Both the position numbers and the translations under genes were made by a program. A stretch of 64,000 bases of DNA. Origin: Hoeflea phototrophica DFL-43. Lineage in GTDB: Bacteria; Pseudomonadota; Alphaproteobacteria; Rhizobiales; Rhizobiaceae. Positions 1-64,000 of this stretch are shown here, in pieces; position 1 is the first letter of the stretch, and each line of letters starts with the position of its first letter. Below the pieces are notes generated by a model that did not search any database, was not told the DNA's origin, and was given only the letters and a program-made list of their open reading frames with translations. Location: assembly GCF_000154705.2 (NCBI RefSeq), contig NZ_CM002917.1, positions 2,064,461 through 2,128,460 on the forward strand, read 5' to 3'.

Positions 1-1876
1 TACGGGTCGACTTGTGCCATCCATGTGCATACCCGACCACGGTGGCGAAGGTGAAACGCTCAATTTGGGCAGTCGCATAGGCGCCGGCGATGGCGCTTTG
101 GCCGGAAAAGTCCTGGGTTACCTTGTCGTGTTCATGCATCGATGTGTAGCCATACCCGCCAAAGACACCGGCACTGAATCGCTCCCGCTCGATGAGGTCG
201 GTGCCGACCAGCAGGTTGGACAGGGAGTAACCGAAGCTGCCCAGGCTATCTCTGCCCTGCACATGTCCGCGCGAGTAGGACGCGTCCATCCACAGAGCAT
301 GACCTTTGCCGTTGTCATGGTCATGGTCCTGGGACGTCATGCGGGCCATGACCGACGAGGCAACATGTTCGAGTTGTTCGAGACCAACGGTCAGATTGGA
401 TGAATAGGGCTCCGCATGCACCTGGTCGAGTTGGCTGACCTGGGCATTCGTCAGGCCAAGCCAAGCAGTGCTGACGGTTTGACCGTTGCTCAGCTGCTGT
501 TGGCCGCCATTGCTGGTTCCTGTTGCACCCGGCGCTGTGCCTCCGCCGGAACTGCCATTGACCACTGTGTTGTTGTGCGTAGCAGCAATCGCGGACACCA
601 GCGTCGACCAGGGCGTGGAGGCGGGCAGTTTGGACGGCACATGGCCAGGAACGGCAGAGTTGTCGGTGAAACCGACTACGATCTGTCCCGTGTTGCTGGG
701 CTGGCCGATCAGCCTGGCTGAAAGATGCGCGTTGAGTGACCCACCTTCCACCAGTGCGATCGAATTGCTGTCGATGCTGGCAGCCGTCAGGACTGTGTAA
801 GTCGAGCCGGTAAAGTCGGCGACTTCACCTGCGCCGGTTGCCGTGTATCCATTGTCTTTTTCCAGCGTGACGGTGAGCTTGTCGGCGCCGGTGACCGTTC
901 CGCTGACGGAAAGCAGGTCTGCGTTTTGTGCGGCGTTGGGGTCTATTTCGGATATGAGCGATGTCGCGCCCTGCAAGCTCAGATTGCCCCCAATGTTCAA
1001 CGTGCCGATCGAAAGCCCGGGCGAAAAGACTGCGCCGGTTCCTGTTCGGAAGTTCACATTGCTGCCGACGCCGGCCGGCCCTCGAACAGTCCCGTTGCCG
1101 GCCAGTGTTCCGTAAAGCCCGACAATTCCTGTTTCTATCGTCGTGCTGTCGAGTTTGAGGGTCGAACCCTTTTCAACACCCAGCAGCCCGGCATTGGTGA
1201 TGCTGCTCTGTCTGAGCGTGAGCTGTGTCGGTCGGAGAAATGTTTGTCCGTTAAGATTGTAGCTTCCAATGGAGACGTTGTTTGGATTGGAAATGCTGAA
1301 TGTCTGGTAGGTGCGTGGTTGAGTGCTGACAATGAACACGTCCTGGATCTGGCTTAAACCGGATGCCTTTGTCAGCTCTATCGATCGGTTTTCTCCGATT
1401 TCGACATTTACCAGGTTTACTCTCATTGCCCCAAGCGTGCCCGTTGCCGGCATGGGGCGAATTCTCAAGAACGGCGTGCCCGGATTGGGGGCTGACGCAA
1501 TGCTGGTTCCTGACAGCAGCACAGAGTTCAGATGATTGTAGGGTTGGACGAAAGCCGGATCAAAAGTTCGCCTGGTGTAGACATCGAGCGCGCCACTCGG
1601 AGCGATCGTGCCCGGTACGATGATCACATTGGTGCGGGAATCCAGACAGTATGTCTTGGCTGGATCTAGTGCGGTGGGCTGGATCCCCGCGGTTCCCGAG
1701 ACGATCCTGGTTCCTACTCCCAGGCTCGCGCAACTAGTAGCGGCAGCCGGTGTAGTTTCGAAGGGGATTGCCGGTGCTGCCACCGCCAGCGCCATCATCA
1801 AGGAGCGATGCATGCTTCGCGACGTGCAAGATCTGCGAGCCGAAACTGATGTCAAGATTGTATCCTTTTGCATCAT
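1..1876 (-). CDS. Autotransporter-type outer-membrane protein, N-terminal part (C-terminus beyond window edge)
   Basis: An open frame on the minus strand reaches the left edge without a stop. It begins at 1876 (ATG, just after an in-frame stop), with an alternative start at 1813. The N-terminus has a basic stretch followed by the hydrophobic segment LMMALAVAAPAIP, consistent with an extended signal peptide. A low-complexity, Gly/Ser/Thr/Asn-rich passenger follows, typical of beta-helix autotransporters. From about residue 500 the sequence (VGLEQLEHVASSVMARM, later GVFGGYGY and IERFTFATVVGYAHG) looks like the start of an autotransporter beta-barrel. The expected role is a type V secreted, surface-exposed passenger; its function is not recognisable. 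Upstream Shine-Dalgarno signals are weak for both starts. The class is fairly sure, the exact start less so. Confidence 0.72.
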   Translation of the reverse strand, partial: MMQKDTILTSVSARRSCTSRSMHRSLMMALAVAAPAIPFETTPAAATSCASLGVGTRIVSGTAGIQPTALDPAKTYCLDSRTNVIIVPGTIAPSGALDVYTRRTFDPAFVQPYNHLNSVLLSGTSIASAPNPGTPFLRIRPMPATGTLGAMRVNLVNVEIGENRSIELTKASGLSQIQDVFIVSTQPRTYQTFSISNPNNVSIGSYNLNGQTFLRPTQLTLRQSSITNAGLLGVEKGSTLKLDSTTIETGIVGLYGTLAGNGTVRGPAGVGSNVNFRTGTGAVFSPGLSIGTLNIGGNLSLQGATSLISEIDPNAAQNADLLSVSGTVTGADKLTVTLEKDNGYTATGAGEVADFTGSTYTVLTAASIDSNSIALVEGGSLNAHLSARLIGQPSNTGQIVVGFTDNSAVPGHVPSKLPASTPWSTLVSAIAATHNNTVVNGSSGGGTAPGATGTSNGGQQQLSNGQTVSTAWLGLTNAQVSQLDQVHAEPYSSNLTVGLEQLEHVASSVMARMTSQDHDHDNGKGHALWMDASYSRGHVQGRDSLGSFGYSLSNLLVGTDLIERERFSAGVFGGYGYTSMHEHDKVTQDFSGQSAIAGAYATAQIERFTFATVVGYAHGWHKSTR

Positions 1877-2174
1877 TTAAAGATGAGCAAATACTCAGGT
1901 AATCGTATAACATTGTTTGAATGTGTCCGGAACCCACTGTTGCCGTCATGACGTTCGCTTTCTGAGGTCTTCGGCCTGTGAGGGTTTCAGCCGGACAGCA
2001 GGCGCGAGACATATTTGTAAAATGGGAAAGTCTCCCGCAATCGCCATCGTTTGGGACCAAATCGCCCGTTGTCAATGCACACCCTTGTGTTTGCTGGACA
2101 AAGCGCCACATTGTTGAAGATGTTCGCGACCTTGGTTGCAGCAAGCGGAACGAGGGAGGTTTAAGCGGTTCGCA

Positions 2175-2945
2175 ATGGCCAACAGTAACAAGACCGGGTT
2201 TGGCAAGTCAGTCTCGACACGGGCGAGTGGTGTTTCTGACAGTGCGGTCAAATCGTCGCGGTCGGAGATTGCTCAATTTCTGTCCGCTGCCAAAGCGATT
2301 GCCGCCGGTTCCAAGGGCTCGGGGAGGCTGGCCTTTGCCCTCGACGCCACAATGAGCCGGCAACCCACCTGGGACATTGCCTGCAAGCTGCAGGCCCAGA
2401 TGTTTGACGCAGTGGGCAATGCCGGTGGCAGCAACAGCGATCTGTCGGTTCAACTGGTCTATTTTCGCGGGCTGGATGAATGCCGCGCCTCGCGCTGGGT
2501 TGCCGACACCACCCAGCTTGCCAATCTTATGAGCCGGATCGATTGCCGTGGCGGCCAGACCCAGATTGGCCGCGTACTCCGCCATACCGCTGACGAGGCC
2601 AAGTCAAAGCCAGTCAATGCTCTGGTCTATATCGGGGATGCGATGGAGGAGAATATCGACAAGCTCGCCATGACAGCCGGCGAGTTGGCGATGCGCAAGG
2701 TGCCTTGCTTCATGTTTCATGAGGGTAAAGACCCGGCGGCGGCCATTGGATTCCGCGAGATCGCACGGGTAACAGGCGGTGCCTATGTCCGGTTTGACCA
2801 GAACGCCGCATCCGAATTGGCTGCGCTGTTGCGCGCGGTGGCTGCCTATGCCACTGGCGGACGGCACGCTCTTGAAAAATCCGGTGGGGCTGCGGAGCGC
2901 CTGCTGCTTGAGCAATTGCCGCCAACGCGCGGCGGGAGCAAATAA
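2175..2945 (+). CDS. von Willebrand factor A (vWA) domain protein
   Basis: The protein has about 256 residues, is soluble and has no signal peptide. A vWA-like fold is suggested by LAFALDATMSR, where DATMS stands in for the DxSxS metal-binding (MIDAS) motif. Further support comes from GGQTQIGRVL (the Thr position) and VYIGDAMEEN, an acidic turn after a beta strand. I chose ATG 2175 over an upstream ATG at 2136 because GGGAGG lies upstream of 2175, although its spacing (about 16 nt) is long. It ends 4 nt before a membrane J-domain gene, so the two are probably cotranscribed. That suggests a vWA/J-domain pair, perhaps acting on protein assembly at the membrane. The target is unknown. Confidence 0.75.
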   Translation: MANSNKTGFGKSVSTRASGVSDSAVKSSRSEIAQFLSAAKAIAAGSKGSGRLAFALDATMSRQPTWDIACKLQAQMFDAVGNAGGSNSDLSVQLVYFRGLDECRASRWVADTTQLANLMSRIDCRGGQTQIGRVLRHTADEAKSKPVNALVYIGDAMEENIDKLAMTAGELAMRKVPCFMFHEGKDPAAAIGFREIARVTGGAYVRFDQNAASELAALLRAVAAYATGGRHALEKSGGAAERLLLEQLPPTRGGSK

Positions 2946-2949
2946 TCAT

Positions 2950-3645
2950 ATGAGTCCGATTGCCCTCTTTTTTGGCGGTCTGTTGATCCTTTTAGCTATT
3001 GCCGGAAGCCTTCTTTCGGTTCGCCCGGCTGTGCTCGCTGCCATTTTGCGTTTCGGTCTCCCGGTCATCCTCGGAAGCATCGGCCTGGTGATGATTCTGG
3101 TGGGCCGTGGCGGCCTCGGATTTCCGCTGCTGGCTTTGGCGGTGGGCATGTTCGTGCGCGCGCGACGGGCACAGAACGCAACCCGTCAGCCAGGCGGCCA
3201 CTCGCATGTCCGCTCCGCGGCGCTGGAAATGGAGTTGGACCTCGATACCGGCGCAATGAACGGTTTGGTGCTGGCGGGATCCTTCGAAGGCCAGGAACTT
3301 GATGCGCTGGATGAGGCAGACCTCATGCAGCTGCATTCCGAACTTGCTGCCGACCCCGAAAGCCTGGGTCTACTTGAGGCGTATCTTGACCGCCGAATGC
3401 CCGACTGGCGTTCCGGCCCGGACATGGATAATGATGCGGGGCTGGGAGCTGCGCCAAGCTCGGGCTCCATGACACAGAAGGAGGCTTACGAGGTCCTTGG
3501 TCTTGCTCCGGGGGCGAGTGAAGCCGAGATCCGCGAGGCGCATCGCCGCCTCATGAAGAGGATGCACCCCGATGCGGGCGGGACGGCTTTTCTTGCTGGC
3601 CGCATCAATGCTGCCAAGGATGTTCTCTTGCGTCGGCATGGCTGA
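2950..3645 (+). CDS. Membrane-anchored J-domain (DnaJ-like) protein
   Basis: A protein of 231 residues. Two hydrophobic segments at about residues 5-24 and 32-60 anchor it in the inner membrane. A linker follows, and the C-terminus from about residue 165 is a J domain: EAYEVLGLAPGASEAEIREA, then KRMHPDAGG containing the HPD tripeptide needed to stimulate Hsp70 ATPase activity. The J domain is C-terminal, as in DjlA- and TIM14-type proteins rather than classic DnaJ. GGGAGCA precedes the ATG at 2950. It sits directly behind the vWA gene. It likely recruits DnaK to the cytoplasmic face of the membrane; the client is unknown. Confidence 0.85.
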   Translation: MSPIALFFGGLLILLAIAGSLLSVRPAVLAAILRFGLPVILGSIGLVMILVGRGGLGFPLLALAVGMFVRARRAQNATRQPGGHSHVRSAALEMELDLDTGAMNGLVLAGSFEGQELDALDEADLMQLHSELAADPESLGLLEAYLDRRMPDWRSGPDMDNDAGLGAAPSSGSMTQKEAYEVLGLAPGASEAEIREAHRRLMKRMHPDAGGTAFLAGRINAAKDVLLRRHG

Positions 3646-3729
3646 TTTCCCCGTATACGCGATACAAAAACGTGGGTGTTGCCGAACCTTTCATGTCCGG
3701 CCGCAGCGCTAGACAAGCGCAGCGTATAT

Positions 3730-5121
3730 TCAGTTGGCGGTTGCCCAGCAGGCAAACCCCTTTTTCTCAAGAGCCCTGCAGGCCCGCGTGGCGGCGGATT
3801 GGCCATCGAAGCCACCGAAACGGGCCCTGTAGAGTTTTTCATTGTCCTTGGCGAAAGCCATCGTGAACGGCTCGGCACCCGACAAGGCGTTTCCTCCCGC
3901 ACCCTGGGCGCGTGACAGAAGCGCCACCGCCGAATCACGGTCAGGCGTCGCTCCGATCTGGATCATCCAGCCGTCCATCGCTGCCGTTGATGCGGTGGTG
4001 ACGGGATCGATACCCTGATTGGCGGAGCCAACAGCTGCAGGTGGCACGATGGCCGGAGCAGGGGTCGGTATGGCCACTTTCTGTTCGGCAAGCGATTGCG
4101 CCAATGCTTCGCGGCCTACCACCGGAGCAGGGCTGGGAGCCGCATAGGCAAGCGCCATGCGGGCGCTGGCCTTGTGCCGCAAATTGGGAACCGGGCCGAC
4201 CTTGGGCAATTCCAATGCAGCAACGCTAATGGTACTTGGAGCACCCCTGGCGATCAGGTTTCCGCTGCCACGAGTCGATGCTTTGGAAAGATAGCCTGCG
4301 ATCAGTTTCTTCATCTGGGCGTTACGGCTTGCGCCGGTCCTTCCACCCATCACCACGGCGACGATCGAACGGTTACGGTCAACCACCGATGAAACGAGAT
4401 TGAATCCCGAGGCGCGAGTGTAACCGGTCTTGATGCCGTCGACCCCGCGGACTGTGCCGAGAAGGCGATTGTGATTGGAAAGCCGGGTCTTGCCGAACTT
4501 GAACGAGCGCGTGGCGAAATATTTGTACTGGCGCGGGAAGTGCTCACGCAGCGCAATGCCCAGCCGCGCCATGTCGCGCGCCGTGGTCACCTGTTTCGAA
4601 TTGGGAAGCCCATGCGCGTTGCGAAACGTTGTCCGGCTCATGCCCAGTGACCGCGCCTTGGCAGTCATCATGCGAGCGAATTTGGCTTCCGAGCCGCCAA
4701 GGTGTTCGGCCACCGCAGTCGAGGCGTCATTTGCCGACTTGGTCACAAGGGCATAGATCGCCTGTTCGACCGTGATCGACTTGCCGGTGCCAACGCCGAG
4801 CTTGGTCGGCGGTTCTTTTGCGGCATTTGCGGAGAACACGATGCGGGTGTTGAGCTTGATTTTGCGCTGTTCCAGCGCCTCAAACACCATATAAAGCGTC
4901 ATCATCTTGGTCAGTGACGCAGGAAACCGCAGTTGGTCCGCATTGTAGGCATAGAGGGTTTTTCCGGTTTTGGCATCCACGACGATTCCGGCATACTTCG
5001 AATTGGCAAGGGCGGCGCCGCTGGCCAAGGCCATTGCAAGTCCGGCAAAAGCCATAAGACGAAGCAGGGAGCGCGAAAGGGCGGCAAACTGATCAATCAG
5101 TCCGAATTTACGCTGGTACAC
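3730..5121 (-). CDS. D-alanyl-D-alanine carboxypeptidase (S11/PBP5 type) with C-terminal SPOR domain
   Basis: A protein of 463 residues. The signal peptide (hydrophobic MAFAGLAMALASGAALA) ends near residue 39. The penicillin-binding serine hydrolase motifs are intact: SLTK (Ser69/Lys72), SAN near residue 131 and KTG in DGIKTGYTRASG near residue 233. A Pro/Ala-rich linker leads to a SPOR-like domain over about the last 80 residues (DGWMIQIGATPDRDSA to FACWATAN). SPOR domains bind denuded septal glycan strands. It should trim terminal D-Ala from pentapeptides in the periplasm, probably at division sites. It is a stand-alone gene convergent with the J-domain gene. Confidence 0.93.
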   Translation of the reverse strand: MYQRKFGLIDQFAALSRSLLRLMAFAGLAMALASGAALANSKYAGIVVDAKTGKTLYAYNADQLRFPASLTKMMTLYMVFEALEQRKIKLNTRIVFSANAAKEPPTKLGVGTGKSITVEQAIYALVTKSANDASTAVAEHLGGSEAKFARMMTAKARSLGMSRTTFRNAHGLPNSKQVTTARDMARLGIALREHFPRQYKYFATRSFKFGKTRLSNHNRLLGTVRGVDGIKTGYTRASGFNLVSSVVDRNRSIVAVVMGGRTGASRNAQMKKLIAGYLSKASTRGSGNLIARGAPSTISVAALELPKVGPVPNLRHKASARMALAYAAPSPAPVVGREALAQSLAEQKVAIPTPAPAIVPPAAVGSANQGIDPVTTASTAAMDGWMIQIGATPDRDSAVALLSRAQGAGGNALSGAEPFTMAFAKDNEKLYRARFGGFDGQSAATRACRALEKKGFACWATAN

Positions 5122-5456
5122 GGTGACTCACTCACGAACAGGTAAGAGGGTTTCAGGGTTTCTGGCCGTCGCCCTCCTGAACAGCCATTGCCCTTGACCT
5201 TAAGGGCGCGTCGTTACCAATCCGTTTATGATGAATGATTCCTTGCCGAAATTTGTCGGATAAAAAATGGTTGTGCGCCTTTGGGCCAGCCTGGGAAATG
5301 GCGGCGCGTAAACCCGGATCTTCGAAAACCAGGCCCTCAATCCCGCCACCGGAAAGTGTTTTGAGTTATCCCGGGCGGGATACGATGGAAGATGTAAGAA
5401 AAAAAGCAGCCTCCGATGCGTTAAGAGCCAAAGCTCAATCTGTTCTTAGGCTTAGG

Positions 5457-5502
5457 TGCGATGCACAAAAATCTTGACAAAATTGTGCAGTGCACCTAAA
5501 TT
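5457..5502 (+). promoter_or_regulatory. Phasin promoter with two TGC-n3-GCA operator-like sites (candidate PhaR sites)
   Basis: A near-consensus sigma70-type promoter is visible: TTGACA at 5474-5479, a 17-nt spacer, then TAAATT at 5497-5502, 37 nt before the phasin start. Two similar dyads overlap or abut it: TGCGATGCACA at 5457-5467, just upstream of -35, and TGCAGTGCACC at 5486-5496, inside the spacer. Both fit the TGC-rich TGC(n3)GCA pattern reported for PhaR, the repressor that senses polyhydroxyalkanoate granules and controls phasin genes. The sites are seen; PhaR as their ligand is inferred. The remainder of the 418-nt gap from 5122 to 5539 shows no other gene. Confidence 0.65.
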
Positions 5503-5539
5503 AGGATCATGTTCTTCCCTAACCACAGGAACCATCGAT

Positions 5540-5869
5540 ATGATGAATTTTGACAGCACTTCGAAGATGAGCAAAGAAGCCATGGACAGCATGCTGACTA
5601 CCATGTCAGCCATGACAAAGGGTTTCCAGCAGATCACTGCCGAAGCAACTGACTACTCCAAGAAGTCCTATGAGGACAGCGCCGCTGCAGTTGAGAAACT
5701 GGTGTCGGCCAAAAGCCTCGACAAGGCCGTGGAGATCCAGACGGAATACGCCAAGACTTCCTATGAGACATTTGTTGCTCAGGCTACCAAGATGAGCGAA
5801 CTCTATGCGGATCTGGCCAAGGAAGCTTACAAGCCTTTCGAAGCTGCCGCAGCCAAGGTTTCCAGCTGA
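5540..5869 (+). CDS. Phasin family protein (PHA granule-associated)
   Basis: A small alpha-helical protein of 109 residues, rich in Ala, Lys, Glu and Ser, with no Cys and no signal peptide. The heptad-like helices (for example SAKSLDKAVEIQTEYAKTSY, then FVAQATKMSELYADLAKEAY) match the phasin_2 type that coats polyhydroxyalkanoate granules in rhizobia. The start is ATG 5540 or the next ATG at 5543, after AGGAACC. It has its own promoter and a strong terminator, so it is monocistronic. The candidate operator upstream fits granule-dependent derepression. Phasins also occur in strains where they act as stress-related proteins. Confidence 0.85.
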   Translation: MMNFDSTSKMSKEAMDSMLTTMSAMTKGFQQITAEATDYSKKSYEDSAAAVEKLVSAKSLDKAVEIQTEYAKTSYETFVAQATKMSELYADLAKEAYKPFEAAAAKVSS

Positions 5870-5914
5870 TACTCCCATCTGCTGGCCCCTCGGGCCAACA
5901 TGCAAGAGCAAAAC

Positions 5915-5948
5915 AACCCGTTCGCATTCTCTGCGGACGGGTTTTTTC
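5915..5948 (+). terminator. Rho-independent terminator of the phasin gene
   Basis: AACCCGTTCGCA (5915-5926) pairs with TGCGGACGGGTT (5932-5943) across a 5-nt loop, 11 of 12 pairs plus one G-U, followed immediately by a T run. It lies 46 nt after the phasin stop codon. Confidence 0.9.
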
Positions 5949-6099
5949 TTGATTTTGACATTGATCGGAAATCTCTTTGATCAGGTGCAAAAGGGGGCTT
6001 AAAATCGCCGCAGGAAAGACTAAGTTAAAGAGAGTGCCCGGCTGGTTGAGTCCGGCCCGCAATATGGGTCAGGAATGAGCCGGTTGGAAATGACAGGAA

Positions 6100-6468
6100 A
6101 TGGCCAGAGTGAACGACAGCACGAACCGGACACGATTGCAGGCGGATAAAAAAACCGGAGACGGGGGTTCTGACCGGGGAACCTCGGTCATCACCCGGAC
6201 CAAGCCGCAGGTCAAGAAGCCGAGCCTTTACCGGGTGCTGCTTCTTAACGACGATTACACCCCGATGGAGTTCGTGATTCATGTGCTCGAGAGATTTTTC
6301 CAGAAAGACCGTGACCAGGCCACGCGTATCATGCTGCATGTGCACAATCATGGCGTCGGCGAGTGTGGAGTGTTCACCTACGAGGTGGCTGAAACCAAAG
6401 TGACGCAGGTCATGGATTTCGCCCGCACAAATCATCATCCGCTGCAATGCGTGATGGAAAAGAAATGA
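6100..6468 (+). CDS. clpS: ATP-dependent Clp protease adaptor ClpS
   Basis: A protein of 122 residues with a flexible basic N-terminus, then the ClpS core: [37 protein letters not shown] and the C-terminal [10 protein letters not shown]. The NDD and H(N)H motifs contribute to N-degron binding and docking on the ClpA N-domain. It delivers proteins bearing N-terminal Phe, Leu, Trp or Tyr to ClpAP. It is 10 nt upstream of clpA, as usual. Many alphaproteobacteria carry a second ClpS elsewhere; this clpA-linked copy is the standard one. Confidence 0.96.
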
Positions 6469-6478
6469 GGACCTGAAC

Positions 6479-9007
6479 GTGCCCAGCTTTTCTAACAGTC
6501 TTGAAAAGGCGATCCATCAGGCGCTGACCTATGCCAATGAGCGGCATCATGAATATGCCACGCTCGAGCATCTGCTTCTGGCGCTGATCGAAGATCCCGA
6601 CGCTGCGGCGGTTATGGGCGCCTGCAATGTTGATCTTGAACAACTGCGCCGCGCCGTCGGCGACTATGTCGACAAGGAACTTGGCAACCTTATCACAGGC
6701 TATGATGAGGATTCCAAGCCCACCTCCGGCTTCCAGCGGGTGATCCAGCGCGCCGTTATCCACGTTCAGTCGTCCGGCCGTGACGAGGTGACCGGCGCCA
6801 ATGTGCTGGTGGCGATTTTCGCCGAGCGCGAGAGCCATGCCGCCTATTTCCTTCAGGAGCAGGAAATGACCCGCTATGACGCGGTCAATTTCATCTCCCA
6901 TGGCATCGCCAAGCGCCCGGGATCCGGTGAAAGCCGTCCGGTGCGCGGAATCGAGGAGTCCGAGCCTGAAACCGGCAAAGCCGATCCATCCGGAGAAGAG
7001 GGCGGAAAGAAGAAGGCGCAGGATGCGCTGACGGCCTATTGCGTAAACCTGAATGAGAAAGCCGGAACTGGCCGCATCGATCCGCTTATCGGGCGGATGG
7101 AGGAGGTCAACCGGACAATCCAGATCCTTTGCCGCCGTTCCAAGAACAACCCGCTTTATGTGGGTGATCCAGGCGTTGGCAAGACCGCGATCGCCGAAGG
7201 CCTTGCCAAGCGCATTGTCGAAGGAGATGTGCCTGATGTGCTCTCCGAAGCCGTGATCTATTCGCTCGACATGGGTGCTCTGCTGGCTGGAACCCGATAC
7301 CGCGGTGATTTTGAGGAACGGCTCAAGCAGGTGGTCAAGGAACTCGAGGATCTGCCCCATGCGGTGCTGTTCATCGACGAGATCCACACGGTGATCGGCG
7401 CTGGTGCCACATCCGGCGGGGCGATGGACGCCTCCAACCTGCTCAAGCCTGCATTGTCATCCGGTGCGATCCGTTGCATCGGGTCGACCACCTACAAGGA
7501 ATACCGGCAGTTCTTCGAGAAGGACCGGGCGCTGGTGCGCCGGTTCCAGAAGATCGATGTGGTTGAGCCGACGATCCCCGATGCGATCGAGATCCTCAAG
7601 GGCCTCAAGCCCTACTTCGAGGAATACCACAAGGTGGGCTACACCGATGAAGCGATCAAAGCGGCGGTCGAATTGTCCGCGCGCTATATCACCGACCGTA
7701 AACTGCCGGACAAGGCGATCGACGTGATTGATGAATCCGGTGCCGGACAGATGCTGCTGCCTGAAAAGCAACGCAAGAAAATCCTGACGGACATCGAGAT
7801 CGAGAACACCATCGCAACCATGGCCCGGATTCCGGCCAAGACGGTGTCGAAGGATGATGAGACGGTTCTCGCCAATCTCGACAAGGAGCTGCGCTCGGTG
7901 GTCTACGGCCAGGATCTGGCGATTGACTCGCTCACTGCCGCGATCCGGCTGGCGCGCGCCGGGCTCCGCGAGCCCGACAAGCCGATCGGCTCTTACCTGT
8001 TCTCCGGCCCCACCGGTGTCGGCAAGACCGAAGTTGCCAGGCAACTGGCCGATTCGCTTGGCGTGGAGCTTTTGCGCTTCGACATGTCCGAATACATGGA
8101 ACGGCACACTGTTTCCCGCTTGATCGGTGCGCCTCCGGGCTATGTCGGCTTCGACCAGGGCGGGTTGCTGACCGATGGCGTCGATCAGCACCCTTACTGC
8201 GTGCTGCTTCTCGATGAGATCGAGAAGGCGCATCCCGACCTGTTCAACATCCTGTTGCAGGTGATGGATCATGGATCTCTCACCGATCACAACGGCAAGA
8301 AAATCGACTTCCGCAATGTGATCCTGATCATGACCACCAATGCAGGTGCTGCAGATGCGGCCAAGGCTGCTATCGGGTTTGGGTCATCCAAGCGTGAAGG
8401 CGACGACATGGAAGCGATCAACCGGCTGTTTACGCCGGAGTTCCGCAACCGTCTCGATTCCATTATTCCGTTTGGTTCGCTGCCGGTGAAGGTCATTCAC
8501 ATGGTCGTGCAGAAGTTTGTCATGCAGCTTGAAGCACAGCTGGCCGAACGCAATGTCACGTTCGATCTGGGCGATGACGCCATCGCATGGCTCGCGGACA
8601 AGGGCTATGACGAGCGGATGGGCGCGCGGCCGCTGGGCCGGGTGATTCAGGAGAACATTAAGAAGGAGCTCGCCAACGAGCTTCTTTTCGGCAAGCTCAA
8701 GCATGGCGGCACCGTCAAGGTGTCCGTCGGCGAAAAGGACGGCAACAAGAACGCCTTGCTGCTTGATGCCATCCCGTCTGAACAGCCGGTCAAGCCGAAG
8801 AAGGAAAAGGTGCCAGCCAAGAAGCGTGCTCCGGCAAAAGCCAAGGCGCCGGCTTCCAAAGCCGCGCCCAAGCGCACCGGCGGAGGCAAGGAACCATCGC
8901 CCGAGCCCGATGCGCCTGCCGCGGCAAAGGCCCAATCCGACGTGGCTGAAAAACCGGCGGCGAGAAAGCCTTCGACCGCAGTGCCCAAGGTGCCGCGCAA
9001 GAAATAG
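6479..9007 (+). CDS. clpA: ATP-dependent Clp protease ATP-binding subunit ClpA
   Basis: A protein of 842 residues starting at GTG 6479 behind GAGGA. Order of domains: Clp-N (about 1-145), AAA1 with Walker A GDPGVGKT (about 229) and Walker [10 protein letters not shown], then AAA2 with GPTGVGKT (about 509) and [14 protein letters not shown]. The ClpP-docking loop is AIGFGSS near 630. It unfolds substrates, including those presented by ClpS, into the ClpP chamber. Beyond the usual end near 765 there is a tail of about 75 residues made mostly of Lys, Pro and Ala, low in complexity and probably disordered. A hairpin follows the stop. Confidence 0.97.
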
Positions 9008-9038
9008 TGTGCGTGGCAAGAGTGCGGTCAGCAATCAG

Positions 9039-9062
9039 ACACCCCGGTTATCGCCGGGGTGT
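9039..9062 (+). terminator. Hairpin downstream of clpA
   Basis: ACACCCCGG (9039-9047) and CCGGGGTGT (9054-9062) form a perfect 9-bp stem with a 6-nt loop, 31 nt after the clpA stop. The following T tract is weak (CTTGCT), so termination may be partial. Confidence 0.7.
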
Positions 9063-9141
9063 CTTGCTATGAACAGCAACCCGCTGCTCCCTTGGCCAAA
9101 AACCACTTGCAGCAGCAGTTAAAGCCGTTAACACGGGAGAG

Positions 9142-9873
9142 ATGACCTCTTCCTCCAGCCACAACGGGTTCCATTGGTTTTTCAAGGGCGTGCGCGGCAT
9201 CGCATCGCTTCCGGCGATCATCCTGATGAGCGCCTTTGTCGGCTTCAGCGGCTTTGCCGTTGAGGCTGGCATTCCCTTTGGTGAAACCGTGTTCATGACC
9301 GGCATGGTCTGGGCCTTGCCCGCCAAGGTGCTGCTGGTCGGCTCGATCCTGGCTGGCGCGTCGCTGCCCGCGGCGTTTCTGACGGTGACACTGTCCTCGA
9401 TCCGGCTGATGCCGATGGTGGCTTCGCTGATCCCTGAAATCCGCCACAGCAAGACGCCCACCTGGCTGCTGCTGTTCCTGTCGCATTTCATCGCGGTTAC
9501 GGCCTATGTGTTCACCATGGAACGCATCAAGGATGTGCCGCGCGAACACCGTGTGTCGTTTTTCGCCGGCTTTGGCGTCACCGTCACGCTCGCCAACATT
9601 GTCCTGGTGGCGATCATCTATTCCACTGTGAGCAACCTTCCCGCAATGCTTGCCGGGGCGCTTTTCTTCCTGACACCGGTCTATTTCCTGACCTCGATCT
9701 GGGCGTCGACGCGAGATCGGGCAGGGCGCATCGCAATGGTGGTCGGCCTCGCCTTGATCCCGGTTTTCCATCAGGTCGCGCCCGAGTTCGACATTCTCTA
9801 CACCGGACTGGTGGGCGGAACCATTGCGTTCCTGATCGACCGTGCCTGGAAATCGGGAGCCGGGTCGACATGA
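9142..9873 (+). CDS. AzlC family branched-chain amino-acid exporter, large subunit
   Basis: A polytopic protein of 243 residues with about six to seven hydrophobic segments. The early segment GIASLPAIILMSAFVGFSGFA and the following GETVFMTGMVWALPAKVLL fit the AzlC (LIV-E) family, which acts with a small AzlD partner to export branched-chain amino acids or analogues such as 4-azaleucine. GGGAGAG precedes ATG 9142. Its stop overlaps the start of the small partner gene (ATGA), which is characteristic of azlC-azlD pairs. The real substrate is unknown. Confidence 0.85.
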   Translation: MTSSSSHNGFHWFFKGVRGIASLPAIILMSAFVGFSGFAVEAGIPFGETVFMTGMVWALPAKVLLVGSILAGASLPAAFLTVTLSSIRLMPMVASLIPEIRHSKTPTWLLLFLSHFIAVTAYVFTMERIKDVPREHRVSFFAGFGVTVTLANIVLVAIIYSTVSNLPAMLAGALFFLTPVYFLTSIWASTRDRAGRIAMVVGLALIPVFHQVAPEFDILYTGLVGGTIAFLIDRAWKSGAGST

Positions 9874-10226
9874 TCGGTTATGAGAGTTTCGACACCTGGT
9901 GGTGGCCGTATCTGTTCATCGCCATTGCCGGTTGGCTTGCCACCGACATCTGGCGCTGGCTGGGGGTCCTGGTTGGCAACCGCCTGAGCGAGGAGTCTGC
10001 CGCGCTCACCTGGGTGCGGGCCGTGGCCACCGCACTCGTGGCCGGTGTCATCGCCAAGCTGATCCTCTATCCAACCGGCGCGCTGCAGGAAACCCCGGTG
10101 CTGATCCGGTTGATTGCCGTTGCGGCGGGGTTCACCGCGTTTCTGATCGCGGGAAAACGCATCTGGGTCGGTATCGCTGTGTCGCTGGCTTTACTGATCG
10201 GCGGCCAGTTCCTGCTCACCATTTGA
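9870..10226 (+). CDS. AzlD family small membrane subunit
   Basis: A protein of 118 residues with four predicted membrane segments, translationally coupled (ATGA overlap) to the AzlC-type gene. The size, hydrophobicity and pairing identify it as the AzlD partner. The motif WLATDIWRWLGVLVGNRLSEE near the N-terminus is typical of the rhizobial version. Function presumed: the second component of the exporter. Confidence 0.82.
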   Translation: MIGYESFDTWWWPYLFIAIAGWLATDIWRWLGVLVGNRLSEESAALTWVRAVATALVAGVIAKLILYPTGALQETPVLIRLIAVAAGFTAFLIAGKRIWVGIAVSLALLIGGQFLLTI

Positions 10227-10264
10227 GCCGACCGACGAGCCGGTGCGGCTGTATGCCTGCCTTG

Positions 10265-10810
10265 CTACTTGTCGAAACGCCTTGCCACCCAGGAATACTG
10301 ATCGGTCACGACATGCACCGGCTTTTCGATCAGCGTCTTGAGGTTTTCAGGTGTGGGAAGAACCTCCCTGATCGTGCCGAGTATTCGCCGGGCAAGCCTC
10401 GGCGTTTCGATCACGTCAGCGCCAGCCGCTGCATTCGCGTCCGGGCCCGAGTTCGCTGACGCCTGAGGAATGTCGGCAGGAGGCCGCAGAGCACTGTTCA
10501 GCGCCTGGCTTTCGCCCTGATTGGGTTGAGCAGGCGGTCCACCGAGGTCACCAACCGGCTGACCGGACGCATCAGCCAGCTGCGGGCCTGTTTCCGAAGC
10601 GGCCTCGGCAAGATCTGTATCTCCCGGCGTCTGGCAGACAGCGACCACAACCGGATAGCTGATGTTGTTGTAGCCCGACAGCGTTGCTTCGGCTTCCGCG
10701 TCACAGGCCTCGATCGTCGCCCAACGCTGATCCAGCATCTCCACGAAATGGCATTGCGTGGCGCTGTCGTCGCAGCCGAGTATGGTCATGATGATAAGAG
10801 CGGTTTGCAT
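10265..10810 (-). CDS. Conserved hypothetical protein, possibly secreted
   Basis: A protein of 181 residues with a short hydrophobic N-terminus (MQTALIIMTILG) followed by Cys-containing sequence (CDDSATQCHFVE, EACDAEAEATL, VVVAVCQTPG). The middle is Pro, Ala, Gln and Gly rich and probably disordered. The C-terminus is basic (PVHVVTDQYSWVARRFDK). The four Cys, even in number, suit an exported protein, but the signal is short and could instead be a membrane anchor. No family is recognised. It is convergent with azlD. Confidence 0.55.
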   Translation of the reverse strand: MQTALIIMTILGCDDSATQCHFVEMLDQRWATIEACDAEAEATLSGYNNISYPVVVAVCQTPGDTDLAEAASETGPQLADASGQPVGDLGGPPAQPNQGESQALNSALRPPADIPQASANSGPDANAAAGADVIETPRLARRILGTIREVLPTPENLKTLIEKPVHVVTDQYSWVARRFDK

Positions 10811-10898
10811 TGCGGTCTCATGAGATCAAAAGATATCACCGCATGCACCTGTATTGTTGCGAAACCAAGGCAGGGTCAGCAGTTCGGTCCGGGCGCTT

Positions 10899-11327
10899 TC
10901 AAGCAAGTGCCGCCCGGATCTTCTCCGCATTGGCTTTGAGCACATCGGCATCTTCCATTGTGCCGGTATGCGGCTTCATGGCGATGCCGTCAAAGCGCGG
11001 GATCACGTGCACATGAAGGTGGAACACCACCTGACCGCCCGCACTTTCATTGAATTGCTGGATGGTCACGCCGTCAGCACCGAAGGCTTTCATCACTGTC
11101 CGCGCCATCAGCTGCGTTGTGGCTGCGACTGCCGCGAGGCTGTCCGTATCCGCATCGAGAACATTGCGGGCAGGGGTCTTGGGGATCACAAGGCAGTGAC
11201 CGTCTCCGCGTGGCATGATGTCCATGATTGCCAATGTGTGGTCGTCTTCATAGAGCCGTTCTGCCGGCAGTTCGCCACGCAGGATTTTCGCAAACACATT
11301 GCCGTCATCATAGGTTGGCGCGCTCAT
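10899..11327 (-). CDS. HIT family (histidine triad) nucleotide-binding protein
   Basis: A protein of 142 residues. The triad motif HLHVHVIPRFDG near the C-terminus is HxHxHxx type, and DDHTLAIMDIMPRGDGHCLV is the usual HINT N-terminal signature. HIT proteins hydrolyse nucleoside phosphoramidates, AMP-lysine adducts or dinucleoside polyphosphates. GGAGAAC precedes the ATG. It is followed in the same direction by the hypothetical gene and preceded by the FemAB-like gene, but the gaps are large enough for separate promoters. Confidence 0.93.
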   Translation of the reverse strand: MSAPTYDDGNVFAKILRGELPAERLYEDDHTLAIMDIMPRGDGHCLVIPKTPARNVLDADTDSLAAVAATTQLMARTVMKAFGADGVTIQQFNESAGGQVVFHLHVHVIPRFDGIAMKPHTGTMEDADVLKANAEKIRAALA

Positions 11328-11409
11328 GGGGCAGTTCTCCGGGCTTGTGCGGTTTTCAGCTTGTTTGTAGCCGGTCGGCCCTGCGCGTCAACCGGTGTTC
11401 GCCACACCC

Positions 11410-12627
11410 TCACGCCTCTTCGCCGCCGTTTTCGATGCCGCCCTTTCGGAACGGGCCGTGGTCGGTGAGCACTTGGCCGATATGCGCCACATCACGGCGT
11501 TCGCGCTCGAGGTAATCGGCCACGGCGTTTCTCAGTCCGGGGTGGTCGATATAGTGGGCCGAATGGGTGGTGACCGGCAGGTAGCCGCGCGCCAGCTTGT
11601 GTTCGCCCTGCGCGCCCGCTTCCACCCGCGCAAGCCCCCTGGCAATGGCGAAATCGATCGCCTGATGATAGCAGACCTCGAAATGCAGGAACGGATGATC
11701 CTCGAGGCAACCCCAGTGGCGTCCATAGAGACAGTCTCCACCGATGAAGTTGATCGCACCGGCGATGTAGCGGCCCTCGCGCCGCGCCAGCACCAACAGC
11801 ACGTCCTCGGCCATCCGCTCGCCAATCAGCGAGAAGAACTGCCTTGTGAGATAGGGGCGGCCCCATTTGCGCCCGCTGGTGTCCGTGTAGAAGCCGTAGA
11901 AAGTGTCCCACAACGCCTCACTGAGATCGCTGCCGGTCAGCCATTCGATCTCGATGCCGTTTTCGAGCGCGCTGCGGCGCTCGCGCTTGAGCTGCTTGCG
12001 CTTGCGTGAAGCGAGCGTCTCGAGAAAATCGGTGTAATCGCGGTAGGACTGGTTGGCGAAATGAAATTGCTGGTCAGTCCGGTGCAGATAGCCTTCCGCC
12101 TCGAAATCGGCAATTTCGGCCTCGGGCACAAAGGTGGCATGGACCGATGACAGTCCGAGTTGGGTGCACAGCGACCGCCCGCCGGCAGCCAGCGCTCGCC
12201 GTCCGGCCTGAGCCCCGAGACCGGGCGTCACCATCAATCGGGGACCGGTCGCCGGCGTGAATGGAGCCGAGCACTGCAGTTTGGGATAATACCGGCCGCC
12301 GGCGCGTTGAAATGCGTCGGCCCAGGCATGATCGAACACATACTCGCCCATCGAATGGCTCTTGATATAGGCGGGCATGGCACCTTTGAGTGTGCCATCC
12401 GGTCCGCGCAAGACAATATGGCGGGGCAGCCATCCGGTTTCAGCGGTGACCGAGCCGGAGTCTTCCAGAGATGACAAAAAGGCTTGGCTGACAAATGGGT
12501 TATAGAAAAGTCCGGACTCAATTTGTGAAGTTCGCGACGCGCCACCCAAGTGGCTCCACTCCTCCGATGTGACAGCATTCATGCCCTCAACGGTCGATAG
12601 GGTGTACTCGTTGTCTTCAGTGCTCAT
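11410..12627 (-). CDS. FemAB-like / DUF482 family acyl- or aminoacyl-transferase
   Basis: A protein of 405 residues of the GNAT/FemAB superfamily. Features: an N-terminal FYNPFVSQAFLSSLEDSGSV, KGAMPAYIKSHSMGEYVFD, and the conserved YYPKLQCSAPFTPATGPRL. The second half contains KRKQLKRERRSA and GRHWGCLEDHPFLHFEVCYH. This matches the conserved alphaproteobacterial DUF482 family. Members are annotated as GNAT transferases by fold; the substrate is not established. The family's relation to Fem peptidoglycan bridge enzymes is structural and does not show that it acts on cell wall. It lies behind the GDPD and RidA genes on the same strand. Confidence 0.85.
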   Translation of the reverse strand: MSTEDNEYTLSTVEGMNAVTSEEWSHLGGASRTSQIESGLFYNPFVSQAFLSSLEDSGSVTAETGWLPRHIVLRGPDGTLKGAMPAYIKSHSMGEYVFDHAWADAFQRAGGRYYPKLQCSAPFTPATGPRLMVTPGLGAQAGRRALAAGGRSLCTQLGLSSVHATFVPEAEIADFEAEGYLHRTDQQFHFANQSYRDYTDFLETLASRKRKQLKRERRSALENGIEIEWLTGSDLSEALWDTFYGFYTDTSGRKWGRPYLTRQFFSLIGERMAEDVLLVLARREGRYIAGAINFIGGDCLYGRHWGCLEDHPFLHFEVCYHQAIDFAIARGLARVEAGAQGEHKLARGYLPVTTHSAHYIDHPGLRNAVADYLERERRDVAHIGQVLTDHGPFRKGGIENGGEEA

Positions 12628-12707
12628 GATGATCCGTTTCGAACCAGGGCCGAACCGGCAACGGCCCTTTCATCAAGGTAAGCCGTTGCTCCGGCTTGGC
12701 AAGATGG

Positions 12708-13427
12708 TCAGGGCGCAAATCCTTCGAAGGTCATCTGATCTGCATGGGCCGTTGTCAGCTCGACAGCGCCGGAATCGCGCACTGTCCAAGTTATCACTGG
12801 AACCCCTTGTTTGCGTTGGGCTTCGACAAAACTGTTGGGCAGATGGTGCACGCAATAGGAGATGAAATCGAGGCCAAGCTGCATGGCTTCCTCGTGCGTG
12901 AAGAATGCTTCGGGCTTGGTGCCATCTGCGGTTAACCCGATCGGTCTCGGCGGGTTGCAGGCCTTGAGATCGCGCAGCAGGTGATGGTCGAAGCTCATCA
13001 GCGCCACGGGCCCGTCATAGTCTTCAAGGGATTCGACGACAGCATCGGCAAATCCGTCATCATCGCCTGGACGGCCCTTGAGTTCGAGAACCAGCGGCAC
13101 CTGTCCCGCAACTTGCTTGAGTGTGTCCGTCAGGCTCGGAACACGGTCAGCGGTGCCGCCGACGGCAAGCTGCCCCAGCTCACGAGAACTGCGCTCCCGC
13201 ACATCGCCCGGCAACCCGCAAAGCCTTGTAAGATCATCATCGTGAAACACCACTGGAACGCCATCGGTGGCGATCTGCAGATCGCATTCGATTGCATAAC
13301 CGGCCGCAATGGCGCGTGCAAAGGCGGAAGGCGTGTTTTCCCAGACCGCCTGGTTCATGTCGTGATAGCCGCGATGGGCGATTGGCTGTGCGGTCAGCCA
13401 TTTGAAGTCCCGGGCCTGCGTGTTCAT
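12708..13427 (-). CDS. Glycerophosphodiester phosphodiesterase family protein
   Basis: A protein of 239 residues, cytoplasmic (no signal peptide). The GDPD catalytic signatures are present: IAHRGYHD near residue 17, ENTPSAFARAIAAGYAIECD carrying the metal-binding Glu and Asp, and VVFHDDDLTRLCG. The C-terminus has GVPVITWTVRDSGAVELT in place of the usual VxxWTVN. It should split glycerophosphodiesters from phospholipid turnover into glycerol-3-phosphate and an alcohol. It starts 11 nt after the RidA gene, so the two are probably cotranscribed. Confidence 0.92.
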   Translation of the reverse strand: MNTQARDFKWLTAQPIAHRGYHDMNQAVWENTPSAFARAIAAGYAIECDLQIATDGVPVVFHDDDLTRLCGLPGDVRERSSRELGQLAVGGTADRVPSLTDTLKQVAGQVPLVLELKGRPGDDDGFADAVVESLEDYDGPVALMSFDHHLLRDLKACNPPRPIGLTADGTKPEAFFTHEEAMQLGLDFISYCVHHLPNSFVEAQRKQGVPVITWTVRDSGAVELTTAHADQMTFEGFAP

Positions 13428-13438
13428 GACGGTCAGCC

Positions 13439-13906
13439 TCAGCGGATTTCGATCACGGCGTCGATTTCAACCGCCGCATTGAGCGGCAGGCTGGCCATTC
13501 CGACCGCGGCACGCGCATGTTTGCCCGCATCGCCGAGGATCTCGGCCATCAGATTGGACGCGCCGTTGATCACCAGGTGCTGCTCGGTAAAGTTCGGATC
13601 GGAGGCGACAAACCCGTTGAGCTTGATGACCCGGACAATGCGTTCCAGATCACCGCCCAGTGCCGCCTTTGCCTGGCTTAGGATGTTGATTGCGCACAGT
13701 TCGGCAGCGCGCTGCGCGGTTGGCACGTCCACATCACGGCCCAGAATGCCGGTCACGGCCAGCGCGCCGTTTTCCATCGGCAACTGGCCTGAGATGAAAA
13801 GCTGCGATCCGCTGATCGCATAGGGCAGGTAGTTGGCTGCCGGTGCCGCCGCCTCGGGAAGCGTTATGTTGCGGGCGGCAAGGCGGGACTGAATGCTGTC
13901 GGTCAT
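13439..13906 (-). CDS. RidA family (YjgF/YER057c) protein
   Basis: A protein of 155 residues. I start it at 13906 because GAGGAAG sits 8-9 nt upstream; the longer frame to 14056 adds sequence that runs towards the divergent eipB promoter. RidA features: ANYLPYAISGSQLFISGQLP, and DLERIVRVIKLNGFVAS. RidA deaminates reactive enamine/imine intermediates released by PLP enzymes. The longer subgroup seen here usually lacks the canonical RidA Arg, so imine deaminase activity should not be assumed. It heads an operon with the GDPD gene. Confidence 0.87.
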   Translation of the reverse strand: MTDSIQSRLAARNITLPEAAAPAANYLPYAISGSQLFISGQLPMENGALAVTGILGRDVDVPTAQRAAELCAINILSQAKAALGGDLERIVRVIKLNGFVASDPNFTEQHLVINGASNLMAEILGDAGKHARAAVGMASLPLNAAVEIDAVIEIR

Positions 13907-14092
13907 CGTTGGGCTTCCTCTGCGCATTGGGGGCATGGCGGCGGCGGCGAGGTCGGTCGGCCGCCTTGGTGTGCCCGGGACTTGGTTTATTGTTTGCGGT
14001 TCAGGCTTTTCTGCGAGGCGGGCAAGTTCCGCCTCGCTTTTGCCGCGTCTGGTCATATATCATCGCTATGAGATTCGACAGGAGAAAACCCG

Positions 14093-14911
14093 ATGCGCAA
14101 GCTTGCAATTGTTCTGGCCGCCCTGGTTTCAACAGGTTCGTTGATGACTGTGGCCGAAGCTGGAACAGCGATGCTCGCCACCCATCGTGCGGTTTATGAT
14201 CTGACGCTCAAAAGTGCTTCGGAGCGCTCAGGCATCTCGCAGATGGCGGGCCGCATGGTCTATGAGTTCAACGGGTCCGCCTGTGAGGGCTATACGGTAA
14301 GCTTTCGCTTTGTCAGCGAAATTGCCACTGGAGACGACACTCGCGTCACCGATCAGCAGACCACGACCTTCGAAGATGTGCGCGACCGGACCTTCCGCTT
14401 CGTAACCCGCTCCTTTGTCAACCAGCAGCTTGACCGGGAAACCCGTGGCGCGGCCACAGCCGGTGACGGTCAACTGGCAATCACCCTTGAACAACCGGAA
14501 AAGATGGCGCTGGATATCCCTGATGCCAAGCTTCCCACCGAGCATCTCATCGAGATGATCGAGCGCGCCAAGGCTGGCGAACGGTTTTATGAATCGCGCA
14601 TCTACGACGGCTCAGACGATGGCGACAGAGCCATGATCACCACATCGATCCTGGGCGCGTCGCAAGCTCCCAGCGCGGGCGACACCGAAGCAAAGGTTGC
14701 GGGCGAGCTTGCCGGTGACAATTTCTGGCCCGTGTCGATGTCCTATTTTGAGGAAGACGCCGAGGGGGACGGCTTGCCGGTCTACTCCATTGCCTTCAAG
14801 CTCTATGGCAATGGCGTGACCCGCGACCTGACGATGGATTACGGTGATTTCGTTTTGGAAGGCGAGCTCACCCAGCTCGACATGTTCGAACCCGCTCCTT
14901 GCCCCGAATAG
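14093..14911 (+). CDS. eipB: EipB family cell-envelope integrity protein (DUF1849)
   Basis: A protein of 272 residues with a Sec signal peptide cleaved near AEA-GTA (residue 23). The body is beta-rich: AVYDLTLKSA, GRMVYEFNGSACEGYTVSF and TDQQTTTFEDV are typical of the DUF1849/EipB family. In Brucella, EipB is a periplasmic beta-spiral protein needed for envelope integrity, with a conserved disulfide. Here two Cys remain after processing, one in SACEG and one at the extreme C-terminus (APCPE), consistent with that bond. AGGAG precedes the ATG. It is divergent from ridA. Confidence 0.9.
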   Translation: MRKLAIVLAALVSTGSLMTVAEAGTAMLATHRAVYDLTLKSASERSGISQMAGRMVYEFNGSACEGYTVSFRFVSEIATGDDTRVTDQQTTTFEDVRDRTFRFVTRSFVNQQLDRETRGAATAGDGQLAITLEQPEKMALDIPDAKLPTEHLIEMIERAKAGERFYESRIYDGSDDGDRAMITTSILGASQAPSAGDTEAKVAGELAGDNFWPVSMSYFEEDAEGDGLPVYSIAFKLYGNGVTRDLTMDYGDFVLEGELTQLDMFEPAPCPE

Positions 14912-15168
14912 TATTTTTCCACCACCATACTTCGCCACTTTGATCCATCGTGGGGTATATCGAAACCAATACGGCATTCTCGTTCACGTTTCCGTAATTC
15001 AGCTTTGGTTTAAATTGCAGGAGTGGGGCGGGCGCAACTGCCGCAAGCAGAGGCGCAACGCCATGGCCTTACGGGACGGGACGACCCGAACCGATGGCTG
15101 TTTGGGTCTTGGGCGGCAAGACGCGCCCGAGAACCGCCGGGACTGAGGATGGGGCGGGTTTCAAAAAG

Positions 15169-16869
15169 ATGATCGAATGGAATGGCAAGGCTGCCGTTTG
15201 GGTGTTCATCACCTTCGGATTGTTCATCCTCGCGCTAATTACCGCTTTGATGTTGCCTATTGAATTGCCGATCGGTCCGAGTTTTTGGGACACCTACATC
15301 TACATTGATGGCGCCTACAGGATGGAGCAAGGCCAGGAAATCTACAGGGATTTTCAAGCGCCGGTTGGCCCGCTGAGCTATGTCCTGTTCGGTTTGCTGC
15401 ACACGCTGTTTGCTGATGCGAACGTGGTGCTGCTGGTTCAGTGGTGCATGATCATCGTCACCGCGCCGGTGATGGCGCTGATCTGCTGGTCCGCGCATGA
15501 GCGTGGCGCTTTTGCGGCCTTCGCGCTGCTCGTGCCCTTTGTCATTTTCTCGGTACTGCCCTTCAATGTGATGAACTGGAACGTGTTTCCAGGAGTCGAT
15601 GGCTTTTCCTATTACAATCGTCACGGGGCGGTTCTGCTCTACCTGCTGGTGGCCAGCCTGTTCTTCCTGCGCTCGCGACCAGCGCTGATTGCGGCCCTCT
15701 CGGTGCTTCTGCTTGCTCTGGCGTTCACCAAAATCAATGCCTTTGTCGCCGCCGGTGTCATATTGTTCGCAGCGGTCCTGACCCGCAGAATAGGCCTGAC
15801 AACTTCGCTTGCGGTGGCTGCCGTGTGCCTCGGATTGACTGCTCTTTTGGAGCTGGCGACAGGCGTGGTCTCAGCCTACATCCTGTCCGTCTTCAGACTG
15901 CTCGAGAACAACACCGGCGTACTGCTGCAGAACATTATGTTCACCGTGTCGATGCGGTTTGATGTCATCGTCGCTGCGGCGCTCCTGGCCCTCTATCTGA
16001 TGATTTCACGCATTCGCGGTGCGCAGGATCTGATTGGCCAGTTCGATCGCGGTCATGGTCGAAGGCCGACGCCAAATCGGCTCGACCAGGACTGGGTCTG
16101 GCTCGGCGTGCTTATTGTGGCCAACATTCTCTATGAATCTCAGAATTTCGGCAGTGCCGCATTTATCTCGATCTGGCCATTGCTTGTGGTTTTGCTGATT
16201 GCCACGCCCCTTCCCAAAATTGCCGCACGGCCTGTAATGGTCGTTCTGATCGCTTTGGTGGCGCTTCCCACAGCCACCAAGGTGATGCATGCGGCTGTTC
16301 GGGCTGCCGCCTCAACGATTCGCGATGTGAGCATCCCGACTCCGAACCTTCAGCCGAGCATCAATCTGAGTGCAAAGACATTGACCATGGAAGCCGCTGA
16401 AAAGTCACGGCTGGTCATGGCGGAAGGTCGCGGGACCTATGAACTCTACGCCCAAGCAGAGATCCTGCCGCACTATTGGCTCTATTTCGACCATCGTTTT
16501 CAGGTCAACGTGCTTGAAACCATGGACCAGGTTATCGCTGCCATTCACGGCCGCGAAGCGGAAACCGGTCACCGGTACGAGGTGATTGATCTGCGTGATT
16601 TTGCCAATCCCATCACCGCAGCGATGGGACGCACCCCGGCCAAAGGGGTGGCGATCGGCGGAGATCCCTATCGCGCGGCCGTGCCGCTGACCGAGGAGGA
16701 AACCAGGATGCTGGCGCAAAGCGATCTGGTGCTGCTTCCAACTTGCCCTGTTACATCCGCGCGTGAAAAGCTGCTTTCGGACTATGCAGCTGCCTATGAC
16801 GGTTTCAGACGCATCCGGCTCACGGATTGTTTCGACGCACTGGAAAATCCGAAGTTCTCGGCCAACTGA
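15169..16869 (+). CDS. Polytopic membrane protein, probable GT-C fold glycosyltransferase-like
   Basis: A protein of 566 residues from ATG 15169, which lies just before the first hydrophobic helix; the frame extends upstream to 15094 without a better start. About ten membrane segments are seen, then a soluble C-terminal domain from about residue 400. The first extracytoplasmic loop reads FWDTYIYIDGAYRMEQGQ then YRDFQAPVGPLSYVL. This resembles the acidic loop 1 of GT-C glycosyltransferases that use polyprenyl-phosphate sugars (ArnT/PMT-like layout). The C-terminal part has two Cys (PTCPVT, LTDCFD). The sugar and acceptor are unknown; family assignment is tentative. Confidence 0.6.
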   Translation: MIEWNGKAAVWVFITFGLFILALITALMLPIELPIGPSFWDTYIYIDGAYRMEQGQEIYRDFQAPVGPLSYVLFGLLHTLFADANVVLLVQWCMIIVTAPVMALICWSAHERGAFAAFALLVPFVIFSVLPFNVMNWNVFPGVDGFSYYNRHGAVLLYLLVASLFFLRSRPALIAALSVLLLALAFTKINAFVAAGVILFAAVLTRRIGLTTSLAVAAVCLGLTALLELATGVVSAYILSVFRLLENNTGVLLQNIMFTVSMRFDVIVAAALLALYLMISRIRGAQDLIGQFDRGHGRRPTPNRLDQDWVWLGVLIVANILYESQNFGSAAFISIWPLLVVLLIATPLPKIAARPVMVVLIALVALPTATKVMHAAVRAAASTIRDVSIPTPNLQPSINLSAKTLTMEAAEKSRLVMAEGRGTYELYAQAEILPHYWLYFDHRFQVNVLETMDQVIAAIHGREAETGHRYEVIDLRDFANPITAAMGRTPAKGVAIGGDPYRAAVPLTEEETRMLAQSDLVLLPTCPVTSAREKLLSDYAAAYDGFRRIRLTDCFDALENPKFSAN

Positions 16870-17066
16870 GTAGTTGTCCGGCAAGGTCTCCGTGCCCACA
16901 GCAGCTTTGGCCCCAACAGGTTTTTGATCGCCGGGCAGGGGATTTGGGCTCACTATCGGTCAATATGCATGGACTGCGGTGCGGCGCTATGGCATTGGAT
17001 GCGCTCCCCGGTGGCACATGTGCCGTAAATCCTTTCCTCAACTGCAGACAAGATGGAGCAATGGCC

Positions 17067-18371
17067 ATGGCCAATGCGCTTGGGCTCGATTTCGGCACGA
17101 CCAACACGGTTCTGGCGCGGCACACTGAGGCTTCGGACACGGAGTCGGTCAGCTTCAATTCGTCCGCCGGCACCAGCGACACCATGCGCACGGCGCTGTC
17201 CTTCATCAAGGATGCTCAACTTGGAGCCCAGGCGCTCAAGGTAGAGGCAGGCCCGGCCGCTGTCCGCGCCTTCATCGACAACCCCGGCGATTGCAGGTTT
17301 CTCCAATCAATCAAGACCTTCGCGGCTTCTCCGCTGTTCCAGGGCACCCTGGTGCATGCGCGCCGTTTCCAGTTCGAGGATCTGATGGAGGTGTTCCTCA
17401 ACCGGCTGCGCTCCTATGCCGGGGATGAGTGGCCGGCAACGGCCAAACGCATCGTCACCGGGCGTCCGGTGCATTTTGCCGGGGCCAGCCCCGATCCTGC
17501 CCTTGCCATGCGGCGCTACAACGATGCGCTCACCCGGCTTGGCTTTCCTGAATTGCACTATGTCTATGAGCCTGTTGCGGCGGCTTTCTACTTTGCCCGC
17601 AATCTCACACAGGACGCCACCGTGCTGGTCGCCGATTTCGGTGGCGGCACCAGTGACTTCTCGTTGATCCGTTTTGAGCGGCACGGCGGATTGGTCAGTG
17701 CCGTTCCGGTCGGCTATTCCGGTGTCGGCATTGCCGGGGACCAGTTCGACGCCTGCATCATCGATCATCTGGTTGCCCCTGAAATCGGCAAGGGCAGTCA
17801 GTTCACCAGCTTCGGAAAACGTCTGGATGTGCCGGCGAGCTACTATCGCAATTTTTCGCGCTGGAACCAGCTCTCCATTTTCAAGACGAGCAGGGAATAC
17901 TCGGAACTGAAGGCGCTGCTGCGTCAGGCGGTTGAGCCCGAAAAGCTCGAGCGGTTCATCGACTTGATCGAACATGACGAGGGTTATGCGCTGTATCAGG
18001 CGGTTTCGGCGGTCAAGATGGCATTGTCGGGGCAGGAAGAAGCGGAATTCAGCTTCGCGCCACTGGGCAAAGCCGTGGAGAAGGCGGTTAAACGCAGCGA
18101 TTTCGAAGCCTGGATCGCTCCAGATGTTGCCCGCATCGCCGGCGCACTTGATGAGGTGATGGACAAGACCGGCACGCTGGCGGTTGCCATCGACAAGGTG
18201 TTTCTGACCGGTGGCACGTCCTTCGTGCCTGCAGTGCGCCAGATCTTTGGCGAACGCTTCGACGCCGACCGGATCGAAACCGGCGGAGAACTGATTTCGA
18301 TTGCCCATGGCCTGGCCATGATTGGCGAACGCGAAGACATAGCCCAATGGACTGTGCCGTTCTCGGCGTAA
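17067..18371 (+). CDS. Hsp70 family protein, YegD-like
   Basis: A protein of about 434 residues. The start ATG 17067 gives 8 nt to GGAG at 17055-17058; ATG 17061 would leave only 2 nt. Hsp70/actin-fold motifs are present: GLDFGTTNTVLA (phosphate 1), VADFGGGTSDFSLI (phosphate 2) and VFLTGGTSFVPAV (adenosine). The protein ends soon after the nucleotide-binding domain, so it lacks the usual DnaK substrate-binding domain and lid, as in E. coli YegD. Its function is not established; a role as a specialised chaperone-like ATPase is plausible. Confidence 0.9.
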   Translation: MANALGLDFGTTNTVLARHTEASDTESVSFNSSAGTSDTMRTALSFIKDAQLGAQALKVEAGPAAVRAFIDNPGDCRFLQSIKTFAASPLFQGTLVHARRFQFEDLMEVFLNRLRSYAGDEWPATAKRIVTGRPVHFAGASPDPALAMRRYNDALTRLGFPELHYVYEPVAAAFYFARNLTQDATVLVADFGGGTSDFSLIRFERHGGLVSAVPVGYSGVGIAGDQFDACIIDHLVAPEIGKGSQFTSFGKRLDVPASYYRNFSRWNQLSIFKTSREYSELKALLRQAVEPEKLERFIDLIEHDEGYALYQAVSAVKMALSGQEEAEFSFAPLGKAVEKAVKRSDFEAWIAPDVARIAGALDEVMDKTGTLAVAIDKVFLTGGTSFVPAVRQIFGERFDADRIETGGELISIAHGLAMIGEREDIAQWTVPFSA

Positions 18372-18616
18372 AGAACATGGGAGTATAGGTCCCTCCATGG
18401 TGCCCGGTCTGCAACGAGTTGACGAATGAACGTGCGCACTTGAACCAGGCTGGCGGAAACCTTTGTGAGGGAGGTCAAAGCGGCAGAGACAGAGGTTATG
18501 AATTAACCGGTCCTGGGGGCAGAAAAGCAAATCTTGATTTGACCGGCATCATGGCGCGCCATACTTTCTCTGAAAGGATTTGGTCGGCATAACTGCGCCG
18601 GGAATGGAAACAACTC

Positions 18617-19336
18617 ATGATGTCACTGCCAAAATTTGCGGTTTGCGTAGGTTTCCTCGCGACGACCCTCTTTTCAGCTTCTTCGGTGCCCGGCCACGCG
18701 TCGGATTATGCGGATTGCCGCGCAGCGGCGGCGCCCGGCATAAACTGGGAAGACTGTGACAGAAAGCTGCTGGTGCTCAGGGGCTCCGATCTGAGCGGCG
18801 CCAATCTGGTCGAGACAAATCTCACGTCCACCGATTTGCGGGAAAGCAATCTGATTGAGGCCAACCTGGAAAAGGCAACATTGTTTCGCGCGTCACTGGC
18901 GGGTTCGAAGGCTACCGGAGCCCGGTTCGACAGGATTGAAGCCTACCGCGCGGATTTCAGCAATCTGGATGCGACTGGCGCCAGTTTCGGCAGTGCCGAG
19001 ATGCAGCGCGCGAAACTGAACAATTCGATGCTTGCAAACACGGATTTCACCAAGGCGGATCTGGGGCGGGCTCAGTTCGATGGCGCCGACATCTCCGGCA
19101 GCCGGTTTTCGCTCGCCAATCTGGCACGCGCCGATTTTCGCGGGACAACTTCAAACGCGGCCTTGGATTTTGACCGTGCCTTCATGTTCCTGGCGCGGCT
19201 CGAAGGCGTTGATCTGTCCACCGCGACAGGCATCACCCAGGCGCAGGTGGACATCGCTTGCGGCGATGACGCAACAGTGCTGCCTGCCGGCCTGACAAAA
19301 CCAGCTGGTTGGCCCTGCAATTTCGAACAGGAATAG
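18617..19336 (+). CDS. Secreted pentapeptide-repeat protein
   Basis: A protein of 239 residues with a signal peptide (residues 1-28, ending GHASD). Pentapeptide A(D/N)LxX repeats run from about residue 55 to 185: GSDLSGANLVETNLTSTDLR, then LIEANLEKATLFRASLAGSK and further copies, forming a right-handed quadrilateral beta-helix. Cys pairs flank the helix (DCRAAA/EDCDRK and DIACGDD/WPCNFE), suited to disulfide-capped ends in the periplasm. A partner cannot be named. Its neighbours give no clear context. Confidence 0.85.
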   Translation: MMSLPKFAVCVGFLATTLFSASSVPGHASDYADCRAAAAPGINWEDCDRKLLVLRGSDLSGANLVETNLTSTDLRESNLIEANLEKATLFRASLAGSKATGARFDRIEAYRADFSNLDATGASFGSAEMQRAKLNNSMLANTDFTKADLGRAQFDGADISGSRFSLANLARADFRGTTSNAALDFDRAFMFLARLEGVDLSTATGITQAQVDIACGDDATVLPAGLTKPAGWPCNFEQE

Positions 19337-19582
19337 GGTCCGGACAGGAGTGGGGCAGCCCCTTTGCAGGACAGTGCCCTGGTAAAGCCGGGTCTCCTCG
19401 TGGCCCTCCTTTTCGCATCAAACCTGCTCGTTGTACTTGCGCCCATCTGGAATTGGCTGTAAGGGCACGCTCATTCCACACGTGGGGCATGGGTTGGTCC
19501 GGGAGAAATCCGGATTGGTCCGCCGGTGGCGCTTATGCGCTCACGCCCTGCGGAGGTTCAACCGGAAACAGGAGAACAAGGC

Positions 19583-20392
19583 ATGGCATTGCCTGATTTT
19601 ACTATGCGCCAGCTGCTTGAAGCCGGCGTCCACTTCGGCCACCAGACTCACCGCTGGAACCCGAAGATGAAGCCGTTCATTTTCGGCGCACGCAACAACC
19701 TTCACATTCTCGATCTCGGCCAGACCGTTCCAATGCTCAATCAGGCATTGAAGCTGGTTTCCGATACCGTGTCCAAGGGCGGCCGCGTTCTGTTCGTCGG
19801 CACCAAGCGCCAGGCTTCGGAAATCGTTGCCGATGCTGCTTCGCGTTCGGCACAGTACTACGTGAACGCCCGTTGGCTCGGCGGCATGCTGACCAACTGG
19901 AAGACGATTTCGCATTCGATCCAGCGTCTGCGCAAGCTCGACGAAATCCTTCAGGCCGAAGCTTCGGGCTTCACCAAGAAGGAACGCCTCAACCTCGAGC
20001 GTGAGCGCGAAAAGCTTGACCGCGCCCTTGGCGGTATCCGCGACATGGGTGGCACGCCCGACCTGATGTTCGTCATCGACACCAACAAGGAAGGCATTGC
20101 CATCCAGGAAGCCAAGCGCCTTGGCATTCCGGTTGTCGCGATCATCGATTCCAACTGCGATCCCGACGTTGTCGATTACCCGATTCCGGGCAATGACGAC
20201 GCCAGCCGCGCCATTTCGCTCTATTGCGATCTGATCAGCCGCGCATGCATCGACGGCATTGCTCGCCAGCAGGGCGCTTCGGGCGTGGACCTGGGTGCAA
20301 TGGATGCTCCGGTTGAGCCGGCGCTCGAAGAGACTGCAGTCGAAGCTCCGGCAGCAGAAGCTCCGGCCGTTGAAGAACCCGCTCAGGCCTAA
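19583..20392 (+). CDS. rpsB: 30S ribosomal protein S2
   Basis: A protein of 269 residues starting at ATG 19583 behind GGAGAAC. The S2 signatures are [20 protein letters not shown] and [20 protein letters not shown], followed by [20 protein letters not shown]. An Ala/Pro/Glu-rich C-terminal tail of about 35 residues is common in rhizobia. It is the first gene of the rpsB-tsf-pyrH-frr run. The 246-nt leader before it (19337-19582) carries no gene I can support; a long leader upstream of rpsB is usual. Confidence 0.98.
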
Positions 20393-20415
20393 GCCCCGGG
20401 TTTCGGACCAAACCG

Positions 20416-20445
20416 GCCCGGCGAAGCCAGTGTGCTTTGCCGGGC
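20416..20445 (+). terminator. Hairpin between rpsB and tsf
   Basis: GCCCGGCGAAGC (20416-20427) pairs with GCTTTGCCGGGC (20434-20445), with one G-U, around a 6-nt loop. No T run follows directly, so it may be an attenuator or an RNA stabiliser between rpsB and tsf rather than a full stop. Confidence 0.6.
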
Positions 20446-20544
20446 TGTCATGTTTCAATGGCATGTAAGCATGCCGACACGCGATGACCCGCTTCGTTAA
20501 GCCATATCGGCCGAAGCGGCCGCACCCAGACGAAAGAGGCTGTT

Positions 20545-21468
20545 ATGAGCATTACCGCTGCAATGGTGAAAGAGCTGCGCGACAAGACCGGCGCCGGCAT
20601 GATGGACTGCAAGAAGGCGCTGGCTGAAACCAGCGGTGACATGGAGGCCGCCGTCGACTGGCTGCGCGCCAAGGGCATTGCCAAGGCTGACAAGAAGTCT
20701 GGCCGCACCGCCGCCGAAGGCCTGATTGCTGTGGCGTCCGAAGGCAATTCGGCTGTTGTCGTTGAAGTCAACTCGGAGACAGACTTCGTTGCCCGCAACG
20801 ACGCCTTCCAGGATTTGGCGCGTTCGGTTGCGTCCATCGCACTGGGCACAGACGGTACCGTCGAAGCCCTAGGTGCGGCGACCATGCCTTCGACCGGCAA
20901 GTCGGTTACCGAATCGATCAAGGATGCGGTCGCCCACATCGGCGAGAACATGAACCTGCGTCGTTCGGCCAAGCTTTCGGTCGACAATGGCGTTGTATCA
21001 ACCTACGTCCACAATGCGGTGGCCGATGGTCTTGGCAAGCTCGGTGTTCTCGTCGCCGTCAAGTCGACCGGCAACGCCGAGGCAGTCGCAGCGATCGGCC
21101 GTCAGGTCGCCATGCACATCGCCGCGACCAACCCGCTGGCGTTGACGTCTGATGATGTCGACGCCACCGTCGCCGACCGGGAACGCAACGTGTTCATCGA
21201 GCAGGCGCGCGAATCGGGCAAGCCCGAAGCCATCATCGAGAAGATGGTTGAGGGCCGTATGCGCAAGTTCTTTGAAGAAGTCGCGCTGATGTCCCAGGCC
21301 TTCGTGATGAACCCCGATCAGAGCGTTGCCGAAGCGGTTAAGGCTTCTGAGGCCGATGCGGGCGCACCCGTTGAAGTCGTTGGTTTCATCCGCTTCCAGC
21401 TCGGCGAAGGCATCGAGAAGGAAGAAAGCGATTTCGCAGCCGAGGTTGCGGCGGCCGTTAAGGGCTGA
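20545..21468 (+). CDS. tsf: Elongation factor Ts
   Basis: A protein of 307 residues. The signature for EF-Tu binding is clear: [19 protein letters not shown], then [20 protein letters not shown]. It exchanges GDP for GTP on EF-Tu. AAAGAGG precedes ATG 20545. The order rpsB-tsf-pyrH is standard. Confidence 0.98.
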
Positions 21469-21495
21469 ACAAGCTTCGATTTGTCGAAAAACCGC

Positions 21496-21525
21496 AAGGG
21501 CATCGCGTGACAACGCGGTGCCCTT
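21496..21525 (+). terminator. Hairpin between tsf and pyrH
   Basis: AAGGGCATCGCG (21496-21507) pairs with CGCGGTGCCCTT (21514-21525), 11 of 12 plus a G-U, with a 6-nt loop, 28 nt after the tsf stop. There is no T run, so it is probably a partial terminator. Confidence 0.6.
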
Positions 21526-21563
21526 CGTGTATCCGGGCCTGAGTTAATCATCCAGGCCATTGC

Positions 21564-22286
21564 ATGACTTCCCAACCACTCTACAAACGCGTCCTCCTCA
21601 AAGCCTCCGGCGAAGCGCTGATGGGCGGCCAGGGCTTCGGCATCGATGTGGCCGTGGCCGACCGTATTGCGGCCGATATCGCAGAAGTACGTGGGCTCGG
21701 CGTCGAGGTCGGAGTCGTGGTCGGCGGCGGCAATATCTTCCGCGGCGTGGCCGTTGCATCAAAGGGTGGCGACCGCGTGACCGGCGACCACATGGGGATG
21801 CTGGCCACCGTGATCAACGCGCTGGCTCTTGCCACCTCGCTGCGCAAGCTCGGCGTCGACACGGAGGTGCTTTCAGCAATCTCCATGCCCGAGATCTGCC
21901 AGAGCTTTTCGCAGCGCGCGGCGCTCCATCACCTGGAAAAAGGCCGCGTGGTAATCTTTGCCGGTGGCACCGGCAATCCGTTCTTTACCACCGACTCCGC
22001 TGCTGCCCTTCGTGCCGCAGAAATGGGCGCGGAAGCCATCCTCAAAGGCACCCAGGTCGACGGGATCTATTCCGCCGATCCGAAAAAGGATCCCAACGCG
22101 ACACGTTTTGATACGTTGACGCACGATGAGGTGCTGAACAAGGGGCTGGCGGTGATGGATATTGCAGCCGTAGCGCTGGCGCGCGAAAACGCGATCCCCA
22201 TCGTGGTGTTTTCGATTCATGAAAAGGGCGCATTTGCAAAGATCATGGTCGGCGGTGGCCGAGCCACCATTGTCCGCGATCATTGA
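21564..22286 (+). CDS. pyrH: Uridylate kinase
   Basis: A protein of 240 residues of the amino-acid-kinase fold: RVLLKASGEALMG, VVGGGNIFRGV and IFAGGTGNPFFTTDSAAALR. It phosphorylates UMP to UDP and feeds pyrimidine nucleotide synthesis. It lies between tsf and frr as expected. Confidence 0.98.
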   Translation: MTSQPLYKRVLLKASGEALMGGQGFGIDVAVADRIAADIAEVRGLGVEVGVVVGGGNIFRGVAVASKGGDRVTGDHMGMLATVINALALATSLRKLGVDTEVLSAISMPEICQSFSQRAALHHLEKGRVVIFAGGTGNPFFTTDSAAALRAAEMGAEAILKGTQVDGIYSADPKKDPNATRFDTLTHDEVLNKGLAVMDIAAVALARENAIPIVVFSIHEKGAFAKIMVGGGRATIVRDH

Positions 22287-22352
22287 AGCAGGGATGCCCG
22301 TTTATGAGGCGCATGCCGCTGGGCAAGGTTTGGATATCAGGAGGGACTGTTG

Positions 22353-22913
22353 ATGAGTGACGCTGCTGACTCAAAAGAACTCAAACGTCGTATGGATGGC
22401 GCGATCAACGCGTTCAAGAGCGACATCGCATCTTTGCGCACAGGACGTGCTTCGGCCAATGTTCTTGATCCCGTCATGGTGGAAGCCTACGGCTCCAAGG
22501 TGCCGCTCAACCAGGTGGCCAACGTGACCGTGCCCGAGCCTCGCATGCTTGGCGTGTCCGTTTGGGACAAACAGATGGTTGGTGCGGTTGATCGCGGTAT
22601 CCGCGAAGCCAATCTGGGCCTCAATCCGATTGTCGATGGCCAGAATCTCAGAATTCCGCTGCCGGAACTCAACGAGGAACGACGCAAATCCCTGGTCAAG
22701 GTGTCCCACACCTATGCCGAGAATGCCCGCGTGGCGATCCGCAATGTCCGCCGCGATGGCATGGACACGCTGAAGAAGGCCGAGAAGGATGGCGATATAA
22801 GCCAGGATGACAGCCGCCGCGAATCGGATCAGGTTCAGAAAATGACTGATGAGATGATCTCGGAAATCGACCGCCTGCTGGTCGATAAGGAAAAGGAAAT
22901 CATGCAGGTCTAG
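22353..22913 (+). CDS. frr: Ribosome recycling factor
   Basis: A protein of 186 residues from ATG 22353 (a TTG at 22350 is also in frame), 8 nt behind GGAGGGA. The RRF signatures are [40 protein letters not shown] and the C-terminal long helix ending [12 protein letters not shown]. It splits post-termination ribosomes together with EF-G. Confidence 0.98.
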
Positions 22914-22951
22914 GTTCGACGCGCGTTCCAAGGAGGCTAGAGGCCGAAACG

Positions 22952-23698
22952 ATGCAGCTTGATCGACCCAGCAAGACGCCAAGGCACGTCGCCATCATCA
23001 TGGATGGCAATGGCCGGTGGGCGGGTGCGCGTGGATTGGCCCGCACCGCCGGGCACCGGGCAGGGGTCGAACGGGTCCGCGAAGCCGTACGTACCGCGCA
23101 TGAGGCGAACATCGAATACCTGACGCTGTTCGCGTTTTCGTCGGAAAACTGGAACCGCCCGGAGGAAGAGGTCTCGGACCTCATGGGTATCCTGAAGTAC
23201 TTCATCCGCAAGGATTTGGCCGAGCTCCATCGCGAGAACGTCTGTGTCAAGGTCATCGGTTGCAGGCAGTCGCTCAAGCCTGATATTCGCGGGCTGCTCG
23301 ATGAGGCCGAGGACCGGACCCGGGGAAACACCGGTGTCACCCTTGTGATCGCTTTCAACTACGGTTCGCGCAATGAACTGGTGCGTGCCACCCGGCTGAT
23401 CGCCGAGGCGGTGCAGGCAGGACAGCTCGACCCATGCTCGATCAACGAACATAGCCTCTCGGCCTTCGTCGACACTGCAGGCATTCCCGATCCCGATCTC
23501 GTGATCCGCACCAGCGGTGAACAACGCTTGTCGAACTTCCTTTTGTGGCAGGCCGCCTATTCAGAGTTCGTCTTTCTGCCTTGCCTCTGGCCGGACTTTG
23601 ACCGTCAGGCATTCTTAAATGCTTTGGACGAGTACAGCCGCCGTGACCGCCGTTTTGGGGCGATCCCGGCCAGAGCTGAACGTGCGGTTGGTTCCTGA
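22952..23698 (+). CDS. uppS: Isoprenyl transferase (undecaprenyl-diphosphate synthase)
   Basis: A protein of 248 residues. The cis-prenyltransferase motifs are present: [17 protein letters not shown] with the catalytic Asp, [13 protein letters not shown], and the C-terminal [19 protein letters not shown]. It makes the C55 lipid carrier precursor for peptidoglycan and polysaccharides. Its stop overlaps the cdsA start by one base. Confidence 0.97.
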
Positions 23699-24534
23699 TG
23701 TCGCCCGAACTGCGGCTGCGTATCATTTCCGGCGTAATACTTGGGATCTTGGTTCTGGCCACGATCTGGGCCGGTGGGCTCTGGTTCCGAGCTTTGGCGA
23801 CGCTTATCATGGTTTTGATCCATTACGAATTCTCAACAATCGTCGGAGCGCCGCAGAAAACACCGCTTGCCAATGCGATTGGCTGGCTGGCTGTTCTGGC
23901 AACTGGCGTATTCATCATGACTTCGCTTCCCGCCATGGCGCTTGCTGCAATAGCGATCGGTGCCGCCGGCGCCGCCTTCTCCGGTCTCAGAAGTGGGGCA
24001 GGGATCTGGTCGGCAACCGCCGTTCTTTATGCAGGCTTTTCCGGGCTGGCACTGGCTGAAATTCGCGGCGAGGGGCTGTTCGGGCTGTTTGCCATGCTGT
24101 TCGTGATTGCCATCGTTTGGTCGACTGATACGCTTGCCTATTTCTGCGGCCGTGCACTGGGTGGGCCCAAGCTTGCGCCGCGCATATCGCCTGGCAAGAC
24201 CTGGTCCGGCGCCATTTTTGGCGCGGCGGCTGGTGTTGCGGCCGGAATAGGGGTGGCACTTGCCATCCGCCAAGGTGGAGGCTGGATGTTGCCGCTGGTC
24301 GCCCTTGCCCTGTCAGCAGCGTCGCAACTGGGCGATCTTTTCGAATCTTGGGTCAAGCGCCGTTTTGGCGCCAAGGACTCAAGTCATCTGATTCCCGGCC
24401 ACGGCGGCGTCATGGATCGGGTCGATGGCCTTGTCTTTGCCGCATTCGCGGCCTTTCTGATCGGGAATGTGCTGCCATTGGCCGATCATGCCAGCGCAGC
24501 TGACGAGCTTGCGGCAAGGTTGCTTGGTTTATAA
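23698..24534 (+). CDS. cdsA: Phosphatidate cytidylyltransferase
   Basis: A protein of 278 residues with about eight membrane segments. The CDP-diglyceride synthase signature is near the C-terminus: VKRRFGAKDSSHLIPGHGGV then MDRVDGLVFAA. It converts phosphatidic acid and CTP to CDP-diacylglycerol. It is coupled to uppS (TGATG overlap) and followed 89 nt later by rseP. Confidence 0.96.
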   Translation: MSPELRLRIISGVILGILVLATIWAGGLWFRALATLIMVLIHYEFSTIVGAPQKTPLANAIGWLAVLATGVFIMTSLPAMALAAIAIGAAGAAFSGLRSGAGIWSATAVLYAGFSGLALAEIRGEGLFGLFAMLFVIAIVWSTDTLAYFCGRALGGPKLAPRISPGKTWSGAIFGAAAGVAAGIGVALAIRQGGGWMLPLVALALSAASQLGDLFESWVKRRFGAKDSSHLIPGHGGVMDRVDGLVFAAFAAFLIGNVLPLADHASAADELAARLLGL

Positions 24535-24623
24535 CTCTTGCCATCGTTGGGCGTAACACCAACTGTTGCGCCAGAGCGAGGTCATGCGGTTCCGATGCCG
24601 CATCCCGAAAGGATACGAGAATC

Positions 24624-25757
24624 ATGGAATTACTGACATCATCGGCCGGAAACATACTCAGCGCCCTTCCGCCGTTTCTGCTGGTGCTTACCATTGTCGT
24701 TTTCTTTCATGAACTGGGGCACTATCTGGTTGGCCGGTGGTGCGGGATCCGGGCGGAGGTGTTCTCTGTCGGATTCGGGCGCGAGCTGATTGGCTTCACC
24801 GACCGTCACGGCACGCGGTGGAAATTGTCATTGGTCCCGCTCGGTGGCTATGTGAAATTTCTCGGTGACGAGAATGCGACGAGCCTGCCGACCGGAGGCG
24901 AAGGGCCCGCGCTGAGCGAGGCTGAACGTGCGCAAGCCTTTCCAAATGCGGCGCTTTGGCGCCGGGCGGCGACCGTCGCAGCCGGCCCAATCGCCAATTT
25001 CATACTGGCCATTGCCATTTTCGCGGTCATGTTCGGTCTCAATGGCCGCATGATCGCCGATCCGGTGGTTGCCGAAGTCCAGGCCGAAAGTGCAGCTCAG
25101 GCCGCCGGCATACTGCCCGGTGATCGCTTTGTTGCGATTGACGATACGCCGGTTGAGACCTTTGACGATGTCCAACGCTATGTTTCGGTTCGTCCGGGCG
25201 TCGCCATAACGATCACCATGGACCGCAACGGTTCACCCGTGGACCTGACGCTGACTCCGGTGCGCACCGAGATTGCCGACAATTTCGGCAACAAGATGGA
25301 AGTGGGTCGGATCGGCGTGATCACCAACACCGATGCAGGCAATTTCCGGGTGCGCGAATATGGCCCGCTGGAGGCCGTCGGGGAGGGCGTTGCCCAGAGT
25401 TGGTACATTGTGACCCGCACGGTCGATTACATCGGCAACATCATCATCGGGCGCGAAAAGCCTGATCAGCTTGGTGGACCGATCCGTGTTGCCAAATACT
25501 CCAAGGACATGTCCACACTCGGGATTGCTGCCCTGATCCAGCTTGCGGCGGTGCTCTCGGTGTCCATCGGACTCCTCAACCTCATGCCGATCCCCATGCT
25601 TGATGGTGGCCATCTGGTGTTTTACGCATTTGAAGCGGTGCGGGGGCGCCCGCCAGGGGAGGTCGTGCAGGAATGGGCCTACAGGTTCGGCCTGACGGTT
25701 GTGCTGGCCTTGATGCTGTTTGCCACATGGAATGACGTCACAATGCTGATTGGGTAA
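24624..25757 (+). CDS. rseP: RIP metalloprotease RseP (site-2 protease)
   Basis: A protein of 377 residues. The zinc-binding HELGH motif is in the first helix (FFHELGHYLVGRW), with one PDZ domain in the middle (about residues 130-220), then NLMPIPMLDGGHLVFYAFE, the third zinc ligand region. It cleaves transmembrane anti-sigma factors and signal-peptide remnants within the membrane. It lies directly upstream of bamA. Confidence 0.96.
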   Translation: MELLTSSAGNILSALPPFLLVLTIVVFFHELGHYLVGRWCGIRAEVFSVGFGRELIGFTDRHGTRWKLSLVPLGGYVKFLGDENATSLPTGGEGPALSEAERAQAFPNAALWRRAATVAAGPIANFILAIAIFAVMFGLNGRMIADPVVAEVQAESAAQAAGILPGDRFVAIDDTPVETFDDVQRYVSVRPGVAITITMDRNGSPVDLTLTPVRTEIADNFGNKMEVGRIGVITNTDAGNFRVREYGPLEAVGEGVAQSWYIVTRTVDYIGNIIIGREKPDQLGGPIRVAKYSKDMSTLGIAALIQLAAVLSVSIGLLNLMPIPMLDGGHLVFYAFEAVRGRPPGEVVQEWAYRFGLTVVLALMLFATWNDVTMLIG

Positions 25758-25976
25758 ACCGCTTCGTCGGTTGATAAGGACCAGTCCGTCGTGCTAACGG
25801 ATTGTTAACCTTGAAATTGCTCGGACGTGGCGAAAGCGCAACGTTCGGGTGGGAAGTAAACAGAAATTAACCGCGTCCCTTGCTTGTGTATCAAAAGCGG
25901 GTAAAACAGGCGCAAGCATGACTCACGGTGCGTGTCTCCGATTTGGGGCATCCGGGTAAAAAAGGTAAGAAGATCA

Positions 25977-28337
25977 ATGAAGGCCGGTTCAAATCTTTTG
26001 AACGCTGTGTCGGCGATTGCGCTGAGTGCGGGGATTGTAGTGGCAGGTGCGGGCGTTGTTTCGTTCGCCACAGTGACCGTGGCGGAAGCCGCAGTCATCA
26101 GCAGGGTTGATGTCCGCGGCAATTCCCGCGTTGACGCATCGACTGTCAGGGGCAACCTGACCATCACCCCGGGCGCTCAGTTCAACAACAACGACATTGA
26201 TGAATCGGTTAAGCGCTTGTTCTCCACAGGTCTATTCTCCGATGTGCGAATCAGTGTTTCCGGGTCTACCCTGATCGTCGAGGTCGAGGAAAACCAGATC
26301 ATCAATCAGGTGGTGTTCAACGGCAACAAGAAGCTCAAGGATGCAGACCTTAAGCAGGTGGTGCAGAGCCGTCAGCTCGGTGCCTACAATGATCTGAGCC
26401 TCCAGGCCGATGTTCAGGCTATCCGCGATGCCTATTCGGCGATCGGACGCAGCGATGCGACCGTGACCACGCGTCTGGTCCCGGTTGCCGGCGGCCGCGT
26501 CAACGTGGCCTTCGAGATCAACGAAGGCGATCGGACCAAGATCGCTTCTATCAATTTTGTGGGCAATCAGGCTTTCGGTGACGGCCGTCTTGCCGATGTC
26601 ATCACCACCAAGCGCTCGGGCATGCTGTCGTTCCTGACCCGCAAGGATGTCTATGATGAAGACAAGCTGCGTGCGGACGAGGAGCTGCTGCGCCGGTTCT
26701 ACTACAACCGCGGTTACGCCGACTTCCGGGTCATCTCTTCCTTCGCTGAGCTGGATGAGACGAACAACGAATACGTCGTCACCATCACGGTGGAAGAGGG
26801 CGAGCGCTATGTCTTTGGTGACGTAAGCATCGAGAGCACCGTTCCGGGTATCGATTCTGACTCGCTCAAGGGCTTGATTGAAACCCGCTCGGGCGCGGTC
26901 TACAGCGCCAAGGATGTGGAAGATACCATTCTGGCGATTTCCGATCGTGTTGCCACCCAGGGCTACCCGTTTGCCCAGATCACCCCACGTGGTGACCGCG
27001 ATTACAACAATCGCACCATCTCCGTGGTTTACTTGGTTGATGAAGGCACGCGCGCCTATGTTGAGCGTATCGAGATCCGCGGCAACACCCGGACTCGCGA
27101 CTATGTGATCCGCCGCGAATTTGATTTGTCGGAAGGCGATGCTTTCAACCAGGTTCTGGTTCGCCGTGCAAAAGAGCGTCTGGAAGCTCTCAAGTTCTTC
27201 ACCTCGGTCAATATTTCCACCCAGCCGGGCTCACAGCCTGACCGTGTGGTTCTGATCGTTGATGTTCAGGATGACTCCACCGGTGAATTCGGAGTTGGCG
27301 GCGGCTTCTCCAATTCCGATGGCTTCTCAGCCACGGTTGACATCACGGAACGGAATTTCCTCGGTCGCGGCCAGTTCATCCGGGCTTCGGTAGGCGGTGG
27401 TGAGGATTCGCGCGACTACAGTCTCTCCTTCACCGAGCCATACTTCCTTGGCTACCGGCTGGCGGCAGGCTTTGACCTCTTCAAGAATACAGATTCGAGC
27501 TATGATGGGTTCGACATCGACAATCAGGGGATTAATCTGCGTATCGGAGCGCCGATCACAGAAAACATCTATCTGTCCACGGCGTTCAGATATACCCAGA
27601 CAGAGTACTCCGACGTCACCTTGACATCGATTACGTCGATGCCCGAACGCAATGCCGTTCAGCGGGCCATCAACAATGGCGGCCATGATGTTGCATCATT
27701 GTCCTATACGCTTTCCTACAGCACGCTGGACAATCGCACCCTGCCACGCGAAGGCGTGTCGGCCTACCTGACTCAGGAATATGCTGGTTTCGGAGGAGAT
27801 TCCGAGTACATAAAGACCACGGCCAAGGCGAATTATTTCCACATGCTGTCTGAATCCGCCGACATGATCGGTCAGGTTTCTGTTGGCGCCGGGCACGTCA
27901 CAGGCGTTGGCGACGATAACTTGCGGGTTTTTGACCACCTTTTTGTTGGTCAGAAGATAATTCGCGGCTTTGACACACGCGGTATTGGGCCACGGGTTTT
28001 CAATGGCACGACAGAAGTTGGTGCTGCCGGAGGCACGACCTACTTCAACGGCACGGTTGAGGTTTCTTCGCCAATGCCGTTGATTTCGCGTGATATGGGA
28101 CTGCGGTTCAACGTCTTCGCAGATGCAGCCACGCTTTACGGCAACGATATATCTGCAGCGGATTTCGGCACCCAAACCCTCGTCGGATCCGACATGGAAT
28201 GGCGGGCATCGATTGGCGCCGGCGTTTCCTGGGCATCTCCCTTCGGACCGTTGCGCGTCTATTATGCTGAGCCTGTGGTCAAGGAAAGCTTCGACGATAT
28301 CAAGAAGTTTGGATTTGGCGCCTCGACGCGCTTCTAA
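25977..28337 (+). CDS. bamA: Outer-membrane protein assembly factor BamA
   Basis: A protein of about 786 residues. I use ATG 25977, which follows AAGGTAAGAAG and gives a clean signal peptide ending AEA-AVISR; a GTG at 25932 would add 15 residues. Five POTRA repeats (about 35-430) are followed by a 16-strand barrel. The barrel contains the conserved loop-6 motif [12 protein letters not shown], and the last residue is Phe (GFGASTRF), the beta-signal. It inserts beta-barrel proteins, including the autotransporter class at the left edge of this window. Confidence 0.97.
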
Positions 28338-28342
28338 CAAGA

Positions 28343-28368
28343 ACCGGGAGGCGGCAACGCCTCCCGGT
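28343..28368 (+). terminator. Perfect hairpin between bamA and lpxD
   Basis: ACCGGGAGGCG (28343-28353) and CGCCTCCCGGT (28358-28368) form an 11-bp perfect stem closed by a GCAA tetraloop, 5 nt after the bamA stop and 20 nt before lpxD. There is no T run, so it probably modulates transcript stability or level rather than ending transcription. Confidence 0.7.
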
Positions 28369-28387
28369 CGGCATTCCCGGTTCCCTT

Positions 28388-29455
28388 ATGGACACAATCA
28401 GCTTTTTTCCGCCGCATGAAGGCATGTCGCTTTCAGATCTTGCTGATCTTTGCGGTGCGGAATTGGATGATCCCTCATTCGCCGAACGGCGGGTGACCGG
28501 TGTAGCGCCGCTGTCAGGTGCAGGCGCTGATGAAATTACATTCGCAAATTCACGTAAATCGCTGCCTGATTTGAAAAAATCGCGTGCAGGAGCGGTTTTT
28601 GTAAGCGCCAACAACAGTGTGCATGCACCCGAAGGTGTCGCTGTTCTTGTCACTGAAGCGCCTCAGACCGCATTTGCCCTTGCTGCAGCGCAATTGGTTC
28701 CGTGCTCGATGCAGCCAATGGTGCTGGGAGGCGAAACCGGTGTTGTAAGCACCGGAGCCCATGTCGATCCTGACGCTCGGCTGGAGCCGGGCGTGACAGT
28801 CGCGTTTGGAGCGGTGATCGGCGCCGGATCTGAAATTGGCGCGGGTACCGTCATCGCGGCGGGCGCCGCCGTCGGCCCTGGCTGCCGTATCGGCCGCAAC
28901 TGCCATATTGGCCATGGTGTATCGATCCAGCATGCCTTGATCGGATCCGGCGTCATCATTCATCCAGGTGCGCGGATCGGTCAGGACGGATTTGGCTACG
29001 CGCCTGGTCCCAAGGGATTGCTGAAGATCCCGCAAATTGGCCGCGTGATCATTCAGGATGATGTTGAGATCGGTGCGAACACGACCATCGACAGAGGCGC
29101 GCTTGACGATACGGTGATCGGTGAGGGGACCAAGATCGACAATCTGGTTCAAATTGGCCACAATGTGCGCATAGGCCGACATTGCGTGTTGGTTGCGCAG
29201 GTTGGCGTGGCGGGCAGCGCGACAATTGGCAATGGGGTCATGATAGGCGGTGCTGCGGGGGTCAACGGTCACGTCACGATTGGTGATGGCGTTCAGCTGG
29301 CAGCGATGAGCGGCGCAGCAACGGATATCCCTGCGGGTGCGCGTTGGGGCGGCCAGCCTGCGCGTCCGATGCGTGGGTTTCTGCGCGATGCAGCGGATGC
29401 CAATGCCCGTGCATTCGGCAAGGAAAAGCGACAGAAAGGTGACGGGAAGAAATGA
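28388..29455 (+). CDS. lpxD: UDP-3-O-(3-hydroxyacyl)glucosamine N-acyltransferase
   Basis: A protein of 355 residues. An N-terminal uridine-binding domain (about 1-100) is followed by a left-handed beta-helix of hexapeptide repeats such as [20 protein letters not shown]. The active-site region [11 protein letters not shown] is present, with a catalytic-type His in [11 protein letters not shown]. It adds the N-linked acyl chain in lipid A synthesis. Its stop overlaps the fabZ start (ATGA). Confidence 0.96.
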
Positions 29456-29925
29456 CGCAAGAGGCGATCACATCACTCGCAAGCGCCGATATCCGGGACA
29501 TCATGCGGTTGTTGCCGCATCGCTACCCATTTTTGCTGGTTGACCGGATTGTTGAGATTGATTCCGATAACTCAGCCATTGGCCTGAAAAACGTGACCGC
29601 CAGCGAACCTCATTTCACCGGCCACTTTCCGGGCAATCCAATCATGCCCGGTGTTCTGATCATCGAAGGTATGGCGCAGACGGCAGGCGCGATTTGCGCA
29701 AGGGCCAAAGGCGGAGGCGACAACCTGGTTTATTTCATGACCATTGATAACGCCAAGTTCCGTAAACCCGTCGTGCCTGGTGATCGGCTTGAATACCATG
29801 TCACAAAGATCAAGCAGCGTGGCAACATCTGGCGCTTCCATTGCGAGGCAATGGTTGATGGCTCCAAGGTGGCTGAAGCTGACATTGGAGCTATGCTGGC
29901 TCCCTCAGAAAGCGAGACGGCATGA
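29452..29925 (+). CDS. fabZ: 3-hydroxyacyl-ACP dehydratase FabZ
   Basis: A protein of 157 residues with a hot-dog fold. The catalytic motif [20 protein letters not shown] contains the His, and the Glu lies in IIEGMAQ. It dehydrates 3-hydroxyacyl-ACP in fatty-acid elongation, sharing substrate with LpxA and LpxD. It overlaps both neighbours by 4 nt, so lpxD-fabZ-lpxA are translationally coupled. Confidence 0.97.
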
Positions 29926-30752
29926 CGACTACTGCAGCGACAGCCATTCATCCGGCCCGCGTTCATCCTTCTTCTGTGGTCGAGGATGGGGCTGTGCTGG
30001 GTCACAATGTCGAGATTGGTCCCTTTTGCCACATCGGATCCAAGGTCAAGCTTGGTGACAATGTTCAGGTGATGAGCCATGTGGTTATCATGGGCAACAC
30101 CACCATTGGTGAGCGGTCGGTTGTCTTCCCCAATGCTGTGTTGGGGTGCGCGCCGCAAAATGTGCACTACAAAGGTGAAGACACGGAGCTCATAATCGGT
30201 GCGGGCTGCACCATCCGTGAAGGCGTGACCATGCATCCGGGCATGCCAGATTTTGGTGGTAAAACCACCGTTGGCGACAATTCCATGTTCCTGGCGTATT
30301 CGCATGTCGCCCATGATTGCCATGTCGGCAGCAATGTCATTCTGTCCAACAATGTGATGCTGGCGGGCCATGTCAGCATCGGCGATCGCGTCATCATGGG
30401 GGGCGGTGCTGCGGTGCACCAGTTCACCCGTATCGGCCATCACGCCTTTATCGGCGGCCTGGCAGCGGTTAGCAATGATGTCATTCCCTATGGCATGCTC
30501 AACGGCAATCCCGGTGTTCTGATGGGTCTTAACATCATCGGCATGCAACGCTCGGGCTTTGACAAGGCCTCAATCCACGCCGTCCGCCGTGCCTACAAGA
30601 CCATTTTTGACACGACCACGCCAATCCGTGAAAACATTGCTCGCGTTCGTGAGCAGTCCGATCTCAATTCAGCGGTCGCTGATATCGTCAGCTTTATTGA
30701 CGCCGAGAGCGAACGGGCCCTGTCATCACCGGCCCGTGGCAAACGGGGCTGA
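29922..30752 (+). CDS. lpxA: UDP-N-acetylglucosamine O-acyltransferase
   Basis: A protein of 276 residues, hexapeptide beta-helix plus C-terminal helices. Signatures: [20 protein letters not shown], the active-site His in [12 protein letters not shown], and [13 protein letters not shown] before the helical end. It performs the first acyl transfer of lipid A synthesis. Confidence 0.97.
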
Positions 30753-30757
30753 AGCCG

Positions 30758-31657
30758 GTGATTGCCGCTGCCCGCGCACCCGCAATCAAGGGGCGGCTGG
30801 GGATCCTGGCGGGCCGTGGTAGCTTTCCGCAGGTCGTTGCTGCCTCCGCGCGGGCGCTGGAGCACAATCCGTTTGTCTTTACCATTGACGGTGAGGCGGA
30901 TCAGGATTGGTCGGGTTATGACACAGCTTCTCTGAATATCGGCAATCTTTCCGCATTTATGGACATCGCTCGCCGGGAGTCGATTGGCACCGTGGTGCTG
31001 GCTGGCGGCATCGCGCGCCGTCCAGGGTTGCGCGACATCAGACCAACCTGGGCAGCTTTGAAGTCTGCCCCGTCTGCGCTCAAAGCGCTGCTGTCGGGAG
31101 GGGACGACAAGATCCTGCGTGCCGCGATCCACGTGCTCGAAACCCACGGCATGTGTGTGCTGGCAGCTCAAGAGATTGCGCCGGATCTTCTTGGTGAAGC
31201 CGGTCCGCTGGGCGATCACCGGCCCGGCAAATCCGACCAGGCAAACATCGCCGCCGCCACCCAGGCCGCGCTTGCACTTGGCCATCTCGATATCGGGCAG
31301 GGTGCGGTGGCCGTGAGTGGCCGTGTGATTGCGCTTGAAGGGTTGGAGGGCACCGACGGCATGCTAAGGCGGGTCGCTGGCTTGCGCGCTAACGGCAGGC
31401 TCAGGGCAGGGAGCCGCGGTGTGCTGGTCAAGTTGTGCAAGCCGGGTCAGGAACAGCGCGCGGACCTGCCGGCGATCGGTCCCGATACGGTGCTCAATGC
31501 CCATGCTTCCGGGCTTGCAGGCGTCGCCATTGAAGCCGGGCGCTCACTGGTGCTTGAACGTGACCGGGTCATAGCGGAGGCGAACCGTCTGGGTCTGTTC
31601 GTAACCGGTCTCGAGCTCGATCAGGACGGCCGCCAATCAGGCGAGCGACGGTCATGA
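30758..31657 (+). CDS. lpxI: UDP-2,3-diacylglucosamine diphosphatase LpxI
   Basis: A protein of 299 residues of the DUF1009/LpxI family: RLGILAGRGSFPQVVAASAR, VLAGGIARRPGLRDIRP, and the C-terminal TVLNAHASGLAGVAIEAGRS. It cleaves UDP-diacylglucosamine to lipid X; alphaproteobacteria use it in place of LpxH. Its stop overlaps the start of lpxB. Confidence 0.95.
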   Translation: MIAAARAPAIKGRLGILAGRGSFPQVVAASARALEHNPFVFTIDGEADQDWSGYDTASLNIGNLSAFMDIARRESIGTVVLAGGIARRPGLRDIRPTWAALKSAPSALKALLSGGDDKILRAAIHVLETHGMCVLAAQEIAPDLLGEAGPLGDHRPGKSDQANIAAATQAALALGHLDIGQGAVAVSGRVIALEGLEGTDGMLRRVAGLRANGRLRAGSRGVLVKLCKPGQEQRADLPAIGPDTVLNAHASGLAGVAIEAGRSLVLERDRVIAEANRLGLFVTGLELDQDGRQSGERRS

Positions 31658-32817
31658 GCGCGCTGCGGCTCGCCGTTGTCGCCGGTGAACCTTCGGGCGA
31701 CATCCTGGGAGCTGATCTGGTGCGCGCCCTGGCGGCTCAAACCGGCGACCAGCCAAAGCTCGTGGGCGTTGGCGGTGAACGCTTGATTGCTGAAGGGCTC
31801 AATTCGCTGTTTGATTACAGCGAACTCTCAATCATCGGCTTCTCAGCGGTCATTGCGCAATTGCCAAGGCTGCTCCGGCGGATCTCCCAGACCGCAGACG
31901 CAATCATTGCCGCCAGACCCGATTGCCTTGTGATCATCGACAGTCCGGAATTCAGCCACAGGGTGGCGCGCAAGGTTCACAAGGCGTTGCCGGATCTCAA
32001 GATCATCAACTATGTCTGCCCCACGGTTTGGGCGTGGAAGCCGGAGCGGGCAGCAGCCATGCGTACCTATGTCGACCATGTGCTTTCGATCTTTCCATTC
32101 GAAGCCGAAATCGTAGAGCGTCTTGGCGGTCCGCCACTGACCTATGTGGGACACCGGTTGATTGATGACCCGGGCCTTGGCGCAGCACGCCATGCGCAAC
32201 TTGCGCGGCGTATGCGCAAAACCAGCGACCAGCCACCACTCTGCCTGATCCTGCCCGGTTCGCGCCGCAGTGAGGTGGCGCGGCTTGGCGACGTGTTTGG
32301 CCTGGCCGCAAAGCACCTTGCTGAAATCAATCCCGATATGCGCTTTGCGTTGCTTGCCGGAGAGCGTGTCGAGCGCCAGATCCGCGACAAGGTTCTGGAG
32401 TGGGATGTCGACTGCCCGGTGTATTCAGGGGACGCAGCCAAATGGAGGCTCTTCGGTGAGGCGGATGTGGCGATTGCCGCTTCAGGAACGGTGTTGCTCG
32501 AACTTGCGCTGGCCGGCGTCCCGCACATGTCGTCCTACAAGCTCGATCCGATCGCGCGGCTGCTGTTCAACTTGGTCACGACGTGGACCGCGGCCCTTCC
32601 CAACATGATCGCGGGGCATGTGGTCATTGCCGAAGCCTACGACAACCAGGTTCGCCCGCAACGCCTTGCACTTATTGCACAGCAATTGGCCCAGGATACG
32701 CCTTACCGTGCAGCCATGGTGTCGGATTTCGATCTTATCTGGTCGCGCATGCAAACCGGGGAGCCGCCGTCGGATTTGGCCGCCAGAACCGTCCTTTCGG
32801 TCATCGGTCGCGGTTGA
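31654..32817 (+). CDS. lpxB: Lipid-A-disaccharide synthase
   Basis: A protein of 387 residues with a GT-B fold: VAGEPSGDILGADLVRAL, NYVCPTVWAWKPERA and LPGSRRSEVARL. It joins UDP-diacylglucosamine and lipid X into the tetraacyl disaccharide. It is the last gene of the rpsB-lpxB run and is followed by a bidirectional terminator. Confidence 0.97.
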   Translation: MSALRLAVVAGEPSGDILGADLVRALAAQTGDQPKLVGVGGERLIAEGLNSLFDYSELSIIGFSAVIAQLPRLLRRISQTADAIIAARPDCLVIIDSPEFSHRVARKVHKALPDLKIINYVCPTVWAWKPERAAAMRTYVDHVLSIFPFEAEIVERLGGPPLTYVGHRLIDDPGLGAARHAQLARRMRKTSDQPPLCLILPGSRRSEVARLGDVFGLAAKHLAEINPDMRFALLAGERVERQIRDKVLEWDVDCPVYSGDAAKWRLFGEADVAIAASGTVLLELALAGVPHMSSYKLDPIARLLFNLVTTWTAALPNMIAGHVVIAEAYDNQVRPQRLALIAQQLAQDTPYRAAMVSDFDLIWSRMQTGEPPSDLAARTVLSVIGRG

Positions 32818-32872
32818 GCCGCGCGGCCTTTCGCGCGCTCCCGACACAACCTTGCATCTGTATCTGCCAAAT

Positions 32873-32896
32873 AAAAAAGCGCCCGAAGGCGCTTTT
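32873..32896. terminator. Bidirectional terminator between lpxB and gltA
   Basis: AAAAGCGCC (32875-32883) and GGCGCTTTT (32888-32896) form a perfect stem around a CGAA tetraloop. A runs of six on the left and T runs of four on the right let it terminate both convergent genes. Confidence 0.9.
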
Positions 32897-32931
32897 CAGA
32901 ACTGGTGATGCAAGGTGCTTCCCAAGCGCAA

Positions 32932-34221
32932 TCAGCGCTTGGAAACCGGTATGTAATCGCGTGCAGCTTCACCCGTATAGAGCTGACGCGGGCGGCCGAT
33001 GCGCTGGCTTGGATCCTCGATCATCTCGCTCCACTGCGCGATCCAGCCGACGGTTCGGGCGAGTGCAAACAGCACCGTGAACATGGTGGTCGGGAAGCCC
33101 AGCGCCTTCAGTGTGATGCCCGAGTAGAAGTCGATGTTCGGATAAAGCTTCTTCTCGATGAAGTAGCTGTCGGTCAGAGCAATACGTTCAAGCTCCATGG
33201 CCACCTCAAGCAGCGGATCATCCTTGATTCCCAGTTCGCCGAGCACTTCATGCGTTGTCTTCTGCATGATCTTGGCGCGCGGATCGTAATTCTTGTAGAC
33301 CCGGTGACCAAAGCCCATCAGACGGAATGGATCGTTCTTGTCTTTGGCGCGTGCGACATATTCGGGGATGTTGTCAACATGGCCAATCTCGCCCAGCATG
33401 TTGAGCGCTGCCTCATTGGCACCGCCATGTGCCGGGCCCCAGAGACACGCGATACCGGCTGCGATGCAGGCAAATGGGTTCGCACCCGACGAACCGGCCA
33501 GCCTCACCGTTGAGGTCGAAGCATTCTGTTCGTGATCGGCATGCAGGATGAAAATCCGATCCATGGCCCGCGAAAGCACCGGATTGATCACATACTCCTC
33601 ACACGGCACAGCAAAACACATCCGCAGGAAGTTCGACGCGTAGTCGAGATCATTCTTTGGATACACGAAGGGCTGACCGACATGGTACTTGTAGGCCATA
33701 GCCGCCAGCGTTGGCATCTTGGCGATCATCCGCATCGAGGCGACCATGCGCTGATGCGGATCCGTGATGTCGGTTGAATCGTGATAAAACGCCGACAATG
33801 CACCGACACAGCCGCACATCACCGCCATCGGGTGAGCATCGCGGCGGAAGCCCGTGAAGAACCGGCTCATCTGCTCATGCACCATTGTATGGCGCGTCAC
33901 CCGGTAATCGAAATCCGATTTCTGGGTGGCGGTCGGCAATTCCCCGTAAAGCAGCAGGTAACAGACCTCAAGAAAGTCGCCATGCTCTGCAAGCTGGTCA
34001 ATGGGATAGCCGCGGTGCAAAAGCATGCCCTCGTCACCATCGATAAAGGTGATCTTGGATTCGCAGGACGCTGTGGAGGTAAAGCCCGGATCATAGGTGA
34101 ATGCGCCAGTGTGTTTGTACAGCGCGGCGATGTCGATGACGTCCGGACCGATGGTACCGGTCTTGACTGCGAAATCGACTTCGTTTCCGTCCAGAGTGAG
34201 TTTTGCGTTTCTGTCTGCCAT
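32932..34221 (-). CDS. gltA: Citrate synthase (type II)
   Basis: A protein of 429 residues. I choose ATG 34221 because GGAAGGAC lies 5-6 nt upstream; the longer frame to 34281 adds non-homologous sequence. Signatures: [35 protein letters not shown], and [17 protein letters not shown] with the catalytic His. It condenses oxaloacetate and acetyl-CoA to begin the TCA cycle. In rhizobia gltX often lies next to gltA, and here it does not. Confidence 0.97.
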
Positions 34222-34537
34222 GGCATGTCCTTCCACAAATGCGAGCGTCCGGCCCCTGCCGTCGCCTTGGATGACCGTCACCGGTTAGCTATATGATTTA
34301 CCCGACCCTGCCAAGCTATGCTCAAGGCTAATTGTGCATCGCCACATCGGTATGCAAGGGAGTCCGGGCATTCATGCAGGTTCGGTTAAGATGCTGGAAA
34401 TGCGCGACAAAAATGCATTCGGCGCTTGAGAATTCAGCGCACGCCGGCTTATTCCGCGCGTAGGCTGATGATTTGCTATTTTAAGTAGCAGTTCGCCGCC
34501 TTTCGGGTGTACCCTTGTGCCTTGCGACGAGGCGTGG
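34222..34537. other. Divergent gltA-comEC intergenic region, 316 nt
   Basis: This holds the promoter regions of two divergent genes. I see no tRNA, repeat or further open frame that I can support, and no remnant of gltX. Confidence 0.5.
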
Positions 34538-36967
34538 ATGATCCCGGAGACGACCAGACAGGAGCCACAAACGCCAGCGCAGGCGGATCCGGCATCGGAA
34601 ACACGCCATGCGCCGGTTTCGCTTGAACCCGCATTGCCTCTTCCGCGCGCCAGCCCGCGCCTTACGAGCCGCCAACCGGCCAGCCGGCCGCCGCTGACTA
34701 ATCTGCTTGGCGCCGCAATCACACGCCAGATCAGGCAAGAGGCCGACAGAGGGCTTGGTGTTCTCTTCCTTCCTGTCGCTATGGGGCTTGGAGCCGGTGT
34801 GTTTTTCATGGCGGTGCGGGATCCATCTGTCGCTGCACTTGTCTCCGGTTTTCTGATCAGCGCGTTGCTTGCCTTTGCCGCGCGCACTGCCAATCCAGGG
34901 TTGGCGCGCGCTGGAGGCCTGGTCGCTGCGATGTTTCTGGGCGCACTGGCGGCAGCATACGAAACCCGACATGGTCCGGTGCTGCTTGATTCCGATGTGA
35001 CGACACGGGTAACCGGTGTGGTCGAGGCCCGCGAATTCGACGCGGAGGGCAGGGTGCGGTATCTGCTGCGGCTGAGCGCAACCAGCGACCCGGAAATACG
35101 GCGTCCGCCGCCACGGGTTCGCCTGGTGGCCCGTGCGGCTCATGAGCCGGTTCCGGTGGGCGCCATGATCGCAGGCCGTGCGCGGCTTTCATCGCCCTCG
35201 GGTCCGGTGTTGCCTGGCGGCTATGATTTCGCGTTTCGCGCCTTCGTGGATGGCATAGGTGCCCATGGGTTCTTCTTTCAAGCGCCGGAAAAGCTCGCTC
35301 TACGCCCGCCCGATGGCGGCATGGCTGAAAACTTCAAACTCGGTTTGCGTGGGGTCCGGGAACGGATCGCCTCTCGGGTCCGCTCGGTGTTGCCCGGCGA
35401 TGCGGGAGGAATTGCAGCAGCACTGACCGTCTCCGACCGCCGCGGTATTTCAAGACCGACAGTCGAAGCGCTGCGCGCCACCGGTCTTGCTCACATTTTG
35501 GCAATCTCAGGGCTCCACATGGCCCTTGCTGCGGGGCTTCTTTATGTCGGGCTTCGGCTGATTATGGCAGGGTTTCCTTCTTTGGTTGAAGGCTGGCCGG
35601 TCAAGAAGCTCGCCGCAGCCGGTGCGCTGGTGACAGCCAGCGCCTATCTGTTGATTTCCGGGGGCAGCGTTGCCACCCAACGCGCTTGGGTGATGCTCAG
35701 CATCATGTTGATTGCGGTTATCCTGGACCGTCCCGCGCTGACCATGCGCAATGTCGCCCTGGCCGCGATCGTGATCATCCTGCTCTCACCATCCGCGGTG
35801 GTCGGTCCCGGTTTTCAGATGTCGTTCGCAGCCACAGCCGCGCTGATTGCGGCCTATGCTGCGCTGAGCCGGCGCAAAGCTCAGCGCGATTGGACGCCCG
35901 CACCCGCATCGCACATGCTGATCGTGCCCGGCTGGCTCATATGGCTGTTCAAGGCAGCCGTTGGGCTTGCCATTACATCGCTGGTGGCAGGATTGGCGAC
36001 CGGGCTGTTTTCAGCCCATCATTTTCACCGGTTCGCCGGAAATGGCTTGCTCGCAAATATGCTGGCCATGCCGCTGGTCACACTTGTGGTGATGCCTGCG
36101 GGGCTTCTGGCGATGCTGCTCATGCCCTTTTGCCTTGATCAACTGCCGCTTCAGGCGATGGGCGCAGGGCTCGGGGGCGTGATTGCGGTGGCCCACTACA
36201 TAGACGGCATGGGCGGAGATGTTCTGGTCGGGCAGATTCCGTTTCATGCGACGGCTGTGGCCGGAGCAGGGTTCATTGTTCTGGTGTTCCTGCGAAGCCG
36301 GTTGCGGCTTGCAGGTTTTGCTTTGTTGGGGCTTGGCGCGTTGCTGGCCTTGCCGCCACTGGCGCCGAACCGGCCGCAGATCCTGATCAGCGAGGACGGC
36401 CGGCTGGTCGGGCTTTACGGAGCAACGGGCCTTGCAAGCAATGCAAAACGGCCGTCTGCCTTTGTTTTCGGCCAATGGCAGACCGCGCTTGGCGGACCTA
36501 ACCATCGGACACCGGCCATGCGGCGGCCGCTTGTGTCGGATAATCAGCTTCCCGGCGAAACACTCACGCCACTACTTCAGGCCGCAGCCCAGGAGCCTTC
36601 GAGGTTTCACTGCGCGGAGCGTGGCATGTGTGCTGCCGGGCACGCCGGCGCAACCATCATCGCAATCGACCACCCGGAACTGATCGGTCCGGCCTGCGAT
36701 CGCGCCGATCTGGTGGTTGTCTCAATCCCGGTCTATATGAGCCGCTGCCGTTCGGGAGCCACACTGGTGACCGCGCGAAGCCTTCGGACGACCGGCGCGC
36801 TTGCTATCCGCATGGCACAGAACCGGCTCCCAACGGCCGCACAGGACCGCGGGAGCGGCACCAGGCCCCGCTTCGCCATCGATTCAGCACTTCAAGGTGT
36901 GGTCCGCCCCTGGACCATCCAGCGCTACTACGACTGGCGCCGCAGAAGCTACGATCTGCGAGATTGA
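34538..36967 (+). CDS. comEC: ComEC/Rec2 family DNA-uptake channel protein
   Basis: A protein of about 809 residues. ATG 34538 follows GAGG with 5 nt spacing. After a proline-rich N-terminus and two helices comes a DUF4131-like soluble domain (about 150-260). The competence membrane domain follows, with AHILAISGLHMALAAGLLY, RAWVMLSIMLIAVILDRPAL and SPSAVVGPGFQMSFAATAAL. The C-terminal 200 residues lack the HxHxDH metal-binding motif of the metallo-beta-lactamase domain found in full-length ComEC, as in several alphaproteobacterial versions. It likely moves single-stranded DNA across the inner membrane. Confidence 0.92.
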   Translation: MIPETTRQEPQTPAQADPASETRHAPVSLEPALPLPRASPRLTSRQPASRPPLTNLLGAAITRQIRQEADRGLGVLFLPVAMGLGAGVFFMAVRDPSVAALVSGFLISALLAFAARTANPGLARAGGLVAAMFLGALAAAYETRHGPVLLDSDVTTRVTGVVEAREFDAEGRVRYLLRLSATSDPEIRRPPPRVRLVARAAHEPVPVGAMIAGRARLSSPSGPVLPGGYDFAFRAFVDGIGAHGFFFQAPEKLALRPPDGGMAENFKLGLRGVRERIASRVRSVLPGDAGGIAAALTVSDRRGISRPTVEALRATGLAHILAISGLHMALAAGLLYVGLRLIMAGFPSLVEGWPVKKLAAAGALVTASAYLLISGGSVATQRAWVMLSIMLIAVILDRPALTMRNVALAAIVIILLSPSAVVGPGFQMSFAATAALIAAYAALSRRKAQRDWTPAPASHMLIVPGWLIWLFKAAVGLAITSLVAGLATGLFSAHHFHRFAGNGLLANMLAMPLVTLVVMPAGLLAMLLMPFCLDQLPLQAMGAGLGGVIAVAHYIDGMGGDVLVGQIPFHATAVAGAGFIVLVFLRSRLRLAGFALLGLGALLALPPLAPNRPQILISEDGRLVGLYGATGLASNAKRPSAFVFGQWQTALGGPNHRTPAMRRPLVSDNQLPGETLTPLLQAAAQEPSRFHCAERGMCAAGHAGATIIAIDHPELIGPACDRADLVVVSIPVYMSRCRSGATLVTARSLRTTGALAIRMAQNRLPTAAQDRGSGTRPRFAIDSALQGVVRPWTIQRYYDWRRRSYDLRD

Positions 36968-37171
36968 GGGAGATGAGAGGCCGAGTTGGACGTTCGCCGG
37001 CATGAAATGAGGCGCTGCAATGACCCGCTTCGAAAAATTGACGGGCTTTCGAAGCATACTCTATCATATTCAGCGTAAGCTTGGGATTTTGTGGTGACCA
37101 TTTCAGTCGTGACGCGACATCTCGCATCGGCACCTGCCCCGACGCAAGGGCAGACCTCGGGCTCGCCCGTT

Positions 37172-37888
37172 TCAATGATAGCGGCGAATCAACCCAACCA
37201 GCTTGCCCTGAACCTTGACCCGGTCGGGTCCGAAAATGCGGGTCTCGTAGGCCGGGTTTGCAGCCTCGAGCGCAATCGAAGCGCCCTTGCGGCGGAAGCG
37301 TTTGAGCGTCGCTTCCTCGTCATCCACCAGCGCGACCACGATGTCGCCCGGGCTTGCGGTGGAGACATTGCGGATGACCACCGTATCGCCGTCAAAAATC
37401 CCCGCATCGATCATGGAATCACCCTTGACCTCCAGCGCGTAGTGTTCGCCCGGTCCCACCATCTCGATGGGAACCTGGACATTGTGGGTGTTGTTCTGGA
37501 TCGCCGAAATCGGAACGCCGGCTGCGATCCGGCCCATCATCGGCACTTCGGCCACCTGTGGCGCCTCGTCATTGGCTGCTTGACTGCGGCGCACCGGTTC
37601 GGGCGCCTTGCCAAGACTGCCCTCGATGACGCTTGGCGAAAAACCGCGCCGTGGCTGCAGGCTGTTCTGGTAACTGTCGGGCAACTTGATCACTTCAAGC
37701 GCACGCGCGCGATTCGGAAGCCGCCGGATAAATCCGCGTTCCTCCAGCGCCGTGATCAGCCGGTGAATACCTGACTTCGACGCCAGGTCGAGCGCATCCT
37801 TCATTTCGTCGAAAGAGGGCGGAATTCCGCTCTCTTTCATCCTTTCGTTGATGAAAAGAAGCAACTCGTGCTGTTTGCGCGTTAGCAT
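37172..37888 (-). CDS. lexA: SOS response repressor LexA
   Basis: A protein of 238 residues starting at ATG 37888 ([19 protein letters not shown]); a frame extends 7 codons further without support. Winged helix-turn-helix at about 1-70, autocleavage Ala-Gly in [12 protein letters not shown], catalytic Ser in [10 protein letters not shown] and Lys in ATLKRF. It represses DNA-damage genes and cleaves itself when RecA filaments form. Its own promoter carries an alphaproteobacterial LexA box. Confidence 0.97.
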
Positions 37889-37940
37889 GATCTGGGTATC
37901 CCCGGGCAAATGTGAAACAAAACCAGAACCTAGATAGCAT

Positions 37941-37955
37941 GTTCTTTATGTGTTC
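37941..37955 (+). promoter_or_regulatory. LexA (SOS) box, GTTC-N7-GTTC
   Basis: GTTC (37941-37944), TTTATGT, GTTC (37952-37955) is an exact match to the direct-repeat LexA operator of alphaproteobacteria. It lies 53 nt upstream of the lexA ATG, so it fits autoregulation. It is also 738 nt upstream of the first island gene. Confidence 0.88.
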
Positions 37956-38080
37956 CGCAAGTGGCACGAGTCTGCCGGTGTCGTTGGAGGCGCTAGAGCT
38001 AATTGGGAATTTGGCGCGCGAAACTGCGAAATTAGATTGGGAATGGAAATGATCTAACACATTGAATGTTTAGGTTTTGT

Positions 38081-38128
38081 GAGCTTTCTCAATCCGAAAT
38101 TGCGGACCCTTTGAGCTCGCTCAATCCG
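38081..38128 (+). repeat. Short imperfect direct repeat, 32-nt period
   Basis: GAGCTTTCTCAATCCG (38081-38096) recurs as GAGCTCGCTCAATCCG (38113-38128), 14 of 16 identical. The two copies stand just upstream of the transposase remnant and may be part of a decayed insertion end. Confidence 0.55.
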
Positions 38129-38130
38129 CG

Positions 38131-38355
38131 TTGAACATAAAGTCTTTGAAATTACAAGGATTTTGGCCAGCCGCACCTTGGATGATTCTTCAAACAATAT
38201 TCATTGGCCAACCTTTCTACCTGACACTTGACGACACCCGCTTGAAGATGAGGGAATGGCGTAGAGACTACAACGAGGTTCGCCGTCATAGTGCCATCGG
38301 AAACAACCCTCCGATTTCACGGCTAAACTGCTCCGAAGGTGCTCTGGCACCCTGA
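38131..38355 (+). pseudogene. IS3-family transposase (orfB) C-terminal remnant
   Basis: Only the last part of an IS3-type integrase-core transposase survives: LTLDDTRLKMREWRRDYNEV then RRHSAIGNNPPIS, from about 38220 to the stop. The pattern WRRxYNExRPHSAIGxxPP is typical of orfB ends; the Pro is Arg here. The DDE catalytic residues and the rest are missing. The first 25 codons of the open frame do not look like transposase. It shows that an insertion element once sat between lexA and the island. Confidence 0.85.
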
Positions 38356-38363
38356 GCAAATAA

Positions 38364-38445
38364 CCCCGGGAAATTTTCCAGCCGGGTGGTCCAAATTCGG
38401 GGCAGGCTCAATATCCCCGGGGAGTTCCCGCCCGGAGCGGTCCAA
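38364..38445 (+). repeat. Two tandem 31-nt IS-end-like units, 51-nt period
   Basis: Unit 1 (38364-38394) and unit 2 (38415-38445) both begin CCCCGGG and end GGTCCAA, agreeing at 21 of 31 positions. They follow directly after the transposase stop, where an IS3-type right end would lie. One explanation is two nested or successive IS ends. From 38446 to 38692 I see no gene. Confidence 0.55.
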
Positions 38446-38692
38446 TGAAGGGGAGCATGTCAGAATATAGAACCGTCTTAGTATGCCCGATGCCGCTGGG
38501 TGGGGGCATCCACCACATCAGTTCACTATTCACTTTGACTTGCAACAAATCACACTCAGGTCATAATCGGTCTGCGCTTAAAGTTTGACTGCGTTTGCTC
38601 GCCAAGTTTGCAAGGCCAATGGCAAATACCGGCTCTTGTTGAGTCCATGCATTCAAATGGTCATGTCTTCAAAGCTGGTGAAGGAGACACCT

Positions 38693-39619
38693 GTGAAAGC
38701 TAGTCCTGATGAAGCGGAAACCCTTCACTTTGAAGAAGTCGGCTACGGCAAAGCGGTACGATCGACGGATGGACCATTGCGTGAGAGCGCCGTATATGGG
38801 CTCAATCTGATTACGCCAGGTATTGTCAATCCGCTGCGCTTCATCCCCGCCAATTTTCTAGGCAATGCCAATCTGACCTCCAGCATGATCGATCCGGCCT
38901 TTGCCCAGCGCGGCGCATTGATCGTAAAGGCCGTTGATGAAGGGCTGGCAATCATGCGTATGCGCTATCGCGCCGAAGCCGGAGAGGGGGCGGCCGGCCG
39001 CCAGTTCCTGCTGTCGCGGACCGTGGTGGTCCCCGGGGTCGAGTATTGGGCCGACATTCCACGTGGACTTTTCTCTTGGGCTGAACGTGAACTGATTGCC
39101 CAAGCCTTCGTGTTTGATCAGACCCGGACCGCGTCCGCCCAATCGGTGAAATTGCCGCAGTTCCAATCGCGCGGTATCGATTGGTTCGATCATTTGAGCC
39201 GGCGTCGCCAGGTGCAACTCGGTTCTGCTTACCAGGCCATCACCAAAAGAATTGGCTGGACGGTCTCCAGAGTGGTCGCCGAAGAGGAGGGCCAGTCTCC
39301 ATCTGCGCTGATTGCGGCGGACCTCGATGTCATTGCCTCATTGCCGAGGAAGTTTGCGCTTCGCCAGGGACAGGACGATCAATTTATCTTCAACCTTGGC
39401 ATTGAGCCCGCGTTGACGCCTGGTGCGGTGAGCTATTTTCCAGGGCATCTTGGCGGTGCGATAGAAGCGCCGGACCTGGGCGCGCTCAGGCATGCAATCA
39501 GCAGCGGGAGCGATGAGCCGACTCTAGTTGAATCCGTAGAAAAACGGAGTTCTCTGCTCCATGACAGTCTTGATCGGCGTATCGGAAGCGAACCCATTCC
39601 ACTTAAGTGGCATCTGTAA
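38693..39619 (+). CDS. Island gene 1: unrecognised cytoplasmic protein
   Basis: A protein of 308 residues. I choose GTG 38693 because AAGGAG lies at 38681-38686 with 6 nt spacing; upstream ATGs at 38657 and 38663 lack any ribosome site. No signal peptide or membrane segment is seen. It mixes beta and alpha regions, for example YGLNLITPGIVNPLRFIPAN and GRQFLLSRTVVVPGVEYWAD. The C-terminal half contains SYFPGHLGGAIEAPDLGALR. I recognise no family. It is 110 nt upstream of the ATPase-like gene and reads the same way, so it may head the island operon. It could be a regulatory or adaptor subunit, but that is position-based inference. Confidence 0.7.
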   Translation: MKASPDEAETLHFEEVGYGKAVRSTDGPLRESAVYGLNLITPGIVNPLRFIPANFLGNANLTSSMIDPAFAQRGALIVKAVDEGLAIMRMRYRAEAGEGAAGRQFLLSRTVVVPGVEYWADIPRGLFSWAERELIAQAFVFDQTRTASAQSVKLPQFQSRGIDWFDHLSRRRQVQLGSAYQAITKRIGWTVSRVVAEEEGQSPSALIAADLDVIASLPRKFALRQGQDDQFIFNLGIEPALTPGAVSYFPGHLGGAIEAPDLGALRHAISSGSDEPTLVESVEKRSSLLHDSLDRRIGSEPIPLKWHL

Positions 39620-39729
39620 CAAATTCAGACAATTAGGTTGCATTTTATCTATTTACCTTGGCGCCATTCTGCGTCGTCTCATCGTTGCGTTAGGGGTTTA
39701 TAAACTATATCCTCGAGTTCACTATAGGG

Positions 39730-42700
39730 ATGAGTATTGGCGTTGGATCTTTGATGTTGGAGTGGGATCTAAGTAACCCGAAAAAGACGCAGCTGCGCGT
39801 TGAGAACTGTTCCGTGATCGGCGATCTTGGAGTGGTCTCAACGATTTTGGCCCTGCGGCATACCAGTTTGCCGGGGTCTGAGAGACTGCGAATTTCTGTT
39901 GCCGGGTATATAGAAGAAGCGCCCTGGTTGCGTGCGGCGTTGCGCAGCACGGAAACTGGGGAGTCCATGCTTCAGTACGACCTGGGATCTGACAGCTGTA
40001 TCAATTTGGTTCTCGAATGCTCTCGCGAACCGACCGAAGACGAGATTCTGCTGGCATCGCGTGACAGCTTCATGCTTTCGCTTACGCTTCAGTCGAAACA
40101 GGCCGATGGCAAGTCGCAAAATCTCAAGGTCGAGATACTCAGCCCGAAACTGAAGACGCTGAAATGGACCAAGCCGGTAATCCAGGCCAGGCAGGTGGCG
40201 ATACCCGAGCTCAGCCGGGTTGAGAAGCAAGATCGCGACGACGTCGATCTGTTTTCCATCAACGTCACCCAACCGTTTACCCGGCTGGAGTTTGGTGGCC
40301 CGCCCATCGGCGCACTGGTCTCAGGTCAGTTGAGTTGTTTGGTGGATGATGAAGTCAAGAAAGTCTCAGCAAATCTAAGCGTCGGCACGGTGATGGCTCG
40401 CGCGAACACCGGGGTGGCGTGCGAGTTGCGTTCGGGTGACGAGGTGTCGATCGGATGCATTGTTTCCATCAATGAGGTCTTCGATGCGGCTGAAGGCGCG
40501 GATATTTTGCGCATGCAGTTCGAATGGACCTGTGCCTTCAGCGATGACAGCCAGCAGCCACTGTCTGGCACCTATCATTTCGATCTGCAGTTGCGCCAAG
40601 GCGAAATCCTGTCGCTGAAATACCGTGATGCTTCGGCTGTGCCCAATATGGTGAGAAGCCGCACTCCCTTTGCCGAGCGTTTTCCGCTGGAGTTTTCGGT
40701 TCCGATTTCGGGCGGCAGCGTACAGTTCGAATTGGGCGACACCATTGAATTCGACGCGGTCTTTCTCGATGACAGCTGGGATGTGGTGGCGCATGCGCAC
40801 ATTCTGCCGGAGGGGGAGAAAGCGTCGCTATCCGATCGGGCGGATTTCAAGCTGGTCCAGGACATCGTGGTCGACCCGGGCAACGGCGGAAAAATTCGAA
40901 TCCCGTTCCACAACACCACCCTTGACGAGACCGGCGATACCGACCGCTATCAGCTCTTTGTCCGCTTTGAGGCGCGGCGCCTGAAGGTTCGGGCCGGAAT
41001 GTCTCTCGTCGCAGAGGACGATCTTTTCGAACATAAGTACGGGATGATCGCCGTTGATATCGTACTGCGGCAGCGGGACCCCAAATACCTGATTTGCCTT
41101 GACTATGGGGCATCCGCCATTGCGGCGTGGTTCGGACGGGTTGAACGCAATCTGGCACGCGAACTCATTCCGCTTGGATCTTATGCCTACAGCCTGGCAG
41201 GTGCGCATTCGGAATATGATCCGAACAAGAAGCGTTGGCAGAATGTCCTCATCCCGTCGACAATCGGCCTCAATCCGTCCCGCCATCTGCGTTCCCGCAA
41301 GGCACCCTTGTCCTATGGCAACCTGGCTTGCGTAGGCACGAAGCTACAGGCTGCCGAGAAGCGGATGGCCATGTTCGGAAGAACCTATGATGTGTCCATC
41401 CCGGTCGACCGGAACTTCATTTCCGATGATGATACCGCCAATTATCTTCATTTGCAGACCATCATGATACCCGACCTCAAGCGCATGCTGATGAATGCGG
41501 ATCCGGAGTTCAAATACCGGATCAAGCAACCCGTCATCGAGCGCACGGCGAACGGTTTGCAGACCACCCGCGAGATCAATCTTTCGGCACTTACTGCCGA
41601 TGCGTTCCATGAATTGGGCTCCTACATCATACCCAACTCGCTGTTTTACGCCCAAGACCAGCTTGATGGCCCTGTGGTCAGTGAAATGGGGGATGAGCGC
41701 TTTGATCAATGGCTGGAGAGTGCGGACAGTGATGTACAGGTTGTTGTCACCCATCCAAGCGGCATCGCCCATCATAAGCGCGAGCTTTACAAGAACGCGG
41801 CCAGATCTTTCGCCAAGGGGCTGACCGGTGCTGAGGATTCTCGCGCCGCGCGGGAACCAAAGCTGATTCCGGAAGCGCTCTCTGCTGCCTATTTCGGCAT
41901 CTCCCGTTCGCCTTTGCGCTACGAGGGGACCCGGATGTTCGCCTGTATCGATGTCGGCGCGAGCACTGTCGATGCGAGCCTTATCGAAGTGAAGATGCGC
42001 CACGACAGCATCGAAAGCTGGAAGGTCTTCGCACATTTCGGTGCAACAATCGGCGGCGCGAATCTCGACGAGGCGCTGCTCGCGACACTGATTTCCAATC
42101 TGCGTGAGCTGTTCTCTGGCACGGATCCGGTGTTTGAAGATCTCGAACTCGATCGTCGTTTTGTCCGCGATGAAGCACTCAAGACCACCCTCTTACCACG
42201 GATTCAGCAAGCCAAGCGGGTGCTTTCGGAGGCTCTGATGGAAAAAGCAGGCGCTGACGGGGAATTCCGCTGGGCTCGTGAAGGTGTGGGAAGTGCATTC
42301 ACAGTGGAACTCAACGAAATCTTGCGCAGTGCCTCTCCAGGTCAACCGTTGAGCGAACGCAGGACGCCAATTCCTGGATCCAATGAGCTTGTGCATCTTT
42401 GCGTAAGAACGATGTCGACCGGTGGGCAGGCGGTTTGGATGGAAATCTCGCCGGAATTGCTAGATGCAGACGAGCCGGTGGCCAATCCGTCCCAAACCAA
42501 TCCCAAGACCGTGGCCCGTACGCTCGGTTATGCGGTTCCGGCAATGCTGATTCGCGAGGCGCGACGGCTTGGTCTTGAGGATCCGCAATGGGTTGTCACG
42601 GGCCGCGCCAGCCTCTGGCCTTCGGTGTTCACCGGCATTGGCAACACCGCACAGTTGCTCGGCCAGCCCGTTGACGCAGCGCCGCACCGCCCGTTCAGCG

Positions 42701-43152
42701 CCGATGACATGAAGAACGCCACAGTCTACGGCGCAGCAAGGCTTGCCACGTCAGGCCTGGAAATCACCGATGGTGCCGATCACTCCTATGCGTTGGTGCT
42801 GCATGATGAAGGCCGTGGTGTTGTCTCCGAGATCGAATACCTCGACACGCGTTCGAGGTCCGAGGGAAACAAAATCGTGCGTTTCCTTCCCAACCGGTGG
42901 TTAAGCCGTGTGCTGCCCGGTCTCGATGATGTTGGCAGCGAAAACGACATCACCCGGGATGAGATTGTCCACCTTTTTGGAATTTTCGGCCAAAATGTGG
43001 TTGTCGATCAGTCGCAAGTCAAACCCGGCGGTCTGGCGGGCGGTCAGGACCAGAATGTCGAAATCTCCTGGAAGCGCAGGAATTCTGAAGTCGAGTTTAC
43101 CGTCGGCGACATCATCGTCCGACAGCCGCGAAGTCGCCTGGCGGGCACCTAG
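39730..43152 (+). CDS. Island gene 2: large Hsp70/actin-fold (ASKHA) ATPase-like protein
   Basis: A protein of 1140 residues with no membrane segment. The N-terminal 450 residues are beta-rich and unrecognised. From there an ASKHA nucleotide-binding core is suggested by three motifs in order. A phosphate-1-like LDYGASAIAAWFG has Asp458. Phosphate-2 is CIDVGASTVDASLIE, with Asp741, matching DxGxxT. An adenosine-like WVVTGRASLWPSVF has Gly958. The 283-residue gap between the first two is longer than in Hsp70. The C-terminus (about 1095-1140) lacks a typical substrate-binding domain. It precedes a small membrane protein by 9 nt. It may act as a nucleotide-dependent switch or chaperone. SrfB-type proteins are a possible comparison, but I could not confirm homology. 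Confidence 0.68.
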   Translation: MSIGVGSLMLEWDLSNPKKTQLRVENCSVIGDLGVVSTILALRHTSLPGSERLRISVAGYIEEAPWLRAALRSTETGESMLQYDLGSDSCINLVLECSREPTEDEILLASRDSFMLSLTLQSKQADGKSQNLKVEILSPKLKTLKWTKPVIQARQVAIPELSRVEKQDRDDVDLFSINVTQPFTRLEFGGPPIGALVSGQLSCLVDDEVKKVSANLSVGTVMARANTGVACELRSGDEVSIGCIVSINEVFDAAEGADILRMQFEWTCAFSDDSQQPLSGTYHFDLQLRQGEILSLKYRDASAVPNMVRSRTPFAERFPLEFSVPISGGSVQFELGDTIEFDAVFLDDSWDVVAHAHILPEGEKASLSDRADFKLVQDIVVDPGNGGKIRIPFHNTTLDETGDTDRYQLFVRFEARRLKVRAGMSLVAEDDLFEHKYGMIAVDIVLRQRDPKYLICLDYGASAIAAWFGRVERNLARELIPLGSYAYSLAGAHSEYDPNKKRWQNVLIPSTIGLNPSRHLRSRKAPLSYGNLACVGTKLQAAEKRMAMFGRTYDVSIPVDRNFISDDDTANYLHLQTIMIPDLKRMLMNADPEFKYRIKQPVIERTANGLQTTREINLSALTADAFHELGSYIIPNSLFYAQDQLDGPVVSEMGDERFDQWLESADSDVQVVVTHPSGIAHHKRELYKNAARSFAKGLTGAEDSRAAREPKLIPEALSAAYFGISRSPLRYEGTRMFACIDVGASTVDASLIEVKMRHDSIESWKVFAHFGATIGGANLDEALLATLISNLRELFSGTDPVFEDLELDRRFVRDEALKTTLLPRIQQAKRVLSEALMEKAGADGEFRWAREGVGSAFTVELNEILRSASPGQPLSERRTPIPGSNELVHLCVRTMSTGGQAVWMEISPELLDADEPVANPSQTNPKTVARTLGYAVPAMLIREARRLGLEDPQWVVTGRASLWPSVFTGIGNTAQLLGQPVDAAPHRPFSADDMKNATVYGAARLATSGLEITDGADHSYALVLHDEGRGVVSEIEYLDTRSRSEGNKIVRFLPNRWLSRVLPGLDDVGSENDITRDEIVHLFGIFGQNVVVDQSQVKPGGLAGGQDQNVEISWKRRNSEVEFTVGDIIVRQPRSRLAGT

Positions 43153-43161
43153 AGAACGGAA

Positions 43162-43980
43162 ATGGTTGTGTTTGGTATTGAGTTCACATCCGGTTTAGCG
43201 CAAGGCCTGTCCATCTTGGCACTGCTTGTCCTGGGCGGGAGTGCAGTCTGGCTTTTTTGGCGGCTGCGCCAGAACGAGAAGCTGTTGGTCGCGGTGCGCC
43301 GCGAAAACAACAAGCTGCGCCATGAGGTCGCCAATGTCACCGGCTGGACCGCAAATGGGCGCCTTCCTGAAGATTGGCCCGAGAAGCTCCGAGCAGAGAC
43401 TGCCGCCGCTGCCAGCTACACCGGTTCATCGGTGTTGGAGACACTGCGCGAGCCAATGCTTCACGCTGCCCATCAGGCTCTTACGGCAATTGCGCCGCCG
43501 GTATTCGCCTCAAGCGACAGCGCCGACGAGGTTGATCGTGCGCACAAACGCATCACCGAACTGATCGAAGGTCTTGCGAACGAGCGGATTGATCCGCTGC
43601 CGGCGCTCGCCAATGGTGATCTCGACAAACTGATCTGTTTTTGGCGCCGGCTCGAAGCCTACTTTCCCGATCGTCCCGAAACCGATGCCTACGGTATTGC
43701 TGGGCATGCGCTCGTTGATTTGCTCAGGCGCAATGATGTCAGTCTGTTTGCCCCTCGGCCCTTGTCTGTGGAAAGCGCCAAGAACTGCGTTTTCACCACC
43801 GAGGATCCCGAGAGACTAAGAGACATCCCCCGTGTCCGAACCGTGGCCTTTGCGGCCAGCACGCGGTTTACGACCCCTCAGCGCGGCGAGGAGCTCGTCA
43901 TAGATTGCGAGCGCCCGGGATGGAGCGGCCCCGGCGGCCAGAAGAATGCACGAATATTGATCCTCGACCGATCTTGGTAA
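43162..43980 (+). CDS. Island gene 3: single-pass membrane protein, possibly GrpE-like
   Basis: A protein of 272 residues. One N-terminal membrane helix (LSILALLVLGGSAVWLFW, about 13-30) is followed by a basic coiled-coil start, EKLLVAVRRENNKLRHEV, so the bulk is probably cytoplasmic. The C-terminal part has helices, then a beta-rich end (GEELVIDCERPGW, ARILILDRSW). Helix plus beta-wing layout, and its position directly after an Hsp70-like gene, suggest a GrpE-like exchange factor. Sequence similarity is too weak to name it so. Start ATG 43162 follows GAACGGAA. Confidence 0.6.
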   Translation: MVVFGIEFTSGLAQGLSILALLVLGGSAVWLFWRLRQNEKLLVAVRRENNKLRHEVANVTGWTANGRLPEDWPEKLRAETAAAASYTGSSVLETLREPMLHAAHQALTAIAPPVFASSDSADEVDRAHKRITELIEGLANERIDPLPALANGDLDKLICFWRRLEAYFPDRPETDAYGIAGHALVDLLRRNDVSLFAPRPLSVESAKNCVFTTEDPERLRDIPRVRTVAFAASTRFTTPQRGEELVIDCERPGWSGPGGQKNARILILDRSW

Positions 43981-43995
43981 TGCGCAGGACTGGTA

Positions 43996-45516
43996 ATGAC
44001 CTTAGGTAACCCCGTACGCTTTAGCGACGAATCTGATCGTCCGGTGATCATGATCCCGGCGAAGGTGGATTTGCGTGACAGCCAGGCGTTCTGGCGCCGT
44101 AAGGTCTTTGCCATGCCAAGATCCGGCCTTTTTGCCTGGCTCGGCAGGAAACGTCGCAACCGGCGGCGGGGATTCGCATGGATTGTCGGCGGCGATCCAA
44201 GCCCCACGGGCCGTTCCGGTCTGTTCGGTGTCTCACGCGGCTCTGTTGATGAGGTTCTCTACAACATTACCGACCAGTTGATTATTGGCACTGCCAATGG
44301 CAGTGAGGTGGTCGAGGTCGCATTCCAGCATCTCACATTCGTGTCGGGTCCCGGTGGGGTCTGTGACACAGCGTCCGAGCGCGGACTGGAACAGCGGATC
44401 TCGGAAAGCCTGGGCTCGACCTTGAAAGGCTATTTCGATCCGACCATCGGGGTCAGGGTTGACTGCATGGTCAATCCGTCGCTGCCATCCAGCCAGGTCA
44501 ACATGTATGTAGGGCAGGGCATCTTTGTTCCACGGCGCGGCGAGCGCCCTATTGGATGGATCCGGTATTATCCCGACCCCTTCAACCGTGATGTGTACGT
44601 CGAACCCCGGTTGCTCGATGGCCGCCCCGCGGGTGTTTACAAGGGGCAGGGTGGGCTGGTGATTGGCACCGGGGAAGGATTGCTGCATGCCGATATCGAT
44701 CTGGGTTTCGGCGAGGAGGTGCAATCCTCGTTCCTCTTCATAAGAAAAGACGCCATGCCGGCCAGAACCGGTGACGATGCGCGCTGCAGCGGTGTCGATG
44801 CCCGCCTGTCTTTTGCCCGCAGCCATGGCAATGAGCCTGTTCCAAGCCGGGTGGCTAGCATCGACAGCCATTGCGACATCGCCTGGAAAATCGACTATGT
44901 GGCAACAGCCCAGATTCCCGGAAGGTTGGAGTTGTCGGTCGATGCGCGCAAATCGCGGCTGCACTGGTCTCCCAGAAATGGGTGCAATGCCGCGATCACC
45001 TCGCTGCTGTTTGATCTCAATGATTTTCGCAACCGCGATGTGGACCGTCTCTGGATCGATCTCGACCATGACAACATTCTTACCGCCTATGCACTGCAGG
45101 TTCCCGGCGTATCGCTGGTCTGGGACCGCAAGTCGGGGGAGCAGTATGTCTATGAATGGGGTCAAACCGGCAAACCCTTCAAGACTCCAGGAGGCTGCGG
45201 CCTGAAGTGCCGGACCATCGACAAGAACATCATTGAGTTCGGTAGAGCCGACGGCCAGCCATTCGGGTATCTGGAATTGCCCGAATTGCGGGAGAAGGCG
45301 ATATTTTCAGACGCGTTTCAATCCTTTGCCGGCTATCACCTTGACTGGCTCGACCAGTGCGGCCGCATTTCCTTTGGTGACACAGTGGTTTCGCTCGGTG
45401 AAGCCTATGCGGAAAAGTGTTCTGGCATGCCGGTCTCGGCTTTCCGTCCGGGCGAAACACGAAAGGTGGTTGGGCCCCTTGTCCTGGTGCCATTTGAACG
45501 GGGGCGGGAGCCATGA
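43996..45516 (+). CDS. Island gene 4: unrecognised beta-rich protein
   Basis: A protein of 506 residues with no signal peptide or membrane helix. It is rich in beta-strand-like segments and Gly (FGVSRGSVDEVLYNITDQLI, VYVEPRLLDGRPAGVYKGQG). It has nine Cys, including two close together in GGCGLKC; with no export signal these are presumably reduced. I know no family that matches. It starts 15 nt after the previous gene and its stop overlaps the transpeptidase gene (ATGA). That coupling makes it likely that the product is needed with the transpeptidase and SEDS proteins, perhaps as a cytoplasmic scaffold. Confidence 0.65.
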   Translation: MTLGNPVRFSDESDRPVIMIPAKVDLRDSQAFWRRKVFAMPRSGLFAWLGRKRRNRRRGFAWIVGGDPSPTGRSGLFGVSRGSVDEVLYNITDQLIIGTANGSEVVEVAFQHLTFVSGPGGVCDTASERGLEQRISESLGSTLKGYFDPTIGVRVDCMVNPSLPSSQVNMYVGQGIFVPRRGERPIGWIRYYPDPFNRDVYVEPRLLDGRPAGVYKGQGGLVIGTGEGLLHADIDLGFGEEVQSSFLFIRKDAMPARTGDDARCSGVDARLSFARSHGNEPVPSRVASIDSHCDIAWKIDYVATAQIPGRLELSVDARKSRLHWSPRNGCNAAITSLLFDLNDFRNRDVDRLWIDLDHDNILTAYALQVPGVSLVWDRKSGEQYVYEWGQTGKPFKTPGGCGLKCRTIDKNIIEFGRADGQPFGYLELPELREKAIFSDAFQSFAGYHLDWLDQCGRISFGDTVVSLGEAYAEKCSGMPVSAFRPGETRKVVGPLVLVPFERGREP

Positions 45517-48353
45517 AGGCCAGGTTCCTGCGCACCATTTCCTATCAATCCGTGACGCTGGCCGCGCTGGTCGGCCTGCTCTATGTCGGCGCGCATTACT
45601 TCGCCGATACGGTCAAGGCCAATCGTATCTGGATGGAGCGGGTCGAAATACCGAGTGCCTTGGCCTTTGACGCGTCCACCTTCAATTTCCTTGTCGAGGG
45701 CGGAGCGATCTGGCCCCTGCGTGACGGGGTATCTCTGGCCCTGGGGCATGCTGCCTGCAACACTCTGGCACTTCGTTCTCCCGAAACGGTCACCCTTGTC
45801 AGCGGCGTCGCCGGTGAGGCCGGCCGGAAATATGTGCGTGAGCTTTGCGAATCCGCGCAAGGCGAACGCATTCGCGAACAGGTTGCCACCTTCAACCAGA
45901 GCTACCGTATCGTTGCGATTTCCGATAACCGGCAGTCCGACGCGGCTTGGAAATCTTCTGATGGAGTAGCCTGTGCGGATGGCGTAAGCCACGCGAGACT
46001 TTTCGTGCCTGCACGCTGTCTGCCCAACAAGTGGGAGGCCACAGTGGCTGCCGACGGCCGTGCAGTGCAGTCGGTCTCTACCGCAACCATCTCGAAGTTC
46101 GACTACGCTTTTCTGGCTAGCGAAAGCGACAGCTTCTTCGGCGACTGGAAAGTGGTTGCCCCGGTCATCGACACCCAGACCGGTCAGGCAAGCGAATACC
46201 GGTTTCGAACCTCTCTGACCTTTGGTGCGATGCCGATCAGTATCCGCACCATAGGCGCCGTTCGCGGGATATGGATCAATGGGCAGGCTCTGACCATCGA
46301 GCCTGATGTCACCTTCGAAGACGTCGCCGCCGAAGCGGGAAGCCGATTTGCTGTTTCGCTGCAGGTCTTCTGCGCCGATGATGCTCGCGGAACCGGCAAA
46401 CGGAAACGCTGCGAGGGTGAAAGCCCCAGAGGGCGACCGACGGGTACCTTGATCTCTCTTACCGAACGCAGTGGCAAAACCGCCGAGTTGGAGCTGGTCA
46501 TAGAGCCATCCATCAAGATTGACCGTGGCCTGCGGCGCCATCTTGCTGATCTTGGCAAGAGCAATCCCGAGACCGAAGGCAAGATGGTCAACCTTGGCTT
46601 TGGGCGTATCCGGGCGACATGCGAACTGGCTGCATTCACAACCGACAATTCGGCAGTGGGCCTCAAAGACACAGGCTGTCAGCTCAACTGGAATGTCCCG
46701 GGCAATCAGACGGTGGAACGTCCCTCCGAACCGCTCGAAGGACTGGAAATCGGCGGTCTGCCGGTGCTCGATACACAGGGCGCGCTTACGCAGAAGGCCT
46801 TTGAACTGGGGCTTGGTGGTTTGCTCGGACTTGGAACCGGCGATTCCGGATCTGTTGCCGCCGCGCTGAGCAAGACCGATCAGGGCCAGGATCCGGTTTT
46901 CACGATCATTCCGGATTATCAGGAAAAGGCGCTTGCAGCGCTCACACAGAACTACACATGTCCGAAAGGCGAGGAGCGTTGCAGCCGCAGGGCGGATCTT
47001 GTCATTCTGGATGCGACTGACGTCAATGCCGGCGATGTTCTTGCCGTGGCGAGCCTGCCGCAACCGCGCACGGGCATGTCGGCCTGGGACATTGAAACCC
47101 TTGAGCTGACTGCATCCTCCAAGAGCCCGCTGGCGGCATATGGCTGGCGCAACTATGATCTACGCGGAACCCCCGGCTCGGCTTTCAAGCTGGTAACCGC
47201 GCTGACCGCAAGCCAATATGTGCTCGACAGCGGCGACAAGACGCTTGAGGGCGTGTTGCTCGGCAAAGCCAGCCCGCTGGAGATGGCCGATCTGTTTGGA
47301 ATTGCTGCCACACGTCCGGCTTTCAACGGTCGCTGCAAGCCGAATTATGACGTGCGTGATCCTAACAAAATGAATGCGTTGCCGATCCCTGGTGCTAGGG
47401 GTGGTGTGGTTTTCTGCATGGGCAATTCTTCCTCGTCATCGGGTGCTCGCAGCGGCATCGCGCACATTCTTGAACTCGGTGTGGAAAGTGGTTGCGGCAC
47501 AACCAAGACACCGCGTGCGGGCCTTTGCGAAGCGATGAAGCGCTCCTCCAACCTGTATTTCGCCGGCATCGCGATGTATCTTGATGCCGACAAGCTGCTC
47601 GACCCCACTACAGGTTTCGAGCATACGGATTTGGTCACGGATCTGTTGCTGGCCAAGACCTCGGAGAGATTGTTCCCGGCGGAACGCAGCGCCGACGCGG
47701 TCGAGCGCAAGACCGAGTTCGATGTGCTCGATGTCAATTATCCTGCCACCGGGCGCGGGCGCGCAAGCCCCATGATTGTCGAGGCCGGCCTTCCAGTCCC
47801 CCGAGGGGAACCACGACGGCTCAGGTTGGCACGCGGCGGAATTGGGCTGAGCGTTAGCGCCAGCCCGCTCGCCATGGCCTCGGTGGCAGCGTCTGTGGCC
47901 ACCGGCCGGATTGTCCGGCCGCATGTGGTCTTGAAAGATCAACGCGGCCCAAGCAACGATCCCGCTGAAGGCGAGCCTATCCTCGTGGTGCCCGACGGCA
48001 AACAGCCTCTGGCCGATTTGTTGATGCGCGAGATCCGCGACGGCATGGCAGCGGTGGTGCGCAAGAGTGGCGGCACGTCGCGCAGTGCTTTCGCGAAGGT
48101 GCCGGAAGAACTGCGCAATGCCATATTTGCAAAAACCGGCACAGCGCCGGTTTTTACCCATGCAACAGCGCCGCCTGATGGACCCTATGCCTCGTGGCTG
48201 GTTGGGTATGTTGATCCCGGTGCCGGATTGTCCGGCATTGACCGGAAACTGGCATTTGCTTGCCGGGTGGCCTTTTCACCAAGCTATGGCGGTTCGGTCT
48301 GCGGACCGATCGTCCGCGACTTCTTGCTGGCTTTGTATGAGGCGGAGCAATGA
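45513..48353 (+). CDS. Island gene 5: class B penicillin-binding protein (transpeptidase)
   Basis: A protein of 946 residues. One N-terminal anchor (SVTLAALVGLLYVGAHYFA, about 13-31) is followed by a large extracytoplasmic region. The transpeptidase domain fills about the last 430 residues. The entry signature is DLVILDATDVNAGDVLAVAS. Active-site motifs are intact: Ser556-Ala-Phe-Lys559 in GTPGSAFKLVTALT, Ser678-Ser-Asn680 in MKRSSNLYFAGIA and Lys874-Thr-Gly-Thr in AKTGTAPV. YASWLVGYVDP corresponds to the usual WFxGY. At 946 residues it is far longer than PBP2 or FtsI (about 580-640), with an unfamiliar N-terminal region. It has 16 Cys, many likely in disulfides. It should cross-link peptidoglycan, with the next gene's product as polymerase partner. 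Confidence 0.88.
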   Translation: MKARFLRTISYQSVTLAALVGLLYVGAHYFADTVKANRIWMERVEIPSALAFDASTFNFLVEGGAIWPLRDGVSLALGHAACNTLALRSPETVTLVSGVAGEAGRKYVRELCESAQGERIREQVATFNQSYRIVAISDNRQSDAAWKSSDGVACADGVSHARLFVPARCLPNKWEATVAADGRAVQSVSTATISKFDYAFLASESDSFFGDWKVVAPVIDTQTGQASEYRFRTSLTFGAMPISIRTIGAVRGIWINGQALTIEPDVTFEDVAAEAGSRFAVSLQVFCADDARGTGKRKRCEGESPRGRPTGTLISLTERSGKTAELELVIEPSIKIDRGLRRHLADLGKSNPETEGKMVNLGFGRIRATCELAAFTTDNSAVGLKDTGCQLNWNVPGNQTVERPSEPLEGLEIGGLPVLDTQGALTQKAFELGLGGLLGLGTGDSGSVAAALSKTDQGQDPVFTIIPDYQEKALAALTQNYTCPKGEERCSRRADLVILDATDVNAGDVLAVASLPQPRTGMSAWDIETLELTASSKSPLAAYGWRNYDLRGTPGSAFKLVTALTASQYVLDSGDKTLEGVLLGKASPLEMADLFGIAATRPAFNGRCKPNYDVRDPNKMNALPIPGARGGVVFCMGNSSSSSGARSGIAHILELGVESGCGTTKTPRAGLCEAMKRSSNLYFAGIAMYLDADKLLDPTTGFEHTDLVTDLLLAKTSERLFPAERSADAVERKTEFDVLDVNYPATGRGRASPMIVEAGLPVPRGEPRRLRLARGGIGLSVSASPLAMASVAASVATGRIVRPHVVLKDQRGPSNDPAEGEPILVVPDGKQPLADLLMREIRDGMAAVVRKSGGTSRSAFAKVPEELRNAIFAKTGTAPVFTHATAPPDGPYASWLVGYVDPGAGLSGIDRKLAFACRVAFSPSYGGSVCGPIVRDFLLALYEAEQ

Positions 48354-51300
48354 AACGCTTGCGCTCCATAGCCGCGGGATTCGGGATCACCATGCGCCTT
48401 GTTTTGGGGCTTGCGACCATTGCCGTGATTTTCTGGTGGATGTTCGCCCTCCATGTGGCCGCGGAAAAAGCGCCGCAGTTCAGCGCGCTGAAGGATCTCA
48501 AACTTACAATTCCAGCAGGCAGCGAAGCGATCCTAGGCCGAGCCGAGTTGCTTCAGCCTGCCGGCGCGCGCACCGCTGAACTGCGCCATCTACGCCTTCG
48601 AGCATCCGAGGAGGGAACGCTCTGGATCAGCCGGGTTGCCGAACTGCGGGATCTCAACGTTGAATTCGACGGCCACACTGAAGAAGGCTCAAGCGAGCGC
48701 TATGAGATTTCGCAGGTGGAAGGAGCCGTCACCGTTCTTTCTGCGGGCGCGCAATTCGTAAAGATCTCGGTCCAGCAGGACGGCGGTGTGAGTGTCTCGG
48801 TCGAAGACTGGACCGGCAAGGCCAGTTCCAAAACAATCTACCCCGATGGTTCGGAGCTGCTTGTTGACGGCAAGCCGGCGAAGAGTTGCTACGAGCAAAG
48901 TCTGGCCTCATCGATCGTCCTGAAGGCGAACAGAATCAGTGACGAGGCTGCTCGCTTTCTCTCCCGCACCCTAGAGCCTGCCGCGCTCGATACACTGTTC
49001 AAACGTAGCGGAAAGGCAACTGTTGCAGTGCTTGGCGGCGACGTTGACTGCACCATGCACAGTTACGCGCTGATAGCGATGCCCCGCGCCAATCCAGAGC
49101 TTGAATTCGTAGTCCGCAAAAATCTGTCCGATGGCCGTCTGTTTGCTTCGATTTACCGCGAGGCGGCGCTGGTTCCGGTCAGTTTCGAGACCTGGCTTGA
49201 TGGACAACGGGTCCGACAGCATTTCGGCCGCAACGGGATCGAGTTCCCGGTCGCTTCTTCAGGCCAACTTGACCAGCCCAAGGTGACCCATTTCACAGCC
49301 GGAAAGACCCGCTATTCGATTGCCACTGAACTGCTGCCGTCAGGCACATGGAAGATCCTTATCACGCCGCAGCGGCGCATAGCCCTGTATGACGAAAGTG
49401 CATGTCCGCAAACCGCCGGCGGCCAAGCGGAAGCGGCGATTACGGAGGATTGCCCCCCGCCGCTCAATGCGTCTCCCAACACTCCGATCGAAGGGGTGCA
49501 GATAGAGGTTTCGAAGCAACAGCGGCCCTCAACGCTCGACCGCTTGTTCGTGGGCAGCACGGATGGGCTCGTGAGCGCAGAGGTTCTGGCCAGAAGTGCC
49601 GCGATCGCCTTGTCCCTGTTGATCATTCTGGTGGTTCCAAGCGTTACCGTCTGGCGTGCCAATGGCAGCGTGATCAAGGCCATCCTTTTAGGTCTGGCTG
49701 GCATCTTTGTTTTGCTGTTGGCGCTGCTGCCCGATCTGGTTTCCATTGGCCGCCATATGACGGACTTGCCGGATGCATCCAGATGGCTGTTCTATGGTCT
49801 CGGCGCGACCTGGGTGTGCGCGACAATCGTAGTTATCTTCGATCGCTCGGGTGGGGCCAACCTCGCCGCCCTTTGGTTCGTGTTGACCGCCATAATCGCG
49901 CTGAGTTCGATTTCCATGTTCACCATGAGTGCAGAAGGGCCCAACACGGATTGGGAACGCTTCTTTGTCAAGCACAAGCTCGCAGTGCTTGATGTGCTGC
50001 CACTCTTCGTGATTGCGCTCACAATTGTTTCGCCTACCGCACTCAAACTGCGCATCGGCAATGATTTCGCGGGCAGGCCTTCCATCGCATCGCCGACGCT
50101 GTGGCTGCTCACAATCGTCTTCGCCCTGTTTGCGGCTTGGTTCTTTCTAGGCAATCAGACCGGCCTTGGGGGCTCGATCCAGCCGGTCGAAGCGGGCAAG
50201 TTCGCCATCGTGGTGTTGCTCGGCGCGGCACTTGCACAATGGCTCATCCGGGCGCGGCTTCTGGCGCAGGCCTGGTTCGGAATAACCTTGATCGCGATTG
50301 TTTTGTCGTCGCTTTTCATCGTTGCCCTGTTGTTCGTTCCCGCGGTCAAATCCGATTATTCGCCGCTGATCATCATCGCGTCAGTGAGCGCGATCACGGG
50401 CGTTGTGGGCGTTATGGCCATCGGGTGGCGGATCAAGGAGGAGGAGCATGACGATCTCAGCGATATCAAGCGTATTCCTTTGGCCTATGTGCCGCAAATC
50501 TCCGATCTGCGAATCAGTCTCATGCAGTTTGTGCTGCTGGTCCTGTTGTTCGCAGCCATCATGCTTACGCCACTGATACAGGGCAGTCGCCTTGATGAGT
50601 TGTTCCGCTTGGCAAAGGATGCGCCTGAGTATCTGCTGGCTGCCGCCGTGATTCTGACTGCCCTTGTTGTCATGCTCCTGCGAACCTTGGTCATTCCGCG
50701 TGCGATCCTCATCATTATGATGGGGTTGCCGCTGGCTTTCATGGGGGCCTGGGCGTTGTGGCGGCAGGAAACGCTCATTCTGATTGCTGCAACCGCCGGG
50801 CTTGTTATCATCGTTATAGGACTTGCGGTCGGCAAAAGGATCAATGGTGCGTTGGCGCGCATGGCCATCGTAGCGCCGATTGTTGCAGTGTTCTTCGCAG
50901 TCGCCCTGCAGGATGTGCCGGCCAAGGCAGGGCTGGGTGTAGAGCACTGGTCCTGGTTTGACCGTCCTGAAAAGCAGATCGCAGAACTTGAGAAAGTGCT
51001 GGGCGAAGGGCGGCGGCTCCCGGTCGAGCGGTTGATGAGTTGGTCGGATCTTCGTTTCGATGGCAGCGACAGTCCGGCTGAGCCACGAAAACTGATGCTG
51101 CGTGACATGAACTTCCATGTCCTGCGGTCCCGCGCCACACTTGCCAATGCGCCATGCTCGCCAAGCCAGGAACTCACGGCCGCGCCGTATCACATCGGCG
51201 AAGCGGTAAAGTGGCTGAGCGAAGGCATCGCCGAGGTGCTGGGGATCGCCTGCGAGGACGAACAGCAGGTAACCGGAACACTTCGTTGCACGCCATCGAC

Positions 51301-51745
51301 GCTCAAGGGGCCGGTGAGACCGCATTGCGTACCTGTGGTTCAAAGCGACTTCGCCGCCACCTACATTGCCACCCGGCACGGAAATGCCGCAGCGCTGCTT
51401 CTGATCGCGCTGCAGGCTGTTTTCATCTTTCTGGTGATCCAGTTATACCTCAGATTGCAGGCCAAGCGCTCCCGCGATCCCGTCGAAACCGGGGCGGATC
51501 AGGCTCTGGCATTGATCGCGCTGGGAGCAGGCATGCTGTTCCTGATGCAATGGATTCTGGCCTGGTCAAATGCCTTTGGCCTTTTGCCAGTGATGGGGCA
51601 ACCCATGACCTGGCTATCGGCAGGCACCAGCCATCATCTTTTCATGGCCATTCCAGCGGCGCTGGTGATCCTCGTCGCCACCCGTCTGGCCGGCATGAAA
51701 GCCCCAGTTCTGACAACCCGCACCCCGCCGCGACGCAGGGGATAA
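48350..51745 (+). CDS. Island gene 6: SEDS family (FtsW/RodA-like) glycan polymerase with large ectodomain
   Basis: A protein of 1131 residues. A first helix (about 14-38) leads to an ectodomain of about 370 residues. About 17 more membrane helices follow from about residue 415. SEDS landmarks: SIQPVEAGKFAIVVLLGAAL (Gln611, Pro612, Glu614, Lys617), matching the QPSExxK element of FtsW/RodA; VVQSDFAATYIATRHG, aligning with TDFIFAxxxEExG so that Asp1000 is the likely catalytic residue; and FGLLPVMGQPMTWLSAGTSH, matching GLLPxTGxxLPFxSxG. FtsW and RodA have about 10 helices in 400 residues, so this is much expanded. The loop before Asp1000 has four Cys. It overlaps the transpeptidase gene (ATGA). 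Confidence 0.85.
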   Translation: MKRLRSIAAGFGITMRLVLGLATIAVIFWWMFALHVAAEKAPQFSALKDLKLTIPAGSEAILGRAELLQPAGARTAELRHLRLRASEEGTLWISRVAELRDLNVEFDGHTEEGSSERYEISQVEGAVTVLSAGAQFVKISVQQDGGVSVSVEDWTGKASSKTIYPDGSELLVDGKPAKSCYEQSLASSIVLKANRISDEAARFLSRTLEPAALDTLFKRSGKATVAVLGGDVDCTMHSYALIAMPRANPELEFVVRKNLSDGRLFASIYREAALVPVSFETWLDGQRVRQHFGRNGIEFPVASSGQLDQPKVTHFTAGKTRYSIATELLPSGTWKILITPQRRIALYDESACPQTAGGQAEAAITEDCPPPLNASPNTPIEGVQIEVSKQQRPSTLDRLFVGSTDGLVSAEVLARSAAIALSLLIILVVPSVTVWRANGSVIKAILLGLAGIFVLLLALLPDLVSIGRHMTDLPDASRWLFYGLGATWVCATIVVIFDRSGGANLAALWFVLTAIIALSSISMFTMSAEGPNTDWERFFVKHKLAVLDVLPLFVIALTIVSPTALKLRIGNDFAGRPSIASPTLWLLTIVFALFAAWFFLGNQTGLGGSIQPVEAGKFAIVVLLGAALAQWLIRARLLAQAWFGITLIAIVLSSLFIVALLFVPAVKSDYSPLIIIASVSAITGVVGVMAIGWRIKEEEHDDLSDIKRIPLAYVPQISDLRISLMQFVLLVLLFAAIMLTPLIQGSRLDELFRLAKDAPEYLLAAAVILTALVVMLLRTLVIPRAILIIMMGLPLAFMGAWALWRQETLILIAATAGLVIIVIGLAVGKRINGALARMAIVAPIVAVFFAVALQDVPAKAGLGVEHWSWFDRPEKQIAELEKVLGEGRRLPVERLMSWSDLRFDGSDSPAEPRKLMLRDMNFHVLRSRATLANAPCSPSQELTAAPYHIGEAVKWLSEGIAEVLGIACEDEQQVTGTLRCTPSTLKGPVRPHCVPVVQSDFAATYIATRHGNAAALLLIALQAVFIFLVIQLYLRLQAKRSRDPVETGADQALALIALGAGMLFLMQWILAWSNAFGLLPVMGQPMTWLSAGTSHHLFMAIPAALVILVATRLAGMKAPVLTTRTPPRRRG

Positions 51746-51784
51746 ACTCCGCTAGTATTCACGTATGAGAGAGCAGGCGCCAAA

Positions 51785-54019
51785 ATGGACAAGAGAACAG
51801 AAGACGGGACCCCGATCCTCAGTGCAACCCGCTTCAAGCAGGTCTTGATCATTCTCTTTGCGGCCATTGCATTTCTGATGACCGTTTATGCAACGAGCGG
51901 TGGCGCTCGTATGTTCCTGACCGAATCCTATGCATGGGTTGGGATCACGGCTCTTGCCGTCGGGTTTCTGGCGTTCACATCTGTAGTTCTGGGCGATGGC
52001 ATTTCGTCCGGGCGGATGCCACAGGTTGCGCTGGTGACGCCGTTCTATCTCATTGCCGTGGCGATCTGCTGGATTTCGTCATTTGCATCCTACCACCAGC
52101 AGTTTCTCAGTGTCGGCGGGTCGGATCTCGCCAACGCAGAGACGAATCTGCGCCAAATTGGGCTTTATGCCTACGATATCAACAGGGATGTCAAGGACCG
52201 GTATAGCCGCGACCGGAACGCGTTGTTGAATGATGATGCGCTCAAGGACTATTCGGCGCGAATGAATCAGCTTGCCGACGACCTGCGTGATCGAGACACC
52301 CAAATGGAAATTGAGGTTGAACTGGCAGCGCTTATTGAGGCCAGGATTGAAGAGCAAAAGAACCGCCAGATTCAACTCCAGGATCAGCAGAGCAACCTTA
52401 AAGCCGATGCCCTGAGCCTTGCCGCTCAAGTCGAAACTCACGCAAAAACCGTCAATGACAGGCAGAACCAGCGGGTGGCGACCGAGACGCTGATCGGGCA
52501 GCTCGAGCTCGCCTTGCGCCAGGAGGAGGGTGATACCGATCAGGCTCCAGGCGGCCGTGGCGTATTGGAGGCCGATGGGCTGGCCGGCCAACTTGTCGAT
52601 GACCCTGCATGCAACCGCAGGCGCCGGGCCGGCACCGGCGGCGGCCTGATAGGAACCTGCTACAATGCGCTAGGGGAGAAACTTGCCGAAATACGGGCTC
52701 TGACCCCGCAGGATCAGAGCGCCTACGAGGCAGCGCTTGCGGAATTGCAGGCTGCGCGCGATCAGCAGTCAAGCTTGCAGGCCGAAATCGCGGCGCTTGA
52801 TGAAGAGATAAAGGCGGCGGTGGTTGAAGACAGTGAGGGCATGGCTGCCCGCTATGCGCTCGATGCCGACGGGTTCCTGCAAAGTGTCAATGCCTTCACA
52901 GACACTCCGTCCCAGTCGAATTTCGAGCAGACAGCCAACTACTGCCTTATGGTGACCGAGATTCTTGCCAATCTGCAGTCCATATCCGAAGTTCCAGCAT
53001 GCAAACCGCAGCCGACCATGGCCATTTTCCGTCAGATCGATGCGCTGGATGCGTCGCATGCCAATTATGAGGCTGCCTGTGAGGAGGCTGACCGGCGCAA
53101 GGAGATCGTCGAAACGCTGCGCACCGAGATTTCCGGCCTCACCGGGTCGCAAAGGCTAAATCCAATATCGCAGGCTTATGAGGTGATGCGTTCGGATGTG
53201 GTTGAACCTTGCATCATGTCGGCAGAGCAGCGTGGGCTGGATATGACCCCTTACCGTCAGGATATCTCCGGGCTGGTTGACCGCATCAACCCGTCTCAAG
53301 ACCCGATAAGCACGGCAATGGGCAAGATCCAGTCGCTGTTCAACGGCACCGCATCTGCGCGCGATTATTTCCCGGCCTTGCTCGCCCTGCTGCAGGAATT
53401 GTCGCTCTTGCTCTCCAAGTTGTTCTGGGACGCCAGCATTATGGCAAAAACTTCACAGCGGAAGGATGAATTCGATATTTCCGAACTCGACCTCGAGGCC
53501 AAGCCGGATGATCCTGAATGGGTTCTGGCCGCCAAGAATATCATCCTCAATGCCGTGTTTGACCGTCCGGGATATCGGCTGCCAGCACTTTATGATGAGG
53601 AGTATTCACATGAAATGCGCAACCAGATGCGCTTGATTTTGGACACTCTGATCCGCAAGCAACTGGCAAAGGCGACCGGGCAGAGGATCTCGATTTCGGA
53701 AGCTGGAATGGCCGAGATCGGCAGGCGAATCCAGCGTCACAATGAGACGGTTGAAGGCCGTGCCGCCAAACGCGACGCAACCCCCATTGGCACGGCGGTC
53801 TCCATGGTTGAAAAAACCAAGACAACCGATGCCAAACCTCAGGACCCGGCCATGGTTCAATCAGCCGACCAAACAGACGTGCTTGAGGATGAAGCAGAGC
53901 CGGATTCCGCAGAGAATGTAGCCTCGGAAACATCTCAAAGCGATGACGGGGAGTCTGCACAACGACCGCGCAGGCGCAGGCCTGTGGTGGTTCGGCCCAA
54001 CTTCCGGCGCGAAATTTGA
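51785..54019 (+). CDS. Island gene 7: polytopic membrane protein with coiled-coil domain
   Basis: A protein of 744 residues. Three helices lie near the N-terminus (about 18-37, 49-69, 79-97). A long helical, Gln/Glu/Arg-rich region with heptad character (about 100-310) follows, then a second helical region, and a likely fourth helix (YFPALLALLQELSLLLSKLF, about 530-550). The C-terminal 190 residues are polar and end in an Arg-rich tail. If the N-terminus is cytoplasmic, the coiled coil is periplasmic; its Cys (six) fit disulfides there. I recognise no family. It lies 39 nt after the SEDS gene and may hold the synthase complex together. Confidence 0.68.
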   Translation: MDKRTEDGTPILSATRFKQVLIILFAAIAFLMTVYATSGGARMFLTESYAWVGITALAVGFLAFTSVVLGDGISSGRMPQVALVTPFYLIAVAICWISSFASYHQQFLSVGGSDLANAETNLRQIGLYAYDINRDVKDRYSRDRNALLNDDALKDYSARMNQLADDLRDRDTQMEIEVELAALIEARIEEQKNRQIQLQDQQSNLKADALSLAAQVETHAKTVNDRQNQRVATETLIGQLELALRQEEGDTDQAPGGRGVLEADGLAGQLVDDPACNRRRRAGTGGGLIGTCYNALGEKLAEIRALTPQDQSAYEAALAELQAARDQQSSLQAEIAALDEEIKAAVVEDSEGMAARYALDADGFLQSVNAFTDTPSQSNFEQTANYCLMVTEILANLQSISEVPACKPQPTMAIFRQIDALDASHANYEAACEEADRRKEIVETLRTEISGLTGSQRLNPISQAYEVMRSDVVEPCIMSAEQRGLDMTPYRQDISGLVDRINPSQDPISTAMGKIQSLFNGTASARDYFPALLALLQELSLLLSKLFWDASIMAKTSQRKDEFDISELDLEAKPDDPEWVLAAKNIILNAVFDRPGYRLPALYDEEYSHEMRNQMRLILDTLIRKQLAKATGQRISISEAGMAEIGRRIQRHNETVEGRAAKRDATPIGTAVSMVEKTKTTDAKPQDPAMVQSADQTDVLEDEAEPDSAENVASETSQSDDGESAQRPRRRRPVVVRPNFRREI

Positions 54020-54210
54020 GTGCGCGCCAAGGGGGTCTCCCAAGCCGGAATGACACGGTCAATCCGTTTCTTGTGAAACGAAGCCAGCTTTCGGGCCGGT
54101 TTTGCAGCTCCGGTGCAGCAGGAATGTTGACCCAGAATACCCGTGCAAGATGGTCCCGAGGCAAGACATCTTCTTGCCCTGTGGACCACCTGGTGCCGCG
54201 CCAAAAAAAT

Positions 54211-55209
54211 CTAGAAAGTGATGCCGTTGCCGGAAATGCTGAAGCGGTCGATTGCGGGCGGCTGTCGCATGATCCCGCTCAGGATCTCGTCTCTTGTGAA
54301 AAGAAACGGGCTTTCGAGCCCAAGTGCGGCAAAGATGAAAGGATCAGCTGTCATATAGGGGTAACGCACATTTTCCGGGGTCAGTGGAACCGGAAAGCGC
54401 GAATTTTCTGGATTGAGGGTCTCGGCCTTGGTGTCGATGTTCGCGCACCCGAGTTGCGGGTGAAAGCCGTAGCTCGATGTTGCAATGAACCGCAGATCGA
54501 TCTCGCGTTCCTGAGAAGGAAACGGCCTGAAATCCTTGATGATGTCGAAGGCAGGCCGCATGTGGGCGTGCAGAATGGCCAGCACTGCTTCGGGCTCCGT
54601 GGCGATGTCGCGCGATCGGTTGCCGAAGCGAAGCAGCAAAAGATCAAACATGCTAATGGCGATCGCCACGCGCTCAAGATGCTCGAATTCCGGCTTCCCG
54701 GCACGCTCGAAGAAATCTTCAACCTTCTCGATCAGTTCCTCGAACCCGGCGTCGGTGCCGGCGTTAAGAGCCGATATGACCAGAACGATCCCCTTGGCCT
54801 TCGAAAACCACTCGTCGAGTTCTTTCATCTTGCTTGCGTGTGGACTTGCCTTGCCCGACATGTCCGGTCCGGGAAAAGCCGCTTCACCCGGGGCATCGCG
54901 GACATGAATGGTGAACTGCTTGTCTTCCAATTGTCCGACCGGTTGCAGGCCATCCATATCCGGAAGACTGACATTAAGATTAAATCGAATATCTGTGACG
55001 CTTTCTGTGGCGTCCGGAAGGCTTCGGTAGTAACTTCTGAGTAGGCGACGATTGACCCTGTCAGTCTCGATTTCGATATTGTGGAGTTGCTGGAAACCAT
55101 GAAAGTTAAACTCGACGCATTTGGCGAAGTCGACAAACAGGTTTGTTTTTCCAGACCGCACTGGTCCGGTCAGGCCGACATGGATGTCGTTGCTTTCAGT
55201 CAAAGGCAA
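54211..55209 (-). CDS. Island gene 8: P-loop GTPase
   Basis: A protein of 332 residues without a membrane segment. Walker A is GPVRSGKT (Gly15 to Thr22). The G3 motif is HVRDAPGEA (Asp105, Gly108). A G4-like position is ISMFDLL (Asp189), which lacks the usual Lys of NKxD, and IATSSYG may be G5. This fits a TRAFAC-type GTPase, with an altered G4. It is convergent with the coiled-coil gene (191-nt gap, no clear terminator) and divergent from the next gene, 80 nt away. It likely acts as a switch for the island machinery; whether it uses GTP needs test. Confidence 0.78.
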   Translation of the reverse strand: MPLTESNDIHVGLTGPVRSGKTNLFVDFAKCVEFNFHGFQQLHNIEIETDRVNRRLLRSYYRSLPDATESVTDIRFNLNVSLPDMDGLQPVGQLEDKQFTIHVRDAPGEAAFPGPDMSGKASPHASKMKELDEWFSKAKGIVLVISALNAGTDAGFEELIEKVEDFFERAGKPEFEHLERVAIAISMFDLLLLRFGNRSRDIATEPEAVLAILHAHMRPAFDIIKDFRPFPSQEREIDLRFIATSSYGFHPQLGCANIDTKAETLNPENSRFPVPLTPENVRYPYMTADPFIFAALGLESPFLFTRDEILSGIMRQPPAIDRFSISGNGITF

Positions 55210-55222
55210 ATCAGCATTCCGT

Positions 55223-55250
55223 TTGTCGTGTTTTCAAAATAACTTATAAA
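55223..55250 (+). promoter_or_regulatory. Candidate promoter of the last island gene
   Basis: TTGTCG (55223-55228), a 16-nt spacer and TATAAA (55245-55250) form a sigma70-like promoter in the 80-nt AT-rich gap between the divergent GTPase gene and island gene 9, 40 nt before the ATG. It suggests that these two genes have their own control. Confidence 0.5.
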
Positions 55251-55289
55251 AAAGCAATAAACCATTTGAATAGTGCGGGGAAGAGTCGA

Positions 55290-57842
55290 ATGGGATATCG
55301 GGCAGGAAGTGACAGCGAGAAGATCTGGTTGGCCTGGGATGGCGAAGACCAGGCGGTTCTGGGTTATTTTTTCTCCAAAGGGGAAGAACTGGTCAAACAC
55401 CGCAAGGGCATGGTGGTGTTGTGTCACCTCAAACCGTCCGCGTTTCACGAAAGCAATCGATCCGGCATCGTGGTCGATGCATTTTCCATCGGCCCGGGTG
55501 ATGGTTTCGTGCGGGCGTTACGCCTGCCGCGCGACACGCATTCGGTGGAATTGTTGATTGATGACGCCAATTCCGCCCGTCCTCTCAAGACCTTTGAACT
55601 CATGCGCGACGTCGACAGCCTCGGCCCGGAAACGCGTTATGGAAATGTGGTGATAGCCCTTCCCGAAGGCGAAGGTGGCCAGCCGGATGCCCGTTTCGTT
55701 TGGTCGGACAAGCGCATCCATCACGTTAAAAAACCCAATGCCCATATCGGTTGGGCCGGGTACTTCTCCTGCTGGCCTGCTGAGGACGACGATGGTTCGA
55801 ACAAGGTCGTTGCCATTTCGAGCTTTCGGCTGGAAGTGCCGCATCTTGAGGATGCGCTGCAAATTTTCCCGGTCGGTTACGACATCGCCGAGGCAGAACT
55901 TGTCGGCAAGGACGATCTTGCGACAGCGATCATGCGAGCTTCGGTGGAAAACGACCGGGTTCAAAATGCCGTTCTGACCATTGAGGGCAGCCTGCCACTA
56001 TTGCAAGGACTGTATTTCTTACATGTCTCAGCGCATCGGCAGCGTGCCAACGAGTGGAGCGATATCATCGATATCGACCCGGGGGCCTTCCAGTCGATCA
56101 GTGACAACCTTGTCTCTGCCTACAAGCAGTTGCTGTCAGAGGCTGGCGATTGGAGTGCGGACGAAGTCGATGATGCCGGGCAGAACCTTATTGAAGTCCT
56201 GACCAAGGAGCATCGCTGGTTTGAACTGTCCTCGCCGGATTACTTTGTCGATGTGGTGGTCGACGAAACCGGCGAAAAAGCCAAACTTTCGGTTTTCGAG
56301 ATCTCTGCCGGCGACCATTTGGTTTTCTATGACACAATGGGTCGTAAACTGCGCGCCGGACAACATCTGAGCTCCGACAACATCATCGCATTTGAGGCCA
56401 ACACCAGCGGTCTGCAGTTGTTGCGTGGCGTCTACACCCTGGGCCACAAGAAGATCTCCGAAATTGATGCGCACCGGCCCGCCCGTCGAACCTCCATGTC
56501 TGATACGGACAATTTCGAAACCCTTCCGCCCGCACTCGTAGCCGAACATGAACGCATCGGCGCGCCGTATACGCCCTTTGACATGGTGCCTTTGAAGGTA
56601 CATTCGGCCCTATTGAATGGCTTTGACAACTCGGAAGGTGCGTTTGCCTGGGAAGAATTCATCAAGGATCCCACCCCATGGTTTCTTGCCGAGGCAATGA
56701 ACCCGGATTTTTGCTCGATCCACAAGGACGTCAAGCCGGCCCGAGACGGCAATATTCTGGTTCGCGCACTCAGTCTGCTCGGACGTGAACAGGCCTTCGT
56801 CGCACTGCCGCAACTGGAAGACCAGATCGTTGCCGCTTTCCTGATCATGCGCCTAGCCAAAACTCCGGTTCTGCAGACCTGCGTCTATCGTATCAACGGT
56901 CTCAGCCCCGCAGGGGATGACATTCCGGCGCTGGCGGAAATGGTCACGACGATCGATCAACGCCTGGCAAGCGCGGAATTCCGCGAGTGGCTTTCACATG
57001 GTCATCCCGAATTGTCCGAGCGGCTGTGTGGCCCCAATGGTCAATTCCGCCCGATAGAGCGCAGCATGCTGTCGGATATCTGCCAGGAGATCATCCACGC
57101 ATCAGAAGTCTACGATGCCTTCCATGGAAGTCTGGGCGAAACCATGCGCCGGCCACTTGAAGCCAGCGCCGACGGCGGGCGTTGGCAGTCGCAGGGTGTC
57201 AGTGAAGAGGCGCTTGATAGCCTTATCGCTTCACTAATTGAATCCGATCTGGCGCGCGACAAAATGGCAGGCCGCCACTATGAATCCATGCTCGAGCAGT
57301 TTGGACGAAATGCCTATTATCGTAGCCGGATCGCTGCTGACATCTACAAGAAATATCCTGAGCTTCTCCCCAACGACAGCAAGAAGCTGATGGAGTATTT
57401 GCGTCGGTTGCTCAGCGAGTCCGGTTGCAGTTTCGACATGCGCAACTTTGATGAGGAACTGGTCGAGAGAGTTGCGGAAAACATGCAGAACGTGGAGCCC
57501 TGGCTCCTGCCCAATGCGGTGAACATGCGCAAGAAGGCGCAGGTCGAGTTGGACAATGTTTCGCTCAATTCGCCCACGGACGAAAAGAAGAAGGCCGACA
57601 TTATAGAGTATGCAGTCGCTCACGAAATGCAAAAAGCCTGGGATGATATTGTAGATATAATCACCCGGGCCGAGGTGTCCGGAATCAGGGTGCCGACTAA
57701 ACTTAAGCGGCTTCAGTTGCTCTGGCCACGCGAAAGTTCGACGACTCTGGGCGAGTTCATCAGTTTTGAACACAAGCACCGTCATGTTCTTGGGAACAAG
57801 TTAAGTGAGCGCTACGGTTATGGTTCCGTGCTATATGCGTGA
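55290..57842 (+). CDS. Island gene 9: large unrecognised protein, divergent partner of the GTPase
   Basis: A protein of 850 residues. I start at ATG 55290, preceded by GGGGAAGAG with good spacing; the open frame extends to 55143 but overlaps the GTPase gene's start region. No membrane segment or signal peptide is seen. The first 240 residues look beta-rich (RYGNVVIALPEGEGGQPDAR), the rest mainly helical, with a C-terminal region of charged helices. I recognise no family. Large soluble partners beside GTPases occur in some proposed bacterial conflict systems, but I cannot link this sequence to one. It may be the GTPase effector or regulator. Confidence 0.68.
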   Translation: MGYRAGSDSEKIWLAWDGEDQAVLGYFFSKGEELVKHRKGMVVLCHLKPSAFHESNRSGIVVDAFSIGPGDGFVRALRLPRDTHSVELLIDDANSARPLKTFELMRDVDSLGPETRYGNVVIALPEGEGGQPDARFVWSDKRIHHVKKPNAHIGWAGYFSCWPAEDDDGSNKVVAISSFRLEVPHLEDALQIFPVGYDIAEAELVGKDDLATAIMRASVENDRVQNAVLTIEGSLPLLQGLYFLHVSAHRQRANEWSDIIDIDPGAFQSISDNLVSAYKQLLSEAGDWSADEVDDAGQNLIEVLTKEHRWFELSSPDYFVDVVVDETGEKAKLSVFEISAGDHLVFYDTMGRKLRAGQHLSSDNIIAFEANTSGLQLLRGVYTLGHKKISEIDAHRPARRTSMSDTDNFETLPPALVAEHERIGAPYTPFDMVPLKVHSALLNGFDNSEGAFAWEEFIKDPTPWFLAEAMNPDFCSIHKDVKPARDGNILVRALSLLGREQAFVALPQLEDQIVAAFLIMRLAKTPVLQTCVYRINGLSPAGDDIPALAEMVTTIDQRLASAEFREWLSHGHPELSERLCGPNGQFRPIERSMLSDICQEIIHASEVYDAFHGSLGETMRRPLEASADGGRWQSQGVSEEALDSLIASLIESDLARDKMAGRHYESMLEQFGRNAYYRSRIAADIYKKYPELLPNDSKKLMEYLRRLLSESGCSFDMRNFDEELVERVAENMQNVEPWLLPNAVNMRKKAQVELDNVSLNSPTDEKKKADIIEYAVAHEMQKAWDDIVDIITRAEVSGIRVPTKLKRLQLLWPRESSTTLGEFISFEHKHRHVLGNKLSERYGYGSVLYA

Positions 57843-57922
57843 CGAGCCCTGAAGATATGGCGTTCCGCGGTTGCCCGGACAAAACTCGCAACAACCGGCA
57901 AATCCCACATAATCCCGAATAA

Positions 57923-58168
57923 TTATTGCCATTCCCGATTACCTGCAACAGCCACAGTTGGAGGCGCGAAGCATATACGGGAACAGAACAAGTATGATTG
58001 CGATACGCAATCGGGAATTGAGATGCCTTGATCGGCAGATTTCATTGAGGAACCGAAGATCCCCGATCCAGTCTTGGGAAGCCTGCGAATTTCCTCATTT
58101 CCGACGAAATATGAAGTCGTTGGAATAAAAGTGTATTTTCGGCAATCACTGAATTTGGATGTGCTCAT
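57923..58168 (-). CDS. Possible small protein downstream of idnD
   Basis: An 81-codon frame whose ATG (58168-58166) is preceded by AAGGAGG with 5 nt spacing, a perfect Shine-Dalgarno match. It lies 60 nt after the idnD stop on the same strand, where a last operon gene would be. Against it: codon use is not GC-rich at third positions, the sequence (MSTSKFSDCRKYTFIPTTSY at the start) matches no family I know, and it may be the start of a decayed gene. In the 386-nt gap 57843-58228 this is the only frame worth listing. Confidence 0.3.
   Translation of the reverse strand: MSTSKFSDCRKYTFIPTTSYFVGNEEIRRLPKTGSGIFGSSMKSADQGISIPDCVSQSYLFCSRICFAPPTVAVAGNREWQ
57931..58018. repeat. 10-bp inverted repeat enclosing 68 nt, with an inner palindrome
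   Basis: ATTCCCGATT (57931-57940) has its exact reverse complement AATCGGGAAT at 58009-58018. Inside, GATTGCG-ATA-CGCAATC (57996-58012) is a further 7-bp dyad. It lies about 90 nt after the last island gene. It could be a regulatory dyad, a small non-autonomous element or part of an island end. Confidence 0.5.
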
Positions 58169-58228
58169 GATGGCCTCCTTGTCTCAGATACAGGGAAGAA
58201 GGCGTCTGCGAACCTAGGGGCATATTCA

Positions 58229-59260
58229 TCATGCGAAATCGAGTTGCACCTTGAGCGCTTGAGTGCGGTCCGACGCAAGATCGAAGGCCTCTATTGAACT
58301 CTCCAGGGGCAGGGTGTGGGTGATCAGCGGTCTTACATTCAGCCGCCCGTTGCGCATCAAGTTGATGGCGGCAAAGAACTCGTTGTGGAATCTGAAGGAG
58401 CCCTTGAACGTTAGCTCCTTGGCCGTCATGGCTTGAACAGGAAGCGTCATGTCGCCTCCAAGGCCGAGCTGGATCATCGTTGCGCCAGGGCGAAGGGCGG
58501 GGATGGTGGAGGCTACGACGGGTGCAACGCCGGTGCATTCAAACAGCACGTCAAAGTGGCCTTTGCCTGCGGCGTAGTCCTGCAGGGATGACGGAGTTTC
58601 AGCCACATTGTGGACTATATCCGCGCCAACCTGGCGGGCAACTCCGATTGTGTAGTCGGTGATGTCCGTTGCGACAATCTGAGCGGCGCCTGCTGCGCGG
58701 GCCACGATAATGGCGAGAAGTCCAATCGGGCCACATCCTGTGACAAGCACGCGCTTGCCCAGCAAATCCCCAGCCTGGCCGGCTGCGTGAAGCACGACCG
58801 ACAGCGGTTCTGCCATTGCGGCCTCTCCGGCCGTGAGCCCGTCAGCGATGGCGCATTGCGCCGCATCGGCCACCAGCCACTGTTGAAATGCGCCCTGGAT
58901 ATGCGGGAACGGCATCGCGGAGCCGTAGAACCGCATGTTGAGACAGTGATTTTGCTTGCCTTCGTGACAATAATCACAGGCTTGGCAGGGGCGCGAGGGG
59001 GAAACAGCAACCAGATGTCCGGTTTGCAAGCCGGTGACGCCTTCACCCAAGGTTTCGACAATGCCCGAGACTTCGTGGCCAAGGATCATCGGTTCTTTCA
59101 GGCGCACGGTGCCGAAGCCGCCATTGTGGTAATAATGCAGATCTGATCCGCAGATTCCGCCAGTCTGCATGCGGATCAGCACTTGCCCCGGTCCCGGTGT
59201 CGGAATCTCGCGGTCTTCTATTCTCAAGTCTTTGGCGGCGTGGGCGACGATGGCTTTCAT
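58229..59260 (-). CDS. idnD: L-idonate 5-dehydrogenase (zinc-dependent)
   Basis: A protein of 343 residues, medium-chain dehydrogenase. It carries GGICGSDLHYYHNGGFG with a catalytic zinc Cys, LGHEVSG, and the structural zinc cluster CQACDYCHEGKQNHC. IdnD-like elements are MRFYGSAMPFPH and KGSFRFHNEF, with TQALKVQL at the end. The NAD motif is VTGCGPIGLLA. It oxidises L-idonate to 5-keto-gluconate. It is the second gene of a leftward pair with a 2-hydroxyacid dehydrogenase, opposite the idnO operon. Confidence 0.9.
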   Translation of the reverse strand: MKAIVAHAAKDLRIEDREIPTPGPGQVLIRMQTGGICGSDLHYYHNGGFGTVRLKEPMILGHEVSGIVETLGEGVTGLQTGHLVAVSPSRPCQACDYCHEGKQNHCLNMRFYGSAMPFPHIQGAFQQWLVADAAQCAIADGLTAGEAAMAEPLSVVLHAAGQAGDLLGKRVLVTGCGPIGLLAIIVARAAGAAQIVATDITDYTIGVARQVGADIVHNVAETPSSLQDYAAGKGHFDVLFECTGVAPVVASTIPALRPGATMIQLGLGGDMTLPVQAMTAKELTFKGSFRFHNEFFAAINLMRNGRLNVRPLITHTLPLESSIEAFDLASDRTQALKVQLDFA

Positions 59261-59269
59261 GACGTGTCC

Positions 59270-60217
59270 TCAATTCACAGCTGTCAGCAGGTCGCGGCCT
59301 GCGAAATGGGCGGTGAGATTGTCGCGTAGAAGTTGACCCATGGCCTTGCGGGTTTCAATTGTCCCGGAGGCGTGGTGAGGTTGCAGCAGCACGTTATCAA
59401 GCTCCAGAAAACGCGGATCAAGCGCGGGTTCGCCCTCAAACACATCAAGCGCAGCGGCGCCGAGCGAGCCTGAAGACAGTGCCGCGATCAGCGCGTCTTC
59501 GTCGATGTTGGCGGCGCGGCTGATGTTGATGACCATGCCATCCGGACCGAGCGCGTTCAAAACCTCTCTGCCAACGATATGGCGGGTTGCAGCCGAAGCA
59601 GCGAGGGTGACAAAGAGAAAATCAGCATGCGTGGCAAGTGCAACCGGATCGGCGATGAAGGTCCAGTCCGGCGCGTGGTCTTTGGCGGCGATACCGCTGT
59701 AGGCGATGTCCATTCCAAAACCGGCAAGGCGTTTGCCAACTGCATATCCGATGCGACCCAGGCCGAGTATGCCTGCCTTGCGGCCGAACACACGCCGTTT
59801 GAGCGGGTAAAGCCCTTCGCGCGCCCATGAGCCATCGCGCACCCATGTTTCCGCCCCGATCATGCCACGCGATTGGCACAACATCATTGCCACTCCGAGA
59901 TCGGCCACATCCTGGGTCAGCACATCAGGCGTGTTGGTGACCCTGATACCGCGTTCGGCACACGCTTTCAGATCGACAGCGTCATAGCCAACACCGTAGA
60001 CGCAGATCAGTTCGAGGTTTGGGCAAGCTTCAATCATTGCAAGGTTCGCCCCCAACTCGCCTCGCGTGGCGATGGCACGGACATCTGCACCCACTTCGGC
60101 TAGGAAACGGTCGCGGTCTTTAGCTTCAAACAGGCGCATTACATCAAAGCCATGATCGAGCGGAACTTGATCCCATTCGGGGTAGGGCCCGACTTGCAAA
60201 ATGATTGGCTTTGACAT
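59270..60217 (-). CDS. D-isomer specific 2-hydroxyacid dehydrogenase
   Basis: A protein of 315 residues from ATG 60217, 8 nt behind AAGGA; a TTG at 60238 is also in frame. NAD-binding GILGLGRIGYAVGKRL, catalytic Arg in NISRAANIDEDAL and the His in LLQPHHASGT are present. The family includes glyoxylate/hydroxypyruvate and 2-ketogluconate reductases. Its position before idnD and opposite idnO suggests action on a keto-gluconate in this pathway. Confidence 0.88.
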   Translation of the reverse strand: MSKPIILQVGPYPEWDQVPLDHGFDVMRLFEAKDRDRFLAEVGADVRAIATRGELGANLAMIEACPNLELICVYGVGYDAVDLKACAERGIRVTNTPDVLTQDVADLGVAMMLCQSRGMIGAETWVRDGSWAREGLYPLKRRVFGRKAGILGLGRIGYAVGKRLAGFGMDIAYSGIAAKDHAPDWTFIADPVALATHADFLFVTLAASAATRHIVGREVLNALGPDGMVINISRAANIDEDALIAALSSGSLGAAALDVFEGEPALDPRFLELDNVLLQPHHASGTIETRKAMGQLLRDNLTAHFAGRDLLTAVN

Positions 60218-60231
60218 CTTGGAATCCTTGC

Positions 60232-60286
60232 TTGACAAATATGGTTACCGGTAACATGTTATCGGTAACAGTTTGTGGCGTGTCAA
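60232..60286. promoter_or_regulatory. Divergent promoters with tandem GntR/IdnR-like operators
   Basis: Two palindromes stand 14 bp apart, centre to centre: GTTACCGGTAAC (60244-60255) and TGTTATCGGTAACA (60257-60270). They resemble operators of LacI-family gluconate regulators (GntR, IdnR). TTGACA occurs on the plus strand at 60232-60237 and on the minus strand at 60286-60281. Each lies 17 nt from a -10-like element (CATGTT 60255-60260; GATAAC on the minus strand, 60263-60258). A regulator bound here would block both operons. The LacI-family gene at 62789 is the obvious candidate. Confidence 0.8.
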
Positions 60287-60318
60287 GCATCGCCGCAAGC
60301 GAACGAGAAAGGGATGGA

Positions 60319-61074
60319 ATGTCTGACTTGTTTTCTTTGACTGGGCAAAGAGCGCTCATCACAGGCTCGTCTCAGGGCATTGGTTATGCGTTGGCCACGG
60401 GCCTCATTGAGGCGGGCGCCAAGGTCGTTCTCAATGGCCGTGACGCGACGAAATTGGAACGGGCGGCAGAGGTCTTGGGAGAAGGTGTGGAAACGCTGGT
60501 GTTTGACGCCACCGATCACGAGGCCGTGCGCGCTGCGGTTGACGGTTTTGAAGCCAAGGTCGGTCCGATCGATATTCTCGTCAACAATGCCGGTATGCAG
60601 CATCGAACTGAGTTGGAGAATTTTCCGGCGGATGCGTTTGAAAAATTGCTGCAAACCAATGTGGCGAGCGTCTTCCATGTCGGCCAGGCAGTAGCGCGCC
60701 ATATGATCGCGCGCGGTGCAGGCAAGATCATCAATATCGCAAGTGTACAGACCGCGCTCGCCCGGCCCGGTATTGCGCCCTACACCGCCACAAAGGGCGC
60801 CGTCGGGAATCTGACAAAAGGAATGGCAACTGACTGGGCCAAGCATGGGCTGCAGTGCAACGCAATTGCGCCGGGATATTTCGACACCCCGTTGAATGCG
60901 GCTCTGGTCGCGGATCCGGAATTTTCCGCATGGTTGGAGAAGCGCACACCCGCCGGGCGTTGGGGGAATGTTGAAGAGCTGGTGGGGGCCTGTGTGTTCC
61001 TGTCGTCAAAGGCTTCGAGCTTTGTCAATGGCCATACGCTTTATGTCGATGGCGGAATCACGGCGTCGCTTTGA
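60319..61074 (+). CDS. idnO: SDR family gluconate 5-dehydrogenase
   Basis: A protein of 251 residues; ATG 60319 follows GAAAGGGA. Cofactor motif ITGSSQGIGYALATGL, NNAGMQHR, and catalytic Tyr and Lys in ARPGIAPYTATKGAVGNLTK. NAPGYFDT-like sequence (AIAPGYFDTPLN) fits gluconate 5-dehydrogenase (IdnO). It reduces 5-keto-gluconate to D-gluconate. Its TGA overlaps the TTG start of the gluconokinase gene. Confidence 0.88.
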   Translation: MSDLFSLTGQRALITGSSQGIGYALATGLIEAGAKVVLNGRDATKLERAAEVLGEGVETLVFDATDHEAVRAAVDGFEAKVGPIDILVNNAGMQHRTELENFPADAFEKLLQTNVASVFHVGQAVARHMIARGAGKIINIASVQTALARPGIAPYTATKGAVGNLTKGMATDWAKHGLQCNAIAPGYFDTPLNAALVADPEFSAWLEKRTPAGRWGNVEELVGACVFLSSKASSFVNGHTLYVDGGITASL

Positions 61075-61574
61075 TCGGCCGCTATGTATTGATGGGCGTT
61101 TCGGGGTGCGGAAAGTCCTCAGTCGGGCTGCAACTGTCGCGGGTCTGCGGGATCGATTTCATCGACGGAGACGATTTGCACCCTCAGGCCAACATCACAA
61201 AGATGGCGCAGGGCGAACCTCTGACTGATGCGGACCGGGCACCATGGTTGGCCGATGTCGGTCGGGCGTTGGGACGCAGCACATCCCCCACGATCATCGG
61301 CTGTTCAGCCCTGAAGAGGGCCTATCGCGACATCATCCGGTCACACCTCCCGGAGCCGGTGCATTTCCTGCATTTGCATGCCGGGCAGGAGGTGCTGGAA
61401 GCGCGGGTTGCCGCGCGGGTAGGGCACTTTATGCCGCCGAGCTTGCTGGACAGCCAGTTTGCAGCGCTGGAACGGTTGGGCCGCGATGAATTGGGGCGCG
61501 AGATAGACATCTCACGCCCGTTCAACGAGGTGATCGCGCAGTCGGAAGCCTATGTGAAGGAGACGATGAAATGA
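61071..61574 (+). CDS. gntK: Gluconokinase
   Basis: A protein of 167 residues. TTG 61071 overlaps the idnO stop; it puts the P-loop (VLMGVSGCGKSSVGLQL) at the usual distance from the N-terminus, while ATG 61092 would start inside it. Further GntK signatures: FIDGDDLHPQANITKMAQGE and VARVGHFMPPSLLDSQFAAL. It phosphorylates D-gluconate to 6-phosphogluconate for the Entner-Doudoroff or pentose phosphate routes. It overlaps the next gene by 4 nt. Confidence 0.92.
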   Translation: MIGRYVLMGVSGCGKSSVGLQLSRVCGIDFIDGDDLHPQANITKMAQGEPLTDADRAPWLADVGRALGRSTSPTIIGCSALKRAYRDIIRSHLPEPVHFLHLHAGQEVLEARVAARVGHFMPPSLLDSQFAALERLGRDELGREIDISRPFNEVIAQSEAYVKETMK

Positions 61575-62458
61575 GCGAACGCATAGCCTTGATCGGGGCG
61601 GGCGCCATGGGCAGTGCCATCGGCAGACGGCTGTTGGAGACAGGAAACAGCCTCACGGTTTTTGACCTGGACCTGGCGAAAGTCGAGGAGCTTGTGGGCT
61701 TGGGCGCCGTTGCGGCCGCCTCCGCTGCGGACGCAAGCCGCGACGCCGAGTACGTGATCACCAGTCTCAATGCTTCCCGGATTGTCGAGATTGCGGCATT
61801 TGGCCAGGATGGGATCGCCGAGGGGGCCAAGCCTGGGACACTGATCATCGACATGTCCTCGATCGAGCCGGATGCAACACGCAGATTTGCCCAGATGGCT
61901 AGGCAAAAGGGTCTTGCATGGGTGGACAGCCCATTATCTGGTGGCGCGCCCAAGGCTTTGGTGGGGGAATTGACTCTGATGGCCGGTGGCGAAGCTGCAG
62001 ACGTGGAGCGCGCGCATCGTGCCCTGCGCCATGTGGCGTCAAACTACACCCATATGGGGCCTTCAGGCGCAGGCCAGACGACCAAATTGATCAACCAGGT
62101 GCTGTGTGGCCTTGGTTTTCTTGCTGTTGCAGAGGCCACGCAGCTGGCGTTGGATGCCGGGGTGGATGCCGCGAAAATCCCCCAGGCATTGAAGGGTGGG
62201 CGTGCGGATTCCGCGCTTTTGCAGGAGTACCTGCCGCGCTTTGTCGAAAAGGATTACCGCCGCACGGGACGGATTGACAATATGGTCAAGGATTTGAACG
62301 CCGTGAACGATCTGGCACGGCAAACCGGCACATCGATGCCGATGACCGCGCTCTGCGCCGAAATCCACAGAATGCTGACGGCTGCTGGTCTGGGTGGCGA
62401 GGACCAGGCGGCCGTAATGGAATTTTTCAAAGGTGCCAAACAGGAGTTTGAGGTATGA
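61571..62458 (+). CDS. NAD-binding beta-hydroxyacid dehydrogenase (GarR/HIBADH family)
   Basis: A protein of 295 residues. IALIGAGAMGSAIGRRLLET is the Rossmann motif, DSPLSGGAPKALVGEL the substrate loop and GAGQTTKLINQVLCGL carries the catalytic Lys. Family members include tartronate semialdehyde reductase and 3-hydroxyisobutyrate dehydrogenase. Its place in a sugar-acid operon suggests a 2- or 3-hydroxyacid derived from it. It overlaps both neighbours. Confidence 0.88.
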   Translation: MSERIALIGAGAMGSAIGRRLLETGNSLTVFDLDLAKVEELVGLGAVAAASAADASRDAEYVITSLNASRIVEIAAFGQDGIAEGAKPGTLIIDMSSIEPDATRRFAQMARQKGLAWVDSPLSGGAPKALVGELTLMAGGEAADVERAHRALRHVASNYTHMGPSGAGQTTKLINQVLCGLGFLAVAEATQLALDAGVDAAKIPQALKGGRADSALLQEYLPRFVEKDYRRTGRIDNMVKDLNAVNDLARQTGTSMPMTALCAEIHRMLTAAGLGGEDQAAVMEFFKGAKQEFEV

Positions 62459-62787
62459 TTTCACGTTTTGCGATGTTCGAAGGAACGGTCAAGGACGGCA
62501 GCACAGAGGCGTTTCGAAACGCTGTGAAAGAACGATTGGTGCCGTTGTGGCGGCAATTCCCGGGCAACATCGATGTCCGTGTCATGTTCTCGGATGACCG
62601 TGATGAAGGTGCACCGGAGTTTCCTTTGATCCTGGCGATCACATATCCTGATATGGCGACCATGGAAGCTGCACTCGAAGCGCCCGCCCGTTACAAGTCA
62701 AAAGAGGTGACTGGCGAGATTGTGGCAGAGTTCTTCGAAGGGCGTATCCATCATCACGTCACTCAGTTGAACGACTATAAGGCTTGA
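62455..62787 (+). CDS. Small ferredoxin-like-fold protein (Dabb/EthD-like)
   Basis: A protein of 110 residues: MISRFAMFEGTVKDGSTEAF at the start, PEFPLILAITYPDMATMEAA in the middle and HHHVTQLNDYKA at the end. Size and pattern fit a dimeric alpha+beta barrel fold. Such proteins sometimes act in sugar-acid or quinone pathways; the reaction is unknown here. It overlaps the dehydrogenase gene by 4 nt and ends just before the regulator. Confidence 0.65.
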   Translation: MISRFAMFEGTVKDGSTEAFRNAVKERLVPLWRQFPGNIDVRVMFSDDRDEGAPEFPLILAITYPDMATMEAALEAPARYKSKEVTGEIVAEFFEGRIHHHVTQLNDYKA

Positions 62788-62788
62788 T

Positions 62789-63790
62789 ATGAGCCGCCGT
62801 GTGACCATGCGTGATCTGGCCCGAGCCGTGGACATGTCACCCATGACCGTCAGCCGCGCGCTGCGCGGTGACGAGACGGTGAATGCAAAAACCCGCGGCC
62901 TGATCAAACAGGTCGCGGATGATTTGGGCTATGTCTATGACAGCACAGCCCAAGCCTTTCGGACGCAGAAAAGCGGCTTTGTTGCCGTCCTGCTGCCATC
63001 AATCAACAACGCAAATTTCGCAGAGACCTTTCGCGGTTTGTCAGATGTGTTGACTGGCGACGGGTTGCAGCTGCTTCTGGGCAGCACCAACTACCGCGTC
63101 GAAAAGGAAGAGGAGCTGGTCGGGCAGCTTCTGACCCGCAATCCCGAAGCTATCATTCTGATGGGTGGGCACCACACTGCCGTAACCCGCAGAATTTTGG
63201 AGAATGCCAAGATTCCGGTGATCGAGATCTGGGATCTTCCGCCTCACCCCCTCGGACATGTTGTTGGCTTCTCCAACGCCGACGCGGCCAAACTGATTGT
63301 TGAGCACCTGGCCAAACAGGGGCGGCGCAAACTGGCTTTCGTTGGAGCATCTCCCGGAGCGGATCTGCGCGGCGGGTCCCGGCGTGAGGGTGTAATTGCA
63401 TCCGCGGCGGCATTGGGTTTGCCGTCGGTTGAGGTAATTGATGCCGGAGAAGCGCCGGTTTCCATGCGTCATGGTGCGGCAGTGGTTGCGGATTGGGGGC
63501 CGGCGATTGCTGAGTTCGACGCGCTGGTTTGCGTGTCGGATCCGGTTGCGTTCGGCGCGTTGAACGAATGCAGACGTCTGGGGATCAACGTGCCTGATGA
63601 TTTGGCAATCACCGGGTTTGGTCACTTTGATGTCGCAGCGGTCTCGAGCCCGCGCATCACCACCGTCAGCGTCCATGCAACGGAGATCGGACGCAGCACA
63701 GCGGCTGTTCTGCGGGATGTTTTTGCCGGAAAAACCGAGCCGCAATGGATCGATGTTGGCGCGGAGCTGGTTTTAGGAGAGACCAGCTAG
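62789..63790 (+). CDS. LacI family transcriptional regulator, probable GntR/IdnR-type
   Basis: A protein of 333 residues. Helix-turn-helix at about 5-25 (MRDLARAVDMSPMTVSRALR) with hinge helix, then a periplasmic-binding-like effector domain. It ends the idnO operon. The tandem palindromes at 60244-60270 match the operators of this regulator class, so autoregulation plus control of both divergent operons is likely. The inducer would be gluconate, idonate or a related acid. Its 3' end overlaps the convergent regulator by 18 nt. Confidence 0.9.
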   Translation: MSRRVTMRDLARAVDMSPMTVSRALRGDETVNAKTRGLIKQVADDLGYVYDSTAQAFRTQKSGFVAVLLPSINNANFAETFRGLSDVLTGDGLQLLLGSTNYRVEKEEELVGQLLTRNPEAIILMGGHHTAVTRRILENAKIPVIEIWDLPPHPLGHVVGFSNADAAKLIVEHLAKQGRRKLAFVGASPGADLRGGSRREGVIASAAALGLPSVEVIDAGEAPVSMRHGAAVVADWGPAIAEFDALVCVSDPVAFGALNECRRLGINVPDDLAITGFGHFDVAAVSSPRITTVSVHATEIGRSTAAVLRDVFAGKTEPQWIDVGAELVLGETS

Positions 63791-64000
63791 ATTGCGAACG
63801 GTGCTGCCGGGTATCAGTTTGAAGCCGATGTCGCGCACATCACCAACGGGCTCACCAGACAGCCGCGCGATCATCATCTCAGCCGCGGCCTGGCCGAGTT
63901 TCAAATGGGGGACATGCATTGACGTCATGCGCTTGGCCAATACCGAGGCGATTGGAAGGTCACCCCAGCCGGCAATGCCGATATCACCTGGAACACACAG
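63773..64000 (-). CDS. LacI family transcriptional regulator, C-terminal end (partial)
   Basis: The last 75 codons of a minus-strand gene that begins beyond the right edge. The start of what is seen, CVPGDIGIAGWGDLPIAS, is the conserved VPxDIxVxGxxD segment of LacI-family effector domains, and the ending MIARLSGEPVGDVRDIGFKL is typical too. It overlaps the idn regulator gene tail to tail by 18 nt. It may govern a neighbouring sugar-acid uptake operon outside the window. Confidence 0.85.
   Translation of the reverse strand: MCVPGDIGIAGWGDLPIASVLAKRMTSMHVPHLKLGQAAAEMMIARLSGEPVGDVRDIGFKLIPGSTVRNLAGLS

What the first reader, a model, noticed from the sequence alone, without database searches (positions are those of the whole stretch)
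38693..57842. Candidate new system: SEDS polymerase, class B PBP, ASKHA ATPase and GTPase in one island
Nine large genes fill 19 kb between housekeeping lexA and a sugar-acid locus. Seven read one way with small gaps or ATGA overlaps. Two are recognisable by intact motifs as a peptidoglycan polymerase (SEDS) and its transpeptidase. Two carry nucleotide-binding motifs (Hsp70/actin-fold and GTPase). One has a single-pass anchor with coiled coil and one is polytopic with coiled coil. The rest match nothing I know. Normal rod and division machines lack such a set. Inference: an accessory wall-synthesis complex switched by an ATPase and a GTPase, perhaps for localised growth, a differentiated structure or a response to attack. 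I see no nuclease, toxin or secretion component, which weakens a simple defence reading.
Basis: partly seen in the sequence, partly recalled or inferred. Interest (0 to 1): 0.92.

Follow-up and report, generated by a model that had tools for sequence, protein, structure and literature searches.

The report
Mobile wall-building machine with molecular switches
Nine genes that sit together at different places in distantly related bacterial genomes encode a predicted pair of cell-wall-building enzymes along with a predicted Hsp70-like ATPase and a predicted GTPase, and the set likely works as one machine that would build or mend the wall on demand, perhaps when the cell is attacked.

Summary

All nine recur together at 20-36% identity in three distant alphaproteobacterial loci; a four-gene core (g2, g4, g5, g6) recurs in two genomes of another genus. 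The set is rare and patchy: 6 of 18 genomes of the genus, this one included. It occupies different sites; a close relative has the lexA site without it. One copy lies between twin insertion sequences; two lie near methyltransferase genes of restriction-modification type.

The host shows one other SEDS (presumably FtsW) and no MreB-sized match. I read the cassette as a mobile accessory peptidoglycan synthase gated by an ATPase and, in full versions, a GTPase, most likely for envelope repair or defence. Wiring, trigger and benefit are inferred. The mycobacterial Fha-RodA-PbpA operon is the nearest analogue in layout, but no FHA domain was found by sequence.

The parts
38663..39619 (+). g1, 318 aa, no TM segment in a hydropathy scan, no known family; follows g8 in G256 and G663 and is next to g8 in G1175
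   Evidence: homologues at 26-32% identity in G256, G663, G1175
39730..43152 (+). g2, 1140 aa, Hsp70-type (ASKHA) ATPase core in residues ~450-1010, N-terminal half of unknown type
   Evidence: DnaK in PDB E 4.2e-6; hhalign to DnaK 96%; DxGAS, DxGxxTxDA and TGR motifs
43162..43980 (+). g3, 272 aa, one N-terminal TM segment, then a soluble region
43996..45516 (+). g4, 506 aa, beta-rich in the predicted model, no family; found in every cassette locus read through this region
   Evidence: weak fold resemblance to FhaA N-domain only
45513..48353 (+). g5, 946 aa, class B penicillin-binding protein (transpeptidase), SxxK 556-559, SxN 678-680, KTGT 874-877
   Evidence: Pfam PF00905 5e-15; motifs in 6 of 6 aligned members; PDB hits SpoVD, PBP2
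48350..51745 (+). g6, 1131 aa, SEDS peptidoglycan polymerase (residues ~425-1117) with a ~375-aa probable periplasmic part in front and an internal insertion
51785..54019 (+). g7, 744 aa, three N-terminal TM segments, then a long region with conserved Cys
54211..55209 (-). g8, 332 aa, P-loop GTPase-type protein, nearest DO-GTPase2
   Evidence: G1175 member shows TKID
55290..57842 (+). g9, about 850 aa, no known family; divergent from g8 across ~80 bp
37962..58230 (.). stretch absent from the corresponding site of G412; the nine-gene cassette with its flanks
   Evidence: blastn against G412 stops at 37961 and resumes at 58231
38227..38355 (+). remnant that looks like an IS3-type transposase C-terminus at the left edge (read by eye, family name recalled)
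   Evidence: translation

Best explanation
Nine genes that recur together in distantly related alphaproteobacteria encode a SEDS-family protein and a class B PBP with intact catalytic motifs beside an Hsp70-like and a GTPase-like protein, and they likely form one membrane machine that would make or mend peptidoglycan when its predicted nucleotide switches are thrown. Shown here: the gene set, its repeated co-occurrence, the family or motif evidence for g2, g5, g6 and g8, and its patchy presence at different chromosomal sites. Inferred: g6 polymerises lipid II and g5 crosslinks the strands, as FtsW-FtsI and RodA-PBP2 do. Inferred: the large periplasmic part of g6 senses the wall or a damage signal. 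Inferred: membrane proteins g3 and g7 couple it to a cytoplasmic switch of g2 (ATP), g8 (GTP), g4 and g9. Inferred: the benefit is conditional wall repair or reinforcement under envelope attack (phage, predator, rival), since the set spreads like a defence module and its GTPase is closest to those of conflict systems.
For: Identity: g5, g6; g2; g8. Controls: five other cassette families against DO-GTPase and DnaK gave at most 1.3% probability, and g8 against another P-loop protein, ClpA, 9%. Co-occurrence: all nine in G256, G663 and G1175; g2, g4, g5 and g6 in G301 and G366. Mobility: 6 of 18 genus genomes have g2, the window's included; unoccupied site in G412; other contigs than lexA in G398 and G400; twin 809-bp copies of an insertion sequence, 99.9% identical, around the G1175 copy. 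Surroundings: type III methyltransferase upstream in G256, type II methyltransferase and Vsr downstream in G663; vWA, PP2C, kinase and CHAT genes beside G256. One other SEDS and no MreB-sized match in the host genome.
Against: No experiment. None of the nine matches a PADLOC model convincingly (best E 0.036), and no nuclease or toxin is in the set. Restriction-modification genes were found near 2 of the 3 distant nine-gene loci; none was recognised by eye around G398, G400, G1175 or the window, and those flanks were not scanned with PADLOC. G301 and G366 keep g2, g4, g5 and g6 without g1, g3, g7 or g8, so the GTPase is not always needed; the ~790-aa protein before g2 there is not a recognisable g9 (0.1%). 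Their copy sits among the same ordinary genes in both genomes, which looks like vertical descent, not defence. g6's model is of low confidence (pLDDT 52), and Foldseek ranked FtsW only 11th, E 0.28. g8's DO-GTPase link is moderate: Pfam E 0.011 in 1 of 4 members. Interaction of the nine proteins was not tested.
Confidence: 0.48

Rival explanations
1. A specialised morphogenesis machine: an accessory SEDS-PBP complex that builds wall at one place (pole, septum, stalk or attachment site) in normal life, replacing part of the Rod complex that this host lacks.
For: The host shows one other SEDS and no MreB-sized match, and the abstract of PMC8546619 (seen in the listing) says Rhizobiales are polarly growing and lack homologues of the canonical Rod complex. 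The layout resembles the polar-growth operon of mycobacteria (passages of PMC11898655 and PMC6554272). The reduced version is stable in place in G301 and G366.
Against: 12 of 18 genomes of the genus show no g2; 3 of these 12 are under 90% complete or over 5% contaminated, so at least 9 good genomes live without it. It sits at different loci.
Confidence: 0.28
2. A suicidal or growth-stopping defence: on attack the switch lets the extra synthase make futile or misplaced wall, so the infected cell stops growing or lyses.
For: Switch proteins and genomic surroundings like those of conflict systems; the CHAT gene beside G256.
Against: The catalytic motifs of both enzymes are conserved in the aligned members, as expected of a productive synthase; no toxin-like part in the cassette.
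Confidence: 0.1
3. An antibiotic-tolerance module: a divergent PBP and SEDS that keep working when the housekeeping enzymes are blocked by beta-lactams.
For: A divergent transpeptidase (29-36% identity between clades) on a unit found at different sites.
Against: A tolerance PBP needs no nine-gene set with ATPase and GTPase; I recognised no resistance genes by eye among the flanking ORFs, which were not scanned for them; no match on 72,556 plasmid records (g2 of G663, g2 of G301, g5).
Confidence: 0.06

Closest known systems
Rod complex (RodA-PBP2 with MreBCD, RodZ)
   Same: SEDS polymerase and class B PBP in adjacent genes; best NCBIfam model for g5 is PBP2 and for g6 RodA
   Different: scores far below the RodA and PBP2 equivalog cut-offs (32.6 of 336.7; 53.2 of 455 bits); no MreB-sized match in the genome; seven other genes of unrelated families; patchy and at different sites
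Divisome synthase FtsW-FtsI(-QLB)
   Different: the host has another SEDS, presumably its FtsW; g6 carries a ~375-aa extra part and an insertion; no FtsQ, FtsL or FtsB model was among the hits of the nine in Pfam or NCBIfam at E<=1
Mycobacterial fhaA-fhaB-pstP-rodA-pbpA-pknA-pknB operon
   Different: no FHA or FhaA profile match in 19 g4 members nor by profile comparison with FHA domains; no kinase or phosphatase among the nine; ATPase and GTPase instead
DO-GTPase conflict systems (Kaur et al. 2020, PMC7159879; passages seen)
   Same: g8 aligns to DO-GTPases over 165 columns at 90%, with the Glu after DxPG
   Different: g9 does not match the one GAP1 protein compared (with an alignment that also held the two doubtful G301/G366 proteins); the term search of the paper found no FtsW, transpeptidase or ASKHA

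Membership tests
SEDS polymerase family | profile match above the curated cut-off | tested here: met
   33.7 bits, cut-off 26.4; at E<=0.01, 4 of 6 members match; at E<=5, 7 of 9
SEDS polymerase family | SEDS fold over the full membrane domain | tested here: met
SEDS polymerase family | catalytic-type Asp in an outer loop (role recalled) | tested here: met
   D1000 of PVVQSDF aligns with PE-HTDF of SEDS; Asp in 9 of 9 aligned members and G1175
SEDS polymerase family | glycosyltransferase activity | not testable with these tools
   needs biochemistry
RodA or FtsW orthologue | NCBIfam equivalog cut-off | tested here: not met
   32.6 of 336.7 and 26.2 of 337.5 bits
Class B PBP | transpeptidase domain with SxxK, SxN, KTGT | tested here: met
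   also G1175
Class B PBP | single N-terminal membrane anchor | tested here: inconclusive
   hydropathy scan at cut-off 1.6 found none, though residues ~12-33 read as hydrophobic
Hsp70/ASKHA ATPase | phosphate-1, phosphate-2 and adenosine motifs | tested here: met
   motif names recalled; no Pfam family match
Rod complex | MreB and RodA partners | tested here: not met
   MreB profile finds three frames of 474-651 aa, none MreB-sized; the best, 60.2 bits in 651 aa, is over the cut-off and presumably DnaK; only two SEDS, one of them g6; whether the other is FtsW or RodA was not tested
DO-GTPase | DO-GTPase profile match | tested here: inconclusive
   hhalign 90.4%; Pfam E 0.011 in 1 of 4 members
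DO-GTPase/GAP1 system | GAP1 partner | tested here: inconclusive
   one GAP1 sequence compared with the g9 alignment, 0.1%; no GAP1 Pfam hit in the nine
FhaA-RodA-PbpA operon | FHA-domain protein | tested here: not met
   by sequence only; a structural hint remains
Known anti-phage systems (PADLOC) | match of a component model | tested here: not met

The most novel reading that the evidence does not exclude
A transferable immune system whose effector is a peptidoglycan synthase: an Hsp70-like ATPase and a DO-GTPase-like switch sense envelope attack and turn on a dedicated SEDS-PBP pair that walls off or repairs the damaged site, so that bacteria defend themselves by building and not by cutting or killing.
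Probability: 0.32. Interest if true: 0.95.

Novelty: categorically new. Interest (0 to 1): 0.8.

Why it matters
SEDS-PBP pairs are known from elongation, division and sporulation, run by core housekeeping proteins (general knowledge). Here such a pair is fixed in a nine-gene cassette found at different genomic sites, with an Hsp70-like ATPase and a GTPase as likely controllers and five families without any annotation. If it works as read, wall synthesis can be a portable trait, and a conflict-type switch can drive a building enzyme. It also gives bacteria of a lineage said to lack the Rod complex a second SEDS polymerase, and cassette-bearing and cassette-free Hoeflea species make a ready natural comparison.

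Tried and rejected
A five-gene core with g9, which I first believed: the ~790-aa protein before g2 in G301 and G366 starts with a similar W-D-G stretch, but a g9 alignment of the nine-gene loci does not match it (0.1%; hmmsearch E 0.035 and 0.26 in a two-sequence search). The core is therefore four genes (g2, g4, g5, g6). My g9 alignments A5 and A14 contain those two proteins, so searches used a mixed alignment. I lowered the best explanation from 0.5 to 0.48 for this.

GAP1 for g9: no. g4 versus g9: unrelated. SrfB, a large ASKHA protein that I recalled, was not among the Pfam hits of g2, which had none.

Plasmids: no match for g2 of G663, g2 of G301 or g5. Viral contigs: none for g2 or g8. 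PDB by sequence gave nothing useful for g6, g9 or g4. g6 against a single own-genome SEDS was weak (13%) and was replaced by a 26-sequence SEDS alignment (26 of 30 loci given, 4 dropped by my motif and length filter). Weak Pfam hits of single g7 and g9 members look like chance or coiled coil.

Distribution counts lean on sampled genomes and on sensitivity: order 4 of 397 with a single protein; class 8 of 385, of which 6 are 25-32-bit matches to the Hsp70-like core; phylum 40 of 398, of which 37 are 26-33-bit matches to it, presumably DnaK and kin; family of G663 3 of 275, G663 included. The large protein searches scored only the ~8000 candidates sharing most words and returned 18, 14 and 4 proteins. 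G1128, cut by its contig end, has g8, g3, g4, g5 and part of g6 and a 975-aa protein that matches no cassette profile. In the G1175 member g8 lacks DxPGE (DFKGE) but has TKID. My first regular expression for g6 in G1175 was wrong and was corrected by alignment.
Full report
What is there. Nine genes fill 38663-57842. The window is part of a 4.47-Mb single-contig genome, and the named relatives found for g8 are Hoeflea (82-84% identity). g1-g7 run on +, g8 on - and g9 on +. g4/g5 and g5/g6 overlap by the usual four bases. g8 and g9 face away from each other across about 80 bp. Scans of the nine against Pfam, NCBIfam and PADLOC give convincing matches only for g5 and g6.

The switches. A profile of g2 finds DnaK in the PDB and aligns with a DnaK alignment at 96%; its nucleotide-site motifs are conserved. 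g8 has GxxxxGKT and DxPGE. It aligns with three DO-GTPase-type proteins over 165 columns at 90%, and one of four members reaches the Pfam DO-GTPase2 model at E 0.011. The G1175 member lacks the P of DxPGE but shows a TKID guanine motif. Five other cassette families gave at most 1.3% in the same comparisons, and g8 against the P-loop protein ClpA gave 9%.

The set travels together. All nine occur in order-mate G256, and in G663 and G1175 of another family of the class. G663's g4 has a close relative named Gymnodinialimonas. Between the four nine-gene clades every one of the nine lies at 20-36% identity, so the association is old. Gene order varies in blocks: g2-g7 is constant, g8/g9 stays a divergent pair, and g1 moves. 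G301 and G366, one genus, hold g2, g4, g5 and g6 with a ~790-aa protein in front that I first took for g9; a direct test does not support that. G1128 holds a fragment or variant. The reduced version means that g1, g3, g7 and g8 are not always needed.

It is rare and sits at different sites. g2 is in 6 of 18 genus genomes, the window's included. All nine genes were checked in three of these six (window, G398, G400); in G397, G406 and G410 I saw g1 to part of g4 only. In G412 lexA and the dehydrogenase that flank the cassette here lie about 0.7 kb apart, and alignment stops at 37961 and resumes at 58231. The 0.67 kb between them in G412 did not align, so this is an unoccupied site, not a clean footprint. 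In G398 and G400 the cassette lies on another contig than lexA. Two direct copies of an insertion sequence, 809 bp and 99.9% identical, enclose the G1175 copy; a transposase-like gene, read by eye, stands before the G256 copy; a remnant lies at the left edge here. G256 has a type III methyltransferase 19-22 kb upstream of g2 and a UvrD-type helicase, then vWA, PP2C, kinase and CHAT genes; G663 has a type II methyltransferase and Vsr within about 7 kb downstream of g1.

How it most likely works. Shown: the parts and their company. Inferred: g6 polymerises and g5 crosslinks; the extra part of g6 and the membrane proteins g3 and g7 pass a signal; g2 and g8 gate activity with ATP and GTP; g4, g9 and g1 are scaffold or adaptor parts. 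The host shows one other SEDS, presumably FtsW (not tested), and no MreB-sized match, so the cassette adds a second polymerase to a lineage described as polarly growing without the Rod complex (abstract of PMC8546619, seen in the listing). Its patchy spread and surroundings favour a conditional, protective role over routine growth. I put that whole reading at 0.48, a morphogenesis role at 0.28, a suicidal role at 0.1 and antibiotic tolerance at 0.06.

What it is like. The mycobacterial fhaA-pstP-rodA-pbpA-pkn operon also ties a SEDS-PBP pair to cytoplasmic signalling (passages of PMC11898655 and PMC6554272). The g4 model (pLDDT 68) resembles FhaA's N-domain weakly, but no FHA domain is detectable by sequence; this is an analogy, not membership. 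The DO-GTPase conflict systems (passages of PMC7159879) share the switch type; a term search of that text found no FtsW or transpeptidase. The listings of literature searches showed no paper on such a locus; two listed only part of their hits, and the library holds open-licence papers only.

On the novelty label. The two enzymes belong to known families. I rate the system as categorically new because, among the wall machines and defence systems that I compared or know, none holds more than two of the nine parts, and because the set occurs at different sites as a unit. If the wall role proves to be plain growth, 'new variant of a known kind' would be the right label.

Noticed in passing
L012:190-6876: Beside the G256 copy: vWA, PP2C, kinase (with weak TerY_C) and a CHAT protease gene, like the signalling triads of conflict systems.
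   Followed up: partly
L098/L099 (G1175): Two near-identical insertion sequences in direct orientation enclose the nine genes, as in a composite transposon.
   Followed up: partly
window 38227-38355: Remnant that looks like an IS3-type transposase between lexA and g1.
   Followed up: partly
L100:9651-12578 (G1128): A 975-aa protein between g8 and g3 that matches no cassette profile; perhaps a replacement of g9 or g2.
   Followed up: partly
L019:487-2853 and L020:1052-3418: A ~790-aa protein directly before g2 in G301 and G366 with a W-D-G start like g9's but no detectable relation to it; it may be a functional stand-in.
   Followed up: partly
L018:11443-12075 (G366): OmpA-family protein near the reduced cassette, with other unannotated genes shared with G301.
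   Followed up: no
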